NCBI RefSeq assembly: GCF_006716745.1
Contig: NZ_VFPP01000001.1
Location: 1,488,001 to 1,552,000 of the forward strand
DNA: 64,000 nt
Direction: 5' to 3'
Origin: Saccharothrix saharensis
Lineage (GTDB): Bacteria > Actinomycetota > Actinomycetes > Mycobacteriales > Pseudonocardiaceae
Of this stretch, positions 1 through 64,000 are shown one piece after another; positions within the stretch are counted from its first letter, which is position 1; each line of letters starts with the position of its first letter. The notes below the pieces were generated by a model, which had not been told where the DNA came from, ran no database searches, and worked only from the letters and a program-made list of their open reading frames with translations. Both the position numbers and the translations under genes were made by a program.

Positions 1-3958
<3,958 letters not shown>

Positions 3959-3966
<8 letters not shown>

Positions 3967-5410
3967 CCCTCGTGGGTTTCTCACCACCGAGCGTGAGACA
4001 CCGCGCAGCCGTCCCGTTTTCCTGCGCCTGCGCGACTGGCGCGAGGTCTACGAGGAGTTCGAGCGGCCCAAGCTGGAGAAGCAGGCCGGTCGGTGCATGG
4101 ACTGCGGCATCCCGTTCTGCCACCAGGGCTGTCCGCTGGGGAACCTGATCCCCGAGTGGAACAACCTGGTGTGGAGCGACGACTGGCGCAAGGCGTCGGA
4201 GCGGCTGCACGCCACGAACAACTTCCCGGAGTTCACCGGGACGTTGTGCCCGGCGCCGTGCGAGGCCGCGTGCGTGGTGGGGATCAACGGCGATCCCGTC
4301 ACCATCAAGCGGGTCGAGATCTCCATCATCGACCGGGCGTGGGACGAGGGCTGGGTCACGCCCCAGGTGCCGCCGACGCGCACCGGCCGCAAGGTGGCCG
4401 TGGTGGGCTCCGGGCCTGCCGGTCTGGCCGCCGCGCAGCAGCTGACCCGCGCCGGGCACGACGTGACCGTGCTGGAGCGGGCCGACGCCATCGGCGGGTT
4501 GCTGCGCTACGGCATCCCCGAGTTCAAGATGGAGAAGTGGCGGCTGGACCGCCGGCTGGAGCAGATGCGCGCCGAGGGCACGCGGTTCGAGACGAACGTG
4601 AACGTCGGCGTGGACGTCACGGTCGAGCGGCTGCGCGAGTCCTACGACGCGGTGGTGCTGGCCGGTGGCGCGACGGCGTGGCGCGACCTGCCGGTGCCCG
4701 GACGGGAGCTGTCCGGGGTGCACCAGGCGATGGAGTACCTGCCGGGCGCGAACAAGGTGGCGCGCGGCGAGCTGGACGCGCCGCCCATCACCGCCGAGGG
4801 CAAGCACGTCGTCGTCATCGGTGGCGGTGACACCGGCGCGGACTGCGTGGGCACGGCCCACCGGCAGGGCGCGTTGTCGGTGACGCAGCTGGAGATCATG
4901 CCGAGGCCGCCGGAGAAGCGCGCCGAGGCCCACCCGTGGCCGACCTACCCGATGCTGTACCGGGTCACGTCGGCGCACGAGGAGGGCGGCGAGCGGCTGT
5001 ACTCCGTGTCGACGGTGGAGTTCCTGGGCGACGACCAGGGCGCCGTGCGGGCGTTGAAGCTGGTCCAGGTGGAGGCGTCGGGCGGCCGGTTCGAGCCGGT
5101 GCCGGGCAGCGAGCGGGAGATCCCGGCGCAGCTGGTGACGCTGGCGATGGGCTTCGTCGGCCCGGAGAAGGACGGCCTGCTCACCGAGCTGGGCGTCGCG
5201 CTCGACGCGCGTGGCAACGTGGCGCGCGACGAGCGGTTCGCGACCTCGGTCGACGGCGTGTTCGTGGCGGGCGACATGGGTCGCGGCCAGTCGCTGATCG
5301 TGTGGGCCATCGCCGAGGGCCGCTCGGCCGCCGCCGGCGTGGACGCCTACCTGACGGGCCGCACCGTGTTGCCCCGGCCGATCGAGCCCACCGACCGACC
5401 GCTCGTGTGA
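3959..5410 (+). CDS. gltD: Glutamate synthase small subunit
   Basis: This 483-residue iron-sulfur flavoprotein passes electrons from NADPH to GltB. The N-terminus carries the cysteine-rich region CMDCGIPFC...GCP and a second cluster [10 protein letters not shown], the ligands of two 4Fe-4S clusters. An FAD-binding Rossmann motif ([10 protein letters not shown]) sits near residue 150 and an NADPH-binding motif ([10 protein letters not shown]) near residue 285. Length is normal for the family. The ATG lies inside the end of gltB, and the gene is followed by two strong hairpins, so gltBD ends here. Confidence 0.97.
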
Positions 5411-5412
5411 CT

Positions 5413-5502
5413 CGTCCCCGGCCGCACAACGACGTGCGGCCGGGGACGGACTTCCCGCGCGGCCGTTCCCGACCGCACGACGAGGTGCGGCCGGGAACGG
5501 CC
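5413..5502. terminator. Tandem near-identical hairpins between convergent genes
   Basis: Hairpin 1 is a perfect 15-bp stem (5413-5427 with 5434-5448, loop aacgac). Hairpin 2 is an 18-bp stem with one mismatch (5461-5478 with 5485-5502, loop gacgag). Both share the core CCGCAC-n6-GTGCGGCCGGG, so one is probably a duplicate of the other. No U-tract follows, which is common in actinobacteria. They lie between convergent gltD and a DUF4360 gene and could terminate both. The rest of the gap to 5641 holds nothing I recognise. Confidence 0.8.
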
Positions 5503-5641
5503 TGCCGATATGGTGGTGGACAGCGTGGTCCGCCACGTGGGTTGTCGAGTGACCGCGTGCGCCCGCCGGTCGAGCCTTCAGCGCACGCGTCCGGGCGGCC
5601 GGTCCGGTGCGTGGGGACCACCACTCACCGGGCCGGTTCGC

Positions 5642-6274
5642 TCAGGGGCAGACCTTCCAGGCGAAGTGGTAGGTCGTCTCCACGCTGCCGTCGGTGGAGT
5701 CCATCGACATGAAGCTGGTGGTCGTCGCGGTGTCCGACGAGCCGGCGCTCACCCGCAGCTCCGTGTTGATGTTGAACAGCCGCTGCTCACCGCACGGGTG
5801 GTAGACGATCGCGGCGAGTTCGGTGGTGTCGGTGGCCTGCCAGTCGTCGCTGAACGGTCCCGGGTAGCTGTGGCTCCGGTACGCGGTCGGCGACATGCCC
5901 TGGAAGTAGTAGTTGGCCCGTTCCAGACCGGTCGCGCCCTGCTCGAGGTGGGCGAAGCCGCGGTAGTCGGTCTGGGCGATGCCGTAGGTGAACCCCTGTG
6001 GGATGTTCATCCTGAGGTTGAGCTGGCAGTTCTTCCGGAAGTCGGTGGGCAGTGCGCCTACGCCCACCTGCGCCATGAACTGGCTGTAGGTGACGGTGAA
6101 CGCCTTGTTGTCCGGTGAGACCGCCACGGCCGCGGTACCGGCCGGGCACCCGGAGCCGTTGACGGTCACCACGTCGATGGTCATGTGATCCGGGGGCGGG
6201 GTGGTGTTCGGCGCCCCGCCCGGGGGGATGACCACCGCCGCCGCCAGGGTGACGGCCGCCACGAAGTTGAACAT
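5642..6274 (-). CDS. Secreted DUF4360 family protein (copy 1)
   Basis: A 210-residue protein with a short hydrophobic N-terminal signal peptide (FVAAVTLAAAVV) followed by the DUF4360 pattern. Conserved features include GSGCPAGTAAVAVSPD, FTVTYSQFMAQVG, the motif RKNCQL, and a late cysteine in HPCGEQR. The four to five cysteines probably form disulfides outside the cell. The function of the family is unknown; it occurs as extracellular proteins in actinobacteria and fungi. The ATG is preceded by GGAAGG at good spacing. The next gene (6359-6976) is a close paralogue on the same strand, so this is a tandem duplication. Confidence 0.85.
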   Translation of the reverse strand: MFNFVAAVTLAAAVVIPPGGAPNTTPPPDHMTIDVVTVNGSGCPAGTAAVAVSPDNKAFTVTYSQFMAQVGVGALPTDFRKNCQLNLRMNIPQGFTYGIAQTDYRGFAHLEQGATGLERANYYFQGMSPTAYRSHSYPGPFSDDWQATDTTELAAIVYHPCGEQRLFNINTELRVSAGSSDTATTTSFMSMDSTDGSVETTYHFAWKVCP

Positions 6275-6358
6275 GCAGCACCTTCCGACTCGTCATCGAG
6301 CACGGTATCGGCGGCGAATTGACGCAAGTCCGAGCGCGGAATCACCGACAGGTCCCGC

Positions 6359-6976
6359 CTAGCACCTCTTCCACGAGAAGTGGTACGTGGTGCTCACGCT
6401 GCTGTCGGTCGAATCCATCACCATGAAACTGGTACCGGTGGACGTGCCCGCGGTGACCCGGAGTTCGGTGTTGACGTTGAACATCCGCTGTTCACCGCAC
6501 GGCGCGTAGACGATGGCGTCCCATTCCGTGGCGTCGGTGGCCTGCCAGTTGTCGCTGAAAGGCCCGGTGTAGGAATGGCTCTTGCGCGCGGTGGGCGACG
6601 TGCCCTGGATGTAGTAGCTGCCCTGCTCCATGCCCGTGGCACCGCGCTGGAGGTGGGCGAACCCGCGGTAGTCGGCCTGGGCGATGCCGTAGGTGAAGCC
6701 CTGCGGGTAGCCCAGCTCCAGCGCGAGCTGGCAGTTCTTCCGGAAGTCGGTCGGGTCGGACTCGCCGCCCGCCTGGGCGAGGAACTGGCTGTACGTGACG
6801 GTGAACGCGGTGCGGTCGGGCGAGGCGGCGACCGCCGCGGTGCCGGCCGGGCAACCCGACCCGTTCACGGTCCTCACCTGGACCGTGACGTAATCGGGCG
6901 GCGCGTCGACCGCCGTTTCAGCGGTGGGGACGAACGCGGACAGGGTCAATGCGGCCGCGGCCACTAAGGTCAGCAT
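6359..6976 (-). CDS. Secreted DUF4360 family protein (copy 2)
   Basis: This 205-residue paralogue of the neighbouring DUF4360 gene has a signal peptide (MLTLVAAAALTLSAF) and the same signature blocks (GSGCPAGTAAVAASPD, TYSQFLAQAG, FRKNCQLAL, APCGEQRMF). I chose the ATG at 6976 because it starts the signal peptide and has a GTAGGAG ribosome binding site; an upstream in-frame ATG at 7120 would add a charged leader. Only 84 bp separate it from copy 1, so the pair may be co-transcribed. Biochemical function is unknown. Confidence 0.85.
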   Translation of the reverse strand: MLTLVAAAALTLSAFVPTAETAVDAPPDYVTVQVRTVNGSGCPAGTAAVAASPDRTAFTVTYSQFLAQAGGESDPTDFRKNCQLALELGYPQGFTYGIAQADYRGFAHLQRGATGMEQGSYYIQGTSPTARKSHSYTGPFSDNWQATDATEWDAIVYAPCGEQRMFNVNTELRVTAGTSTGTSFMVMDSTDSSVSTTYHFSWKRC

Positions 6977-7189
6977 GAACGGCCTTTCTCCTACAGGTGG
7001 ACGTTCGGTGTGACGGCGGTTACAGGACCGTAGCGCAATGCCCTCGACCGATTGCTCCTCCATTGGAGTGGAACCGCTCCCAGAAGGTGGGAAATATGTT
7101 TCCCGCGCGAAACGACGCAACCGCCCGCGGTATCCGCACGCCGTTCGTTGAAATCGCGACGATATTGCGAAATATCGCGTCTCGACCGG

Positions 7190-7708
7190 TTACCTCGGCC
7201 GGGCGGCGACCACTCGTCGGATCAATTGCACCATCTGCGCGCGCTCCTCGGAGTCCAGCACGGCGAACCAGCGGGCCTCGCGGCCGTTCTGCCGGGGGAA
7301 GACGCCCTCGACCGCCGCGCGACCCGACTCGGTGAGCGCCACGAACACCACGCGCCGGTCCTGGCCGTCGCGGGTCCGCTCCACCAGCCCGGCGCGCTCC
7401 AGCGTGTTGATCAGGTTCGACATCGCCGACCGGGTGGTGCCGGACAGGTCGGCCAGCCGCGCGGGCTGGGTCGGGCCCAGGATCCACAGCTTGAACATCA
7501 GCCGGAAGCCGGGCATGGTCCACCCCTGCTCGCGGTGCACCAGCGCCTCGTAGTCGGTGATCATCATGTACGCCAGGTGCAACACGTTGTACGACAGGCC
7601 GAACGCGTCCGCGTCGCCGCCGAGCTCGGCGATCCGGTGCCGGGCGAACCGCTCGTACTCCTGCTCCGTCGCCACGTCGCCGGCGACGGGCACCTCCTGC
7701 TCTGCCAC
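7190..7708 (-). CDS. MarR-family transcriptional regulator
   Basis: A 172-residue MarR-type winged-helix repressor. Recognisable parts are the helix-turn-helix around LADLSGTTRSAMSNLINTLE (mid-protein) and the wing LVERTRDGQDRRVVFVALTE with its conserved DxR. MarR proteins bind palindromes as dimers and often regulate a divergent neighbour. Here the divergent neighbour, 40 bp away, is a GGDEF membrane protein. The ligand cannot be read from the sequence. Confidence 0.9.
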   Translation of the reverse strand: MAEQEVPVAGDVATEQEYERFARHRIAELGGDADAFGLSYNVLHLAYMMITDYEALVHREQGWTMPGFRLMFKLWILGPTQPARLADLSGTTRSAMSNLINTLERAGLVERTRDGQDRRVVFVALTESGRAAVEGVFPRQNGREARWFAVLDSEERAQMVQLIRRVVAARPR

Positions 7709-7748
7709 CCGCTGATCCTCCCAGGGCTACCCGGCCGACGGGACCCGA

Positions 7749-9278
7749 ATGCGGCACACTACCGGCGTGATCGGGACGAGGCGGTTCGCCATCACGGCCG
7801 CGGTCGTGCTGGTGCTCGCCACCGCCGCGTCCGTGGCCGCGAGCTTCGACGTCGTCGCCGGCGGGGCCGCGGTGGTCCTCGACGACCTCGCCCAGCTCGC
7901 CACCGGCCTGTTCGCGACCGGTTGCTGCTGGTGGACGGCGCGCCGGGCGACCGGGCCGGACCGCCGGTGGCGGATCGCGACGGGCTTCGGCATGGCGGGC
8001 TGGTCCACCGGCCAGGCGCTGTGGACCTGGTACCAGCTCGTCGAGCGGCGCGCCGTGCCGTCGCCGTCGCTCGCGGACGCCGGCTACCTGAGCATCGTGC
8101 CGTTCGCGTTCGTCGCGCTGCTGGTGATCGGCAACCACCGCCGGTCCGACACGCCCGACGCGCTGCTGGACCGCCGCTCCCCCAGCGCCCGGCTGGTGCT
8201 GCTGCTCGACGGCGTGATCGTGGTCGGGTCGCTGTTCGGGCTGGCCTGGACGACGTCGCTGGGCGGGCTGGTCGCGGCGGGCAACCCGGGTTCGGCGGCG
8301 TTCCTGGTGGCCATCGCCTACCCGGCGACCGACCTGGTGCTGCTGGTGATCGTGGTGGCGCTGAGCGCGGACCGCAAGGTCGTGCTGCAACCCCAGCTGC
8401 GGCTGCTCGGGCTCGGCCTGGCCGCGCTGGCCGCGTCCGACTTCGCGTTCGCCTACCTGGTGAGCGTCCAGGCGCCGGAGGTGCCACCGCTGGCCAACGC
8501 CGGGTTCGTGGTCGGGCCCGCGCTGATCGGCCTGGCCGCGCTCGCGCCCCCGCCGTCCCCGTCGACCGGCCGGGGTCGCGACCGGCGGCGGTGGGGGTGG
8601 GCCTACCTGCTGATGCCGTACGTGCCGTTACTGGTCAGCAGCGTCCTGGTGCTGCGGCGCACGGTCATCGGGGACCTCGGGCCGTTGGACGGGGTGGAGA
8701 TCGGCTGCGGGTTCACCGTGTTCGTCGCGGTGATCCTGCGGCAGCTCGTGACCCTGGTGGACAACACGAAGCTCGTGCTGCTGCTGCGCGAGTCGGAGCG
8801 GACCCTGACGCACCAGGCGCACCACGACCCGTTGACCGGGTTGGCCAACCGGGCGCTGTTCGAGCGCCGGCTGGACGAGGCGATGGACGCCCACCACCGC
8901 GACGGCACGCCGTTCGGGTTGCTGTTCGTGGACCTGGACGACTTCAAGGCGGTCAACGACCTCTCCGGTCACGCGCACGGCGACGCGCTGCTCGAACGGG
9001 TGGCGCAGCGGCTGCGGCAGTGCGTCCGCGACACCGACGTGGTCGCCCGGCTCGGTGGCGACGAGTTCGGCGTGCTGGTCGAGGGGGTGGACGAGCCGGA
9101 GAAGGTGGCGTTCCGCGTCCTGGACGCGCTCGGCGCGGAGATCAGCGCGTCCGTCGGCGTGGTGATCTGCGCCGACCCTGACCCCGAGGCGACCGCCGCG
9201 TCCGTCCTCGGCCGGGCCGACAAGGCCATGTACGAGGCCAAGCGCGACGGTGGGCGGGGTCTGGTCATCCACCCGTAG
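7749..9278 (+). CDS. Membrane GGDEF protein, probable diguanylate cyclase
   Basis: A 509-residue protein with about eight to ten hydrophobic segments in residues 10-345, then a coiled linker and a C-terminal GGDEF domain. The GGDEF active-site motif is intact (RLGGDEFGVLVEG), as are the upstream DPLTGLANR and DLDDFKAVND blocks, so it probably makes cyclic di-GMP. No EAL domain is present. The first-position inhibitory RxxD is not evident. It is divergent from a MarR regulator. The stop codon forms part of a terminator hairpin. Confidence 0.9.
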   Translation: MRHTTGVIGTRRFAITAAVVLVLATAASVAASFDVVAGGAAVVLDDLAQLATGLFATGCCWWTARRATGPDRRWRIATGFGMAGWSTGQALWTWYQLVERRAVPSPSLADAGYLSIVPFAFVALLVIGNHRRSDTPDALLDRRSPSARLVLLLDGVIVVGSLFGLAWTTSLGGLVAAGNPGSAAFLVAIAYPATDLVLLVIVVALSADRKVVLQPQLRLLGLGLAALAASDFAFAYLVSVQAPEVPPLANAGFVVGPALIGLAALAPPPSPSTGRGRDRRRWGWAYLLMPYVPLLVSSVLVLRRTVIGDLGPLDGVEIGCGFTVFVAVILRQLVTLVDNTKLVLLLRESERTLTHQAHHDPLTGLANRALFERRLDEAMDAHHRDGTPFGLLFVDLDDFKAVNDLSGHAHGDALLERVAQRLRQCVRDTDVVARLGGDEFGVLVEGVDEPEKVAFRVLDALGAEISASVGVVICADPDPEATAASVLGRADKAMYEAKRDGGRGLVIHP

Positions 9279-9304
9279 GGCCGGGCCGCCGGACGGCCCG
9301 GCCC
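9278..9304. terminator. Hairpin between convergent genes
   Basis: A perfect 11-bp GC stem (9278-9288 with 9294-9304, loop ccgga) directly follows the GGDEF stop and precedes the stop of the convergent gene at 9315, so it could serve both. Confidence 0.7.
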
Positions 9305-9314
9305 CACCGCCGGC

Positions 9315-9902
9315 TCAGTGGATCCCGGTGCCGCTCCACCACTGGACCGCGACCAGGGGGTTCCCGCCGGCGAACCGGAGGGTGAAGCCCGGGGCCACGT
9401 CGTGGTCGGTGTAGTAGCGGCCGATGCCCAGCGCCATGACGACCCTCCCCCGGCTCGCGGGATCGGGGAGCAGGGCCGGGTCGACCCGGTGGAGCAGGGC
9501 GACGTCCGTGCTCAGCGCGGCGTGGTAGTCGGTCCACGCCGTGGTGGCGGTCTCGCACCTGAGCTGCATCACGATGAGCGCCGGAGCCCGCTCGCCGATG
9601 TCCTCCTCCACGTTGAAGACCAGGTCCGCCCGCTCAACGTGCTCGCCGGGCCGCCGTTGGAAGACCGGCACCGCGGCCTGCCCGGTCCAGACCTGGCCGA
9701 CCTCGGTGATGACGTCGAGCGGGTCGACCCTGCCGGTGGTGTCGCGCAGGTTCCGCTGCAACCACGTGGCGAACTGGTTGTGCGCCCACCCGCCCCAATC
9801 CCCGGCGAACCGGATGACCTCGTTGATCAGCGGCTGCTCCTCTTCGACCCACTGAGCGACCTTGTCGACGGCCTCTCGGGGTTCGAGCGTGAGTTTCGAC
9901 AT
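9315..9902 (-). CDS. Small protein with degenerate PD-(D/E)XK-like motif (paralogue A)
   Basis: A 195-residue cytoplasmic protein, not assignable to a named family by eye. It is clearly homologous to the next gene (9937-10509): shared blocks are GGWAHNQFATWLQ, PLDVITE, ERADLVFN and the tail VQWW. In the paralogue, RADIVF followed by ITELKC resembles the D...E-x-K core of PD-(D/E)XK nucleases. Here the equivalent is ADLVF...VMQLRC, with Q for E and R for K, so catalysis would be lost if the fold assignment holds. Start supported by GAGGAG. It lies 34 bp downstream of paralogue B, probably in one operon. Confidence 0.7.
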   Translation of the reverse strand: MSKLTLEPREAVDKVAQWVEEEQPLINEVIRFAGDWGGWAHNQFATWLQRNLRDTTGRVDPLDVITEVGQVWTGQAAVPVFQRRPGEHVERADLVFNVEEDIGERAPALIVMQLRCETATTAWTDYHAALSTDVALLHRVDPALLPDPASRGRVVMALGIGRYYTDHDVAPGFTLRFAGGNPLVAVQWWSGTGIH

Positions 9903-9936
9903 CCGTGTGCTCCTCGCGCGTGTGGTGGACGGTCGG

Positions 9937-10509
9937 TCAGCCGACCAGGTCGGGGTCGGCCCACCACTGCACGGCGTACTGGCGTCCGGCGCTCTCGACC
10001 CGGTAGCCCGCGGCGGGACGGAGGCCGGGCTCGTTGAAGCAGATGCCCAGCGACAGCACCATCACGTTCTCCGGGCCGAACGCGTCGTCCACGTCCGGGT
10101 TGACGCCGTAGAGCTTGGTGACGTCACGGCTCAGCCCGGCCCGGAACGCGGGCCACGGCTGCTTGGGCGACTGGCACTTCAGCTCGGTGATGATCACCGG
10201 CGGCTCGGCCTCCACGGTCGGGCTCAGCGCGTTGAACACGATGTCCGCGCGCTGCTGGGGGCTGTCGAAGACCGCGATCGAGCCCTGCCCGGTCGGGATG
10301 TGGTTGGCCTCGGTGAGCACGTCCAGCGGGTTGTTGTTGCGCAGCCGAAGCCTCAGCCGGCCCTGCAACCACAGCGCGAACTGGTTGCGGGCCCAGCCTT
10401 CCCAGCCGCCCGCGAACAGCGAGAGGGCTTCGATCGTCGGTTGTTCGACCTGGATCCACTCGATGACGGCTTTGATCACGTCGACCGGGCCGATGGTGTT
10501 GTAAGCCAT
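9937..10509 (-). CDS. Small protein with intact PD-(D/E)XK-like motif (paralogue B)
   Basis: A 190-residue protein. The ATG at 10509 is supported by AGGAG eight bases upstream. The order of conserved residues is a helix GWARNQFALWLQ, then RADIVFN, then VIITELKCQS. This D...E-x-K arrangement is what PD-(D/E)XK nuclease-fold proteins show; that is inference from pattern, not a recognised family. It is first in a two-gene unit with paralogue A, and lies downstream of a RhiA-like gene from which a strong hairpin separates it. Alternatives include a non-nuclease member of the fold or an unrelated protein. Confidence 0.7.
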   Translation of the reverse strand: MAYNTIGPVDVIKAVIEWIQVEQPTIEALSLFAGGWEGWARNQFALWLQGRLRLRLRNNNPLDVLTEANHIPTGQGSIAVFDSPQQRADIVFNALSPTVEAEPPVIITELKCQSPKQPWPAFRAGLSRDVTKLYGVNPDVDDAFGPENVMVLSLGICFNEPGLRPAAGYRVESAGRQYAVQWWADPDLVG

Positions 10510-10543
10510 GACTTCACTCCTGGGTGGGGTGGGGGAAGAGAGG

Positions 10544-10583
10544 GGGCGCAGAGCGCGCCGGGGGGAGGTCGCGCTCTGCGCCC
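10544..10583. terminator. Hairpin after the RhiA-like gene
   Basis: A perfect 14-bp stem (10544-10557 with 10570-10583, 12-base purine-rich loop) lies between two minus-strand genes, 165 bp past the stop of the RhiA-like gene. It probably separates that transcript from the 10509-9315 pair. Confidence 0.6.
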
Positions 10584-10748
10584 GGGACGGCGGGCCGGTG
10601 TGGTGGGGGCACCCGGGCTGTCGAGCGGGGCGGGTCGTGGGCGCCTCCGGAGCTCGACCCCGCCGTCCTCCGCGATGCGCCGGAGGGGCCGTCCGGCGCA
10701 CGGGGTCCTACGGGTGGCGACCGGGGAGAGGACCGGTCATCGCGGCGG

Positions 10749-11387
10749 TCAGGCGGCGATCGGCTGCGTGCCGGTGCTGATCGACCACGTGTTGTCCGGG
10801 TGCAGCACCGCGGTCATCTCGAAGCCCGCGTTGTAGTCCAGCTCCACCGTGTTGCTGATCTGCTCGATGTCGAGCACCTCGCCGTGGACGTAGGTGCCCG
10901 CGGTGAGCCAGTAGCTGGGGTGCGGGGTGAAGACGAGGTTCTCGTTCGGCTGCGCCTGCACCGCGAACACGCCGGAGTTCGACATGCCGATGCCGACCGA
11001 GGCGCCGTCGGCGGGCACCGTCGGCAGTTCCCGGATGTAGAGGCTGCCGAGCTCCGCGACGCCGAACGCCTTGCCGGGCACGAACCGGTGCGCGCCGTCG
11101 GTGTAGTCGAACAGGATCTGGTTGGTGGTCAGGTCCTGCGGGTTGGCCCGCCGGACCTCCTGGGCGCGGAACCGCGTGCCCGGCTTGAGCGAACCCGTGT
11201 AGGACCAGACGAAGCTGTAGTCGAGGGTCCACTCGAAGGTCACGGTGGTGCCCGGCCACGCCGGCGCGGTCAGCCACGCCAGCGACATGGCGTTGCGCAC
11301 GCCGAGGTCCACGGGCTGCTGGTAGACGCACAGGTCTTGGAACTGGGTAGATTCGTTGCGGACCGTCAGGGAGTACTGGGTGGGCAT
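10749..11387 (-). CDS. RhiA-like protein
   Basis: A 212-residue protein without a signal peptide. It resembles RhiA, the rhizosphere-expressed protein of Rhizobium, which has many homologues of unknown function in soil bacteria. Recognisable blocks are NAMSLAWL, YSFVWSYTGSL, SVGIGMSNSGVFAVQAQPN and FTPHPSYWL. The family assignment is from memory of these blocks. The ATG at 11387 has a GAGGAG site ten bases upstream; the frame stays open further upstream, but that sequence is non-coding in character. The sequence suggests an all-beta protein. Confidence 0.75.
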   Translation of the reverse strand: MPTQYSLTVRNESTQFQDLCVYQQPVDLGVRNAMSLAWLTAPAWPGTTVTFEWTLDYSFVWSYTGSLKPGTRFRAQEVRRANPQDLTTNQILFDYTDGAHRFVPGKAFGVAELGSLYIRELPTVPADGASVGIGMSNSGVFAVQAQPNENLVFTPHPSYWLTAGTYVHGEVLDIEQISNTVELDYNAGFEMTAVLHPDNTWSISTGTQPIAA

Positions 11388-11673
11388 GGCAGCACAACTC
11401 CTCACGAGGAGACGATTCGGGTAAATTCGAACCAGGACGCGGAATAGTCGGCCGCGCAGCGGTGGGTTCGCAGGACCTGTCGATTTCGCTGTGATTTTCA
11501 CCGGGCCGGACTTCCCGCTGAAACCAGTACACGCCGGCGGGCGCGGGGCGTCAAGCGACCGGCGCTCACCCGATATGTCGACGTCGCATTCACCTGACTT
11601 GGCTTCCCGGAGGCGCCGGGCGCGCCTTTCGTGACGTGAACACGCGGGCGACCCGTAACGAAAGTCGCGCGAA

Positions 11674-12012
11674 TTGAATTGCCAGCAGTGCCGCACGGAG
11701 TTCGCCGCGAGCGCCACCGGCCGGCCGCGCCTGTACTGCTCGTCGGCGTGCCGGCAACGCGCGTTCCGGGCCAGGCGGGACGTCGAGCGCACGGCGGTGG
11801 CCCTGCCGGGACAGGTGGAGGCGCTGGCCGTGGCGTTGCGGGACAACGCGGAGGTGATCCGGTTCCTGGCCCGGGGGTGGACACCGGTGGAACCGGACGT
11901 GTCGCTGCCCGACTTGTTGCGGACCACGGCCGAACTGGCGGAGCGGTTGCGCGACCTGGGCGGGCGGTTAGTCGACCACTTGCCGGCGGACGTGCCGTGG
12001 GTGAACCGGTGA
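11674..12012 (+). CDS. Small zinc-ribbon protein
   Basis: A 112-residue protein starting at a TTG. The N-terminus carries C-x2-C (NCQQC) and, after GRPRLY, C-x3-C (CSSAC) followed by RQRAFRARR, a treble-clef/zinc-ribbon type seen in many small actinobacterial proteins. The rest is helical and Leu/Ala-rich. It may bind nucleic acid, but nothing proves it. A start a few codons later is not available without losing the first cysteine pair, which supports the TTG. Confidence 0.6.
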   Translation: MNCQQCRTEFAASATGRPRLYCSSACRQRAFRARRDVERTAVALPGQVEALAVALRDNAEVIRFLARGWTPVEPDVSLPDLLRTTAELAERLRDLGGRLVDHLPADVPWVNR

Positions 12013-12401
12013 CGGAAGACGGAATGAAACCCGTGGGCGCATCCCCCGCCGGGTGACCCCTGACCGCCTGGCGATGACCGTTGGTGGACGAGACGCAATC
12101 TTCTCGGTCACCGGCCGGATTTCGGGAGGAGGTTCGAGGGCGACCGCACCGCAGTTGTGCGGACGACCGTCACGGCGGGTCCCGGAAGCCGATCGGGTTG
12201 TCGCCCGACCCGCCGCCGCGGCGCAGACGGATCAGCCTGCCGATATTTCCGGGAAGATCACCGGAGCCACTCGGGGCACGGGTGACCGCGGGGTGGCGCC
12301 CCTCGCTCCCGGGGTGCCGACGTTGATTCGAGGGTCACTCGCCTGTTTGCCGACGGGCGGATGAGGGCATTCGGAAGTGTCCTGCTCACGCCACCGGAGG
12401 T
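12013..12401. other. 389-bp intergenic region, nothing recognised
   Basis: No convincing coding sequence, RNA motif or hairpin was seen between the zinc-ribbon gene and the kinase gene. It presumably holds the kinase promoter. Confidence 0.5.
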
Positions 12402-12407
12402 ATGACG

Positions 12408-13736
12408 GTGTCACCCTCGGTAAGCGACAACGTGCTGGCCGACCGCTACCAGCTCATCGAGCCGATCGGGATCGGCGGCATGGCCGAGGTGCACCGCGCC
12501 TGGGACACCGTGTTGCGGCGGCACGTCGCGATCAAGGTGTTCCAGCCCGGGTTCGACCCGGCGGCGGCGCAGCGCTTCGACAACGAGGTGCGCGTGCTGG
12601 CGGGGCTGTCCCACCCGGCGTTGGTGTCGGTGTACGACGCGGACACCAAGGCGGACACGCCCTTCGTCGTGCTCCGGCTGATCGAAGGGCGGACGCTGCA
12701 CGACCGCCTGGTGCTCGGGTCGTTGCCCCTCGACGACGCGCGTCGGCTCGGTGCCCGGTTGGCGGACGCGTTGGCGCACGTGCACGCGCACGACCTGGTG
12801 CACCGCGACGTGAAGCCGGCGAACATCCTGCTGGACCGGGAGGACGACGCCTACCTGGCGGACTTCGGCCTGGCGCACCTGACCGGCGCGACGCGGTTGA
12901 CCCGGACGAACCAGCTTGTCGGCACGGCCGCCTACCTCGCACCGGAGCAGGTGCTCGGCCAGGACATCGGCACCCCGACCGACGTCTACGCGCTGGGGCT
13001 GGTGCTGCTGGAGTGCCTGACCGGACGACGGGAGTACACGGGCAGTGAGGTGGAAGCCGCGGTGGCGCGGTTGCACCGGCCACCCGCCATCCCCGACGAC
13101 CTGCCCGCCGACGTCCGCGCGCTGCTGGCCCGGATGACGGCTGCCGCGCCGGACGAGCGCCCCACGGCCCACGACTGCGCGCGAGCGCTCCTGGGCGCTT
13201 CCCTCCCCGCGGCGGCCTCACTGCCCGAGGCGGACACCGAGGAGCTGCCGCGGTCGGTGGGGCGTCCGGTGTGGAAGGCGCTCGTCGCGTCGGCGGGTGC
13301 GCTGATCGGTGCCTTCGCCATCACGATGGCGGCGATGTCCGGCGACGACCCGACGACGTCCGTGCCGCCGGGGTCCACGCAGCAGGCGCCGCCGGAGCAG
13401 GCGGCGGCGTCCGACGCGCCGCGGGACCAGGCCGAGCCCCGGTTCATCCGCACCCCGCAGGACCAGGGCGGCACGACGAGCGCCCCGACCCGAGCCACCA
13501 CGTCGGCGGACGCGGTGGAACCCGCGGTCGAGGAGGGGCGGGAGCCGGTGGCGGGCACCACGACCGCCCCGGCCGCGACCACGACGGCGCGGCCCACCAC
13601 GGAGGCGCCGACCACACCGGTCGAGACGTCGACACCCGCTCCCGAACCCGAGCCGTCCGCGCAGCCCACCGAAGGCGCCCAGCCCACTGAGGACGCCCAG
13701 CCCTCCGACGAGGACCGAGACCCTGTTGATGACTGA
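12408..13736 (+). CDS. Membrane Ser/Thr protein kinase (PknB type)
   Basis: A 442-residue Hanks-type kinase. The kinase domain (about residues 8-265) has the Gly-rich loop GIGGMAEV, the ATP lysine in HVAIKVF, the catalytic loop HRDVKPANILL and DFGLA. One transmembrane segment follows (VWKALVASAGALIGAFAI). The extracellular tail is Pro/Thr/Glu-rich with no PASTA repeats, so it probably does not sense peptidoglycan that way. An ATG at 12402 lies only one base from GGAGG, whereas the GTG at 12408 has correct spacing, so I prefer the GTG. Confidence 0.93.
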   Translation: MSPSVSDNVLADRYQLIEPIGIGGMAEVHRAWDTVLRRHVAIKVFQPGFDPAAAQRFDNEVRVLAGLSHPALVSVYDADTKADTPFVVLRLIEGRTLHDRLVLGSLPLDDARRLGARLADALAHVHAHDLVHRDVKPANILLDREDDAYLADFGLAHLTGATRLTRTNQLVGTAAYLAPEQVLGQDIGTPTDVYALGLVLLECLTGRREYTGSEVEAAVARLHRPPAIPDDLPADVRALLARMTAAAPDERPTAHDCARALLGASLPAAASLPEADTEELPRSVGRPVWKALVASAGALIGAFAITMAAMSGDDPTTSVPPGSTQQAPPEQAAASDAPRDQAEPRFIRTPQDQGGTTSAPTRATTSADAVEPAVEEGREPVAGTTTAPAATTTARPTTEAPTTPVETSTPAPEPEPSAQPTEGAQPTEDAQPSDEDRDPVDD

Positions 13737-13819
13737 TTGTCATCGCCACCGTGCGGTGAGTGGCTGATGCCGCGCGGGCTTCGGCGGTGACCGCGGCGAG
13801 CTGCCGCCGGGCGGGCTGC

Positions 13820-13985
13820 GCGAGCGCCCCGGACGAGGTCATCGACACCCTCATCACGGGCTCGCTGACCGGGCGGGAGCGCATCCCGGCCGTGATCGCC
13901 GAGCTGTTCCCCGGCGCCGGGTTCCGGTTCGAGCGGGTGCTCCCGACCGGCACGCGGTTGTCGATCGTGGGGACGTGCCGGCGTG
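13820..13985 (+). pseudogene. Remnant of an O-methyltransferase C-terminus
   Basis: About 55 codons read as the last part of a SAM-dependent O-methyltransferase: DEVIDTLITGSLTGRER, then AELFPGAGFRFERVLPTG and TRLSIV, which matches the typical C-terminal block of that family. No start or SAM-binding region is present, and the frame runs into the antisense of ppk2. I read it as a decayed fragment. Confidence 0.35.
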
Positions 13986-13993
13986 ACTGCCGG

Positions 13994-14977
13994 TCAGGGG
14001 TGGATGCCCGGTCCGTGGTCGGGGTCGTCCACGGGCGCGATCGGGGTCGGGCTCAACGACGCCTCGTCCTCGCCCTCCTCCAGCAGGGTGGCGGCCGGTC
14101 CGACCACCCGCGGGTCCGGCTCGCCGACCACCTCGGGGTCCTTGTCGGCGTAGTCCACCCGGGCCAGCACGCTGCGCATGGCCTCGATCCGGGCCCGCTT
14201 CTTGTCGTTGCTCTTCACCACGGTCCACGGCGCGGCCTCGGTGTCGGTGGCGCGGAACATGGCCACCTTCGCCTCGGTGTAGGCGTCCCACCGGTCCAGC
14301 GACTTGATGTCGTTCGGGCTGAGCTTCCACTGCCGCACCGGGTCCACCTGGCGGATCAGGAACCGGGTCCGCTGCTCCGCCCGGGAGACCGAGAACCACA
14401 GCTTGACCAGCACGATCCCGTCGTCCACCAGCATCCGCTCGAACGTCGGCGCCTGCCGCGTGAACCGCTCGTACTGCTCGTCGGTGCAGTAGCCCATGAC
14501 CCGTTCGACGCCGGCGCGGTTGTACCAGGACCGGTCGAACAGCACGATCTCCCCCGCGGTCGGCAGGTGGTTGACGTACCGCTGGAAGTACCACTCGCCC
14601 TGCTCGCGGTCGGTCGGCTTGCCCAACGCCACCACCCGCGCCCCGCGCGGGTTGAGGTGCTCGGTGAACCGCTTGATCGTGCCACCCTTGCCCGCCGCGT
14701 CACGCCCCTCGAACACCACGACCATCCGCCCGCCGGTGTCCTTGATCCAGTACTGGAGCTTGAGCAGCTCGATCTGCAGCATGCGCTTGGAGAGCTCGTA
14801 CTCCTCGCGCGTCAACCGCGTCGGGTAGGGGTAGTTCTCCCGCCACGTGTCGATCTCCGTGCCGTCGGGGTGGCGCAGCACGGGGTCGTCGCCGTCGTCG
14901 TAGTCCACCACGAGGTCGTCCACGCGCAGGCCGGGGAACAGGTCGGCGATGTCCAGCACGGTCTCCACGGCACCCAC
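13994..14977 (-). CDS. ppk2: Polyphosphate kinase 2 family protein
   Basis: A 327-residue PPK2 enzyme, transferring phosphate between polyphosphate and nucleotides. Visible motifs are the Walker A-like GRDAAGKGG, the DRSWYNRAGVERVMG block with the Walker B Asp, and the lid region RTRFLIRQVDPVRQWKLSP. Length fits one-domain PPK2. About 45 residues at the C-terminus are acidic and probably disordered. It starts with GTG. The subclass (ADP or AMP specificity) cannot be fixed by eye. Confidence 0.93.
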   Translation of the reverse strand: MGAVETVLDIADLFPGLRVDDLVVDYDDGDDPVLRHPDGTEIDTWRENYPYPTRLTREEYELSKRMLQIELLKLQYWIKDTGGRMVVVFEGRDAAGKGGTIKRFTEHLNPRGARVVALGKPTDREQGEWYFQRYVNHLPTAGEIVLFDRSWYNRAGVERVMGYCTDEQYERFTRQAPTFERMLVDDGIVLVKLWFSVSRAEQRTRFLIRQVDPVRQWKLSPNDIKSLDRWDAYTEAKVAMFRATDTEAAPWTVVKSNDKKRARIEAMRSVLARVDYADKDPEVVGEPDPRVVGPAATLLEEGEDEASLSPTPIAPVDDPDHGPGIHP

Positions 14978-15044
14978 GTACCCGGCCGGCGCCGGGCGAA
15001 ACGCGGGCCGCGCCCCGACGGGGGCGCGGCCACGCGCGGAACCG

Positions 15045-16199
15045 TTACAGCAACGAGCCGATCTGCGCGGCGACCAGGTCGATCCGGACGCCCTGGTTCG
15101 GGCAACCGCCGTAGTGGTGCAGCCCGATCACCTTGTGCGTTCGCCGGGACAGCACCGGCGAGCCGGACGAGCCGCCCTCGGTGTCGCACCGGTAGGCGAT
15201 GTCGGACTGCGACGAGCTGCCGTTCACCCTGACCGCCGAGACGGCGCAGTAGCCGCCGCCGTTCTGGTCGTCACGCAGGGACAGCTTCTTGAGCTTGCCC
15301 GCCGGGTGGCCGATGACGTACATCTCCTCGCCGACCGCGGGCACGCGCGCGTCCAGCTCGAGGTAGCCGAACGACGCCAGCGTCGCGAAGTTGGTGACGC
15401 TGAACAGCGTGTAGTCCAGCGCGGCGCTGGTCTTGAGCACCGACGAGACCAGCACCTTGGTGACGGTCGAGCTGGTGGTGCCGCCGCAGGTCGGGCACTG
15501 GTAGTTGAACCACACCTCGATGCCGGTGCCACTGGTGAAGCAGTGGTTGTTGGTCAGCATCCGGTTGTTGGGGCCGACCCGCCACGCCGTGCACAGCGAC
15601 CCGCCGTTGCGCAGCAGCTTGGCCACCGCCGGCGTGCGGCCGAACTCGGCGGGGTTGCCGGACTGGTAGCAGACGGCGTCGCGGTAGTCGTTGGTGCCGC
15701 AGATGCTCTTCGGCGCCAGTTCCGCCGCCCGCGCCAGCTCGGCCTCGGTGTAGCCGCGGGTGATCTTGTCCAGGCGGACCCGGCTGGCCGGGTGCGCCGG
15801 ACCGCCGTCCCGGCCCCGGAGGCTGATCACGGCCTTGTCGCCGGTGACCGACATGGCCCAGAAGCCGGTGCCGTCCGCGGTGGCCGTGCCCGACGCGGTG
15901 ACGTCGGCGGTGTAGCGGTAGCTCTCCGCACCGGTCGGGTCGGACACGGTGAGCACGTCGCCCGCGACCAGGCGCAGGCCGGTGAAGTGGGTCTTGAGGT
16001 ACCACGAGCCGGGGCGTTCGACGGTCGTGGACCGGGTCCTGCCGCCGAGGACGACCGAGACGACCTCGTCCTCGCCGACCCTCTGGGTCTGGTCGAGCGG
16101 TGCCGGCGCCGCGCCGGCTTCCGGTGCCGCGCTCGCGGTTCCGCCTAACAGCGGTACCACGAGGAGGGCGGCAGCGAGGAGTTGCAGGGTTCTCCGCAC
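15045..16199 (-). CDS. Secreted trypsin-fold serine protease (lysyl/arginyl endopeptidase-like)
   Basis: A 384-residue preproprotein with a Sec signal peptide ending near TASAAPEA, a pro-region of about 130 residues, and a chymotrypsin-fold domain. The catalytic residues are visible: His in TNNHCF, Asp in LDYTLFSV and Ser in GGSSGSPV. Several cysteine pairs (SICGTNDY, DAVCYQ, CPTCGG, YRCDTEGGSSG) suggest disulfides as in Achromobacter/Lysobacter lysyl endopeptidases. The Asp three residues before GGSSGS would favour basic residues at P1, an inference. An inverted repeat lies 55-85 bp upstream. Confidence 0.9.
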   Translation of the reverse strand: MRRTLQLLAAALLVVPLLGGTASAAPEAGAAPAPLDQTQRVGEDEVVSVVLGGRTRSTTVERPGSWYLKTHFTGLRLVAGDVLTVSDPTGAESYRYTADVTASGTATADGTGFWAMSVTGDKAVISLRGRDGGPAHPASRVRLDKITRGYTEAELARAAELAPKSICGTNDYRDAVCYQSGNPAEFGRTPAVAKLLRNGGSLCTAWRVGPNNRMLTNNHCFTSGTGIEVWFNYQCPTCGGTTSSTVTKVLVSSVLKTSAALDYTLFSVTNFATLASFGYLELDARVPAVGEEMYVIGHPAGKLKKLSLRDDQNGGGYCAVSAVRVNGSSSQSDIAYRCDTEGGSSGSPVLSRRTHKVIGLHHYGGCPNQGVRIDLVAAQIGSLL

Positions 16200-16254
16200 T
16201 GGTTCACCTCACATGAGGAGCAGGGATGGGTGACCCCCTGATGCTGCTCCTCCG

Positions 16255-16282
16255 GACGTTCGGTGTCAGCCCTCCGAACGTC
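16255..16282. promoter_or_regulatory. Inverted repeat upstream of the protease gene
   Basis: GACGTTCGG (16255-16263) and CCGAACGTC (16274-16282) are perfect 9-bp inverted arms with a 10-base spacer, centred about 70 bp upstream of the protease start. This fits a dimeric regulator site or a promoter-proximal operator. A second imperfect hairpin (GAGGAGCAG...CTGCTCCTC, 16215-16252) sits in the leader. Confidence 0.45.
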
Positions 16283-16312
16283 GGGTGAACTGTCCGTCCA
16301 CTGAGGACTCCG

Positions 16313-16522
16313 TCAGGCTTCGCGCCCCTGGTCGACCGCGACCGCGTCGAGCACCTCGTCGAAGGACTCGTAGTGGCGCTCCGGGATCGCGTGCAGCGCG
16401 TGCACGGTGTCCTCGTCGGCGTTGTTGCGCGAGGCGTGGTCGACGAGCTGCCCCTTGTCGGCCGGGTAGTCGACGTCTCCCAGCACGGTGCGCAGCCTGC
16501 CCACCGTCGTCGTGTCGCTCAT
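16313..16522 (-). CDS. DUF2795 domain protein
   Basis: A 69-residue acidic helical protein of the DUF2795 type, with the pattern LRTVLGDVDYPADKGQLVDHA and a conserved block around HALHAIPERHYESFDEVLDAV. The family is common in actinobacteria and of unknown function. The ATG at 16522 has a GGAGGGAG ribosome binding site. Confidence 0.85.
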   Translation of the reverse strand: MSDTTTVGRLRTVLGDVDYPADKGQLVDHASRNNADEDTVHALHAIPERHYESFDEVLDAVAVDQGREA

Positions 16523-16619
16523 GGCTCTCCCTCCGGACTCGGACCGTGCACCCCGGTTACCCGGCGACGCCGCCCCCACACGTGCCGGGCGCACCGCGCT
16601 CCACTAGTCCACTGTGGAC

Positions 16620-17210
16620 TCAGCGGCGCAGCCGGCCCGTGATGCCGTCGCCGTCGGTCGCCACGCCCTCGATCGTCGTCGGGTCCACGCTCCACCGGCG
16701 GGCCAGGGCCAGGACGTCACCCTCCCCGGGGACGGTGTCCCACCAGGTCTCGTCGTCGTCCGACTCCGGCCTGGTGCCGACGCCCAGCGCGACCTCGTCG
16801 ACCGTCACCTCGCCCTCGAACAGCGGCACGCCCGCGCCGTCGAAGTGGTAGGCCCGGCGCAGCCTCCCGCCGACCGCCAGCACCCAGGCGGACGTGCCGG
16901 TGAAGCGGTGGGTCTCGAAGAACTGCACGTGCCCGAGCCGCGCGCTCAACCCGACGACCCACTCCAGGAAACCGGGGCTGGCGGCGTCGGGCAGGCCGCG
17001 GCCCGGCACCAGCACCCAGGGGCCGATGGGTGGTGTGACGAACACCGCGCCGCCGTAGGCCAGCTCGACGCCGTGCCCCCAGGTCACCCGCTTGCGCCGG
17101 ATCAGGCCCAGCACGTCGGCCGCGGTGGCCGCGTCGGGCGAGGTGACCGCGAGCCACCAGCACTGGCGGCCGAACGGGACGGCCCGGTCCACCGCGATGC
17201 CGAAAACCAC
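16620..17210 (-). CDS. Hypothetical protein
   Basis: About 196 residues, soluble, no recognised domain. It is rich in Trp and Gly, with blocks such as GRQCWWLAVTSPDAATA and HVQFFETHRFTGTSAWVLAV. The start is uncertain: a GTG at 17210 with GAGG upstream gives a hydrophobic beta-strand start, while a TTG at 17270 would add a charged 20-residue leader. A 15-base palindrome (16606-16620) overlaps the end of the gene. Confidence 0.7.
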   Translation of the reverse strand: MVFGIAVDRAVPFGRQCWWLAVTSPDAATAADVLGLIRRKRVTWGHGVELAYGGAVFVTPPIGPWVLVPGRGLPDAASPGFLEWVVGLSARLGHVQFFETHRFTGTSAWVLAVGGRLRRAYHFDGAGVPLFEGEVTVDEVALGVGTRPESDDDETWWDTVPGEGDVLALARRWSVDPTTIEGVATDGDGITGRLRR

Positions 17211-17306
17211 GAGGCCGATCCTCGCATCCCCGGCGTCCCACCGCTCCCGCTTATCGCGGTTCCGGCGCAACCGCCCCGCTGGAACAAATGAAACAAATGC
17301 GGTGGC

Positions 17307-18302
17307 TCAGGTCGGCACGGGCCCGGTGGAGTCGCGCACGACCAGCGTGGTCGACAGCTCCAGGTGCAGGGCTTCCGGGCGGTGGCCGTCGAGGACGCGC
17401 ATGAGCTGGGTGACGGCGATGCGGCCCATCTCCTGCAACGGCTGGCGGACCGTGGTCAGCGCGGGCCGGGTGGCGCGGCTGAGGTCGATGTCGTCGAAGC
17501 CCGCGACGGACAGGTCCCGGGGCACCCGCAGCCCCCGGTCGTGGGCGGCCTGGAGCGCGCCCGCGGCCAGCTTGTCGTTGAAGCAGACGATCGCGGTCGG
17601 GCGGCGCGGCTCGTCCAGCAGCGCGGAGGCGGCGCGCAGGCCTTCGGCCGCGGTGGGTTCGACGTGGTGCACGCGGTGCCGGGCGGGCAGCACTCCCGCC
17701 TGCGCCAACGCGGCGTGGTGGCCCGCGGTGCGCGCGTCGCCCGCCAGCCACTCCACCGGTCCGGCGATGACGCCGATGTCGCGGTGGCCCAGCCCGACCA
17801 GGTGCGCGGTGAGCGCCCGCGCCCCCGCGAGGTGCGCCGCCGACACCGAGGCGACGTCCGGCGGCGGCGCCGTGCGCGGGTCGGCCACGACGAACGGGAA
17901 ACCGCGCCGGGCCAGCGCGACCAGCCGGTCACCGTCCTCCGGCGGCAGGACCAGGATCGCGGCGTCGACGTCGGGCTCGTCGGGCAGGGTGCTCAGCACG
18001 TCGTCGTGCTGTGCGGCGACGCCCGCGTCGAGGACCATCCGCACGCCGTGCAGCCGCAGCGTCTCGGCGATCGAGGAGACGATCAGGCCGAAGTAGTCGG
18101 TGAGCAGGTAGGGGCACCGGACGTGGACGGTGCGGCGGCCGGTCCGCCCGGGCGCGTCGGCGCCGCTGCGCGCCATGGCCCGCAACACCAGCTCACGGGT
18201 TCGCGGCGCCACGTTGACGTGGTCGTTGAGCACCCGCGAGACGGTCGCGATGGACACCCCGGCCGCCTCGGCGATGTCGCGCACCCGCGCACGCCTGTTC
18301 AC
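17307..18302 (-). CDS. LacI-family transcriptional regulator
   Basis: A 331-residue LacI/GalR repressor. The N-terminus is a classic LacI HTH (VRDIAEAAGVSIATVSRVLN) with hinge helix, followed by a periplasmic-binding-protein-like sensor domain ending with FDDIDLSRATRPALTTVRQP. It is divergent from the secreted GH30 glycosidase gene, so it may control that gene in response to a sugar. I could not identify a clear palindromic operator in the 107-bp gap. Confidence 0.93.
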   Translation of the reverse strand: MNRRARVRDIAEAAGVSIATVSRVLNDHVNVAPRTRELVLRAMARSGADAPGRTGRRTVHVRCPYLLTDYFGLIVSSIAETLRLHGVRMVLDAGVAAQHDDVLSTLPDEPDVDAAILVLPPEDGDRLVALARRGFPFVVADPRTAPPPDVASVSAAHLAGARALTAHLVGLGHRDIGVIAGPVEWLAGDARTAGHHAALAQAGVLPARHRVHHVEPTAAEGLRAASALLDEPRRPTAIVCFNDKLAAGALQAAHDRGLRVPRDLSVAGFDDIDLSRATRPALTTVRQPLQEMGRIAVTQLMRVLDGHRPEALHLELSTTLVVRDSTGPVPT

Positions 18303-18409
18303 CTCGGCAGCTTAACCGCAGCTTGCATCTTGACTCGCTGTGCACGTCAGGTGTTCCATCACGAAACATATTTTCCGTCGTTTGTTACATGCGCGCTCGA
18401 AGGAGAGCG

Positions 18410-20326
<1,917 letters not shown>

Positions 20327-20390
20327 CCGGTCGTCCCGGGTCCCGGTCGGGATGTGCCCCCGACCGGGATCACGCCGTACCGTGGATCGG

Positions 20391-21833
20391 GTGAGCATCG
20401 CACCGGCAACCGTCACCCTCAGCGACCACTTCGCCCGGACGCTCCCGGAGCTGGCCCTCCCCTGGGAGGCCGAGCCCGCCCCCGCGCCGCGCCTGCTCCT
20501 GCTGAACGAGCGGGTGGCCGCGGAGCTGGGCCTGGACGTCGACTGGCTGCGGAGCCCGGAGGGCGTGCGGCTGCTCGTCGGCGAGCACGTCCCCGAAGGC
20601 GTGACGCCGGTCGCCCAGGCCTACGCCGGGCACCAGTTCGGGCACTACTCGCCGCGGCTCGGCGACGGGCGGGCACTGCTGCTCGGCGAGGTCGTCCACG
20701 CCGACGGCCGGCCGCGCGACCTGCACCTCAAGGGCTCCGGCCGGACGCCGTTCGCCCGCGGTGGCGACGGCTTGGCGGTGGTGGGCCCGATGCTGCGCGA
20801 GTACGTCGTGAGCGAGGCGATGCACGCGCTGGGCATCCCGACGACCCGGTCGCTGGCCGTGGTGGCGACCGGGCGGCCCGTGCGGCGGGAGACCGTGCTG
20901 CCGGGGGCGGTGCTGGCCCGGGTGGCGGACAGCCACCTGCGCGTCGGCAGCTTCCAGTACGCCCGGGCCACCGGGGACGTCGAGCTGCTGCGCCGCCTGG
21001 CCGGGCACGCCATCGCCCGGCACCACCCCGACGCGGGCGACGCCCTCGGGTTGTTCCGGGCGGTGGTGGCGGCGCAGGCGTCGCTGGTGGCGCGGTGGAT
21101 GCTGGTGGGCTTCGTCCACGGGGTGATGAACACCGACAACATGACGATCTCCGGGGAGACGATCGACTACGGGCCGTGCGCGTTCCTGGAGGCGTTCGAC
21201 CCGGCGACGGTCTTCAGCTCGATCGACGACTCCGGCCGTTACGCCTACGGCAACCAGCCGCGGGTGGCCGAGTGGAACCTGGCGCGGCTCGCCGAGGCCC
21301 TGCTGCCGCTGTTCGCCGACGACGAGGAGCAGGCGGTCGCGGCGGCCGTCGAGGCGCTGGGCGCGTTCCGCGCGCGGTACGACGAGGCCTGGTCGGCCGG
21401 CATGCGGGCCAAGCTCGGCCTGCCCGCCGACGCGGACGCCTCGGCGCTGGTGGCCGACCTGCAGGCCCTGCTGCGGGACAACCGCGTCGACCACACGTCG
21501 TTCTACCGCCGCCTGGGCGCGGCGGCCGGCGGCGACCCGGAGCCCGCGCGCGAGCTGTTCCTCGACCTGGCCGGGATCGACGCCTGGCTGGCCCGCTGGC
21601 GCGCCCTCGGTCCGGACGGCGACGCGATGCGCCGCGTCAACCCGGCGTACATCCCCCGCAACCACCTGGTGGAAGAGGCGCTCGCCGCCGCCACCGACGG
21701 TGACCTGGAGCCCGTCGAACGGCTCCTCGACGCGGTCACGGCGCCCTACACCGAGCGCCCCGGGCTGGACCGCTACGCCGAACCCGCGCCGGAGCACTTC
21801 GCCGCCGGCTACCGGACGTTCTGCGGTACCTGA
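20391..21833 (+). CDS. selO: SelO family protein adenylyltransferase
   Basis: A 480-residue SelO/YdiU pseudokinase, which AMPylates proteins. Signature segments are [36 protein letters not shown] and [21 protein letters not shown]. The protein ends TFCGT: a Cys stands third from the end, where eukaryotic SelO has selenocysteine. I chose the GTG at 20391; an upstream ATG would add a basic non-conserved leader. The 3' end overlaps the convergent gene by 25 bp. Confidence 0.9.
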
Positions 21834-22972
21834 GCGACCACGTCCCGGACGGCGGCCGCGATGCGCTCGCCGCTGCGCGCGTCGCCGAACGGTGACGGGA
21901 CCCCGACCAGCGCGGCCCGGCGGGCGTCGCCGTCGACCAGCCAGTCCAGTGCGAGCCCGGTGAGGTCGTCGTGCGGCCCGACGAGCCGGCCGAAGTCCCG
22001 CAGCACCTCCGGCCGCTCGGTCGACCGCCGCACGACCAGCACCGGCCGCTTCAGCGCGGTCGCCTCCTCCTGCACCGCGCCGGAGTCGGTGACCAGCAGC
22101 CCGGCGTGCTTCGCCAGCGCGAGGAACTCCGAGTGCCACAGCCGGTCGACCACGCGCAGGTCCATCCCGGACGACAGCACGCCGGCCCGGCTCACGGCCG
22201 CCCTGGTGCGCGGGTCGACGGGCAGCACGACCGGGTGACCCGCGTCGACCACGCCCGCGAGCTGGTTGGTGATCGAGAAGAGCGCCTCCTCGTCGTCGAG
22301 GTTGTCCGGGTGGCTGAGCGTGGCCAGCACGTACCGGTCCGGTTCGAGCCCCCACCGGCGCAGCACGGCCAGCCGGTCGCGCTCGCCCATGAGCCGGTGG
22401 CGCACGGACTCGACGGTGGTGTTCCCGGTGAGCCGCACGTCCCGGACGCCGAGCCCGTCGGCCTCCAGGTTGGCCAGGTTCACCGGGGTCGCCGCGCACA
22501 GCACGTCGGCCAGCCGGTCGAGGAGCACGCGGTTGTGCGCATCGGGCAGGTCGTGGCCGCGCACGCCGGCGTCCACGCGGACCAGCGGGATGCCCCGCGC
22601 GTCGGCGGCCAGCGCGGCGGCGAGCGCGACATCGGTCTCCCCCGGCACGAGCACGGCGTCCGGCCGGTCGGCGGCGAACTCGCGCTGGAAGCCCTCCAGC
22701 GCGACCGCGATGCCGCAGCCGCGGGCGTCGGCCGGCGAGTGGAGGAACGCGAGCGGGTCCTCGGCGGACAGCCGCGGCGGCAGGTGGCGCCCGCACCGCA
22801 CCAGCCGGGCGGTGTCGCCGAGCGCGGCGAGGACCGGTGCCAGCTTGAAGACCTCCGGCCGTGCACCGAGCACCACCGCGACGCCACCGGGCCGCGGGGA
22901 CGCGGTGGTCGGCGCGGGCGGCGGCGTCGCCGGGACGGCGCGTCGGTCGGTGTGCTCCAGGACTGCGGTCAT
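21809..22972 (-). CDS. UDP-GlcNAc 2-epimerase-like protein with altered acidic residues
   Basis: A 387-residue GT-B-fold protein of the WecB/MnaA family. The N-terminal [16 protein letters not shown] and C-terminal [13 protein letters not shown]...RRSTERPEV blocks are typical. Catalytic positions known from E. coli WecB are altered: the GDT Asp is Glu (PGETD), the VEAGLR Glu is Asp (RVDAGVRG), and the PEE pair reads PDA before HNR, while the GHRREN His is kept (LSHPDN). It may be a divergent epimerase or have another nucleotide-sugar role. No other glycan genes are nearby. Confidence 0.8.
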
Positions 22973-23116
22973 CGTTGCCTCCGTGAACCGGTGGGGTGGT
23001 CGGTGTCCAGGAGACCCCGGGCGGAGGGCTCGGCGCGTGGCCCCGCGGTGACGGTCGGCGTCGTCTTGTGGACCCTGGTTGACGCCGGGTCGCCGACCTC
23101 CGGCCGTGCTGCTTGC

Positions 23117-24355
23117 ATGGTGTGGGTGATGCGACGGTGGCAGCACCTGTTCCGCTCGCGGCGGGCGCGGGACGCGATGGCGGCCCTGGTCATCGCCGGT
23201 CCCGCCGCGGTGGGCCTGCTGACCGGCCTGCACCGCCTCGCGCCCACCCCGTCGCCGGGTGCGTTCGCCGTGATCTCGGTGTTGTGCGCGGTGGTGGTCG
23301 GGCTGTGGCGGCGCGAGCGCGACTGGGTCGCCACCGCGGTCGCGTGCGCCACGTTCGTGCTGACCGACCTGCCGTACCCGATCTACGTGATGACGTTCTC
23401 GGTGACCCGGCGGCGGCGGTGGGCGCCCGCGGTGGTGAACATGGCGCTGGTGCTGCTGTGGCCCGCGCACGAGACGTTCTTCCAGCCGGCCGCGCGCACC
23501 GGCCGGTTGTTCGAGTTCGAGACGAGCCTGCCCGCGAACGGGATCAACGGGCTGGTCTACTGGGCGCTCGCCGCGGTCGCGCCGTTCGTCATGGGCCTGG
23601 CGAAGAACAGCCTCGAAGAGGCTTCCGCCGACCGCGAGCGGCACGCGGCGCAGTCCGCCGAACGCCAGCAGCGGCTGCGGGAGAGCACGTTGCGGGAGCG
23701 GAGCCTGACCGAGCGGGCCCGGCTGGCGTCGATGATGCACGACGGCGTCGGCCACCACGTCAGCGTGATGGTGACCACGGCGGGCGCGATCAGCGTCGAC
23801 CGGGCGGCCACCGAGTCGATCCGGCGGCGCTGCGAGCAGATCGCGGATGTCGGCCGGCAGGCCATCGGGCAGCTCGGCGAGGTGCTCGACGTGCTGGCCG
23901 CGCCGGCCGAGGCCGACGGCGTGGTGGCGCGGTTCGGCCTCGGCGACGTCGACGACCTGGTGGCCGACTACCGGTCGCTCGGCGTCGAGGTGGGCTACGC
24001 GGCGGACCCGGCGGTCGGCTCGTGCGGCCCGACCACCGAGGACCTGTGCTACCGGATCGTGCGGGAGTCGCTGACCAACGTGCTGCGGCACGCGCACGAG
24101 CCGAGGGCCGACATCCGCCTCGCGCGTGCCGGCGACCGCGTGCGGCTGACCGTGACCAGCCCGCTCGCGCCCGGCGACCGGGCGTCCCTGCCGGGCACGG
24201 GCCGCGGGCTGCGGCTGCTCACCGAGGAGGCGGCGCTGGCGGGCGGCAGCCTCACCGCCACCCCGTCGGGTGACGTGTTCGCGCTGGTCGCCGACCTGCC
24301 GTCGGGGTCGTGCGGTCGCGACGCCGGACGGCCCGTGGGACGATCGGCGCCATGA
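23117..24355 (+). CDS. Sensor histidine kinase (DesK/NarL-partner type)
   Basis: A 412-residue sensor kinase. Four to five transmembrane helices occupy residues 15-165, then a coiled coil rich in Glu/Arg, the HisKA_3 dimerisation domain with His208 in MMHDGVGHH, and a HATPase domain (RESLTNVLRHAHE, GTGRGLRLL). No GAF or PAS domain is present, so it senses through the membrane region. It overlaps the response regulator by 4 bp (ATGA), a firm operon sign. The start is ATG 23117 or 23129. Confidence 0.9.
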   Translation: MVWVMRRWQHLFRSRRARDAMAALVIAGPAAVGLLTGLHRLAPTPSPGAFAVISVLCAVVVGLWRRERDWVATAVACATFVLTDLPYPIYVMTFSVTRRRRWAPAVVNMALVLLWPAHETFFQPAARTGRLFEFETSLPANGINGLVYWALAAVAPFVMGLAKNSLEEASADRERHAAQSAERQQRLRESTLRERSLTERARLASMMHDGVGHHVSVMVTTAGAISVDRAATESIRRRCEQIADVGRQAIGQLGEVLDVLAAPAEADGVVARFGLGDVDDLVADYRSLGVEVGYAADPAVGSCGPTTEDLCYRIVRESLTNVLRHAHEPRADIRLARAGDRVRLTVTSPLAPGDRASLPGTGRGLRLLTEEAALAGGSLTATPSGDVFALVADLPSGSCGRDAGRPVGRSAP

Positions 24356-25029
24356 TCAGGGTCCTCGTCGTGGACGACCAGCCCCTGATCCGCGCCGGGA
24401 CGAGGGCGATGCTGGAGTCCGCGGAGGACATCGAGGTGGTCGGCGAGGCCGCCGACGGCGCCGAGGCGGTGTCGGCCTGCCGGGCGCACCGGCCGGACGT
24501 CGTGCTGATGGACCTGCGGATGCCCCGCGTGGACGGCGTGACGGCCACCGCCCAGCTGAAGAAGGACCCGACCCCGCCGCTCGTGCTGGCGCTGACCACG
24601 TTCGACGACGAGCAGCTGATGCTCGACGCGCTGACCGCGGGCGCGGACGGGTTCCTGCTCAAGCAGCTCACGCCCCGCGACCTGATCAGCGCGGTCCGGG
24701 CGGTCAACGGCGGCGCGTCGGTGCTGAACACGGAGCTGAGCAGGCGGATGCTGCGGCGCATCTCGGACCGGGTCGCCACGCCGGCCGCGTTCCCCGACGC
24801 CGCGGGCCGGGTCGACCTGCTCAGCGAGCGGGAACGCGAGGTGCTCGGCCAGGTGGGGCTCGGGCTGAACAACGCGGAGATCGCCGAACGCCTGTTCATG
24901 AGCGTCTCCACGGTCAAGACCTACGTCTCCCGCACCCTGGCGAAACTCGAACTGGACAACCGCGTCCAAGCCGCCCTGCTCGCCAGCCGCCTGCACCTCA
25001 CCCCCGACGACCACCCGCCCGGTGGGTGA
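24352..25029 (+). CDS. NarL/LuxR-family response regulator
   Basis: A 225-residue response regulator and cognate partner of the kinase just upstream. The receiver domain has acidic residues at VVDDQ and the phosphoacceptor Asp54 in VLMDLRMP. The C-terminal LuxR HTH is LSEREREVLGQVGLGLNNAEIAERL...TVKTYVSR. Target genes are not evident from the context. Confidence 0.93.
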   Translation: MIRVLVVDDQPLIRAGTRAMLESAEDIEVVGEAADGAEAVSACRAHRPDVVLMDLRMPRVDGVTATAQLKKDPTPPLVLALTTFDDEQLMLDALTAGADGFLLKQLTPRDLISAVRAVNGGASVLNTELSRRMLRRISDRVATPAAFPDAAGRVDLLSEREREVLGQVGLGLNNAEIAERLFMSVSTVKTYVSRTLAKLELDNRVQAALLASRLHLTPDDHPPGG

Positions 25030-25030
25030 G

Positions 25031-25843
25031 TCAGCGCTTGGGCACGAACGCGTAGACGCTCGCGGGTGAGCCGGAGCCGCGGCGGTTGACCGTGCCGCCC
25101 ACGAGGACGTGCGCGCCCTGCTCGGGCAGCGCGGCCAGGTTCGCCAGGATCTCCAGGCTGATCCGGTGCTCGCGGTAGAGCAGCTTGGAGACCCGGTACT
25201 CGGCGTCGAGCGCGGACTCGGGACTGAAGGTGTCCGTGCCCAGGGCGCCGCGGCGGCCGAGGCGGCCGGTGTCGACCAGCCACTGGACGGCGGCCAGCGA
25301 GAAGCCCGGCTGGTGCATCGCGCCGTCGGCGTCGAAGTTGAAGAACGCCGGGGTGCCCCAGCGCTCCTCCCACCCGGTCCACAGCACGACCGCGGCCTCG
25401 TCCGGGATGCGCCCGTGCCGCTTCTCCCACCGCTTGAGGTCGGCGACGCTCACCTCGTAGTCCGCGTCACGCGCGGCCCGTTCCCGCACGTCGATCTTGA
25501 CGGCGGGCAGGAACAGGTCCTCGGCGTCGAGCTCGTCGGCGTACGGCTGGTCGTCGTTGAAGTGCGCGGGCGCGCCCCAGTGCGTGCCGGTGTGCTCCCC
25601 CTGCCGGACGTACTGCAGGTAGAACCCGTGCTCCGGCACGGTCGTCACGGTGGTCAGGGCGAACTCCGGGTCGCCCGGGTAGACGTTGGTCCGGTCCGGG
25701 TCGTTGACGTGCGCCAGGTTCACCAGCCGGTAGTCCGCGAGCCCCAGCGGTCCCGACCGGCCCGAAGCGCCCGCCGCACCGCCGCCCGCGATCACGCCGC
25801 CCACCGCCGTCGCCACACCCGCGAGCATCGACCGTCTGCGCAC
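25031..25843 (-). CDS. Exported cyclase-family hydrolase
   Basis: A 270-residue metal-dependent hydrolase of the cyclase/kynurenine-formamidase family. The metal-binding signature is EHTGTHWGAPAHF. The N-terminus (RRRSMLAGVATAVGG) resembles a twin-arginine signal, so it is probably exported folded with its metal. The substrate is unknown; relatives act on formylkynurenine, polyketide cyclisation or isatin. It converges with the response regulator, the stops being one base apart. Confidence 0.85.
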   Translation of the reverse strand: MRRRSMLAGVATAVGGVIAGGGAAGASGRSGPLGLADYRLVNLAHVNDPDRTNVYPGDPEFALTTVTTVPEHGFYLQYVRQGEHTGTHWGAPAHFNDDQPYADELDAEDLFLPAVKIDVRERAARDADYEVSVADLKRWEKRHGRIPDEAAVVLWTGWEERWGTPAFFNFDADGAMHQPGFSLAAVQWLVDTGRLGRRGALGTDTFSPESALDAEYRVSKLLYREHRISLEILANLAALPEQGAHVLVGGTVNRRGSGSPASVYAFVPKR

Positions 25844-25902
25844 CGCGGACCACTCCTCTGCCTAGCCGTCACCCGATCCGGGCAACGGTACCGGCTGGGT
25901 GA

Positions 25903-27003
25903 TCACCACACGACGACCTGCCGGACGGCTTCTCCCGCGCCCAAACGGGCGAACCCGGTGTTGATGTCGTCCAGGGCGAGACGCCCCGACAGCAGCTCCT
26001 GCACCGGCAGCCGGCCGGCCCGGTACAGGTCGACGAACCGCGGCACGTCCCGCCGCGGCACGCACGACCCGAGGTAGCTGCCCTTCAACGTCCGCTCCTC
26101 GGCGACCAGGCTCAGCGCGGGCAGCGTGATCGTGCGGTCGGGGTGCGGCAGGCCGACGGTGACCGTGACGCCGCCCGGGGCGGTGGCCAGGTAGGCCTGC
26201 TCCAGCACGGCCGCGACGCCGGTGGTGTCGATGACCTTGTCCACGCCGCCGCCGGTCAGCGCGCGGATCTCCGCCACCGCGTCGGGACCGCCGGCCACCT
26301 CGTCGGTCGCGCCGAGCTGGCGCGCCAGCTCCCGCTTGTGCGCCACCACGTCCACCGCGACGATCCGCGACGCGCCGGCGGCCCGTGCGGCGAGCAGCGC
26401 GGCCAGCCCGACGCCGCCGAGCCCGAACACCGCGACCCGGTCGCCGGGCGTCACGGCCGCGCTGTGGAACGCCGCGCCCGCACCGGTGAGCACCGCGCAC
26501 CCGAACAGGGCCGCGATCTCGAACGGCAGGTCGGCGGGCACGAGCGTGGCCGACTTCTCCGACACCACCGCGTACTCGGCGAACCCGGACACGCCCAGGT
26601 GGTGGTGCGGGCGCGTGCCGTCGGGCAGGCGCAGCCGCCGTTCGCCGCCGAGCAGCGTGCCCTCGCGGTTGGCCGCGGCACCCGGTTCGCACAGCGCCTG
26701 CCTGCCGGACACGCACCGGCGGCACGACCCGCAGGCGGGCACGAACGACAGCACCACCCGGTCGCCGACGGCGAAGTCCGCCGCGCCCGGCCCGGTCTCG
26801 ACCACCTCGCCCGCGGCCTCGTGGCCGAGCACCATGGGCAGCGGCCGCACGCGCGAGCCGTCGATCACCGACAGGTCCGAGTGGCACAGCCCGGTGGCGC
26901 CCACCTTGACCAGCAGCTCGCCCGGCCCCGGCGGGTCGAGCTCCAGGTCGACCACCCGCAACGGCCCGCCGACCTCGGTCAGCACCGCTCCCCTGGTCCT
27001 CAC
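25903..27003 (-). CDS. Zinc-dependent alcohol dehydrogenase
   Basis: A 366-residue medium-chain dehydrogenase. Catalytic zinc ligands are in GLCHSDLSV and GHEAAGEVVE; the structural zinc cysteines are in PACGSCRRCVSGRQALC. The NAD site is FGLGGVGLAALLAA. It resembles class III-type ADHs, including mycothiol-dependent forms, but the substrate cannot be fixed. The GTG start overlaps the stop of the upstream thioesterase (GTGA), so the two are coupled. Confidence 0.92.
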   Translation of the reverse strand: MRTRGAVLTEVGGPLRVVDLELDPPGPGELLVKVGATGLCHSDLSVIDGSRVRPLPMVLGHEAAGEVVETGPGAADFAVGDRVVLSFVPACGSCRRCVSGRQALCEPGAAANREGTLLGGERRLRLPDGTRPHHHLGVSGFAEYAVVSEKSATLVPADLPFEIAALFGCAVLTGAGAAFHSAAVTPGDRVAVFGLGGVGLAALLAARAAGASRIVAVDVVAHKRELARQLGATDEVAGGPDAVAEIRALTGGGVDKVIDTTGVAAVLEQAYLATAPGGVTVTVGLPHPDRTITLPALSLVAEERTLKGSYLGSCVPRRDVPRFVDLYRAGRLPVQELLSGRLALDDINTGFARLGAGEAVRQVVVW

Positions 27004-27416
27004 GCGACCACCAGCCCTTCCATCGCGGCGCGCAGCCCGGCCGGGATGGCCACCGGCTTGCGGGTCCCGCGGTCGGTGAACACGTGCACGAAGTGCCCTT
27101 CGGCGACCACGTCGTCGCGATCCTCGGGGTAGAAGCCGACCTCGTAGCGGACGCTGGAGTTGCCGAGGTGACCGATCCGCAGGCCCGCGTCGACCGCCTC
27201 GGGGAACGCGATGGACGCGCGGTAGTTGCAGTGGGACTCCACGCACAGCCCGATCGCCTGCCCGTGGTGGATGTCCAACCCGCCCTCGGTGATCAACCAA
27301 GTGTTGATCACCGTGTCCATGAAGGCGTAGTGCACGACGTTGTTCACGTGCCCGTACACGTCGTTGTCGTGCCACCTGGTCGGTATCCGCTGCCAGTGCC
27401 GGTAGTGCTCGCGCAC
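27000..27416 (-). CDS. Acyl-CoA thioesterase (hot-dog fold)
   Basis: A 138-residue 4-hydroxybenzoyl-CoA-thioesterase/YbgC-like protein with the motif TRWHDNDVYGHVNNVVHY, whose Asp is the usual catalytic residue. It is upstream of and overlaps the alcohol dehydrogenase, so the pair may process an acyl-CoA/alcohol intermediate. Substrate unknown. Confidence 0.9.
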   Translation of the reverse strand: MREHYRHWQRIPTRWHDNDVYGHVNNVVHYAFMDTVINTWLITEGGLDIHHGQAIGLCVESHCNYRASIAFPEAVDAGLRIGHLGNSSVRYEVGFYPEDRDDVVAEGHFVHVFTDRGTRKPVAIPAGLRAAMEGLVVA

Positions 27417-27429
27417 CTGACCTCCTGTT

Positions 27430-29922
27430 TCAGTCGAGCATCCGTGTCAGCTCGACGCGGGACCGCACCTCGAGCCTGGCGAAGATGTTGCGCAGGTGGT
27501 GCTCGACGGTGCGGTGGCTCAGGAACAGCCGCGCGGCGATCTCCCGGTTGGTCGCGCCCTCGGCGACCAGGCGGGCGATCTGCGCCTGCTGCGGGGTCAG
27601 GCTCACGGTCGGGTCCACGTCGGCGCGGCCCGCGGCCCGGTTGGCGGCGCGGTCGGCGGTCCGGTCCGCCTGGGTCGGCCCGACCGCCTCACCGGCCGCG
27701 CGCAGCTCGGCGCGGGCGCGGGCGACCCAGCGGTCGGCCTCGTAGCGCTGGAAGATCTTCACCGCGTCGCGCAGCAGGTCCCGCGCGGCGCGCGGCTTGC
27801 GGTCGCGGCGCAGCCGGTGGCCGTAGAACAGCTCGGTCTTGGCCAGTTCCATGGCGGTGCCGCTGACCCGGTGCAGCCGGATCGCCTCGCGGAAGTGCTC
27901 CTCGGCGCGCGGGCCGTCGGCGAGCAGGCCGCGGCAGCGGTGCGACAGCGCCAGCCGGGCCGCGCTGCCGGTGGTGCCCGCCCACTTCTCGTACCGGCGC
28001 AACGCCCGGTCCGCGGTGGACGGCCGGCCGCACCCGACCGCCGCCTCCACGACGTGCGGCGCGGCCATCACCTTGATGCCGGTGTGCACGCCGCCCGCGC
28101 CCGCCGCCATCAGCCGCAGCCGGTCCAGCGCGTCGGCCGGGCGGTCCAGCGCGAGGTCCACGCACGCGAACGCCCACGCGCCGAACGTGCCCGAGCGGCC
28201 GAGGCCGCGTTCGGCGATCTGCTCGGCGGCGGCGTCGATGCGGTGCATCGCGGTGTCGGTGTCGCCGCGCAGGGCGGCGACGAGCGCGAGGATCGTCAGG
28301 TGGTCGACCACGGCGTTGTGCTGTCCGATGGCGGTGGCCGCGTGCACGCCCTCGAACGCGGCCGACAGCGCCGCCGAGTGCTGGTCCAGCAGCAACGCCG
28401 ACAGCGCGCGGTAGACCAGCGCCCACGGCACCAGGGCGGTCAGCCCGTGCTCGTGCGCGGCGGTGACCGCGCTGGTCGCCAGCTCGTGCGCCCGGGACGC
28501 GTCACCGAGGGTGTAGGCCGCCTGGCCGCCCCAGATCTTGGCCTGCGGGTGCGGCACCCGTTCGGCCAGCTCGATCACCGATTGCAGCACGGGCAGCGCC
28601 TGCTCGTGCCGCCCGGCGAAGGTGGCGGCCATGCCCGCGAGGTGGTCCAGCGTGATCCGGGTCGCGGGGGGCTCGTCGGGTCGGCGCAGGCGCGCGGCGA
28701 ACGCGGCCGTCTCGGCGTACCGGGCGTGGTCGCCCGCGATGCTGGCGGCCTCGCCCGCGAAGCCGAGCGCGGTGATGGCCAGCGAGCGGTGCGTGCCGAC
28801 GAGTTCGCCCGCCGCGTGCAGCAGCCGGCGCTCCGCGACGTCGGGCAGGCCGTGTCCCAGGTCGATGCCGCCGCGCAGCAGCTCGGCCCGGGCGCGCAGC
28901 TCGTCGCTGTCGGTCAGCCGGGCGGCGGTGCGCAGCGCGACCCGGGCGCGACGGGGCGCGCCGGACGCCCAGTGGTCGGTGGCCGCGGCGATCAGGTGGC
29001 GGGCCCTGGCGTCCGGGTCGGCGGTGAGCGCGGCGGCGCGGTCGTGGTCGCGGGCGGCGGCGGGGTAGTCGCCGCACCGGCGGGCCCGGCTCGCCGAGTC
29101 GGCCAGCCGGGCGGCGAACGCGTCGCGCACGCCGGGGACGCGGGCGGCCTCGTGCCAGGTGCGGCGCGGGCCGGGCGGCAGGTGCTCGGCCAGCGCGGCG
29201 TGGGCGGCGTAGCGCAGGGCCAGCGGGATCTCGGTGCGCAGCGCGGAGCGGACCAGCGGGCCGCCCTCCAGCAGCGCCTCGGCCTCCTCCACGGCCGCGA
29301 GGTCCAGGTCGGGCATGCGGGCCAGCGCGTCGGCGTCGACCTCGTCGTCCACCACGCGCAGCGCCACCGCCCGCCGGGCCTGTGGCGACAGGGCGTGGAA
29401 GCGGGCACTGAACCGGGCCCGCAACGAGCTGTCCTCGGGCAGCGCTTCGGGCGCGGGCACGGTCCCGCCGAGCTGCTCCGACGTCAGCGCCCGGGCCAGT
29501 TCGGTGAGCGCGAGCGGGTTGCCGCAAGCCAGGTCGGCGATGTCGTCGGCGAGACCGGGTGCGAGACCGGGCCGCAGGTCTCGCAGCACGCGCAGGCTGT
29601 CGGCGTGGTCGAGCGGGTCGAGCCGCACCCACGGCAGGCCGAGCGGCTCGCCGTCCGTCGCGACCAGCACGGCCACCGGCGCGTCGGCGGCGTCGGCGGC
29701 CAGCTCCACGAGCCAGCCGGTGTCCTCCAGGAGGTGGGCGTCGTCCACGCACAGCAGCACCCGGCGGTCGTCGTCGGCGGCGGCCTCCCGCGCGGCGGCG
29801 AGCATCGCGGTCTTGCCCGAGCCGGGGCCGCCGCGCAGCACCAGCGCCCCGCCGTGACCGGCGCGGGCGCGGGCGAGCAACGCGTCGACGGCGACGCGCT
29901 GCCGGTCACGTCCGCGCAGCAT
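27430..29922 (-). CDS. Large LuxR-family ATPase regulator (LAL/MalT-like)
   Basis: An 830-residue regulator. An N-terminal AAA+/NB-ARC-like domain has Walker A GGPGSGKTA and Walker B VLLCVDDAHLL. A long helical TPR-like middle follows, then a LuxR HTH (LTPQQAQIARLVAEGATNREIAARL, TVEHHLRNIFARL). Such proteins often activate secondary-metabolite or catabolic genes. The ATPase domain is somewhat shorter than usual between Walker A and B, only about 30 residues. It lies 13 bp upstream of the thioesterase gene on the same strand and may belong to that transcript. Confidence 0.9.
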   Translation of the reverse strand: MLRGRDRQRVAVDALLARARAGHGGALVLRGGPGSGKTAMLAAAREAAADDDRRVLLCVDDAHLLEDTGWLVELAADAADAPVAVLVATDGEPLGLPWVRLDPLDHADSLRVLRDLRPGLAPGLADDIADLACGNPLALTELARALTSEQLGGTVPAPEALPEDSSLRARFSARFHALSPQARRAVALRVVDDEVDADALARMPDLDLAAVEEAEALLEGGPLVRSALRTEIPLALRYAAHAALAEHLPPGPRRTWHEAARVPGVRDAFAARLADSASRARRCGDYPAAARDHDRAAALTADPDARARHLIAAATDHWASGAPRRARVALRTAARLTDSDELRARAELLRGGIDLGHGLPDVAERRLLHAAGELVGTHRSLAITALGFAGEAASIAGDHARYAETAAFAARLRRPDEPPATRITLDHLAGMAATFAGRHEQALPVLQSVIELAERVPHPQAKIWGGQAAYTLGDASRAHELATSAVTAAHEHGLTALVPWALVYRALSALLLDQHSAALSAAFEGVHAATAIGQHNAVVDHLTILALVAALRGDTDTAMHRIDAAAEQIAERGLGRSGTFGAWAFACVDLALDRPADALDRLRLMAAGAGGVHTGIKVMAAPHVVEAAVGCGRPSTADRALRRYEKWAGTTGSAARLALSHRCRGLLADGPRAEEHFREAIRLHRVSGTAMELAKTELFYGHRLRRDRKPRAARDLLRDAVKIFQRYEADRWVARARAELRAAGEAVGPTQADRTADRAANRAAGRADVDPTVSLTPQQAQIARLVAEGATNREIAARLFLSHRTVEHHLRNIFARLEVRSRVELTRMLD

Positions 29923-30092
29923 GCAGCCAGTCTGGCCGGAGGTCCACGGCGAGCGGAAGAGATCGGGGAAAAATTATCTACCAGTGTTAGTTTTCGGCCC
30001 CGGACCGGTGGTTGCACCGATGCGGAGTCCTCACCCGGTGGCGCAGGGTCATCGCTGTCCGTAGTTCCCTGCCAAGCGAGGTGTACACCGAC

Positions 30093-30953
30093 GTGCAACT
30101 CCGCAAACTCATCCCCGCGCTGATCCCCGCGCTGGCCCTGTCGCTGGTCGGCGTCACGCCGGCGCACGCCGAGGAGGAGTACCGGCGCGGCCCCGCGCCG
30201 ACCAACTCCAGCATCGAGGCGTCCCGCGGCCCGTTCGCCACCTCTTCCACCACGGTGTCCTCGCTGGTCTCCGGCTTCGGCGGTGGCACGATCTACTACC
30301 CGACCAGCACCTCCGAGGGCACCTTCGGCGCGGTCGCGATCTCACCCGGCTTCACCGGCACGGAGTCCACCATCTCGTGGCTGGGCCCGCGCCTGGCGTC
30401 GCAGGGCTTCGTGGTGATCACGATCGCCACCAACAGCCTCTACGACCAGCCCGACAGCCGGGCGAGCCAGCTCCTCGCGGCGCTCGACTACGTGACCCAG
30501 CGCAGCGACGTCCGCAGCCGGGTCGACGCCTCGCGGCTGGGCGTCATGGGCCACTCGATGGGCGGCGGTGGCACGATGCGCGCCGCGGAGCAGCGGCCGT
30601 CCCTGCAGGCGGCGATCCCGCTGACCGGCTGGCACACCGACAAGACCTGGGGCGGCAACCGGGTGCCGACGCTCGTCGTCGGCGCCGAGGACGACACAGT
30701 CGCCCCGGTGTCGTCGCACTCGATCCCGTTCTACACCTCGCTGCCGTCCACCCTGGACAAGGCGTACCTCGAGCTGAACGGCGCCAGCCACTTCGCGCCC
30801 AACAGCTCGAACACGACGATCGCGAAGTACAGCATCGCGTGGCTCAAGCGGTTCATCGACAACGACACCCGCTACGAGCAGTTCCTCTGCCCGTCCCCGG
30901 CCAACAGCTCGCTCATCTCCGACTACCGGGACACCTGCCCGCACGGGGTCTGA
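30093..30953 (+). CDS. Secreted cutinase / polyester hydrolase (PET-hydrolase family)
   Basis: A 286-residue protein with a signal peptide ([21 protein letters not shown]) and a mature part very like Thermobifida cutinases and LCC. The alpha/beta-hydrolase catalytic triad is Ser155 (GHSMGG), Asp201 (GAEDDT) and His233 (GASHFAPN). The oxyanion/aromatic residues Phe87 (PGFTGT), Met156 and Trp180 (TGWH) are present, and Cys266/Cys282 match the C-terminal disulfide. The loop after strand 4 reads [11 protein letters not shown] where relatives have TTLDQPDSR. The GTG at 30093 is preferred; another GTG is at 30081. Natural substrates are probably plant cutin or lipids. Confidence 0.93.
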
Positions 30954-30983
30954 CCCGAGCCCGTCCCGTTCCGCGGGACGACG

Positions 30984-31018
30984 ACGCGGTGCCGGCACCA
31001 CGCCGGCACCGCGTTTTT
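30984..31018 (+). terminator. Rho-independent terminator of the cutinase gene
   Basis: A perfect 13-bp stem (30984-30996 with 31002-31014, loop ACCAC) is followed by TTTTT, a textbook intrinsic terminator and rare in this GC-rich window. The remaining sequence to 31344 shows no gene and must contain the encapsulin promoter, though I cannot pick out clear -35/-10 boxes. Confidence 0.92.
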
Positions 31019-31344
31019 CGTACCCGCTTCCGGATGAACTCTTCGCGGCAAACCGACGATACGGCGACGGACGGTCGTCTATCGCCACCGTCAACGACAC
31101 GTCCCGGTGAAAGAGACTGCGGCAAAAGAATCAGCTAGTCCGCCCGATCAGGAATAGATCCACCAACGAGCACGAAGATCACCCGTTGACTACTTGCGAG
31201 GTGGACGACGTCCACAGCGAGTACGCACAAAAGGCCCGATTGACCCTCAGGGGTGTCGTCACATCGGTCGCTTCCCGTTGCGCATTCGGGCTCACTACCG
31301 TCGTTCCGGACCACTGAGCGAAATCCGATTGGCGGTGTGATGCG

Positions 31345-32751
31345 GTGACTGTGACCGATTCGGACTTGGAGACCGAGCAGCCCCGGTTGAGCCTGGGCAC
31401 GGCGGCGGCCCGGAACCTGGCGACCACGACCAAGTCCGTTCCCCAGATGCAGGGCATCACCTCGCGGTGGTTGCTGAAGATCCTGCCCTGGGTGGAGGCG
31501 AAGGGCGGTGCCTTCCGGGTCAACCGCAGGCTCAGCTACGAGGTCGGCGACGGGCGGCTGACGTTCACCAACATCGGCGCGGACGTCCGGGTCATCCCGG
31601 AGGAGCTGACCGAGCTGGCGCTGCTGCGCGGGTTCGAGGACGTCGAGGCGCTCAACGCGCTGGCCGACCGGTTCGAGCAGCGCGAGTTCGAGCCGGGCGC
31701 CGTGATCGTGGAGGAGGGTCGCCCCCAGGACGCGCTCTACCTGATCGCGCACGGCAAGGTGAACCGGATCGGCCAGGGCGAGTACGGCGACCAGACCGTG
31801 CTCGGCACGCTGGCCGACGGCGAGCACTTCGGCGGCGACGTCCTCGCCGGGCCGCAGGGCGAGTGGGACTTCACCGTCAAGGCCGTCACGCCGGTGATCG
31901 CGCTGGTGCTGCCGTGGGACGTGTTCGAGCGGCTCAACGGCGAGGCGGGCGGGCTGCGCGCGCACATCCAGCGGATGTTCGCCGCGGGCGGCGGCAAGTC
32001 CAACGCCTACGGCGAGGCCGAGATCGACATCGCCTCGGGCCACGAGGGCGAACCGGACCTGCCGGGCACGTTCGTGGACTACGAGATCGCGCCACGCGAG
32101 CTGGAGCTCAGCGTCGCGCAGACCGTGCTGCGCGTGCACTCCCGGGTCGCCGACCTCTACAACCACCCGATGGACCAGGTCGAGCAGCAGTTGCGGCTGA
32201 CCATCGAGGCGCTGCGCGAGCGCCAGGAGCACGAGATGGTCAACAACCGCGACTTCGGCCTGCTCAACAGCGCCGACCTCAAGCAGCGCATCCACACCCG
32301 CACCGGCCCGCCCACCCCCGACGACATGGACGACCTGCTGGCCACGGTGTGGAAGGAGCCGACCGCGTTCCTGGCGCACCCCCGGGTCATCGCCGCGTTC
32401 GGCCGCGAGTGCAGCAAGCGCGGCATCTACCCGGCCACCATCGACCTCAACGGCCACCACGTGCCCGCGTGGCGCGGCGTGCCCGTGCTGCCGTGCAACA
32501 AGATCCCGATCACCAAGACCCGCACCAGCTCGGTGATGCTGCTGCGCGCCGGCGAGCACAACCAGGGCGTCATCGGCCTGCACCAGACCGGCCTGCCCGA
32601 CGAGTACCAGCCCGGCCTGAACGTGCGGTTCATGGGCATCAGCGAGAAGGCGATCATCTCGTACCTCGTCAGCGCCTACTACTCGACCGCGATCCTCGTG
32701 CCGGACGCGGTGGGCGTGCTCGAGCACGTCGAACTCGGCCGCGAAGACTGA
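31345..32751 (+). CDS. Family 2B encapsulin shell protein (copy 1)
   Basis: A 468-residue shell protein of a Family 2B encapsulin nanocompartment. The N-terminal arm ([20 protein letters not shown]) and the HK97-fold halves flank an inserted Crp-like cyclic-nucleotide-binding domain (about residues 90-215; [34 protein letters not shown]). The C-terminal shell part contains [21 protein letters not shown] and ends [12 protein letters not shown]. The start is GTG. It is 30 bp upstream of a second shell gene and followed by a polyprenyl synthase, the known cargo class for this family. Shell formation and cargo are inferred from family knowledge. Confidence 0.93.
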
Positions 32752-32781
32752 GCCGTCCCCCGACCAGATTGGGCACTCGAA

Positions 32782-34191
<1,410 letters not shown>

Positions 34192-34208
34192 CCGCGGTGT
34201 CGTTGCAC

Positions 34209-34236
34209 GGCAGCCGGGCCGCCACGCCCGGCTGCC
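34209..34236 (+). terminator. Hairpin between shell gene 2 and the polyprenyl synthase gene
   Basis: A perfect 11-bp stem (34209-34219 with 34226-34236, loop CGCCAC) lies 18 bp after the shell stop and 55 bp before the synthase start. With no U-tract it could attenuate rather than stop transcription, setting shell expression above cargo. Confidence 0.55.
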
Positions 34237-34291
34237 ACTCCTCCCCCGCCCGCGCTAGCCGGGCGCATCCCCCCGAACAGGAGTTGTGGCG

Positions 34292-35332
34292 ATGACCGAC
34301 CTGGACGTGAGCCTCGACCACCGGTCCGCGCGCGAGGTGCTGGACTGGAGCCGGGCCGGGCTCGACCCGGCGTTGCGGTCCGCGGTGGACCGGCTGCCGG
34401 ACTCGATGCGCGCGGTCGCGGGCTACCACTTCGGGTGGTGGGACGAGGACGGCCGGCCGACGGGTGCGGACGCGGGCAAGGCGATCCGGCCGGCGCTGGT
34501 GCTGCTGGGCGCGCAGGCCGTCGGCGGCGCGGCGGACGCGGCCCTGCCCGCGGCGGTGGCGGTGGAGTTGGTGCACAACTTCTCGTTGCTGCACGACGAC
34601 GTGATGGACGGTGACACGACCCGACGCCACCGGCCCACGGCGTGGCACGTGTTCGGCGTCAACCCGGCGATCCTGGCCGGTGACGCGCTGTTGACGTTGG
34701 CGCTGGACGTGCTGGCGGGCAGCGGGCACCCGCGGGCGCAGCAGGCGATCCGGGTGTTGTCCGGTGCCGTGCAGCGGTTGTTGGACGGGCAGAGCGCGGA
34801 CCTGGCGTTCGAGGAGCGGACCGAGGTGCGGCCGGCGGAGTGCGTGCGGATGGCCGAGTGCAAGACCGGTGCGCTGTTGGGTGCGTCGTGCGCGTTGGGC
34901 GCGTTGTACGGCGGCGGGCGGCCGGACCAGGTGGAGCACCTGCGGTCGTTCGGCGACCGGGTCGGGCTGGCGTTCCAGTTCGTCGACGACCTGCTCGGCA
35001 TCTGGGGCGACCCGGAGGTCACCGGCAAACCGGTCTACTCGGACTTGCAGAACCGCAAGAAGTCCCTCCCGGTTGTCGCCGCCCTGGCGTCCAACACCCC
35101 GGCGGCTCACGAACTGCACACCCTGTACCACCGCGAGGAGCCGTTGACCCAGGCCGACCTGGCGCGTGCGGCGGACCTGATCGAGGCGTCGGGCGCGCGG
35201 GCGTGGAGCCGGGGCCGGGCGGAAGACCTACTGACCAAGGCCGAGGAACACCTGCACGCCGCCACCCCGACCGCCCGCGCCGCCCACGAACTGACCGCCA
35301 TCGCCCGCCTCGCCACCCAACGCGACTACTGA
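34292..35332 (+). CDS. Polyprenyl diphosphate synthase, probable encapsulin cargo
   Basis: A 346-residue trans-isoprenyl diphosphate synthase. The first Asp-rich motif is LLHDDVMDGDTTRR and the second FVDDLLGIWGD. The residue five before the first motif is Phe and there is no insertion in the motif, which by analogy to type I GGPP synthases suggests a short product (C15-C20); that is inference. The ATG at 34292 has AGGAG at 8-base spacing. Only about 50 residues precede the conserved GKAIRPALVLL block, so there is no long disordered targeting domain as in Family 2A cargo. The position after two Family 2B shell genes marks it as the likely cargo. Confidence 0.9.
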   Translation: MTDLDVSLDHRSAREVLDWSRAGLDPALRSAVDRLPDSMRAVAGYHFGWWDEDGRPTGADAGKAIRPALVLLGAQAVGGAADAALPAAVAVELVHNFSLLHDDVMDGDTTRRHRPTAWHVFGVNPAILAGDALLTLALDVLAGSGHPRAQQAIRVLSGAVQRLLDGQSADLAFEERTEVRPAECVRMAECKTGALLGASCALGALYGGGRPDQVEHLRSFGDRVGLAFQFVDDLLGIWGDPEVTGKPVYSDLQNRKKSLPVVAALASNTPAAHELHTLYHREEPLTQADLARAADLIEASGARAWSRGRAEDLLTKAEEHLHAATPTARAAHELTAIARLATQRDY

Positions 35333-35736
35333 CAACAGCCCGTTGACCTGCGCTTTTCCGAGGGAGGAGATCCACTAATGGGTGAATCTGCGACATCGAT
35401 CCAATAAAAACGCCGTTATCCAGCAGCTCACACGTCGGTTGAAACAACGAGGCCGCCAACCAACCGCCCCCCGCCAAGCCCTCACCCCCACCCCCACCAC
35501 CGGACCCAGCCACCTCGCCCACCACGGCAGCCAGCCACCTCGCCCACCAGGGCAGCCAGCTACCGCGCCCAACCACCCGCACCCCACATCCCCACCCACC
35601 CATCCACACTCGCTTACTCACACCCGCGCATCCGCACCTGCTCGACTCGCGCGATCCGCCGTACCAATCCGCATCCCTGACCGAGACACCCCGACCTGAC
35701 GCCCTGACCTGACCCGACCTGACGAGGAGCCGTGCC
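35333..35736. repeat. C-rich, G-poor tract with 25-bp tandem repeats
   Basis: This 404-bp gap begins AT-richer (35371-35450), possibly an ispH promoter. It then becomes strongly strand-biased: from 35455 to 35610 the + strand is nearly all C and A with few G. Two adjacent 25-bp repeats (35506-35530 and 35531-35555) differ at one base, and a degenerate third follows. A 105-codon Pro/Thr/His-rich frame crosses it, but I do not think it is a gene. Confidence 0.7.
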
Positions 35737-36675
35737 GTGGCCTTTCCCGTTGTGCTGCTGGCGTCGCCCCGGTCGTTCTGCGCCGGGGTGGAGCGCGCGA
35801 TCGACATCGTCGCCCGCCTCCTGGACCAGCGCGGTGGGCCGATCCACGTGCGCAAGCAGATCGTGCACAACACCCACGTGGTGGCGGAGCTGGAGGCGCG
35901 GGGCGCGGTGTTCGTGGACGAGCTGGACGCCGTGCCGGACGGTGCGACCGTGGTGTTCTCCGCGCACGGGGTGTCGCCGGCGGTGCGGGAGGAGGCGGCG
36001 CGGCGGGGGTTGGAGGTGATCGACGCGACGTGCCCGCTGGTGACGAAGGTGCACGCGGAGGCGAAGCGGTACGCGGCGCGTGGTGACACGGTGGTGTTGA
36101 TCGGGCACGCCGGGCACGAGGAGGTCGAGGGCACGCTCGGGGAGGCGCCCGAGCAGACCGTGCTGGTGCAGACGGTCGCGGACGTGGCGGCGTTGGAGGT
36201 GGCGGATCCGGGCAGGGTGTCGTACCTGACCCAGACGACGCTCGCGGCGGATGAGACGGCGGAGGTGTTGGCGGCGTTGCGGGAGAAGTTCCCGGCGTTG
36301 CGGGGGCCGTCGGCGGCGGACATCTGCTACGCCACGACGAACCGGCAGGAGGCGGTGCGGGATGTGGCGCGGGACGCGGACCTGGTGCTGGTGGTGGGGT
36401 CGGCGAACTCGTCGAACTCGGTGCGGCTGGTGGAGACGGCGCGTCGGATGGGCACGTCCGCGCACCTGGTCGACCGCGTGTCCGACATCCGGGCGGAGTG
36501 GTTGGACGGCGCGCGGGTGGTCGGGGTGAGCGCGGGGGCGTCCGCGCCGTCGTGGTTGGTGGACGAGGTGATCGAGGCGTTGGGGGCGTGGGACGTCCAG
36601 GTGCGCGAGACGGCCCGGGAGACGATCCAGTTCACCTTGCCGGCGGCGGTGCGGAAGGGCCCCGGGCAGTCCTGA
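35737..36675 (+). CDS. ispH: 4-hydroxy-3-methylbut-2-enyl diphosphate reductase
   Basis: A 312-residue LytB/IspH iron-sulfur enzyme making IPP and DMAPP in the last MEP-pathway step. The cluster cysteines are in [19 protein letters not shown] and [16 protein letters not shown], the AHGVSP histidine and the SSNS and GASAPS substrate motifs are all present. It starts at GTG 35737 with GAGGAG upstream. It follows the polyprenyl synthase, so it may supply precursors for the encapsulated enzyme. Many actinomycetes have a second housekeeping ispH elsewhere; that cannot be seen here. Confidence 0.95.
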
Positions 36676-36706
36676 GTGGACCGGCCGGGGCCGCAAGCCG
36701 CGTGGC

Positions 36707-36766
36707 GTACCGGCGAAGCACGTACCGGCAAAGCACGCGCCGGCAATCAACGGTCGGCGATCAACC
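36707..36766. repeat. Four decaying 15-bp tandem repeats
   Basis: The units are GTACCGGCGAAGCAC, GTACCGGCAAAGCAC, GCGCCGGCAATCAAC and GGTCGGCGATCAACC. The first two differ at one base, and later copies diverge progressively. They lie in the 99-bp gap between ispH and the FtsX remnant. The function is unknown. Confidence 0.75.
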
Positions 36767-36774
36767 GTGGTGCG

Positions 36775-37640
36775 TCACTGGTAGGAGATCGCCCGCAGCA
36801 CGTTCAGCCGGGCGGCGCGGATCGCGGGCAGGATCGCGGCCACCACGCCGGCGCCGGCGGCGATCAGCAGGTAGCTGCCCAGCCGCACCCAGGGGATGCC
36901 GAGGTCGGTGATGCCCTGGTCCTTGAGCGCGTGCACGGCCGCCACGCCCAGCGCGACCCCGACCGCCGGCCCGAGCAGCGCGCCGAACACCGAGATCACC
37001 ACCCACTCGACGGTGATCATCCGCATCACCTGGGGGCGACGCATGCCGATCGCCCGCAGCAACCCCAGCTCACGCGTCCGCTCGATCACCGACAGCGCCA
37101 ACGTGTTGATCACACCGAGCACCGCGACGAGGACGGCCAGCGCGAGCAGGACCTGATCATCAGCAGCACGGTGTCCGGCTGCGCCGCCTGCTGCCGCGCG
37201 TAGGAACCGAGGTCCTGCACGAACACTTCCGGGTTGTCCGCGAACAGCGGCTCCAGCGGGTCCGCAGCCCGGCCGCGTCCACCCCGGCGTCGGCCTTCAC
37301 GAACGCGCTCCCGATCCGCGCCACCGCGGACTCGTCCACCACCGACCGCGGCAGGAACACCGAGTCCGCCACCATCGTCGTCTTGGCCAGCACGAACGCC
37401 ACGGTGTACGCGCGCTGCTCCCCCTTCGTCGTCTGCACGGTCGCCGTGTCGCCCTGCCGCACGCCCAACGCGGTCGCTGTCGCCTCGTCCAGCTCGATCG
37501 AGCCCTCTGCCAGCTCCCCGGTCGTGCCGCTGGTCGCGGTGAACGAAGATCCGTTCCATCGCGGGCACGTCGGTCAGCACGGCGTCGTCGTACCAGCCGA
37601 ACCCGGACTCGACGCCTGGCGTGGCGAGCACGCGGTCCGG
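36775..37640 (-). pseudogene. Frameshifted, truncated FtsX-like ABC permease
   Basis: The remnant reads in order, on the minus strand: VLATPGVESGFGWYDDAV (about 37640-37545), a frameshift, ELAEGSIELDEATATALG through SVFLPRSVVDES and FVKADAGVDAAG (to about 37265), a frameshift, DPLEPLFADNPEVFVQDLG to DTVLLMI (to about 37150), a frameshift, then the C-terminal helices ALAVLVAVLGVINTLALSVI to the stop. This is the second half of a MacB/FtsX-type permease with three frameshifts and no N-terminal half. Its 5' side is fused to a flavodoxin fragment. Confidence 0.8.
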
Positions 37641-37708
37641 GCACCGATCCGGCGGGCCACGCCCCCGGTCGCACCCTCGGCCGTCGCGTAGGCCACCAGG
37701 GCGCGCAT
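37640..37708 (-). pseudogene. Flavodoxin N-terminal fragment joined to the FtsX remnant
   Basis: The first 23 codons read MRALVAYATAEGATGGVARR-IGA, the start of a flavodoxin-like protein with its phosphate-binding loop. Its ATG overlaps the TGA of the stress-protein gene (TGATG), so it was once the last gene of that operon. After IGA the sequence switches into the FtsX remnant, marking a deletion junction near 37640. Confidence 0.6.
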
Positions 37709-38559
37709 CACACGTCCTCCACCGTGGCACGCACGACCAGCACCGGGCACGGGGCGTGGTGGAGCAGGGTGTGGCTGGTAAATCCCAGCAGCAGGCCGGT
37801 GAGCGCACCGCGACCCCGGCAGCCCACGACGAGCAGCGCGGCGTCCCGAGCGCGGTCGAGCAGGGTCCGTGCCGGGTTGCCGCGGGCGATGACGAGGTCC
37901 AGCGGGACGCCGGGGTACTTGTCCCGCCACGGTGCCACCGCGGCGGCGAGGTTCCCGCCGTGCTCGGCGTCCTGCTCGGACAAGTCGACCCCGGCCATGT
38001 CGGCCAGCGGCTCGGGTGGTGCGTGCCAGGTGTGCACCAGGACCAGCGACGCGTCACGCGCCGACGCTTGCTCGAACGCGTGGGCCAGCACGGTCGGGTT
38101 GTCGCCGTCCACACCGCACACGACGGGACCGGGTCGCGCTTCGCCGCGCACGACGGCCACCGGGCAGCCGCCGCGGCTGGTCACCGCGATGGCGGTGGAA
38201 CCCAGGAGCATCGAGGTGAACCCGCCCAGGCCGCGAGAGCCGAGCACGACCAGTCCCGCGTCGACCGACTCGGCCACCAGCAGCGGCGCCGGGGCGGCGA
38301 CTTCCAGGTGCACGTCCAGCCGGACGTCGGGGTGGACCTCGCGGGCGACGTCCGCGGCTTCGTGCAGCCACTGCCACGCCTGGTCGTGCAGCGCCTTGCG
38401 GGTCCGCCCGTCCGGGTCGAGCGCTTCACCCGGCAACGGCAACTCGGCGTGCACGAGCCGCAGCGGCACCTCGCGGGTCCGCGCCTCCTCCGTCGCCCAC
38501 CGCACCGCGTCGAACGACGCCTTCGAACCGTCGACACCCACGACCACGGGCTTGTTCAT
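37708..38559 (-). CDS. Tandem universal stress protein (UspA type)
   Basis: A 283-residue protein with two Usp domains (about 1-140 and 147-283). The first has the ATP-binding pattern G-x2-G-x9-GS (GSRGLGGFTSMLLGST); the second has GCRGRGALTGLLLGFT, with Phe after the last Gly. Tandem Usp proteins are typical of mycobacterial DosR regulons. The start overlaps the stop of the cation ATPase (ATGA) and the stop overlaps a flavodoxin remnant, so it is in one operon with upstream genes to 43549. Confidence 0.93.
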   Translation of the reverse strand: MNKPVVVGVDGSKASFDAVRWATEEARTREVPLRLVHAELPLPGEALDPDGRTRKALHDQAWQWLHEAADVAREVHPDVRLDVHLEVAAPAPLLVAESVDAGLVVLGSRGLGGFTSMLLGSTAIAVTSRGGCPVAVVRGEARPGPVVCGVDGDNPTVLAHAFEQASARDASLVLVHTWHAPPEPLADMAGVDLSEQDAEHGGNLAAAVAPWRDKYPGVPLDLVIARGNPARTLLDRARDAALLVVGCRGRGALTGLLLGFTSHTLLHHAPCPVLVVRATVEDV

Positions 38560-41096
38560 GCCGAACGCCTCCTCATCCACTTCTGCCCCGCGTCCACGAG
38601 CAGGACGACCGGGATGGTCATCGCCGCCAGCGCCCAGCCCAGCGGGGTCGGCGCGTTGCCGCCCAGCAGGGCCGGCAGCGGCGGCACGAACAGGAACACC
38701 GCCAGCACGGCGAGTTCGAACAGCACCGCGCCGATCAGCAACCGGTTGCCCAGCAGGGTCCGCACCGGTTTGGTGGCGCTGCGGCACGCGAACGCGTTGG
38801 CCAGCTGTCCCAGCACGATCGCGGTGAACGCGGTGCCCGACGCGGTGGCCGGCAGGACCGGGTCGCCGAGGTCCCAGTCCCCGGCGAGCAGCACGAGCGT
38901 GAACGCCGCCATCGCCGACAACGCCTCGGCCGGTCCGAGGACGCCGAACGCGCGCACCAGCACCGAGCGGTCGATGAGCGACCCGGTCCGCGCGGGCCCG
39001 ACCATGGTGCGTGGATTGGGCTTCTCCGCGCCGAGTGCGAGCGCGGGCAGCAGGTCCGTGCCGATGTCGAGCGCCAGGACTTGGAGCACGCTGAGCGCGA
39101 GGGGGTACGAGCCGCCTGACAGCGCCCAGAACACGAACGGCGTCAGCTCGGCGACGTTGTCGGTCAGGTGGTAGGTCAGGAACCGGCGGATGTTGGCGAA
39201 CGTCGCCCGGCCGAGTTCGACCGCGGCCACGATGGTGCCGAAGTGGTCGTCCAGCAGCACCAGGTCAGCGGCCTCACGGGCCACGTCGGTGCCGGACGCG
39301 CCCATGGCCACGCCGATGTCGGCCGCCCGCAGCGCCGGGCCGTCGTTGACCCCGTCACCGGTCATGGCCACGACGTGGCCGCGGTGCTGCAGAGCTCGGG
39401 CCATGCGGAGCTTGTCCTCCGGGGTGACCCGGGCGACGACGACGCCGTCGCGGTCGAGCAGCTCGCCCAGGGCCTTGTCGTCGGCGGGCAGGTCCTTGCC
39501 CTCGACCACGAGCCGGTCGGGGCCGAGCAGCCCGGTCTGGGCGGCGATGGCGCGGGCGGTGGCCGGGTGGTCGCCGGTGATCATGGCGAGCTTGATGCCT
39601 GCTTCGCGGCACCGCTCGATCGAGTCGGCGACGTCGTCGCGCGGCGGGTCCTGCAACGCGACCAGGCCGAGCAGGACCAGGTCGCGTTCGGCGTCCGGGG
39701 CGTCGGTGGCGACGCCGGGTCGCCACGCCACGGCGAGCACCCGCAGCCCCCGGTCACCGAGCTCGGCGACCGCCTCGCTCGCCCCGGGCGCGGGTGCGCA
39801 CAACGGCAGCACCGCGTCGGGCGCACCGGTCACGTGCACGCCGTCGGCGTCGACGACGGACGATCGGCGGCGGCGCGGGTCGAACGGGAAGCGGGTCGCC
39901 TCGGGCGTCACGGTGTTCCCCCCGACGCGGGCAGCCAGCGCGTGCAGGGCCACCTCCATCGGGTCGCCGACCGGCAGCCACCGGTCGCCGCGGTGCTCGG
40001 CGTGGGCGGTCGGCGAGCAGCGAACGGCACTCACCGCGAGTACCCGGACGGCCGCGAGCGCATCCGGTTCACCGGTCACGCGGCCGGTCGGGGCGTAGCC
40101 CTGCCCGTCCACCACGACCTCGCCGTCGGGCGTCCACACCCGCACCGCGGACATCTCGTTGCGGGTCAACGTCCCGGTCTTGTCCGTGCAGATGAACGTG
40201 GTCGCACCCAGCGTCTCCACCGCGTCCAGCCGCCGCACGAGCGCCTTGCGGTGCGCCATCTCCTGGGCGGCCCGCGCGAGCGACAGCGTCACGGTGGGCA
40301 GCAGGCCTTCCGGCACCAGCGCGACGGTCACGCCGACCGCGAACAGGAAGCCCTCCGTCGGGTCGAGGCCCAACAGCATCGCGAACCCGTAGAACGCCAC
40401 GCCCACGGCGACCGCGATGAGGCCGACCACGGTCACCACGCGGTGCAGCCGCAGGGCCAACGGGCTCTTCGGCCGGACCGCGTGGCGGGTGAGGGACGCG
40501 ATGCCGGCGAGCTCGGTGTGGGAGCCGGTGGCCGTCACCAGTACGGTCGCCTCACCCTCCGTGACGTAGGTGCCCGCCCGCACGACGTCGTCGGGAGTCG
40601 GGTGCACGGGCACGCTCTCACCGCTGAGCATGGACTCGTCCACCGCCAACGCGGCGGCCTGCGTCACCCGGGCATCGGCGCAGACGCGGTCGCCGCCCTG
40701 GAGCAGGACCTCGTCCCCGACCACCAGATCGGCCGCATCGACCATCTTGGGCGTGCCGTCGCGGCGGACGGTGGCGCGGGTCGGCATGAGGTCGCGCAGC
40801 CGTTGCGCCGCGCGGTCGGCCCGGTACTCCTGGGCGAACGCGAACACCCCGTTGAGCACGACGACCAGCGCGATCGCGATCGACAACGCCGGCATGCCCG
40901 CGACCTGGGCCAGTGCGGCGGCCACCCACAGCAGGATCGCGAAGAAGTGCGCGAACTGCTTGAGCAGCAGCACGGCCGGGTGCGCCCCACCACCGGCGGG
41001 AAGCACGTTCGGGCCGTTCTCGCGCAGCCGCCGGGCGGCCTCGGCCGAGGTCAGGCCGCCCGTGGTGCGTGCCGCCGCGTCCAGCACCGTCGTCAC
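38556..41096 (-). CDS. P2-type cation-transporting ATPase (CtpF-like)
   Basis: An 846-residue P-type ATPase. In order: N-terminal cation-ATPase domain (TTGGLTSAEAARRLRENGPN), the actuator LSGES, the membrane ion-site motif PEGLLPTVTLSLA, the phosphorylation site ICTDKTGTLTRN, the hinge MTGDGVNDGPALRAADIG, and C-terminal helices including NVAELTPFVFW. It resembles CtpF of Mycobacterium, a DosR-regulon member; the ion (Ca2+, Na+ or K+) is not certain. The GTG start overlaps the preceding CBS-BON gene (GTGA). A short remnant of a second copy is at 61350-61450. Confidence 0.93.
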   Translation of the reverse strand: MTTVLDAAARTTGGLTSAEAARRLRENGPNVLPAGGGAHPAVLLLKQFAHFFAILLWVAAALAQVAGMPALSIAIALVVVLNGVFAFAQEYRADRAAQRLRDLMPTRATVRRDGTPKMVDAADLVVGDEVLLQGGDRVCADARVTQAAALAVDESMLSGESVPVHPTPDDVVRAGTYVTEGEATVLVTATGSHTELAGIASLTRHAVRPKSPLALRLHRVVTVVGLIAVAVGVAFYGFAMLLGLDPTEGFLFAVGVTVALVPEGLLPTVTLSLARAAQEMAHRKALVRRLDAVETLGATTFICTDKTGTLTRNEMSAVRVWTPDGEVVVDGQGYAPTGRVTGEPDALAAVRVLAVSAVRCSPTAHAEHRGDRWLPVGDPMEVALHALAARVGGNTVTPEATRFPFDPRRRRSSVVDADGVHVTGAPDAVLPLCAPAPGASEAVAELGDRGLRVLAVAWRPGVATDAPDAERDLVLLGLVALQDPPRDDVADSIERCREAGIKLAMITGDHPATARAIAAQTGLLGPDRLVVEGKDLPADDKALGELLDRDGVVVARVTPEDKLRMARALQHRGHVVAMTGDGVNDGPALRAADIGVAMGASGTDVAREAADLVLLDDHFGTIVAAVELGRATFANIRRFLTYHLTDNVAELTPFVFWALSGGSYPLALSVLQVLALDIGTDLLPALALGAEKPNPRTMVGPARTGSLIDRSVLVRAFGVLGPAEALSAMAAFTLVLLAGDWDLGDPVLPATASGTAFTAIVLGQLANAFACRSATKPVRTLLGNRLLIGAVLFELAVLAVFLFVPPLPALLGGNAPTPLGWALAAMTIPVVLLVDAGQKWMRRRSA

Positions 41097-41773
41097 CCGA
41101 TCCGGTAGCTGGTGTCGGTGTCGTCCCAGCCGTGGGACAGGTGGTTGTGGACGTCGACCACGCCCGGCACGGCCAGGGTGAGGCGGTACGCGATGTCGGC
41201 TTCGCTGCGGCGTTCGACGTTGCCGCGCAGCGTGACCACGCCGTCGACCACCTCGACCTCGACCGCGGTGGGCTCGACCCACAGCGTCCGCTGCAGGACC
41301 TCGTGCACGACGGTGCGGCGCAGGTCCTCGTCGCTGCGCAGGAACACCTTCAGCAGGTCCCGGCGGGACAGGACGCCGACCAGCCTGCCGTCGGTGTCCA
41401 CGACGAACAGTCGGCGCACGCCCTCCACAGCCAGCTTGTGCGCGGCGGCGCTCGCCGGCTCGTCCGGTCCGATCGTGGTGACCGGGGTGGTCATCACGTC
41501 GGCCGCGGTCACGCCGTGCGCTTGGCGCCAGCGCTGCTTGGTCTCGCGACGGGCGAATGCGGAAGGGCCGGGTTCGGTGCCTCCCCGGTACTCCTCCTTG
41601 GGCAGCAGGTCGGCTTCCGAGACCACGCCGATCGGCCGGTCGTCGGTGTCCACCACGGGCACGGCGCTGAAAGCGCCGTCGGTCAGGACGGCGGCGATCT
41701 CCTTGAACGGGGTGCCGATGCGGATCTTCACCACCTCGCGGGTCATCAGCGAGGCGACCTCGGGTTCACGCAT
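41093..41773 (-). CDS. Two-CBS plus BON domain protein (copy 1)
   Basis: A 226-residue protein: CBS domain 1 (LMTREVVKIRIGTPFKEIAAVL), CBS domain 2 (VMTTPVTTIGPDEPASAA...RRLFVVDTDGRLVGVLSRRDLL) and a C-terminal BON domain (VEVVDGVVTLRGNVERRSEADI). CBS pairs bind adenine nucleotides; BON domains bind membranes or ligands. It overlaps the ATPase at its 3' end and the DUF4389 gene at its 5' end, suggesting it regulates ion transport in response to energy state. A near-identical gene is at 61447-62127. Confidence 0.93.
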   Translation of the reverse strand: MREPEVASLMTREVVKIRIGTPFKEIAAVLTDGAFSAVPVVDTDDRPIGVVSEADLLPKEEYRGGTEPGPSAFARRETKQRWRQAHGVTAADVMTTPVTTIGPDEPASAAAHKLAVEGVRRLFVVDTDGRLVGVLSRRDLLKVFLRSDEDLRRTVVHEVLQRTLWVEPTAVEVEVVDGVVTLRGNVERRSEADIAYRLTLAVPGVVDVHNHLSHGWDDTDTSYRIG

Positions 41774-43142
41774 GGCTCTCTGCTCCGATCGTGGTCCGGG
41801 CGGGTGTGGTCGGTCGGGTTGGTCGGGTCGCGGCGAAGAGCACCAGCCCACCGCCGAGGAACAGCAGGAGCGCGCCGACGCCGAGCGCCGTCCACGCCGC
41901 CGGGGCGAGTGCCGGGAGGGTCGCGGTGGCCACGACGGTCGTGTCGACCGTGCGCGAGCCGTCGGCGTTCATCACCACCGCGGTCCAGTCGCCGGGCTGT
42001 GCGGTCCAGGTGAGCGAGCCGTAGCCGGCGGCCGCCCAGAACGGCTGGGCGTGCGGCGGGCTGGTGGGCGCGGTGCCCGCGCTGTGCTGGTAGAGCGCCT
42101 GGTCGCCGAAGCCGGTCACGCGGTCGCGGTCGACACCGGCCAGGTAGCGGGCGACGTCGGCGGTGGGACCGATGCCGACGAACGCGTCGGGGTCGACCCG
42201 CAGGCCGATCGCGCCGAGCCAGTCGTCGCCGACCGTCCAGCCGGCCTCGGTCCAGTTCAGTTCGGCGGTCCCGAGTTCCACCGCGTAGCCGGTGCTGCGC
42301 ACGACCTGCGCGGGTGCGGTGACCGCGCCGGTCGCGTCGCGCTGGGTCTGGTCGGCCCACAGCCCGAGCGCGCCGGCCGCCGAGAGCCCGGTGCCCACCA
42401 GGAGCAGCAGGACACCGATCACCGCCGGGACGACCCTGCCCGCCGTGCCGCGCGACGGGGCGGGCGGAGGCGGTGCGTCGAGGGTGGCGGCGCCTGGTTC
42501 GTCGCCACCGGTGTCGAACCGGAACGGCGGGTAGGCGTCGGTCATCAGGCCCACGTAGGCCGCGACGCGCAACGCCCAGCGGTCCATGCCCAGCACGAAG
42601 TCGAACACACCACGCGGGTAGTGGCCGGTGAACAGCAGCACCACACCCGCGATCAGCACGAGCAGGCCGACCAGGCCGCCGGCCGGGCTGTACGCCCACT
42701 CCCCGGCCCGGAAGGCCAAGTAGCCGCCACCGCCGAGGAAGATCGCGACGATGACCAGGTGCGGGACGGCCAGCAGCCACTTGACCAGCACCAGACCGCG
42801 CGAGAGCCGCTCGGGGTAGGCGATGTCGAGCGTCGCCGGGTAGTCGGGTTCCTCCCCCAGGCTGAACGGCGGGTACCGGTCGGTCGCCAGCGCCCCGAAC
42901 GAGTAGTACGCCACCCGCCACGTCCAGCGCAGCACGCCGAGCGCGAAGTCGAACAGCGGACGCGGGTAGCGGCCGGTCACCAGGATCGTGACGAACGCGA
43001 ACACCCCCACCACGCCGAACGCCAACCAGAGGAAGGCCAGAACGACGTGGTGCGGGATCACCAGCAGCCACTTGACCAGCCACAACCAGCGGTTGAGGGC
43101 CGGGTCGAACCTGCCCTGCACACGAACGGGATAGGTGGTCAT
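41766..43142 (-). CDS. DUF4389 membrane protein
   Basis: A 458-residue membrane protein with two DUF4389 repeats, each with the pattern RWLWLVKWLLVIPHHVV / LVLVKWLLAVPHLVIV, a second helix, then GRYPRPLFDF / GHYPRGVFDF. A third part contains a transmembrane helix, an exported-looking beta domain and a final helix. Function unknown; such genes recur in actinobacterial stress islands. The start overlaps the upstream gene by 4 bp. Confidence 0.88.
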   Translation of the reverse strand: MTTYPVRVQGRFDPALNRWLWLVKWLLVIPHHVVLAFLWLAFGVVGVFAFVTILVTGRYPRPLFDFALGVLRWTWRVAYYSFGALATDRYPPFSLGEEPDYPATLDIAYPERLSRGLVLVKWLLAVPHLVIVAIFLGGGGYLAFRAGEWAYSPAGGLVGLLVLIAGVVLLFTGHYPRGVFDFVLGMDRWALRVAAYVGLMTDAYPPFRFDTGGDEPGAATLDAPPPPAPSRGTAGRVVPAVIGVLLLLVGTGLSAAGALGLWADQTQRDATGAVTAPAQVVRSTGYAVELGTAELNWTEAGWTVGDDWLGAIGLRVDPDAFVGIGPTADVARYLAGVDRDRVTGFGDQALYQHSAGTAPTSPPHAQPFWAAAGYGSLTWTAQPGDWTAVVMNADGSRTVDTTVVATATLPALAPAAWTALGVGALLLFLGGGLVLFAATRPTRPTTPARTTIGAESHA

Positions 43143-43549
43143 GGCGACTTCCTCCAACCGGGCTCGACTGCAGCCCACAAGGTGTTCGGCACACGGCTCC
43201 GCAACCGGGCCTGCGCCGACCGGACCAGCACGTACCCGAGCGCCACCGCGCCGCCGAGCGCGATCCACGAGCCCATCGCGACGGCGGCGACCACCGCGAC
43301 CGCGCTCTCCGCGGTGAGCGGTGGGTGGTCGATCCGCGGTGTCCGCACGGCGCGTGGCCGATCGGTGACGGACCTGACGGACCAGGCGGCTTCGATCCGC
43401 GCGGCTTGCGCGGCGTACACCTCCGCGTCGACCACCGCGGTGACCGGCAGCCCGACCAGGCTCACGGCGAGGGACGCGAGTGCCGCGACGCGATCGTGCT
43501 CCTGGGGAGAGCGGTGCGCCGGTCGTGCGGTAGGAGACCGCGTATCCAT
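43139..43549 (-). CDS. Small membrane protein, first gene of stress operon
   Basis: A 136-residue protein with two hydrophobic segments (VAALASLAVSLVGLPVTAVV, ESAVAVVAAVAMGSWIALGGAVALGYVLV). I do not recognise a family. It is the first of at least five overlapping minus-strand genes running to 37708, and a DosR-like box lies about 100 bp upstream. Confidence 0.75.
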   Translation of the reverse strand: MDTRSPTARPAHRSPQEHDRVAALASLAVSLVGLPVTAVVDAEVYAAQAARIEAAWSVRSVTDRPRAVRTPRIDHPPLTAESAVAVVAAVAMGSWIALGGAVALGYVLVRSAQARLRSRVPNTLWAAVEPGWRKSP

Positions 43550-43645
43550 GTCCGTCCTCCTCGTCCGCTCCGGTGGTTCTCAGGCTGGTCCGATCCCTGT
43601 TGGGTCCACAGGGTCGTTGGTCGCCGCGACGGTCCCCGATCAGCC

Positions 43646-43660
43646 GGGACCTACGACCCT
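43646..43660 (-). promoter_or_regulatory. DosR/DevR-like box 1
   Basis: GGGACCTACGACCCT, matching the core of the mycobacterial DosR palindrome (GGGAC, 4 bases, G, 1 base, CCC). It lies about 97 bp upstream of the start at 43549 and so could control the whole operon from 43549 to 37708. Assignment is by motif similarity. Confidence 0.6.
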
Positions 43661-43679
43661 GAGCGGCGGGTGGCGGTCG

Positions 43680-44269
43680 TCATCGGTTCTCCGCCGCGTC
43701 CCCGGAGGCCGCCACGTGCACGCCGGCGCTCACGACGCCGCGCACCGCCTCGGCCAGGGCGACGACGACCTCGCACGACTCCTCGTCGGCGAACACCGTG
43801 CCGATGTCGACGTGGCCGTCCCGGACGGTCACCGACCAGCGGCCGTTCGGGTCGTAGGCGTCGAGGCAGTCCCGCACGTCGACCGCGATGGAGGCGTCCG
43901 TGCGCGCCAGCGCCCGCACCAGGTCGTGCCGCGTCACGACGCCGACCAGCTGGGAGCCGTCCACTATCGGCCGCAGCGGACCCCGCCGTCGACCATCACG
44001 CCCGCGATGCAGCGGTCCGGCGCGGAGGAGTCCATCCCGAGGACCGGTGTGGTCAACACGTCACCCACCGGGGTGTCACCGGGGTCGCTGTCGGCGTACC
44101 GGCCGCGCAGCAGGTCGGTGTCGGTGACGATGCCGATGAGTCGCCGGTCACCGTCGACCACGGGCAGCGCCGTGAACCCGTGCGACGCCATCAACGCCGC
44201 CGCCACCCGGATCGGCACGTTCGCGGTCACCGTGATGACCGGGCTGGTCATGAAGTCCCGTGCTCGCAC
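43680..44269 (-). pseudogene. CBS-BON protein split by a frameshift in CBS domain 2
   Basis: Starting from a GTG at 44269 with AAGGAGG, the frame encodes one complete CBS domain (FMTSPVITVTANVPIRVAAAL) and the start of a second, then hits TAG at 43964 after GVMVDGGVRCGR. A GTG overlapping that stop (TAGTG) opens a second frame that resumes exactly in CBS domain 2 (DGSQLVGVVTRHDLVRAL) and adds a BON-like tail. One inserted base near 43977 would restore a single protein of about 195 residues. It may be a real frameshift, a sequencing error or a translationally coupled split gene. A weak DosR-like box is 60 bp upstream. Confidence 0.75.
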
Positions 44270-44328
44270 GGCGCACCTCCTTCGTCGTAGGAGGTCTCCG
44301 ACGTTAGGAAGGCGTTGTTCTCGTGACA

Positions 44329-44343
44329 GCGGTCAATGGTCCC
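44329..44343 (-). promoter_or_regulatory. DosR-like box 2 (weaker)
   Basis: On the minus strand GGGACCATTGACCGC; the left half fits the consensus, the right half has one mismatch in CCC. It is 60 bp upstream of the CBS start at 44269. The remaining sequence to 44560 holds scattered GGTCCC half-sites but no other feature I can support. Confidence 0.4.
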
Positions 44344-44560
44344 GGCCGGTCAGGGCCCAACGGCGGATCGTGCGCAGTGCCGGCGTCGAGTGCGGCGCGA
44401 ACGGCGCGCCACCGGAGCACTTGGTCCCGAACACCCCAGGGCCCTACCTACACGGAGGGCGCTGCTCAGGACCCACCTGGATTGATGCCCTCGTGGCGTG
44501 TCGGACGGGTGGTGAGGCGACGGACAGTGGACACCTGAACGTGAAACCACGGAGCCGACC

Positions 44561-44932
44561 ATGTCCACGCTGCTGACGACCGCCCGACACGACGCCTACG
44601 CCGGGGTGCGCGACCGGAAGCTCGCCGCCGTGCTGACCGCCGAGGACGACGCCGAGGAAACCGGGTTCAACCCGCTCGAACGCATCAGCTGCCGCATCCA
44701 CCGCCGCTGGCTGCACCAATGCGTGCACTCCCAGGCACACGTCATCGCCGTGACCGGCCACCGCTGGTGCCGCGACTGCCAGTGCCCCGCATCCGTCAGC
44801 GTCGACGAACTCACCGGCACGGTCACCGTCCGCTGCCAGCGCTGCCTGCGCACCCCGGACGGCCCCGCCACCCGCCAACTGGTGCGCTGCTGCCGCGCCA
44901 GCCTCGCCAACGCCCAGGACAGCCGGCGGTGA
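44561..44932 (+). CDS. Small Cys-rich zinc-ribbon-like protein
   Basis: A 123-residue protein with paired cysteines: RWCRDCQC and, 17 residues later, VRCQRCLR, a plausible zinc ribbon, plus CRIHRRWLHQCVH upstream. I do not recognise a named family. It starts a plus-strand gene and converges with the DUF1918 gene, stops seven bases apart. Confidence 0.75.
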   Translation: MSTLLTTARHDAYAGVRDRKLAAVLTAEDDAEETGFNPLERISCRIHRRWLHQCVHSQAHVIAVTGHRWCRDCQCPASVSVDELTGTVTVRCQRCLRTPDGPATRQLVRCCRASLANAQDSRR

Positions 44933-44938
44933 CCGATC

Positions 44939-45175
44939 TCATCGCGCCGTCGCGTCAACCGCCGCAGCCGCGCGGCGTGCCTCCTCCTCGGCGCTCACCA
45001 CATGGGCGTCCGGACCGGGAAACACCAGCGTCCTCATGTCGCTGTCCACCCAGTGCACCGGGTAGGGCGGTGAGCCGTCGGCGTGCCGCAGTTCAACCAC
45101 CTGGCCACGGCGCGTGGACGCATTCAAGGTGACACCCTCCACCACCACCCAGTCACCGACTCGTGCCTTCACCAC
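44939..45175 (-). CDS. DUF1918 domain protein
   Basis: A 78-residue SH3-like small protein of the DUF1918 type: VKARVGDWVVVEGVTL, ELRHADGSPPYPVHWVD and LVFPGPDAHVV are the family hallmarks. It starts at GTG 45175 or 45172. Such proteins recur in mycobacterial and actinomycete stress loci, and the function is unknown. The coding frame continues upstream, but that part is antisense to an ABC ATPase remnant. Confidence 0.85.
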   Translation of the reverse strand: MVKARVGDWVVVEGVTLNASTRRGQVVELRHADGSPPYPVHWVDSDMRTLVFPGPDAHVVSAEEEARRAAAAVDATAR

Positions 45176-45220
45176 GACGGTCGCCTGACCGACAAAGATC
45201 GGGGATTGGGCAGACGGCGG

Positions 45221-45430
45221 GAGCCCGCCAGTGGCCTGGACCCGATGGCTCAGCGCGAGTTCCACGCCCACCTGCGCGAATTCGTCGCCGACGGCGGGAC
45301 CGCGCTGTTCTCCTGGCACGTGCTGTCGGAGGTCGAACAGGTGGGCGTTGCGGGCGTTGACGTTCGACTTCGCCGAGCCGGTGCCCGCCGGTGCTTTCGA
45401 GACCGTCGCCGGCGTGCGGAAGGTACGAGC
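45221..45430 (+). pseudogene. Fragment of an ABC transporter ATPase
   Basis: The sequence reads [19 protein letters not shown] and [17 protein letters not shown], the Walker B/D-loop/H-loop part of an ABC ATPase (with Trp for the usual Ser before His). After a frameshift near 45350 it reads [20 protein letters not shown], the typical C-terminal tail of the same ATPase class. Walker A and the signature motif are missing. It is a relic. Confidence 0.7.
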
Positions 45431-45514
45431 AGCAGCAGCGACTCGCGCGACGAGGATTCCGACGTCGCGAGCAAGCCGTGCTCGTCCAGCTTCGACCGGC
45501 GACACGATGCCCCC

Positions 45515-45529
45515 AGGGCCGGAGGTCCC
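45515..45529 (-). promoter_or_regulatory. DosR-like box 3
   Basis: On the minus strand GGGACCTCCGGCCCT, a good match to the DosR core. It forms a pair with the box at 45573 (58 bp apart), upstream of the DUF7455-DUF1876-DUF4342 genes. Confidence 0.55.
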
Positions 45530-45572
45530 GACCGGCCGGTGCTCGTGCGTGGACCCGGATCCCGACCGGCGC

Positions 45573-45587
45573 GGGTCGAAGGTCCCT
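45573..45587 (-). promoter_or_regulatory. DosR-like box 4
   Basis: On the minus strand AGGGACCTTCGACCC, a very good match to the DosR core. It lies 55 bp upstream of the ATG at 45643. Confidence 0.6.
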
Positions 45588-45642
45588 GTACCGCTCCACC
45601 AGGGGTGGGAATGCTGGTGGACGAGAAGACGAGGAGCCCGCG

Positions 45643-45846
45643 ATGACCATCGCGCTCGACACGATCACGACCGCCTTGAACCCCGTAGTCGACCGGTGCG
45701 ACCGGTGCGGTGCGCGTGCCTGGGTGCGCGTGGTGCTGGAAGACGGGCAGTTGACGTTCTGCGACCACCACGAACGCCGGCACCGAGCCGCGCTGGAGCG
45801 CGTCGCCGTGAGGATCGAGCACCACGTCGACGTCCGCGACAGCTGA
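45643..45846 (+). CDS. DUF7455 family small protein
   Basis: A 67-residue protein with the pattern [19 protein letters not shown] and [10 protein letters not shown], a small zinc-binding-looking family (DUF7455) widespread in actinobacteria. It is first of three plus-strand small genes ending at a strong terminator. The start is fixed by the two DosR-like boxes upstream and by the end of the ABC remnant. Confidence 0.85.
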
Positions 45847-45875
45847 CCACCGGCCACCCGAGTGGAGGAGGACCT

Positions 45876-46145
45876 ATGGGAGAGACCAAGCAGTGGAGCG
45901 TCGACATCACCATCGATGAGCACGACGACAAGACCAGAGCGAAGGCGCGCCTGCACGCACGGGACGACACCCACCTGGTCGGTGTCGGCACCGCGAGGCT
46001 GAACCCCGCCGACACCAACATCCCCGAGATCGGCGACGAACTCGCCACGGCGAGGGCGCTGTCCGACCTCGCGCACCAGCTCCTCGACGCGGCGACGACC
46101 GATATCGAGGACGTCACCCACAGGCCGGCGCACCTGACCAGGTGA
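45876..46145 (+). CDS. DUF1876 protein (Rv1738-like, probable ribosome hibernation factor)
   Basis: An 89-residue protein of the DUF1876 family: [33 protein letters not shown] and [20 protein letters not shown] are the typical blocks. The family includes Rv1738, strongly DosR-induced and structurally similar to hibernation-promoting factors. It has a GGAGGAGG ribosome binding site. It probably slows translation under oxygen limitation; this is inference from the family. Confidence 0.9.
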
Positions 46146-46163
46146 CCGGAACGGAGGTTCGAC

Positions 46164-46427
46164 ATGACCGAGCAGTTGGCAGCCGGCACGATGACGCGCC
46201 TGCGCGGGGAAGCGCTGGTGCGGAAGGTCAGGGAGCTGCTGCACGAGGGCAACGTCCGGCGTCTCGTCATCAAGGACGACAAGGGGCACACCGTGATGGA
46301 GATCCCCGTGACGGCTGGGGTCGTCGCCGCGGTGGTCGCCCCCGTCGTGACCGCGGTCGCGGCGATCGCGGCCCTCGCGAGCGAATGGTCGATCGACGTC
46401 GAGCGTCACGAGCCACCGCAGACCTGA
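46164..46427 (+). CDS. DUF4342 domain protein
   Basis: An 87-residue protein with the DUF4342 pattern: GEALVRKVRELLHEGNVRRLVIKDD, EIPVTAGVVAAVVAPVVTAV as a hydrophobic segment, then a charged tail. Possibly a small membrane-associated protein. It is last in the three-gene run before the 46433 terminator. Confidence 0.85.
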   Translation: MTEQLAAGTMTRLRGEALVRKVRELLHEGNVRRLVIKDDKGHTVMEIPVTAGVVAAVVAPVVTAVAAIAALASEWSIDVERHEPPQT

Positions 46428-46432
46428 TCACG

Positions 46433-46482
46433 GGAAGACCACGGCAGGGCGGGACTCCGGTCCCGCCCTGCCGTGGTCTTCC
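46433..46482 (+). terminator. Perfect 23-bp stem terminator
   Basis: A 23-bp perfect stem (46433-46455 with 46460-46482, loop TCCG), the strongest hairpin in the window, placed six bases after the DUF4342 stop. No U-tract follows. Confidence 0.85.
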
Positions 46483-46551
46483 GCCCCTGCCCGCGACCCG
46501 ATCGGCACCCGACGATGAAGGGACAGCGACACCGACCCGGTGGAGGAGACG

Positions 46552-47667
46552 ATGACGAGCACATCGATCCGACCGTCCGTCACGACAGGGCCGCGTTTCG
46601 GTTACCTGGTCGGCGGAGTGGTCGACGTGGTCTTGGTGGTCCTGATCAACGTCTCACCGGGATGGCGGGCCGTTCCGTTCCTCACCGAAGACGCGGTCGA
46701 CGTGGTGGTGTGGGTCAACGCGGGTCTGGTCGTCGGGGTCGTCGTCAACACCACCTGCTCGCTGTTCCCCGGACGGAGGCTGGTCCTGCTCGGTGACGTG
46801 CTGACGACGACGGCGGCGCTGGCCGCGCTGACCTCCATGTCGGCGGTGTGGCCGTTCCGCCTACAGGACGCGGAGATCCCGTGGACGACGATCGCACGCG
46901 CGACGCTGACCATCGTGCTCGTCGCCGTGTCCATCGCCCTCGTGGTCCAGGTCGTCAAGCTGCTGCACGCGTTGGTGGCGCCGGACGTCCCGGTCGATCA
47001 GGGACCTTGGACCGCGTCGCACAGCCGGCATCGACGCGAAGCTCATGGCGAAGACCGGAACACGAGGAGAGAAGCCATGACAGCGATCAGCCACTCCGGC
47101 GCCACGACCGGGGCCACCGCCCGCTCGACCACCACGACGGCCACGCGTGCCGACACCGGCGCGATGGCGCTGGCGGTCCTGCGGATCACGACCGGGTTCG
47201 TGTTCCTGTGGGCGTTCTTCGACAAGTTGTTCGGGCTGGGTTACGCCACCAAGGCGGCCAACGCCTGGGTCAACGGCGGGTCGCCCACCAAGGGCTTCCT
47301 CAGCCGCGTCGCGGTCGGCCCGTTCGAGTCCACCTTCCACGCCTGGGCCGGTGCCTGGTGGGCCGACTGGCTGTTCATGCTCGGCCTGCTCGCCATCGGC
47401 ATCGCGGTCATGGCGGGCATCGGCCTGCGCCCGGCAGCGGTCGCGGGAACCCTGATGATGCTGCTCATGTGGGCCGCCGAATGGCCCCTCGCCCAGTTCA
47501 CCTCGACCGGCGAACCCAGCATGTCCACCAACCCGATCATCGACTACCACGTCATCTACGCCGTCGCCCTGATCGCCGTCGCGTTGGCCGGTGCGGGCGC
47601 CACCTGGGGCCTCGGCCGCTGGTGGGCGACCCTGCCGGTGGTCCGCGACCACGCCTGGCTGCGGTGA
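46552..47667 (+). CDS. 4-TM protein whose frame runs uninterrupted into DoxX
   Basis: From ATG 46552 (GGAGGAG upstream) the first 145 residues form a membrane protein with about four helices (LVGGVVDVVLVVLINVSPGW, VVVWVNAGLVVGVVVN and others), similar to hypothetical proteins in actinobacterial dormancy islands. There is no stop; after a charged linker (HSRHRREAHGEDRNTRREA) the frame continues through the DoxX start at 47077. Either the first gene has lost its stop and makes a 371-residue fusion, or the linker is mostly untranslated and DoxX is made from its own start. Confidence 0.6.
   Translation: MTSTSIRPSVTTGPRFGYLVGGVVDVVLVVLINVSPGWRAVPFLTEDAVDVVVWVNAGLVVGVVVNTTCSLFPGRRLVLLGDVLTTTAALAALTSMSAVWPFRLQDAEIPWTTIARATLTIVLVAVSIALVVQVVKLLHALVAPDVPVDQGPWTASHSRHRREAHGEDRNTRREAMTAISHSGATTGATARSTTTTATRADTGAMALAVLRITTGFVFLWAFFDKLFGLGYATKAANAWVNGGSPTKGFLSRVAVGPFESTFHAWAGAWWADWLFMLGLLAIGIAVMAGIGLRPAAVAGTLMMLLMWAAEWPLAQFTSTGEPSMSTNPIIDYHVIYAVALIAVALAGAGATWGLGRWWATLPVVRDHAWLR
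47001..47015 (+). promoter_or_regulatory. DosR-like box 5 inside the open frame upstream of doxX
   Basis: GGGACCTTGGACCGC lies 62 bp upstream of the DoxX ATG, within the linker of the fused frame. It supports independent transcription of doxX. Confidence 0.5.
47077..47667 (+). CDS. DoxX-like membrane protein
   Basis: A 196-residue protein starting at ATG 47077 with GAGGAG. After a Thr/Ala-rich N-terminus it has four helices typical of DoxX: LAVLRITTGFVFLWAFFDK, LFMLGLLAIGIAVMAGIG, a third around GTLMMLLMWAAEW and a fourth near IYAVALIAVALAG. The FDKLFGLGYATKAANAWVNGGSPTKGFL segment is typical of actinobacterial DoxX. DoxX proteins take part in membrane redox or oxidative-stress complexes. 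Confidence 0.82.
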   Translation: MTAISHSGATTGATARSTTTTATRADTGAMALAVLRITTGFVFLWAFFDKLFGLGYATKAANAWVNGGSPTKGFLSRVAVGPFESTFHAWAGAWWADWLFMLGLLAIGIAVMAGIGLRPAAVAGTLMMLLMWAAEWPLAQFTSTGEPSMSTNPIIDYHVIYAVALIAVALAGAGATWGLGRWWATLPVVRDHAWLR

Positions 47668-47676
47668 CGACCGCGG

Positions 47677-47707
47677 GAGCGGGCGGGCCTCGACGGTCCG
47701 CCCGCTC
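47677..47707. terminator. Hairpin after doxX
   Basis: A 10-bp stem (GAGCGGGCGG 47677-47686 with CCGCCCGCTC 47698-47707) lies between the doxX stop and the stop of the convergent antiporter gene. Confidence 0.55.
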
Positions 47708-47737
47708 TGGCACGTCCGGATGAGGAGCTCACGGCGC

Positions 47738-48910
47738 TCACACCGAGGTCCGCCGGAACCCTCGCCGAGGTGGGCCCGCGGCCGGTGAGCCGGCCCAGCG
47801 GGTGATCAGCGGTCCGGTGGTGGCCAGGACCAGCACGTAGGCGGTGACCAGCGGACCCAGTTCGGGTTGCACGGCGCCGACCAGGCCCACGATGACGATG
47901 GAGAACTCGCCGCGGGCGATGAGGGCGGTGCCGGCACGCAGTCGACCCCGGCGAGCGGCCCCGTCGCGGCCGGCGGCGTACCAGCCGGTGGCGACCTTGC
48001 CCGCCGCCCCGACGGCGGCCAGCGCCAACGCCGCCGGGAGACCGGGCAGCAGGTCGGCGAGGCTGACGGCCAGGCCGATGGAGAGGAAGAACGCCGCGGC
48101 GAACAGGTCGCGCAACGGCCCCAGCACCTGCCGGGTGCGCTCGGCCGCCTCGCCGGTGACGGTGAGGCCGACGAGGAAGGCGCCCACGGCGGCGGAGACG
48201 TCGACGTACTCGGCCACCGCCGCCACCACGAGGGTCGTACCGAGCACCCGCAGCATCAACTGCTCGGCATCGGGGTGGGCCAGCCACCGGTTGACGTGAT
48301 GACCGAAGCGGTGGGCCAGCAGGAAGGCCGCGGCGACGGCCGTCACCGCGACCAGGACGCCCAGCATCGCCTGCCACCAGGTCCCGCCCGCCACCAGCAC
48401 GGCCAGCACGGGCAGGTAGACGGCCATGGCGAAGTCCTCCATCACCAGTACCGCCAACACGGCCGGGGTCTCGCGGTTGCCCAGCCTGCGCAGGTCGCCC
48501 AGCAGGCGGGCGATGATGCCCGAAAACGACACCCAGGTCGCGCCGGCCAGCGCGACGATCCCGACGGGGTGGAAGCCGAGCAGCCACCCGGCGACCGCGC
48601 CGGGCCCCGCGCCCAGCACGAGGTCCACCCCGGCGGAGGGCACGTGGCGGCGCAGGCCGTGGGTGAACTCGGCGGTGGAGAACTCCAGCCCCAGGGTGAG
48701 CAGGAGCAGCACGACACCGATCGAGGCACCGGCTTCGACGAACCCGCCGGCCGCGGGTACCGGTGCGATACCGCCCTCGCCGAGCGCCAGGCCCGCCACC
48801 AGGTACAACGGGATCGGCGGGAGCCCGAACCGACGAGCGGCCGTGCCGAGCGCGCTGAGCACGACCAGGATGACACCCAGCTCCAGCAGCAGCGCCGGTG
48901 ACGTGTGCAC
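47738..48910 (-). CDS. CPA2 cation:proton antiporter (KefB type)
   Basis: A 390-residue membrane protein with about twelve helices, a Na+/H+ or K+/H+ antiporter of the CPA2 family. The N-terminus LLLELGVILVVLSALGTAARRFGLPPIPLYLVAGLALG and the unwound-helix region around LVMEDFAMAVYLPVLAVL are typical. No C-terminal TrkA-N domain is fused. A truncated TrkA-C subunit fragment lies six bases upstream, so it may have lost its regulatory partner. Confidence 0.9.
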   Translation of the reverse strand: MHTSPALLLELGVILVVLSALGTAARRFGLPPIPLYLVAGLALGEGGIAPVPAAGGFVEAGASIGVVLLLLTLGLEFSTAEFTHGLRRHVPSAGVDLVLGAGPGAVAGWLLGFHPVGIVALAGATWVSFSGIIARLLGDLRRLGNRETPAVLAVLVMEDFAMAVYLPVLAVLVAGGTWWQAMLGVLVAVTAVAAAFLLAHRFGHHVNRWLAHPDAEQLMLRVLGTTLVVAAVAEYVDVSAAVGAFLVGLTVTGEAAERTRQVLGPLRDLFAAAFFLSIGLAVSLADLLPGLPAALALAAVGAAGKVATGWYAAGRDGAARRGRLRAGTALIARGEFSIVIVGLVGAVQPELGPLVTAYVLVLATTGPLITRWAGSPAAGPPRRGFRRTSV

Positions 48911-48916
48911 GCGCGG

Positions 48917-49095
48917 TCAGCCCTCCATGAGCTCGACGATCCGACGCACGCCCTCGATGCCCTCGACCGTGCCGATCACCACGAGCACGTCACCCGCGCG
49001 GATGACCTCCGTCGGCATCTTCCGGACGCGCCCGAACCGGGGCTGGATCGCCTGCACGAGCGAGCAGCACAACGACGCCACCGCCCTGACCCGTG
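48917..49095 (-). pseudogene. Truncated TrkA-C (KhtT-like) antiporter subunit
   Basis: About 57 codons end with VIRAGDVLVVIGTVEGIEGVRRI, the C-terminal half of a TrkA-C domain as in the KhtT regulatory subunit. The N-terminal part is absent, and no start or ribosome binding site is visible. It ends six bases before the antiporter start, the normal operon order. Confidence 0.55.
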
Positions 49096-49132
49096 ACTTC
49101 CGGATGCGCCTCAAGCTGGCCACCTCGTCCCG

Positions 49133-49615
49133 GTGCGGGCAGAGGACGTCTACAAGGACGGGCACGGTCGGATGCACGCCACCGCGCTGGGCCTGTTCCC
49201 GGTCGCCGACGGTGAAGGCAGCGAGTTCGACCTCGGCGAACTGGTCGCGTTTCTCAACGACGCCGTCCTGCTGGCACCGTCGATGCTGCTGTGCCTGCCC
49301 GTCGAGTGGAGCGCGATCGACGACCACACCTTCGGCCTCACCCTCACCTACCACGACAACGCGGTCTTCGCGCAGGTCACCGTGGACGACCGCGGCGCGC
49401 CGCGCGAGTTCACCACCGAGGACCGCTGGGCGGACCTGCCCGAAGGACTCGTCAGGACCCGCTGGTCCACCCCGGTCGACGGCTGGTGCCTGGTCGCGGG
49501 CCGCATGCGCCCTCGTCGCGGCACGACGGTCCGGCACCTGCCCGACGGGCCGTTCGCCTACGCGCAGTTCGACTACACGAACGCGGACATCACCTACAGC
49601 ACGGCGCCTGAATGA
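49133..49615 (+). CDS. DUF6544-like protein, N-terminally truncated
   Basis: A 160-residue reading frame matching the C-terminal half of DUF6544 proteins: DVYKDGHGRMHATALGLFPVADGEG, LVAFLNDAVLLAPSMLL and HLPDGPFAYAQFDYTNADI. Full family members are about 250-300 residues, so the N-terminal half is missing; the frame is only open from 49097. It abuts the truncated TrkA-C fragment, suggesting a single deletion removed both 5' ends. It may be inactive. Confidence 0.55.
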   Translation: MRAEDVYKDGHGRMHATALGLFPVADGEGSEFDLGELVAFLNDAVLLAPSMLLCLPVEWSAIDDHTFGLTLTYHDNAVFAQVTVDDRGAPREFTTEDRWADLPEGLVRTRWSTPVDGWCLVAGRMRPRRGTTVRHLPDGPFAYAQFDYTNADITYSTAPE

Positions 49616-49655
49616 CGTACCGCTCGTCCAGCGGGGCGGGCGGTACGCCTGCCGC

Positions 49656-49687
49656 GGCCGGGAGCGGCCCACCCACCGCTCCCGGCC
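49656..49687. terminator. Hairpin between convergent genes
   Basis: A perfect 12-bp stem (GGCCGGGAGCGG 49656-49667 with CCGCTCCCGGCC 49676-49687, 8-base loop) lies between the DUF6544 and CBS-BON stops. Confidence 0.7.
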
Positions 49688-49711
49688 GGAGGGCCTCGGA
49701 CTCGGTGCGCA

Positions 49712-50326
49712 TCACCCTGCGCCGTCGTGGTCCGGCACCTCGACGCCGACCACTCCTGCCACCGCACCGGCCACCACCGTGGCTACGTGACGTTCCACAT
49801 CGTCAGCACCTTCACCCGCCAGTGTGACCACCCCTCGGGTGACTGAGATCCGCCACGGGATGCGCCCCGCCGCGACGGAGAGCTGGCGCCGCACGTCCGT
49901 CGCGATGACGTCGTCGTTCCTGGCGATCATGCGCAGGAGGTCGCGCCTGCTGACGACGCCGACGAGGACCCCGTCCCGCACGATCGGGACGGTGCGCAGG
50001 TGCTTGTCCAGCATGAGCTTGCTCAGCTCAGCCACGTGCATCCGCGGGTCGACCGCGACCACGTCGGTCACCATGACCTCCGCGACGGTTGTCGACGCCG
50101 GTGCGAGCGGTTCTGGCGGCTGTCCGTGCACGAAGGTCCGCGGGTCGGGCAGGATGCGGTTGCGCAGCAGGTCCGCCTCCGCGACCACGCCGACCAGGCG
50201 GTCGCGGCCGTCGACCACCGGCAGCGTGGTGAAGCCGTGCTCCACCAGCAGTCGCGCGGCGTCCTTGGCCGCCATGCCGGGCTGTGCGGTCACCACGGCG
50301 CGGGTCATCAAGTCCTGGGCCTTCAT
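49712..50326 (-). CDS. Two-CBS plus BON domain protein (copy 3)
   Basis: A 204-residue protein with two CBS domains (DLMTRAVVTAQPGMAAKDAARLL; EVMVTDVVAVDPRMHVAELSKLM) and a C-terminal BON-like domain (ISVTRGVVTLAGEGADDV). It resembles Hrp1-type CBS proteins of the mycobacterial DosR regulon, with an added BON. The start ATG 50326 was chosen because the CBS begins there. Confidence 0.92.
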   Translation of the reverse strand: MKAQDLMTRAVVTAQPGMAAKDAARLLVEHGFTTLPVVDGRDRLVGVVAEADLLRNRILPDPRTFVHGQPPEPLAPASTTVAEVMVTDVVAVDPRMHVAELSKLMLDKHLRTVPIVRDGVLVGVVSRRDLLRMIARNDDVIATDVRRQLSVAAGRIPWRISVTRGVVTLAGEGADDVERHVATVVAGAVAGVVGVEVPDHDGAG

Positions 50327-50487
50327 CGCGATCGTCCCCTGGTCCGGCGGTTCTCCGGCAGTGCGGCTCGGCGCGCAGTGGGCGGTCACCCCACGCCGGT
50401 TGTGTCCTCCGAAGTTCGGTACCCGCCGCGCAGGGCCGGAAACCGCCGGCGGCGGTCGGGGCATGTCACCCCGGACGACCGGGCAGA

Positions 50488-51000
50488 TCACGCCCGGCTC
50501 GTGGCGCGGATGCCCTTGGCCCAGGTCCTCGCACGGTCGATCTCACCGTCCGACAGGGGTCCGGGGGTGCCTCCCACGTAGAACGACATCGGCGCGCCGG
50601 CGGCGGCGAAGCGCAGGCGGCGCAGGCGCTTCGCGATCGCCTTGGCCGCCGAGCCCGGCAGCCATCCCACCTTGACCCTGGTGTCGAACGCGACGGCGCT
50701 GACGGGTCGGTCGGCGGGTGCGAGCGCGTCAAGCCACTCCCGCACGCCGCGACCCCGCGACACCAGCTCGCCGGTCGCCTGGTCGGCCGCCGACTCGCGA
50801 GTGGAGGCCCGACTGAGGCCGAACGCGTGCGTCGGCGCGCCGACCACGAGCAGGTCGACGTCACCGGGCAGCACGTCCGGTGCCTCCCCGACCTCCACGA
50901 CGTCGACCTGCCTGCCTTCCGCCAAGCCCGCGCGCACCGCCTCGGCGACCGCTTCGGTGTTGCCGAACATGGATTCGAAGACCACGAGTGCCCGTGCCAT
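50488..51000 (-). CDS. Flavodoxin family protein
   Basis: A 170-residue flavodoxin. The FMN phosphate loop is ESMFGNTEAVAEAV, followed by LLVVGAPTHAFGLS and a central TRESA region. It is divergent from the adh-pflB-pflA operon across a 155-bp gap containing a DosR-like box. In E. coli, flavodoxin reduces the pyruvate formate-lyase activase, so this protein may be the electron donor for PflA here. Confidence 0.9.
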   Translation of the reverse strand: MARALVVFESMFGNTEAVAEAVRAGLAEGRQVDVVEVGEAPDVLPGDVDLLVVGAPTHAFGLSRASTRESAADQATGELVSRGRGVREWLDALAPADRPVSAVAFDTRVKVGWLPGSAAKAIAKRLRRLRFAAAGAPMSFYVGGTPGPLSDGEIDRARTWAKGIRATSRA

Positions 51001-51083
51001 CGTCGGTACCGCCCTCCATCGTCACCCCACCACGCTCCTCCACCCGCGGTCCGGTCGTCAGCGGCCAACAGCCCTGCCCACCC

Positions 51084-51098
51084 GGGACCTCGGACCCT
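51084..51098 (+). promoter_or_regulatory. DosR-like box 6 in the flavodoxin/adh-pfl divergent promoter
   Basis: GGGACCTCGGACCCT differs from box 1 at two positions only. It lies 57 bp upstream of the adh start and 84 bp upstream of the flavodoxin start, so it could control both directions. Confidence 0.65.
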
Positions 51099-51155
51099 GC
51101 CCCGCGGACCGGCCCAGGTGGACGCTCGAAGTGGACGGAATTCGAGGAGGAAGCC

Positions 51156-52193
51156 ATGAAGGCGCTCGTTTATCACGGTCCCGGCCGCAGGGCCTGGGAG
51201 GACGTGCCGGACCCGGAGCCGGTCGACCCGACCGACGCGATCGTGCGGATCACCGCCGCCACGATCTGCGGCACGGACCTGCACATCCTCAAGGGCGACG
51301 TGCCCGAGGTGGAGCCCGGTCGGATCCTGGGCCACGAGGGTGTCGGTGTGGTCGAGCGGGTCGGTGCGGCGGTCACCGGGATCAAGCCGGGCGACCGGGT
51401 GCTGCTGTCGTGCATCAGCACGTGCGGTCGGTGCTCGTACTGCCGGACCGGTGTCTACGGGCAGTGCCTCGGCGGTGGCGGTTGGGTCCTGGGCCACACC
51501 GTGAACGGCACGCACGCTGAGTACGTGCGGGTGCCGTTCGCGGACACCTCGACCTACCTGCTGCCCGACGGTGTCACCGACGCCGCGGCGGTCATGCTGT
51601 CGGACATCCTGCCCACCGCGTTCGAGGTCGGCGTGCTCGCCGGAAAGGTCCAGCCCGGTCAGACGGTGGTCGTCGTGGGTGCCGGGCCGATCGGCCTGGC
51701 GGCGATCGAGACCGCGCGCCTCTACAGCCCCGCGCACGTCGTGGCGGTGGACCTGGCCGAGTCGCGGCTGGAGGCGGCCAAGCAGTTCGGCGCGGACGTC
51801 ACGGTGAACGCGGCCGACGACGTCGAGCGGGTCGTGCTCGAGCTGACCGGCGGGCTGGGCGCGGACCTGGCGATCGAGGCGGTGGGCGTGCCGGAGACCT
51901 TCGAGCTGTGCGCGCGGCTGATCCGCCCCGGTGGTCGGGTCGCGAACGTCGGCGTGCACGGCAAGCCGGCCACGCTGCACCTGGAGCAGCTGTGGATCCG
52001 CAACGTCACCATCACCACCGGCCTGGTCGACACGGTCACCACGCCGACCCTGCTCACGATGCTGGCTGGCGGGCGGCTGGACGCCGACCGGTTCGCCACG
52101 CACCACTTCGCGCTGGACGAGATGGACCTCGCCTACGACGTGTTCGCGCGGGCCGGCGAGACCGGCGCGCTGAAGGTGGTGCTGACCCGATGA
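51156..52193 (+). CDS. Zinc-dependent alcohol dehydrogenase
   Basis: A 345-residue medium-chain dehydrogenase. Catalytic zinc ligands are in [12 protein letters not shown] and GHEGVGVVE; the structural zinc cysteines are in [17 protein letters not shown]; the NAD motif is [14 protein letters not shown]. It is similar to alcohol/threonine dehydrogenases with a GTDLHI motif. The stop overlaps the pflB start (ATGA), so it probably reoxidises NADH by reducing an aldehyde during fermentation. GAGGAGGA ribosome binding site. Confidence 0.93.
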
Positions 52194-54436
52194 CCGCCGT
52201 GGAAGAACGGCTGGACGCGTGGACCGGGTTCCGCGGCGTGGACTGGCGGCACGACATCGACGTGCGCGGGTTCATCCAGGCCAACTACACCCCTTACGAG
52301 GGGGATGACGCGTTCCTGACCGGGCCGACCGAGCGGACCGCGGCACTGTGGCGGGACCTGTCCGGCCTGTTCGCCGAGGAGCGCAGGCGCGGCATCCTGG
52401 ACGTGGACGTGCACACCCCGTCCACCATCACCTCCCACCGCCCCGGCTACCTCGACCGGGCGCAGGAGTTGATCGTCGGGTTGCAGACCGACGCACCGCT
52501 CAAGCGGGCCATCATGCCCAACGGCGGCCTGCGCATGGTGGAGGCCGGTCTGGAGGCTTACGGCTACGAGCTGGAACCGGCTGTGCGGGACATCTTCACC
52601 AAGTACCGCAAGACGCACAACGACGGTGTGTTCGACGCCTACACCGACGAGATCAAGCGCGCCCGCCGCGCCGGGGTGATCACCGGTCTGCCCGACTCCT
52701 ACGGGCGGGGGCGGATCATCGGCGACTACCGGCGGGTCGCGCTGTACGGCGTGGACCGGCTGATCGACGCCAAGCGGGCCGAGCGGGCCGCGATCGACAC
52801 CATGCCGTCCACAGAGGACATCATCCGCGACCGCGAGGAGCTCGCCGAGCAGATCCGCGCCCTGGACGAGCTCAAGCAGATGGCGCGGTCCTACGGCGAC
52901 GACATCTCCCGACCCGCCACCACCGCCCGCGAGGCCGTCCAGTGGCTCTACTACGCCTACCTGGCGGCGGTGAAGGAACAGAACGGCGCGGCGATGTCAC
53001 TGGGCCGCACCTCGACGTTCCTGGACGTCTACCTCCAGCGCGACCTTGACGCCGGACTGTTGACCGAGTCGCGGGCGCAGGAGCTGATCGACGACCTGGT
53101 GATCAAGCTGCGGATCGTGCGGTTCCTGCGCACCCCCGCCTACGACGAACTGTTCTCCGGCGACCCGACCTGGGTCACCGAGAGCATCGGCGGCATCGGC
53201 GAGGACGGTCGCCCACTCGTGACCAGGACGAGCTTCCGGTTCCTGCAGACCCTCTACAACCTGGGGCCGGCGCCGGAGCCGAACCTGACCGTGCTGTGGT
53301 CGCCCGCGCTGCCGGAGGGCTTCAAGCGGTTCTGCGCGAAGGTGTCGGTGGACACCAGCTCGATCCAGTACGAGAACGACGAGCTGATCCGGCCCCGCTT
53401 CGGCGACGACACCGCGATCGCCTGCTGCGTGTCGGCCATGAGGGTCGGCAAGCAGATGCAGTTCTTCGGCGCACGGGTCAACCTGGCCAAGGCGCTGCTC
53501 TACGCGATCAACGGCGGCCGCGACGAGATGACCGGCGAACAGGTCGCCCCGCACCAACCCCGGATCACCGGCGAGTACCTGGACTACGACGAGGTGCGCG
53601 CGGCGTTCGACCGGATGCTCGACTGGCTGGCCCGCACCTACGTGGACGCGCTGAACATCATCCACTACATGCACGACAAGTACGCCTACGAACGCATCGA
53701 GATGGCCCTGCACGACCACCCCGCCCAACGGCTGCTCGGCTGCGGCATCGCGGGCCTGTCGGTCGTCACGGACAGCCTCTCGGCGATCAAGCACGCGAAG
53801 GTGCGCGTCCTCCGCGACGACACCGGCCTGGCCGTCGACTTCGCGGTGGAGGGCGACTTCCCCCGCTACGGCAACAACGACGACCGCGCCGACACCATCG
53901 CGGTGGGATTGGTCGAGGACTTCATGGCGCTCGTGCGCCGCTACCCCGCCTACCGCGACGCCGTGCACACCCAATCGGTACTCACCATCACGTCCAACGT
54001 CGTCTACGGCCGTCACACCGGCAACACGCCGGACGGCAGGCGCGCGGGCGAGCCGTTCGCGCCCGGCGCCAACCCGATGAACGGCCGGGACCGGCACGGT
54101 CTGGTCGCGGCGGCGCTGTCGGTGGCCAAGCTGCCCTACGACGCCGCGCTCGACGGCATCTCGCTCACCGCCGGCATCACGCCGAACGGGCTGGGCCGCG
54201 ACACCGAGGAGCGGGTGATCAACCTCGTCGGCGTGCTCGACGCCTACACCGACGCCGGTGGCTTCCACCTCAACGCCAACGTGCTCAACCGGGAGGTCCT
54301 GCTCGACGCCATGGCACACCCGGACAAGTACCCGCAGCTGACCATCCGCGTGTCCGGCTACGCCGTCAACTTCGTGCGCCTGACACCCGAACAGCAGCGC
54401 GACGTGGTCAACCGCACGTTCCACGGAGGACTGTGA
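52190..54436 (+). CDS. pflB: Pyruvate formate-lyase
   Basis: A 748-residue glycyl-radical enzyme that splits pyruvate and CoA to acetyl-CoA and formate. The active-site pair Cys412-Cys413 (AIACCVSAM) distinguishes true PFL from other glycyl-radical enzymes. The radical glycine is Gly723 in RVSGYAVNF. Blocks such as [11 protein letters not shown] and [24 protein letters not shown] are almost as in E. coli PflB (760 residues). PFL is oxygen-sensitive and unusual in mostly aerobic actinomycetes. Coupled to adh upstream and pflA downstream. Confidence 0.95.
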
Positions 54437-55161
54437 TGACCACCGGGGCCGTCCACTCCTGGGACCTCGCCACGGCCGTGGACGGCCCCGGCACCCGGTT
54501 CGTGGTGTTCACCGCAGGGTGCCCGCTGCGCTGCCTGTACTGCCACAACCCCGAGACGCGGTTCACGCGGTACGGGCGACGCGTCAGCGTGGACGACGTC
54601 ATGGTCGAGATCGAGGAGTACCGCCGGTTCATCGAGATCGCCGGTGGTGGCGTGACCATCAGCGGCGGCGAACCGCTGCTGCAACCGGAGTTCACCGCCG
54701 AGCTGCTGCACGCGGTGAAGGGCATGGGCCTGCACACCGCCCTGGACACCTCCGGGTTCCTCGGCCACCGCGCCACCGACCGACTGCTCGCCGCCACCGA
54801 CCTGGTGCTGCTGGACATCAAGTCCTGGGACCCGGCCACCTACCGGCACGTCACCGGCGGCGAGGTCGCCCCGACCCTGCGGTTCGCCCGCCGCCTGTCG
54901 GACCTGGGCAAGCCGATGTGGATCAGGTTCGTCCTGGTGCCAGGACAGACCGACGCGCCGGACAACGTGGAGGGCATCGCCTCGTTCGTCGCCACCCTGC
55001 CACCGGTCGAACGCGTGGACGTGCTGCCGTTCCACAAGATGGGCGCACCGAAGTACGAGGCCATCGGGCTGCCCTTCGCCTTGGCCGACACCCCGACCCC
55101 CGACGCGAAGCTGGTCGAACGGGTTCGGGGTCAGTTCCTGGCGCACGGTCTGCGGGCGTGA
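54436..55161 (+). CDS. pflA: Pyruvate formate-lyase activating enzyme
   Basis: A 241-residue radical-SAM activase that installs the glycyl radical on PflB. The cluster ligands are Cys29, Cys33 and Cys36 (GCPLRCLYCHN, the PflA-type C-x3-C-x2-C), then GGGVTISGGEPLLQ for SAM binding. The start overlaps the pflB stop by one base (TGATG). No extra ferredoxin-like cluster insert is present, as expected for PflA. Confidence 0.95.
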   Translation: MTTGAVHSWDLATAVDGPGTRFVVFTAGCPLRCLYCHNPETRFTRYGRRVSVDDVMVEIEEYRRFIEIAGGGVTISGGEPLLQPEFTAELLHAVKGMGLHTALDTSGFLGHRATDRLLAATDLVLLDIKSWDPATYRHVTGGEVAPTLRFARRLSDLGKPMWIRFVLVPGQTDAPDNVEGIASFVATLPPVERVDVLPFHKMGAPKYEAIGLPFALADTPTPDAKLVERVRGQFLAHGLRA

Positions 55162-55172
55162 CCGGGAGCAGG

Positions 55173-56780
55173 TCAGGGCAGGAGGTCCCGTTCCCGCAGC
55201 AGGGAGCGGGCGTGGTCGATGGCGTCGGGCGTGTGGTCGAACAGGCGCAGGTCCAGCGTGTCCAAAGCACGCCGGTGTTCGTCGCGCACGCCGGAGACCA
55301 GGACGGTGATGCCGCGGTGTTCCAGGCGGCGCACGGCGTCGCGCAGCACCTGCACGCCGGTGGCGTCGACGGCCGACAGCCGCGACATCCGCAGGATCAC
55401 CACCGCGACGGGCGCGACCTCGGTCAGCTCCAGCAGGAACCGGTGCGCGGCGGCGAACAGCAGCGGGCCGTCCAGCCGGTAGGCGACGATGTGCTGGGCC
55501 AGCAGGGCCTGCTCTTCCTCGCGGTAGTCGCCCGGTTCCAGCGGCACCTCCTCCAGCCGCGCTGTGCGTGACACGGCCCGCAGGGCGAACACGCCGGCGA
55601 GCACGAGGCCGACGATGACGGCGGTGACGAGGTCCAGCGCGAGCGTCGCCACGGCGGTCAGCGCGAGCACGGCGGCATCGGTGCGGCCGGCCCGGGCCAG
55701 GGCGCGCACCGAGCCGACCTCGACCATCCGGACGGCCGTGGCCAGCAGCACGCCGGCGAGCACCGCGAGCGGGACACCGGCCACCCACGGCGCGGCGACC
55801 AGGACGATCAGCAGGAGCACCACGGCGTGGGTGAGGGCCGCGAGCCGGGAGGTCGCGCCCGAGCGGACGTTGACCGCCGTGCGCGCGATGGCCGCCGTGG
55901 CGGGCACACCGCCGAACAGCGGCGCGACCAGGTTGGCCAGGCCCTGACCGAACAACTCGCGATCCGGGTCGTGCCGCTGGTTCACGCTCATCCCGTCCGC
56001 GACGGCCGCCGACAGCAGGCTCTCCAGCGCGGCGAGCGCCGCCACCGCCACCGCCGACGGCAGCAGCGACCACAACGCGCCGAGGTCGAGGAACCCGAGC
56101 GACGGCGCGGGCAGCGCTCTCGGCAGCGCCCCGATCGTCACCACGGGCAGCGCCGCCCACTGCGCGACGACGGTCGCCACGACGACCGCGGGCAGCGAGA
56201 AGGGCACGCCGGGACGCCACCGGGCGCCGATCAGCATCACCAAGGCGACCCCGGCGGCCAGGGCGACGGCCTCCCAGCGCGGTGCCGCGACGAAGTCCGC
56301 GAACGCCTCGACGGCGGCGAGCACCACGTGGTCCTCGCCGGGCGTGGACACCCCCAGGGCCGCGGGCACCTGCTGCAACGCGATCACCGCCGCGATGCCG
56401 ATCGTGAAACCCTCCACCACCGGCACGGGCACGTACCGCATGTAGCGGCCCGCGCGGGCGACCGCGAGCAGTACCAGCAGGATCCCGGCCAACAGACCGA
56501 CGGTGAGCACGCCGTCCACGCCGTAGCGCGCGACGATCGGCACCAGCACCACCGTCATCGCGCCCGTGGGACCGGACACCTGGAGGCTGGAGCCGCCGAA
56601 CACCGCCGCCAGCGCGCCCGCCACCACGGCCGTGACGAGGCCGGACGCCGCGCCGAGCCCGGAGGCGACCCCGAACCCGAGGGCGAGCGGCAGGGCCACG
56701 ATCGCCACCGTCACCCCGGCCACGAGGTCCCGGCGCGTCGCACCCGACCAGTCGGCCCTGGCCGGCAGGAACGTCGTCAC
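55173..56780 (-). CDS. SulP-family anion transporter with STAS domain
   Basis: A 535-residue SulP transporter with about ten to twelve helices (start ADWSGATRRDLVAGVTVAIVALPLALGFG), a conserved SGPTGAMT motif and a C-terminal STAS domain (RMSRLSAVDATGVQVLRDAV). Substrates of the family are sulfate, bicarbonate or organic anions. Its GTG overlaps the arsR stop (GTGA). In a fermenting cell a bicarbonate or carboxylate role is possible; that is inference. Confidence 0.92.
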   Translation of the reverse strand: MTTFLPARADWSGATRRDLVAGVTVAIVALPLALGFGVASGLGAASGLVTAVVAGALAAVFGGSSLQVSGPTGAMTVVLVPIVARYGVDGVLTVGLLAGILLVLLAVARAGRYMRYVPVPVVEGFTIGIAAVIALQQVPAALGVSTPGEDHVVLAAVEAFADFVAAPRWEAVALAAGVALVMLIGARWRPGVPFSLPAVVVATVVAQWAALPVVTIGALPRALPAPSLGFLDLGALWSLLPSAVAVAALAALESLLSAAVADGMSVNQRHDPDRELFGQGLANLVAPLFGGVPATAAIARTAVNVRSGATSRLAALTHAVVLLLIVLVAAPWVAGVPLAVLAGVLLATAVRMVEVGSVRALARAGRTDAAVLALTAVATLALDLVTAVIVGLVLAGVFALRAVSRTARLEEVPLEPGDYREEEQALLAQHIVAYRLDGPLLFAAAHRFLLELTEVAPVAVVILRMSRLSAVDATGVQVLRDAVRRLEHRGITVLVSGVRDEHRRALDTLDLRLFDHTPDAIDHARSLLRERDLLP

Positions 56781-57112
56781 GCCCGCTCCTCCTCGCGCAA
56801 CATCTCCAGCAACTCGTTCTGGCCGGCCAGCAGACCGGCGAGGACCTTGCGCGCGACGCGCAGCAACTCGGCCACGTCGTCGCTGGTCAGCGCGTACACC
56901 ACGGTTGTGCCGTCCCGGGTCGCCGTGACGATCCCCGAGCGGCGCAGCACCGCAAGCTGGGCCGAGAGGCTGGACGCCTCGATCCCGATGTCGGCCAGCA
57001 GGTCGCGCACCGGCTTGGGACCGTCCTGGAGCAGCTCGAGCACCCTGATGCGCACCGGGTGCCCCAACATGCGGAAGAACTCGGCCTTGGCCTGGTGCAG
57101 CGGAAGGGGCAC
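56777..57112 (-). CDS. ArsR-family repressor
   Basis: A 111-residue winged-helix repressor: FFRMLGHPVRIRVLELLQDGPKPVRDLLADIG, then the recognition helix LSAQLAVLRRSGIV and wing RDGTTVVYAL. No cysteine motif for metal is present, so it likely senses another signal. I prefer the GTG at 57112, which has GGAGG at ideal spacing, over a TTG at 57140-57142 that lies inside the operator. With SulP it forms a coupled pair, probably autoregulated through the repeat at 57128-57161. Confidence 0.9.
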   Translation of the reverse strand: MPLPLHQAKAEFFRMLGHPVRIRVLELLQDGPKPVRDLLADIGIEASSLSAQLAVLRRSGIVTATRDGTTVVYALTSDDVAELLRVARKVLAGLLAGQNELLEMLREEERA

Positions 57113-57127
57113 GGCGACCTCCGGCGA

Positions 57128-57161
57128 GTTGTAGAGTTGCAAACTTCTTCAACTCTACAAC
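57128..57161. promoter_or_regulatory. Perfect 12-bp inverted repeat, probable ArsR operator
   Basis: GTTGTAGAGTTG (57128-57139) and CAACTCTACAAC (57150-57161) are perfect inverted arms with a 10-base spacer, in an AT-rich patch just upstream of arsR. This is the usual arrangement of an autoregulatory ArsR site. It overlaps the end of ackA, so arsR-sulP can be regulated apart from the upstream genes. Confidence 0.75.
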
Positions 57162-58228
57162 ATGGCACCGGTGGCCAACGCGGCCCGCGTACCGGCCGCG
57201 ACCTCGACGTCCTCGCGGGCGGTGACCACCCAGACCGGCGTCCGGGACGTCTTCGCGCCGATCCCGGCATCGTCCGAAGCCGCGGCGTTGGCCTCCCGAT
57301 CGAGGGTGAGACCCAGGAAGGACAGGCCCTCCACCACCCGGGCGCGCACGTCGGCGTCGTGCTCACCGATGCCACCGGTGAAGACCAGCAGGTCCAGTCC
57401 ACCCATCGACGCGGCCATGGTGGCGATGCCCTGGCGCAGGCGGTGGGTGAAGACGTCGAGGGCCAGACGTGCGTTCGCATCACCCCGGGCCGCGGCGGCG
57501 TGCACGTCGCGCAGGTCGGCGTGACCGGCCAGCCCCACCAGCCCGGAGTGGTGCGCGAGGCCGTCGGCGAGCTCGTCGGCGGTGAGGTGGTCGAGCAGGT
57601 GCAGCACCAGGCCGGGGTCGAGGTCGCCGCTGCGGGTGGCCATCGGCAGGCCGGCCAGCGGGGTGAAGCCCATCGTGGTGTCGACCGAGCGGCCGTCGTG
57701 GACGGCGGCCAGCGAGCAGCCCGCGCCGAGGTGGCAGGTCACGACGCGGGAGCCGCCGCCGGCCAGTTCGACCGCGCGGCGGGAGGCGTAGGCGTGCGAG
57801 AGGCCGTGGAAGCCGTAGCGGCGCAGGTCCCAGCGCTCCCGCCAGGCGGCGGGCAGCGGGTAGGTGGCCGCGGCGGCGGGCAGGGTGCGGTGGAACGCGG
57901 TGTCGAAGCACGCCACGTGCGGCACGTCGGGGAACAGCGCTTGCGCGGCGTCGATGCCGGCCAGTGCCCTGGGCTGGTGCAGCGGGGCCAGGTCGGTCAG
58001 GTCCTCGATCCCGCGGCGGACGTCGGGGGTGATGACGGTCGGGGCGGTGAACCGGGTGCCGCCTTGGACGACGCGGTGGCCCACGGCGTGCACGAGCGGC
58101 AGGGCCGGGTCGAGGTCGGGTGTGCCGTCCCACCGCTCGACGTGGTGCTGGGCGAGGACGGTGTCGTCCTCGCCCAGCACGCTCAGCTTCAGGCTCGATG
58201 AGCCCGCGTTGACCACGAGCACGTTCAT
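57155..58228 (-). CDS. ackA: Acetate kinase
   Basis: A 357-residue acetate kinase making ATP from acetyl-phosphate. Motifs seen are NAGSSSLKLS, FDTAFHRTLP, YGFHGLSHAY, CHLGAGCSLAAV and VFTGGIGEHDADVR. It is about 40 residues shorter than E. coli AckA. The start overlaps the phosphoketolase stop (TGATG), so acetyl-phosphate from phosphoketolase feeds directly to it. Confidence 0.93.
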   Translation of the reverse strand: MNVLVVNAGSSSLKLSVLGEDDTVLAQHHVERWDGTPDLDPALPLVHAVGHRVVQGGTRFTAPTVITPDVRRGIEDLTDLAPLHQPRALAGIDAAQALFPDVPHVACFDTAFHRTLPAAAATYPLPAAWRERWDLRRYGFHGLSHAYASRRAVELAGGGSRVVTCHLGAGCSLAAVHDGRSVDTTMGFTPLAGLPMATRSGDLDPGLVLHLLDHLTADELADGLAHHSGLVGLAGHADLRDVHAAAARGDANARLALDVFTHRLRQGIATMAASMGGLDLLVFTGGIGEHDADVRARVVEGLSFLGLTLDREANAAASDDAGIGAKTSRTPVWVVTAREDVEVAAGTRAALATGAML

Positions 58229-60585
58229 CAGCAGGGCCAGGTCCAGTCGCGGATCTCGGGCAGGTCCTCGCCGTGCTCGCGGATGTGGGCGTGGTGGCGG
58301 GTGCGCTGGTCCTGCATGTGCTGGCGCAGGCCGGCGGCCTTGGGACCGAGGCCCGGCACGCGGTCGATGACGTCGATGACGAGCCGGTAGCGGTCCATGT
58401 CGTTGAGCACCAGCATGTCGAACGGCGTGGTGGTGGTGCCCTCCTCCTTGTAGCCGCGGACGTGGATGTTGTGGTGGTTGGTGCGGCGGTAGGTCAAGCG
58501 GTGGATCAGCCACGGGTAGCCGTGGTAGGCGAACAGCACCGGCTTGTCCGGGGTGAACAGGGCGTCGAACTCGCGGTCGGGCATGCCGTGCGGGTGCTCG
58601 GTCTCGGGCTGCAGGCGCATCAGGTCGACCACGTTGACCACGCGCACCTTCAGCTCGGGCAGGTGCTCGCGCAGCAACGCGGTAGCCGCCATGATCTCCA
58701 GGGTCGGGGCGTCACCGGCGCAGGCGAGCACCACGTCGGGTTCGGTCAGGCCGTCGTCCGTGCCCGCCCACTCCCAGATGCCCGCGCCGCGAGCGCAGTG
58801 CAGCGCCGCTTCCTCCGGGCTGAGCCAGTCGGGCGTGAAGTTCTTGCCGGAGACGATGACGTTGACGTAGTCGCGGCTGCGCAGGCAGTGGTCGGCCACC
58901 GACAGCAGCGTGTTGGTGTCCGCGGGCAGGTAGACGCGGACGACCTCGGCCTTCTTGTTCATCACGTGGTCGATGAAGCCGGGGTCCTGGTGGGAGAAGC
59001 CGTTGTGGTCCTGGCGCCACACGTGCGAGGACAGCAGGTAGTTCAGCGACGCGACCGGGCGCCGCCAGTCGATCTCGCGGTGGGTCTTGAGCCACTTGGC
59101 GTGCTGGTTGAACATCGAGTCCACGATGTGGGTGAACGCCTCGTAGCAGTTGAACAGGCCGTGCCGCCCCGTCAACAGGTAGCCCTCCAGGAAGCCCTGG
59201 CACAGGTGCTCGGACAGCACCTCCACCACCCGGCCGTTGGCCTCCAGGTGCTCGTCGGTGGGCAGCTTCTCGGCCAACCACTGCTTCGCCGTCACCTCGA
59301 ACACCGCGTCGAGCCGGTTGGAGGCGGTCTCGTCGGGGCCGAACACGCGGAAGTTCTTCTCATCCGCGTTGAGGGTCATGATGTCGCGCAGCATGCGGCC
59401 CAGAGCACGGGTCGGCTCGGAGGTGGTGGTGCCGTGCTTGGTCACCTCCACCGAGTACGGCGCGGTGCCGGGCATCCGCAGGTCACGCAGCAGCAGACCG
59501 CCGTTGGCGTGCGGGATGGCGCCCATGCGCGACTCGCCGCGCGGCGCGAGGGTCAGCAGCTCGGGCTTCGGGCTGCCGTCGGCGTCGAACAGCTCCTCCG
59601 GCCGATAGGAGCGCAGCCACCGCTCCAGCAACACCAGGTGCTCGGGGTTGTCCCGGACACCGGCCAGCGGCACCTGGTGGGACCGCCACGTGCCCTCCAC
59701 CGGCACGCCGTCCACCTCGGCCGGTCCGGTCCAGCCCTTCGGCGTGCGCAGCACGATCATCGGCCACCGCGGGCGCTCGGTGTCCCCGGCGCGGGCCGCC
59801 TCCTGGATGCGGCCGATCTCGTCGAACACCTCGTCGAAGACCTGCGCCATGCGGGGGTGCAGCACCGCCGGATCGTCGCCCTCGACGTAGTAGGGCGCGT
59901 AGCCGTGACCGCGCAGCATCGCGTCCAGCTCCTCGTGCGGGATACGCGCCAGGATCGTCGGATTGGCGATCTTGTAGCCGTTGAGGTGCAGGATCGGCAG
60001 CACCGCGCCGTCGTGCGCCGGGTCCAGGAACTTCGTGCCGTGCCAGCTCGCCGCCAGCGGCCCGGTCTCCGCCTCGCCGTCACCCACGACGCAGGCCACC
60101 ACCAGGTCGGGGTTGTCGAACGCCGCGCCGAACGCGTGCGCCAGCGAGTAGCCCAGCTCACCGCCCTCGTGGATCGAGCCCGGCACCTCCGGGGCGACGT
60201 GACTGGGCACGCCGCCGGGGAACGAGAACTGGCGGAACAACGTGCGCATCCCCTCGCCGTCACGCGGCACGTTCGGGTGCGTGTCGGTGTAGGAGCCCTC
60301 CAACCAGGTGTTGGCCAGCAGCGCCGGACCACCGTGACCCGGACCGGTCACGAACAGCACGTCCCGGGAGCGGTCGTTGATCACTCGGTTGAGGTGGGCG
60401 TAGAGGAAGTTCAGACCCGGCGTGGTGCCCCAGTGGCCCAGCAGACGGGGCTTGATGTGCTCCGGGGTCAGCGGCTCGGTCAGCAGGGGGTTGTCGAGCA
60501 GGTAGATCTGCCCTGCCGAGAGGTAGTTGGCGGCCCGCCAGTAGGCGTCAACCAGGTCGAGGTTGAGGGGTCCGGACTGCGACAT
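58228..60585 (-). CDS. xfp: Phosphoketolase
   Basis: A 785-residue thiamine diphosphate-dependent phosphoketolase that cleaves xylulose-5-phosphate and/or fructose-6-phosphate to acetyl-phosphate. The family-start [36 protein letters not shown], the TPP site [22 protein letters not shown] and [11 protein letters not shown] are characteristic. Length is normal. It forms an operon with ackA. A DosR-like box is 89 bp upstream. Confidence 0.95.
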
Positions 60586-60673
60586 CTCGCGTTCTCCTCC
60601 TGTGTCGGGGTGCTGACACCAGCCTGCCTTCGGAACCGATTCCGCCTCAGGGCACGCGGCCCTCGACCTGACA

Positions 60674-60688
60674 GGGTCCTTCGGCCTT
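60674..60688 (-). promoter_or_regulatory. DosR-like box 7 (weaker)
   Basis: On the minus strand AGGCCGAAGGACCCT; the right half (G-ACCCT) fits the core, the left half is degenerate. It lies between xfp (89 bp) and the divergent membrane-protein gene (56 bp). Confidence 0.35.
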
Positions 60689-60744
60689 CATCCGGTGACT
60701 TGTGGCGCTGTCGGCCCGCGCACCGCAAGGCGCACGGTCGGCGC

Positions 60745-61185
60745 ATGGACGGGACACCTCGCGTCACGACGGTCCTCGTCGCCGGGTTCGTCGCGCTCAA
60801 CGCGATGGCCGGGAGCTTCGGCTTGCTGGGAGGCGGCATCGACATGGGCCCGACCATCACGGGCCTATTCCCCTGGCACAGCGCTGCGGTCGCCGGGATC
60901 TCACTGCTGGCGGTGGTCGGTGTGCCGATGGCCACCGCGGTGCTACTGGCGCTGCGCCGCGACCAGCGCTGGAGCGTCGCGTCGATGGCCGCGGGTCTCG
61001 TGCTCGTCGGCTGGATCGTCGTGCAGGTGGCGGTGATCCGCACCTTCAGCTGGATGCAGCCTGCTTCGGTGATCGCGGGGCTCGTGGTCTACGCCGCCGG
61101 ACGGCGGGGGCGAAACGCGTCGGACGTCCCGGTGCGACGAGGACCTTCGCCCGCTTCCACACGACGCCCGCGACGGGACGCTTGA
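60745..61185 (+). CDS. Small membrane protein
   Basis: A 146-residue protein with four predicted helices (TTVLVAGFVALNAMAGSFGLL, AAVAGISLLAVVGVPMATAVLL, SVASMAAGLVLVGWIVVQVAV, ASVIAGLVVYAAG) and a basic tail. No family recognised. It is divergent from the xfp-ackA operon. Confidence 0.7.
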   Translation: MDGTPRVTTVLVAGFVALNAMAGSFGLLGGGIDMGPTITGLFPWHSAAVAGISLLAVVGVPMATAVLLALRRDQRWSVASMAAGLVLVGWIVVQVAVIRTFSWMQPASVIAGLVVYAAGRRGRNASDVPVRRGPSPASTRRPRRDA

Positions 61186-61349
61186 GTCCAGGAAGATGAC
61201 TGAAGGAGACGAGAGCACACCGAGCCTCATCGATTCGACACCCGCGTCGGCCATCGAGTCGCCCGGGATCACCACTGCGGCCGCCTGGCAGTTGCGGCAA
61301 CGGCGGCGAGGACAGGGACGGGGCCGGCACGGCGACCTCGAAGCCGACC

Positions 61350-61450
61350 GGAGGACAGCATGTCGTGCCCGTCGGCGCCCAGCCGGCAGACGGCCTCGAC
61401 CGAGGTGGGACCACCTGTGGTGACCCCCGCTTCATCCAGCACGTCGTCAC
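61350..61450 (-). pseudogene. Remnant of the N-terminus of a second P-type cation ATPase
   Basis: Directly after, and overlapping, the CBS-BON stop (GTGA, as at 41093-41096), the sequence reads GTG ACG ACG then, after one missing base, VLDEAGVTTGGPTSVEAVCRL. This matches the N-terminus of the intact ATPase at 38556-41096 (TTVLDAAARTTGGLTSAEAARRL). It stops after about 30 codons. The CBS-BON/ATPase pair was thus duplicated and the second ATPase lost. Confidence 0.7.
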
Positions 61451-62127
61451 CCGGTCCGGTGACCGGTCTCGGTGTCGTCCCAGGTGTGGGTCAACTCGCT
61501 CACGACATCCACGACACCGGGCAGCGCCCTGGTCAGCCGGACGGCGATGTCGACCTCACTGCGGCGCTCGATGTGGCCCCGCAACGTGACCACGCCGTCC
61601 GCCACCTGCACCTCGACCGCAGTGGGCTCCAGCCACAGTGTGCGCCTCATGACCTCCTGCGTGATCTCCCGCCGCAGCTCGGTGTCGGTGCGCAGGAAGA
61701 CGCGCAGCAGGTCCCGGCGGGAGAGCACGCCGATCAACCGGCCTTCGCCGTCGACGACGAACAGCCTGCGCACGCCCGCCGCGGTCAACTGGTGCGCGGC
61801 GGAGCTCGCGGGTTCGTCGGGACCGGCGGTGATGACCGGGCCCGTCATCACCTCGGCCGCGGTCGTGCCGTGCGCCTGACGCCAGCGCTTCCTCGTCTCG
61901 GGCTTGGCGAACGGCGGCGGCGCCACTTCGGTGCCGCCCCGGTACTCCTCCTTGGGCAACAGGTCGGCTTCCGAGACCACACCGACCGGGTGACCCTCGT
62001 CGTCCACGACCGGCACGGCGCTGAACGCGCCCGCGGTCAAGGTGGCGGCGAGTTCCTTGAACGACGTGCCGGCGCGGACGCTGACCACCTCGCCTGTCAT
62101 CAGCGAGGAGACAGTGGGTTCACGCAT
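61447..62127 (-). CDS. Two-CBS plus BON domain protein (copy 2)
   Basis: A 226-residue protein of the same length and architecture as copy 1 at 41093-41773 and highly similar to it (LPKEEYRGGTE, RRLFVVDGEGRLIGVLSRRDLLRVFLRTD, WLEPTAVEVQVADGVVTLRGHIERRSE). Two CBS domains and a BON domain. In copy 1 the partner is the cation ATPase; here only a fragment of it remains, so this protein may act alone or on the ATPase in trans. Confidence 0.92.
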   Translation of the reverse strand: MREPTVSSLMTGEVVSVRAGTSFKELAATLTAGAFSAVPVVDDEGHPVGVVSEADLLPKEEYRGGTEVAPPPFAKPETRKRWRQAHGTTAAEVMTGPVITAGPDEPASSAAHQLTAAGVRRLFVVDGEGRLIGVLSRRDLLRVFLRTDTELRREITQEVMRRTLWLEPTAVEVQVADGVVTLRGHIERRSEVDIAVRLTRALPGVVDVVSELTHTWDDTETGHRTG

Positions 62128-62331
62128 GGCTCTCTCCCGTCTTCAGAGCGGACCGGGTCGGGATGGGACTCCGAGTCGGAGGCAGAGGCGCCCGACCTCG
62201 TTGCGCGCCAACCGCACAACGGGCCCGATCTCCACCGTTCGACCTGCTCGGCTGATCCGGTACCTCCAGCCTCGTCCGAGGGGGTGCGGAGGCACAGAGT
62301 CCTTGGTCGTCCCGAACGTCCTGGGCCCGTC

Positions 62332-62346
62332 GGGACCTTGGCCCCT
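62332..62346 (+). promoter_or_regulatory. DosR-like box 8
   Basis: GGGACCTTGGCCCCT, a strong match to the DosR core. It lies 102 bp upstream of the HPF-like gene and about 205 bp from the divergent CBS-BON start. Confidence 0.6.
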
Positions 62347-62398
62347 GCGACGGAAGCGGTGTCACCGTCGGCGGTGGGGTCCGAGGACCCGGTCCGAC

Positions 62399-62413
62399 GG
62401 GATCTTCGGTCCC
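62399..62413. promoter_or_regulatory. DosR-like box 9
   Basis: GGGATCTTCGGTCCC on the plus strand; the minus strand reads GGGACCGAAGATCCC. It lies 35 bp upstream of the HPF-like start and 53 bp from box 8, a tandem arrangement typical of strongly DosR-induced promoters. Confidence 0.55.
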
Positions 62414-62448
62414 TGTCACCCGAACAGGCCAACGACCAGGCTGAAGGC

Positions 62449-62745
62449 ATGAGCAACGTGCACGAGATCCTCAACATCCGCACCGACCTGGGCACCGGCG
62501 TCCCCGCCGATGCCACCGAGTACGCCCGCGCGAAGGTCGCGGCGGTCGCCAAGTACGCGCCCGCGGACGTCCAGTTCGCCCACGTCCGCTTGCGCACCGA
62601 CGGACCGCGGTCGATCGTCGCGCACGCGTCGTTGGACGTGAACGGGAAACCGGTGAACGCCGAGGCCGCCGCCACGACCTACCAGGAAGCGGTGGACCTG
62701 CTCCACGACCGGTTGCAGCACCAACTCGCCGACATGGGTCGCTGA
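62449..62745 (+). CDS. Short HPF/RaiA-like ribosome hibernation protein
   Basis: A 98-residue protein resembling the N-terminal domain of hibernation-promoting factors: IRTDLGTGVPADATEYARAKV, YAPADVQFAHVRLRTDGP and AEAAATTYQEAVDLLHDRLQ. It lacks the C-terminal dimerisation domain of long HPF. Two DosR-like boxes stand directly upstream. With the DUF1876 gene it gives the island two probable ribosome-silencing proteins. Confidence 0.75.
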   Translation: MSNVHEILNIRTDLGTGVPADATEYARAKVAAVAKYAPADVQFAHVRLRTDGPRSIVAHASLDVNGKPVNAEAAATTYQEAVDLLHDRLQHQLADMGR

Positions 62746-62763
62746 GACGGAGGACGAGCAGGG

Positions 62764-63140
62764 CTGTCCGAGTCGGCATCAACGGTTTCGGGCGGATCGG
62801 GCGAGACGTGCTGCGCGCCGCGTCCGACCGCGCCGACGCCGACCTGGAAACCGTGCGGTCAACGACCTGACCACGCCGGAGACACTGGCGCACCTGCCGG
62901 CCTACGACTCGACGTACGGGCCGTAGTTCGGCAGGGTGCACCGGGACACCGCGCCGGGCAAGGACGTCGACGCCACCATCGTGATGGGCGTCAGCGAAGA
63001 GAGGCCTACGACCTGGAAGGGCACCACATGGTGTCCAACGCCTCTTGCACGACGAACTGCATCGCGCCCGCGGTGGACGAGGACCCACGGCTACAGTCCG
63101 CGTTGGACGGTCCGCACAAGGACCCGTGGCGGGCGCGGTC
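62764..63140 (+). pseudogene. Degenerate glyceraldehyde-3-phosphate dehydrogenase
   Basis: Recognisable GAPDH pieces in order: VRVGINGFGRIGRDVLRAAS (N-terminal NAD motif), a frameshift, VNDLTTPETLAHLPAYDSTYG ending in TAG, a deletion of about 80 codons, APGKDVDATIVMGVSE, a frameshift, then YDLEGHHMVSNASCTTNCIA with the catalytic Cys and LDGPHKDPWRARS. About two-thirds of the protein is missing. It cannot encode an active enzyme. Confidence 0.88.
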
Positions 63141-63169
63141 GACGACCCGGTCATCCCCGCCCTGGTCGG

Positions 63170-63345
63170 CTGCCTCGGCCAGGCTCATGGGAATCCCGCG
63201 CTACACCACCGCCCAGGTCGTGTCCCGCGACATCGTCGGAGAGCAGGCGTCACGCATGTTCGACGCAGGTCTGACCGAGTCCACCGGCCGCACCGTGAAG
63301 GTGTCGCGCCGGCAGGTCGCGCGCGTGGCAGACAGGCTTCTCGGG
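63170..63345 (+). other. Unassigned open segment after the GAPDH remnant
   Basis: About 55 codons read LMGIPRYTTAQVVSRDIVGE then FDAGLTESTGRTVKVSRRQV and DRLLG. It looks protein-like, but I cannot assign it, and it has no clear start. It may be another gene fragment. Confidence 0.3.
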
Positions 63346-63606
63346 TGTCACGGTGGCCACGTCCCCGGTCATCACGTCGCGGACCTCACCGTGCGGCCTT
63401 TGCGTTCGTGTCCGGCTCACCGGTGTGGTGGCGGTGCACGCCGCCATCGATCCGACCAGGAGTTCGACCGGACCGGGCCCGACGTCGGCACCACCGTCGA
63501 GCTGTGGCCGATCGGTGGGCACCAGGTGGTCGCGCAGCGCCACCACGTGCTCCTCGCCGGCCAGGTAGGTGACCGAGACCTGCGCGGTCCTCGTGGCGGT
63601 GCTCAC
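63331..63606 (-). pseudogene. OsmC N-terminal fragment joined to a CBS-domain fragment
   Basis: From a GTG at 63606, overlapping the upstream gene's stop (GTGA), 62 codons match the N-terminus of an OsmC-like peroxiredoxin (DGGADVGPGPVELLVGSMAACTA). The frame then passes through a short linker into GEVRDVMTGDVATVTPEKP, the start of a CBS domain, and continues as non-homologous sequence to 63250. Both parts are incomplete, so this is a deletion fusion. Confidence 0.6.
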
Positions 63607-64000
63607 GGCGTCCTCCTCGCGTCGCGCAGCTTGCGCAGGAACGGGTCCACCGGTTCGGCAGGCGCCACGCGCACGCGCGCGTCCACCGCGATCACGCGGT
63701 CGTCGACGAGGACCAGGGGGTTGAGGTCCAGCTCGGCGACCTCCGGCAGCGACTCGGCCAGGTGCGACACGCGGCGCAGCACGTCGCGAACGGCCGTCTC
63801 GTCGTGGTCCCGGAACACCTTCGGCGCGGCGCGGAAGCCGTGCAGCAGGTCGTCCAGGTCGGCCTCGGCCAGTGGGGCGAGGGCGGCGGCGCGGTCGTCG
63901 AGCAGGTCGGTGTCGACACCCCCGAGCCCGGTGACCACGAGCGGCCCGAACTGCGGATCGGTGACCACACCGACGAGCAGCTCGCGCCCGCGCCGGGCCA
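63603..64000 (-). CDS. C-terminal part of ATP-grasp acyl-CoA synthetase (ADP-forming type), 5' end outside window
   Basis: The last 131 codons of a larger gene that runs off the window edge. RGRELLVGVVTDPQFGPLVVTGLGG and VAELDLNPLVLVDDRVIAVDARVRV are hallmarks of the ATP-grasp domain of NDP-forming acetyl-CoA synthetases. That enzyme makes ATP while releasing acetate from acetyl-CoA, a fitting partner for pyruvate formate-lyase. It could instead be a protein-acetyltransferase fusion of the Pat type; the missing N-terminal part would decide. Confidence 0.82.
   Translation of the reverse strand, partial: ARRGRELLVGVVTDPQFGPLVVTGLGGVDTDLLDDRAAALAPLAEADLDDLLHGFRAAPKVFRDHDETAVRDVLRRVSHLAESLPEVAELDLNPLVLVDDRVIAVDARVRVAPAEPVDPFLRKLRDARRTP

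Follow-up and report, generated by a model that had tools for sequence, protein, structure and literature searches.

Clustered DevR/OsdR-type boxes precede stress-protein and fermentation operons in Saccharothrix saharensis, near genes for a predicted DevR-type regulator and its kinase

The window, a stretch of 64,000 nucleotides of the Saccharothrix saharensis genome, carries from about 43 kb onward a series of short DNA boxes in front of stress-protein and fermentation genes, and this box island extends 15-17 kb beyond the window end. The genes and boxes are as follows, with box scores from a matrix described below.

37708..43549, minus strand: operon of a small orf (43139-43549), a DUF4389 protein, a CBS-BON protein, a CtpF-like P-type cation ATPase and a double universal stress protein (Usp) (Pfam)
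43610, minus strand: second, weaker box near the 43645 box, score 13.2
43645..43660, plus strand: DevR/OsdR-type box scoring 21.6, roughly 96 bp upstream of the 43549 start
43680..44251, minus strand: short protein with a CBS domain, plus a small orf lacking a Pfam match (Pfam)
44329..44344, minus strand: weaker box, score 14.1, about 78 bp before the CBS gene start at 44251
45515..45530, minus strand: box, score 17.8
45572..45587, minus strand: box scoring 20.3, roughly 56 bp upstream of the 45643 orf
45643..46427, plus strand: operon of a small orf, an Rv2632c-like (PF08962) protein and a DUF4342 protein (Pfam)
47000..47015, plus strand: box not used to train the matrix, scoring 16.6, roughly 62 bp upstream of ATG 47077
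47077..47667, plus strand: membrane protein resembling DoxX (its Pfam match falls short of the curated cut-off)
50488..50985, minus strand: flavodoxin-domain protein, divergent from the alcohol dehydrogenase (ADH) and pyruvate formate-lyase (PFL) genes (Pfam)
51083..51098, plus strand: box not used to train the matrix, scoring 18.0, roughly 58 bp upstream of ADH and 98 bp upstream of flavodoxin
51156..52193, plus strand: member of the zinc alcohol dehydrogenase family (no NCBIfam model exceeds its cut-off)
52190..54436, plus strand: PFL (formate C-acetyltransferase; TIGR01255 above cut-off)
54436..55161, plus strand: PFL activase (TIGR02493 above cut-off)
57155..60585, minus strand: phosphoketolase (58228-60585) and acetate kinase family protein (57155-58228) (profile matches)
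60673..60688, plus strand: box scoring 18.0, roughly 88 bp upstream of phosphoketolase
61447..62127, minus strand: CBS-BON protein, encoded divergently from the hibernation-factor-like gene (Pfam)
62331..62414: three boxes (62331, 62376, 62398/62399), scores 18.2, 13.5 and 14.0, the nearest about 35 bp before 62449
62449..62745, plus strand: short S30AE (ribosome hibernation factor-like) protein (Pfam above cut-off, NCBIfam below cut-off)
63603..64000, minus strand: 3' end of a gene for a GNAT/CoA-binding/ATP-grasp acyl-CoA synthetase, the rest of which lies beyond the window end (Pfam)

The Usp, CtpF-like, CBS and Rv2632c-like families are all present behind boxes by Pfam; in mycobacteria these four families are DevR targets. 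No Pfam family matches the orf starting at 43549, but in one relative (G009) the same operon also has a box before it and begins with a counterpart sharing 45% identity. The gene order of the 45643 operon recurs behind two boxes in another relative (G006). The flavodoxin is a possible electron donor to the PFL activase, and the acyl-CoA synthetase gene at the window end sits behind a Usp gene with a box at L032:2773 (score 21.0). Within the island, the SulP/ArsR, Na/H antiporter and DUF6544 genes and the CBS gene at 49712 have no upstream box scoring at least 11.

All nine DosR/DevR-like boxes reported by the first-pass annotation were found in the sequence, confirming the clustered-box observation. 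Seven had been credited with the core GGGACC-N3-G-N-CCC; pattern matching in the window shows five to be exact (43646+, 45516-, 45573-, 51084+ and 62332+), but the other two (47001+ and 62400-) carry one mismatch each. The two boxes listed as weaker have one mismatch (44330-) and two (60674+). Beyond that list, the matrix scored further boxes at 43610- and 62376, and an additional exact core match (46451-) lies 24 bp behind a stop codon and scores below 11. The claimed spacing of 35-115 bp from box to start codon is true for all nine listed sites, for 47001 provided that the gene behind it is taken to start at ATG 47077. The report of no boxes before 37 kb stands at a threshold of at least 12.5 (0 matches), but at a threshold of at least 11 there is one match (8670, score 12.1), which is intragenic.

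Could such boxes be chance matches in GC-rich DNA? The genome-wide totals are what would favor this idea. The core with two mismatches is not enriched, being rarer in the window (162) than in shuffles (313), and we dropped this loose pattern as evidence. The exact core has 38 matches in the genome compared with 66 for its reversed pattern, while the GGGACCT version has 8 against 5 and the published core, counted strand-wise, 43 against 30. In total numbers these patterns are not clearly commoner than their reversed controls; it is the clustering that is unusual. Six of the 38 exact core matches (37 places) lie in the window between 43 and 64 kb, and 7 of the 8 GGGACCT matches, a pattern whose T was picked after the sites were seen, fall within genome positions 1531646-1567217, from window position 43646 to 15 kb past its end. 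As an independent pattern we used the 14-bp core GGGHCNWWNGNCCC of the mycobacterial DevR consensus (PMC2947987), which occurs at 26 distinct places in the 8.92-Mb genome, 7 of them in the 35.6 kb of 1531646-1567217, where 0.10 would be expected (Poisson P ~2e-11). None of these 7 sites, nor an eighth before the distant gene cydA, overlaps a called gene, whereas the other 18 sites comprise 14 intragenic and 4 intergenic ones (Fisher P 3e-4). The 4 intergenic sites were set aside as regulon members because two adjoin genes unlike the targets (pectate-lyase-like; DUF6401 and DUF6319) and two have no gene in promoter position. The first-pass annotation had named frequency comparisons of this kind as able to refute its regulon, and they did not refute it. 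Together with the conservation in relatives described below, these counts already contradict chance, which we regard as a negligible prospect.

The scoring matrix was trained on 10 island boxes, with the boxes at 47000 and 51083 kept out; these held-out boxes score 16.6 and 18.0, and 280 kb of control DNA yielded 0.46 matches of at least 12 per 10 kb. A matrix built from 26 published Streptomyces coelicolor site letters separates the island only weakly (5.2 versus 1.8 matches per 10 kb at score 7), because the published sites are mostly GGCC-type; control DNA reaches scores up to 15.7 on this matrix, and it was not used for calling sites.

The first-pass annotation had placed the regulator outside the window, and a search for a DevR/DosR orthologue found one 3.5 kb past the window end, inside the island (L032:3528-4184). 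It is a NarL/LuxR-type response regulator whose best solved structure is that of Mycobacterium tuberculosis DevR (3c3w, E 2e-85), with 139 of 214 aligned residues identical (65%), including the recognition-helix stretch. A box scoring 16.5 lies before its own gene (L032:3454). Beside it is a kinase gene (L032:4198-5892), and the first GAF domain of the product matches the DosT GAF structure best (2vzw, E 3e-60; 99 of 148 residues identical). The kinase combines tandem GAF domains with HisKA_3, the DosT/DevS type. Conserved in its first GAF domain is an HPPM stretch, which we take to hold the proximal histidine, and this domain is probably of the heme type. By sequence comparison, regulator and kinase appear orthologous to DevR and to the DosT/DevS type. 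The two genes lie tail to tail and are not one operon as in osdR-osdK; the tail-to-tail order holds in 6/6 relatives with the two genes side by side, and for 3 of the 9 DevR stretches from relatives (G001, G023, G024) no adjacent kinase was found. We do not regard the operon structure of regulator and kinase as defining the mechanism.

Box placement is conserved. At a threshold of at least 12.5, ten stretches from nine related genomes hold 55 boxes in 86 kb of intergenic DNA and 6 in 290 kb of intragenic DNA, compared with 1 in 43.8 kb and 9 in 236 kb, respectively, in control DNA of the organism's own genome. Scoring orthologues for a box of at least 12 within 200 bp, in genomes so related that the counts are not independent of each other, we found one upstream of devR in 16/16 relatives, of the kinase gene in 9/12 and of the divergent nitroreductase-like gene in 11/12 (shared boxes), and of ADH in 6/6 and flavodoxin in 5/5 (also shared). 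By the same measure, the operon-internal genes for PFL, activase, AckA, CtpA2 and three others had a box in 0/49 cases. Phosphoketolase (3/9), the hibernation factor (3/5) and the short CBS protein (3/6) are patchier. Most of the operon-leading genes tested in these relatives therefore have a box before them, and operon-internal ones almost never do.

The link to PFL extends further. Among 25 genomes of the genus, the 10 others that carry PFL all have a box of at least 12.3 within 1.5 kb upstream of it. Among named loci, a box of at least 12 lies within 300 bp of PFL in 21 of 36 actinobacterial cases, leaving 15 of the 36 without one, compared with 1 of 44 non-actinobacterial cases; restricted to loci above 62% GC, the counts are 21/34 and 1/7 (P 0.04). 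Presence of DevR is weakly, and not significantly, associated with the PFL box (19/30 versus 1/5 in 35 of the 36 genomes; expected direction, Fisher P 0.14), and in one genome with a box-bearing PFL locus (L078) no DevR-like protein was found at the limit used.

The earlier claim was of a single regulon with its regulator outside the window. Regulator and kinase were indeed found there, but a second DevR-like regulator may read some boxes. It belongs to a regulator-kinase pair beside the cytochrome bd oxidase (cyd) operon at 4.72 Mb in the genome, 3.2 Mb from the island; it is 62% identical to the island regulator, and DevR is again the nearest solved structure (E 4e-70). Some 60 bp upstream of cydA, at a distance of 7 kb from this regulator, there is a perfect-palindrome box. 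Of the 22 relatives scored, 19 have a cydA box at -74/-75, including 5 of 6 in which no island-type regulator was found. If the cyd-linked regulator read the boxes wholly or in part, there would be two overlapping regulons rather than one. We consider this possible but doubtful: the island regulator is nearer to DevR (288.9 versus 238.3 bits), is encoded inside the island and has its own conserved box, while the cyd-linked kinase has a single GAF domain with no match to heme GAF structures at E 0.001, and the cyd box exceeds most island boxes in symmetry. A third DevR-like regulator of the genome is encoded at 6.07 Mb (56% identical).

The system resembles the M. tuberculosis DevR/DosR-DosS/DosT regulon in its type of regulator, heme-type GAF kinase and box consensus, and also, as far as the mycobacterial targets are generally known, in its Usp, CtpF-like ATPase, CBS and Rv2632c-like families. 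The mycobacterial regulon belongs to a host-persistence setting, and we know of no PFL module in it. The type of regulon is already known from OsdR of S. coelicolor (PMC5069765). Passages of that paper describe OsdKR (SCO0203/SCO0204, region SCO0167-SCO0219) as a DevR-type regulator with a DosT/DevS-like kinase in a Usp-rich region, with dehydrogenase and nitroreductase-family targets and a site before the regulator's own gene, as here; OsdR bound the predicted targets tested by gel shift, the SCO5978/SCO5979 region included. The SCO5979 site given there, CGGGACCTTCGGCCCT, recurs in this island as an identical 16-mer at L032:2773 and L032:15216, and the paper additionally gives the 14-bp core GGGACCTTCGGCCC upstream of SCO0167 and SCO0216. 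In the same passages, however, osdR-osdK form an operon, the sites are mostly GGCC-type whereas the boxes here are mostly GGGACC-type, and the energy targets are nitrate reductase and pyruvate phosphate dikinase instead of PFL and phosphoketolase modules. The words "formate", "phosphoketolase" and "cyd" are absent from its main text. For Rhodococcus equi, passages of PMC2947987 predict DosR boxes with the consensus used here and report a phosphoketolase in the genome, which those passages do not tie to a box.

Less expected than the type of system is its output: flavodoxin, alcohol dehydrogenase, PFL and activase, phosphoketolase-acetate kinase, a ribosome-hibernation-like protein and the distant cytochrome bd. 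A literature search whose scope lay mostly outside subscription papers returned no paper pairing PFL with DosR or DevR; looser searches, including Streptomyces with PFL and anaerobic, gave nothing on such a link among the matches listed. Nor was a link of the box to fermentation genes and cytochrome bd oxidase found in that literature, which omits most subscription papers.

Taken together, the sequence evidence supports the regulon interpretation, and we put at roughly 0.85 the probability that the boxes are operators of the DevR/OsdR-type two-component system encoded just past the window, acting as follows. The DosT/DevS-like kinase would bind heme in its first GAF domain, with bound O2 holding it inactive; upon a fall in O2, or binding of NO or CO, it would phosphorylate the DevR orthologue, which would then dimerize on the near-palindromic boxes of 14-16 bp that lie 35-115 bp upstream of operon starts. 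The phosphorylated regulator would activate its own gene and induce universal stress proteins, CBS proteins, cation ATPases and the ribosome-hibernation-like protein, together with an energy module of flavodoxin, alcohol dehydrogenase, PFL and activase, phosphoketolase and acetate kinase. The same box before the distant cytochrome bd genes would add a high-affinity oxidase.

Hypoxia as the signal is our inference, since published work on the streptomycete relative shows it acting in stress and development (PMC5069765) and an abstract calls S. coelicolor DevS/DevR NO-dependent (PMC10552308). Regulator and boxes could accordingly be real while the signal is NO/redox or development, as in that organism. 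We consider this rather unlikely, given that DosT, the nearest match of the kinase GAF domain, was deposited as a hypoxia sensor. The targets PFL, flavodoxin and cytochrome bd are, by their general traits, low-oxygen or oxygen-sensitive enzymes.

On a broader scale, we lean slightly toward the view that in several actinobacterial orders (as we understand their taxonomy), Streptomyces included, glycyl-radical fermentation (flavodoxin, alcohol dehydrogenase, PFL, activase) is under the direct control of DevR/OsdR-family regulators, in many cases together with phosphoketolase-acetate kinase and cytochrome bd. The "dormancy regulon" would then be at root an energy-conserving low-oxygen program, with two DevR paralogues, one in the island with a heme-type kinase and one beside cydAB, sharing a box. 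Streptomyces are usually held to be obligate aerobes. A known dormancy switch would thus be tied to a high-affinity oxidase and to a fermentation pathway rarely credited to aerobic actinomycetes; if this is true, oxygen-starved cells would survive by mixed-acid-type fermentation under a regulator of the mycobacterial-dormancy type.

The first-pass annotation had interpreted repeated boxes in the window, near-palindromic sites of 14-16 bp, as one DosR/DevR-like regulon whose regulator lies outside the window. Our analysis bears out this interpretation: a DevR-like regulator and a DosT-like kinase are encoded 3.5 kb past the window end, within L032, the 20 kb that directly follow the window:

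L032:3528-4184, response regulator; best solved relative M. tuberculosis DevR (E 2e-85)
L032:4198-5892, GAF-GAF-HisKA_3 kinase; best match of the first GAF domain is the DosT structure (E 3e-60)

The regulator is identical to M. tuberculosis DevR at 139 of 214 aligned residues, and the first GAF domain of the kinase to the DosT structure at 99 of 148. The two genes lie tail to tail. A box with a weight-matrix score of 16.5 is found shortly upstream of the regulator gene, while the kinase gene and a divergent nitroreductase-like gene have one common box (score 12.8), closer to the nitroreductase-like gene.

A pattern scan of the window showed that all nine boxes reported at 43.6-62.4 kb with the core GGGACC-n3-G-n-CCC are present: five of the seven assigned to the core group match exactly, and those at 47001 and 62400 carry one mismatch; the weaker boxes at 44330 and 60674 carry one and two mismatches, respectively. 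With two mismatches allowed, matches are rarer in the window (162) than in shuffled sequence (313), so this loose pattern carries no evidential weight. Across the 8.92-Mb genome, the exact core matches 38 times, at 37 places, and six of these matches lie in the box-bearing part of the window; its reversed control matches more often (66). The GGGACCT version, picked after the sites had been seen, has 8 genome-wide matches versus 5 for its reversed control; seven of the 8 lie within genome positions 1531646-1567217. Against circularity, we used the 14-bp core of a published mycobacterial DevR consensus, as given in a supplementary-table legend (PMC2947987). This core has 43 strand-wise matches versus 30 for the reversed control and occupies 26 distinct places in the genome, 7 of them in those same 35.6 kb, where 0.10 are expected. 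These seven sites and one before the cytochrome bd gene cydA overlap no called gene; of the remaining 18 places, 14 lie inside called genes. Thus it is the clustering and intergenic placement of the sites that chance does not give, not their total number.

The weight matrix was built from 10 island boxes, leaving out those at 47000 and 51083, which score 16.6 and 18.0 on it; control stretches (280 kb) give 0.46 hits of at least 12 per 10 kb. In the in-genome counts, which are partly circular because the matrix was trained on this island, we observed no box of at least 12.5 in the first 37 kb of the window, where the first-pass annotation had noted none before the genes it examined, and 11 intergenic plus 2 intragenic positions between 37 and 64 kb (the adjoining positions 62398 and 62399 represent a single site, and 47000 is tallied as intragenic since the gene caller set the gene start too early). 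At the same threshold, the 40 kb preceding the window contain none, L032 contains six, all intergenic, and the 40 kb after L032 contain one, which is intragenic. This distribution places the island roughly between 43.6 kb in the window and 15-17 kb past its end. Related genomes lie outside the matrix training set: in 10 stretches from nine relatives, there are 55 boxes of at least 12.5 in 86 kb of intergenic sequence versus 6 in 290 kb of intragenic sequence.

Island proteins were identified by Pfam and NCBIfam profiles. A five-gene operon is box-led, and its last genes encode a CtpF-like cation ATPase and a double universal stress protein (Usp); other box-led products in the window are CBS proteins, an Rv2632c-like protein and a DUF4342 protein, and a short S30AE protein is also encoded behind a box. 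The 47001 box precedes a DoxX-like membrane protein (Pfam match below cut-off) by ∼62 bp once the gene start is reset to 47077. The segment 46540-47076 scores as strongly coding in this gene's reading frame, with no intervening stop codon, except for a noncoding-like dip at ∼46940-47060 that contains the box. A divergent promoter separates a flavodoxin-domain gene from genes for alcohol dehydrogenase (ADH), pyruvate formate-lyase (PFL; above the TIGR01255 equivalog cut-off) and PFL activase. A phosphoketolase gene paired with an acetate kinase family gene is likewise box-led. The profile match of the acetate kinase family protein (57155-58228) begins only at position 88, and the protein has a short or divergent N-terminus. 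No box of at least 11 precedes the SulP/ArsR, Na/H antiporter and DUF6544 genes or the CBS gene at 49712. A box-like site at 55175-55190 (score 13.9) lies in the gap where the PFL activase and SulP genes converge, which is not a promoter position. Elsewhere in the window, two neighbouring genes (31351-34191) encoding 466 and 469 aa have an identical 16-mer in common, at comparable places within each (32045 and 33491), and appear to be tandem duplicates.

Past the window end, the island continues with a Usp gene accompanied by a GNAT/CoA-binding/ATP-grasp acyl-CoA synthetase and with a Usp-OsmC-Usp-CBS-cation ATPase operon. The synthetase fusion (window 63603-64000 and L032:1-2428) follows the box-bearing Usp gene and may provide a further ATP-yielding acetate route.

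A DevR-like regulator is present in all 25 genus genomes searched, including this one. With at most 120 candidates scored per genome, so that regulators may have been missed, the island type (identity at least 86%) was found in at least 19, with a partial match in G008, and 6 of the 25 have only more distant DevR-like regulators among the candidates scored. Five relatives (G001, G006, G007, G009 and G023) have two or three island-type regulators each, 88-94% identical to the query, which suggests island duplication or transfer. PFL occurs in 11 of the 25 genomes, all within the 19 with an island-type regulator, and in all 10 other PFL-bearing genomes a box of at least 12.3 lies within 1.5 kb upstream; in G024 it is 294 bp before PFL itself. 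We tallied promoters in 17 stretches from 16 genomes, counting boxes of at least 12 within 200 bp and excluding matches with identity below 55%, coverage under half, a start after residue 40 or less than 150 bp upstream; operon-internal genes served as controls.

Genes with a box in relatives, per scorable gene
Regulator region: devR 16/16; kinase 9/12; nitroreductase-like 11/12
Stress and membrane: Usp 9/10 (two Usp queries match the same genes); DoxX 4/4
Others: ADH 6/6; flavodoxin 5/5; orf45643 1/1; orf43549 0/0
Lower rates: phosphoketolase 3/9; S30AE 3/5; short CBS 3/6
Operon-internal controls: PFL 0/7; activase 0/7; AckA 0/7; CtpA2 0/6; orf13687 0/9; orf14157 0/9; orf14666 0/4; CBS-BON 0/3; Rv2632c-like 0/1; DUF4389 0/5; CtpF ATPase 1/4

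Beyond the genus, we surveyed the best 80 of 586 confirmed PFL loci, 36 actinobacterial and 44 not, as judged by record titles. Among these 80, a box of at least 12 lies within 300 bp before PFL in 21/36 actinobacterial loci versus 1/44 others (Fisher P 9e-9), and in 21/34 versus 1/7 (P 0.04) when only loci above 62% GC are compared. The genera concerned include Streptomyces, Actinomadura, Actinoplanes, Kineosporia, Cellulomonas, Cellulosimicrobium and Cryobacterium. Of the 35 actinobacterial genomes searched, 30 gave a DevR-like protein; the box is present in 19 of these 30 versus 1 of the 5 without such a protein, a trend only.

The sole GGGACCT site outside the island, in the whole-genome scan, lies ∼60 bp before cydA. 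This box is a perfect palindrome. Next to the cydA-cydB-ABC transporter operon lie genes for a second DevR-like regulator and for a kinase with one GAF domain (L035:2294-9946, in the stretch at genome positions 4719601-4739600). A box at -74/-75 before cydA is present in 19 of 22 scorable relatives (score at least 9; at least 12 in 17), with one stretch lacking cydA and one with cydA at its edge left unscored. Because the box is kept in 5 of the 6 relatives without an island-type regulator, the regulator adjoining the cyd operon may be the one that reads it.

It is instructive to compare the island with OsdR of S. coelicolor (PMC5069765), a DevR orthologue that comes with a DosT-like kinase, a Usp cluster and a set of predicted sites; the sites that were tested by gel shift were bound. 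Table 1 of that paper gives CGGGACCTTCGGCCCT before SCO5979, in a region bound in gel shifts; the identical 16-mer occurs at L032:2773 and L032:15216. The two are the same kind of system, but the island differs in regulator/kinase gene order, in the prevalence of GGGACC-type boxes and in its energy targets. Searches of open-access literature, in part limited to the matches listed, gave no paper linking DevR/OsdR to PFL. The box-defined DosR/DevR-like regulon is real and correctly read, and a DevR/OsdR-type regulon is in itself of an already known kind; what merits follow-up is the conserved box before the PFL and cytochrome bd genes.
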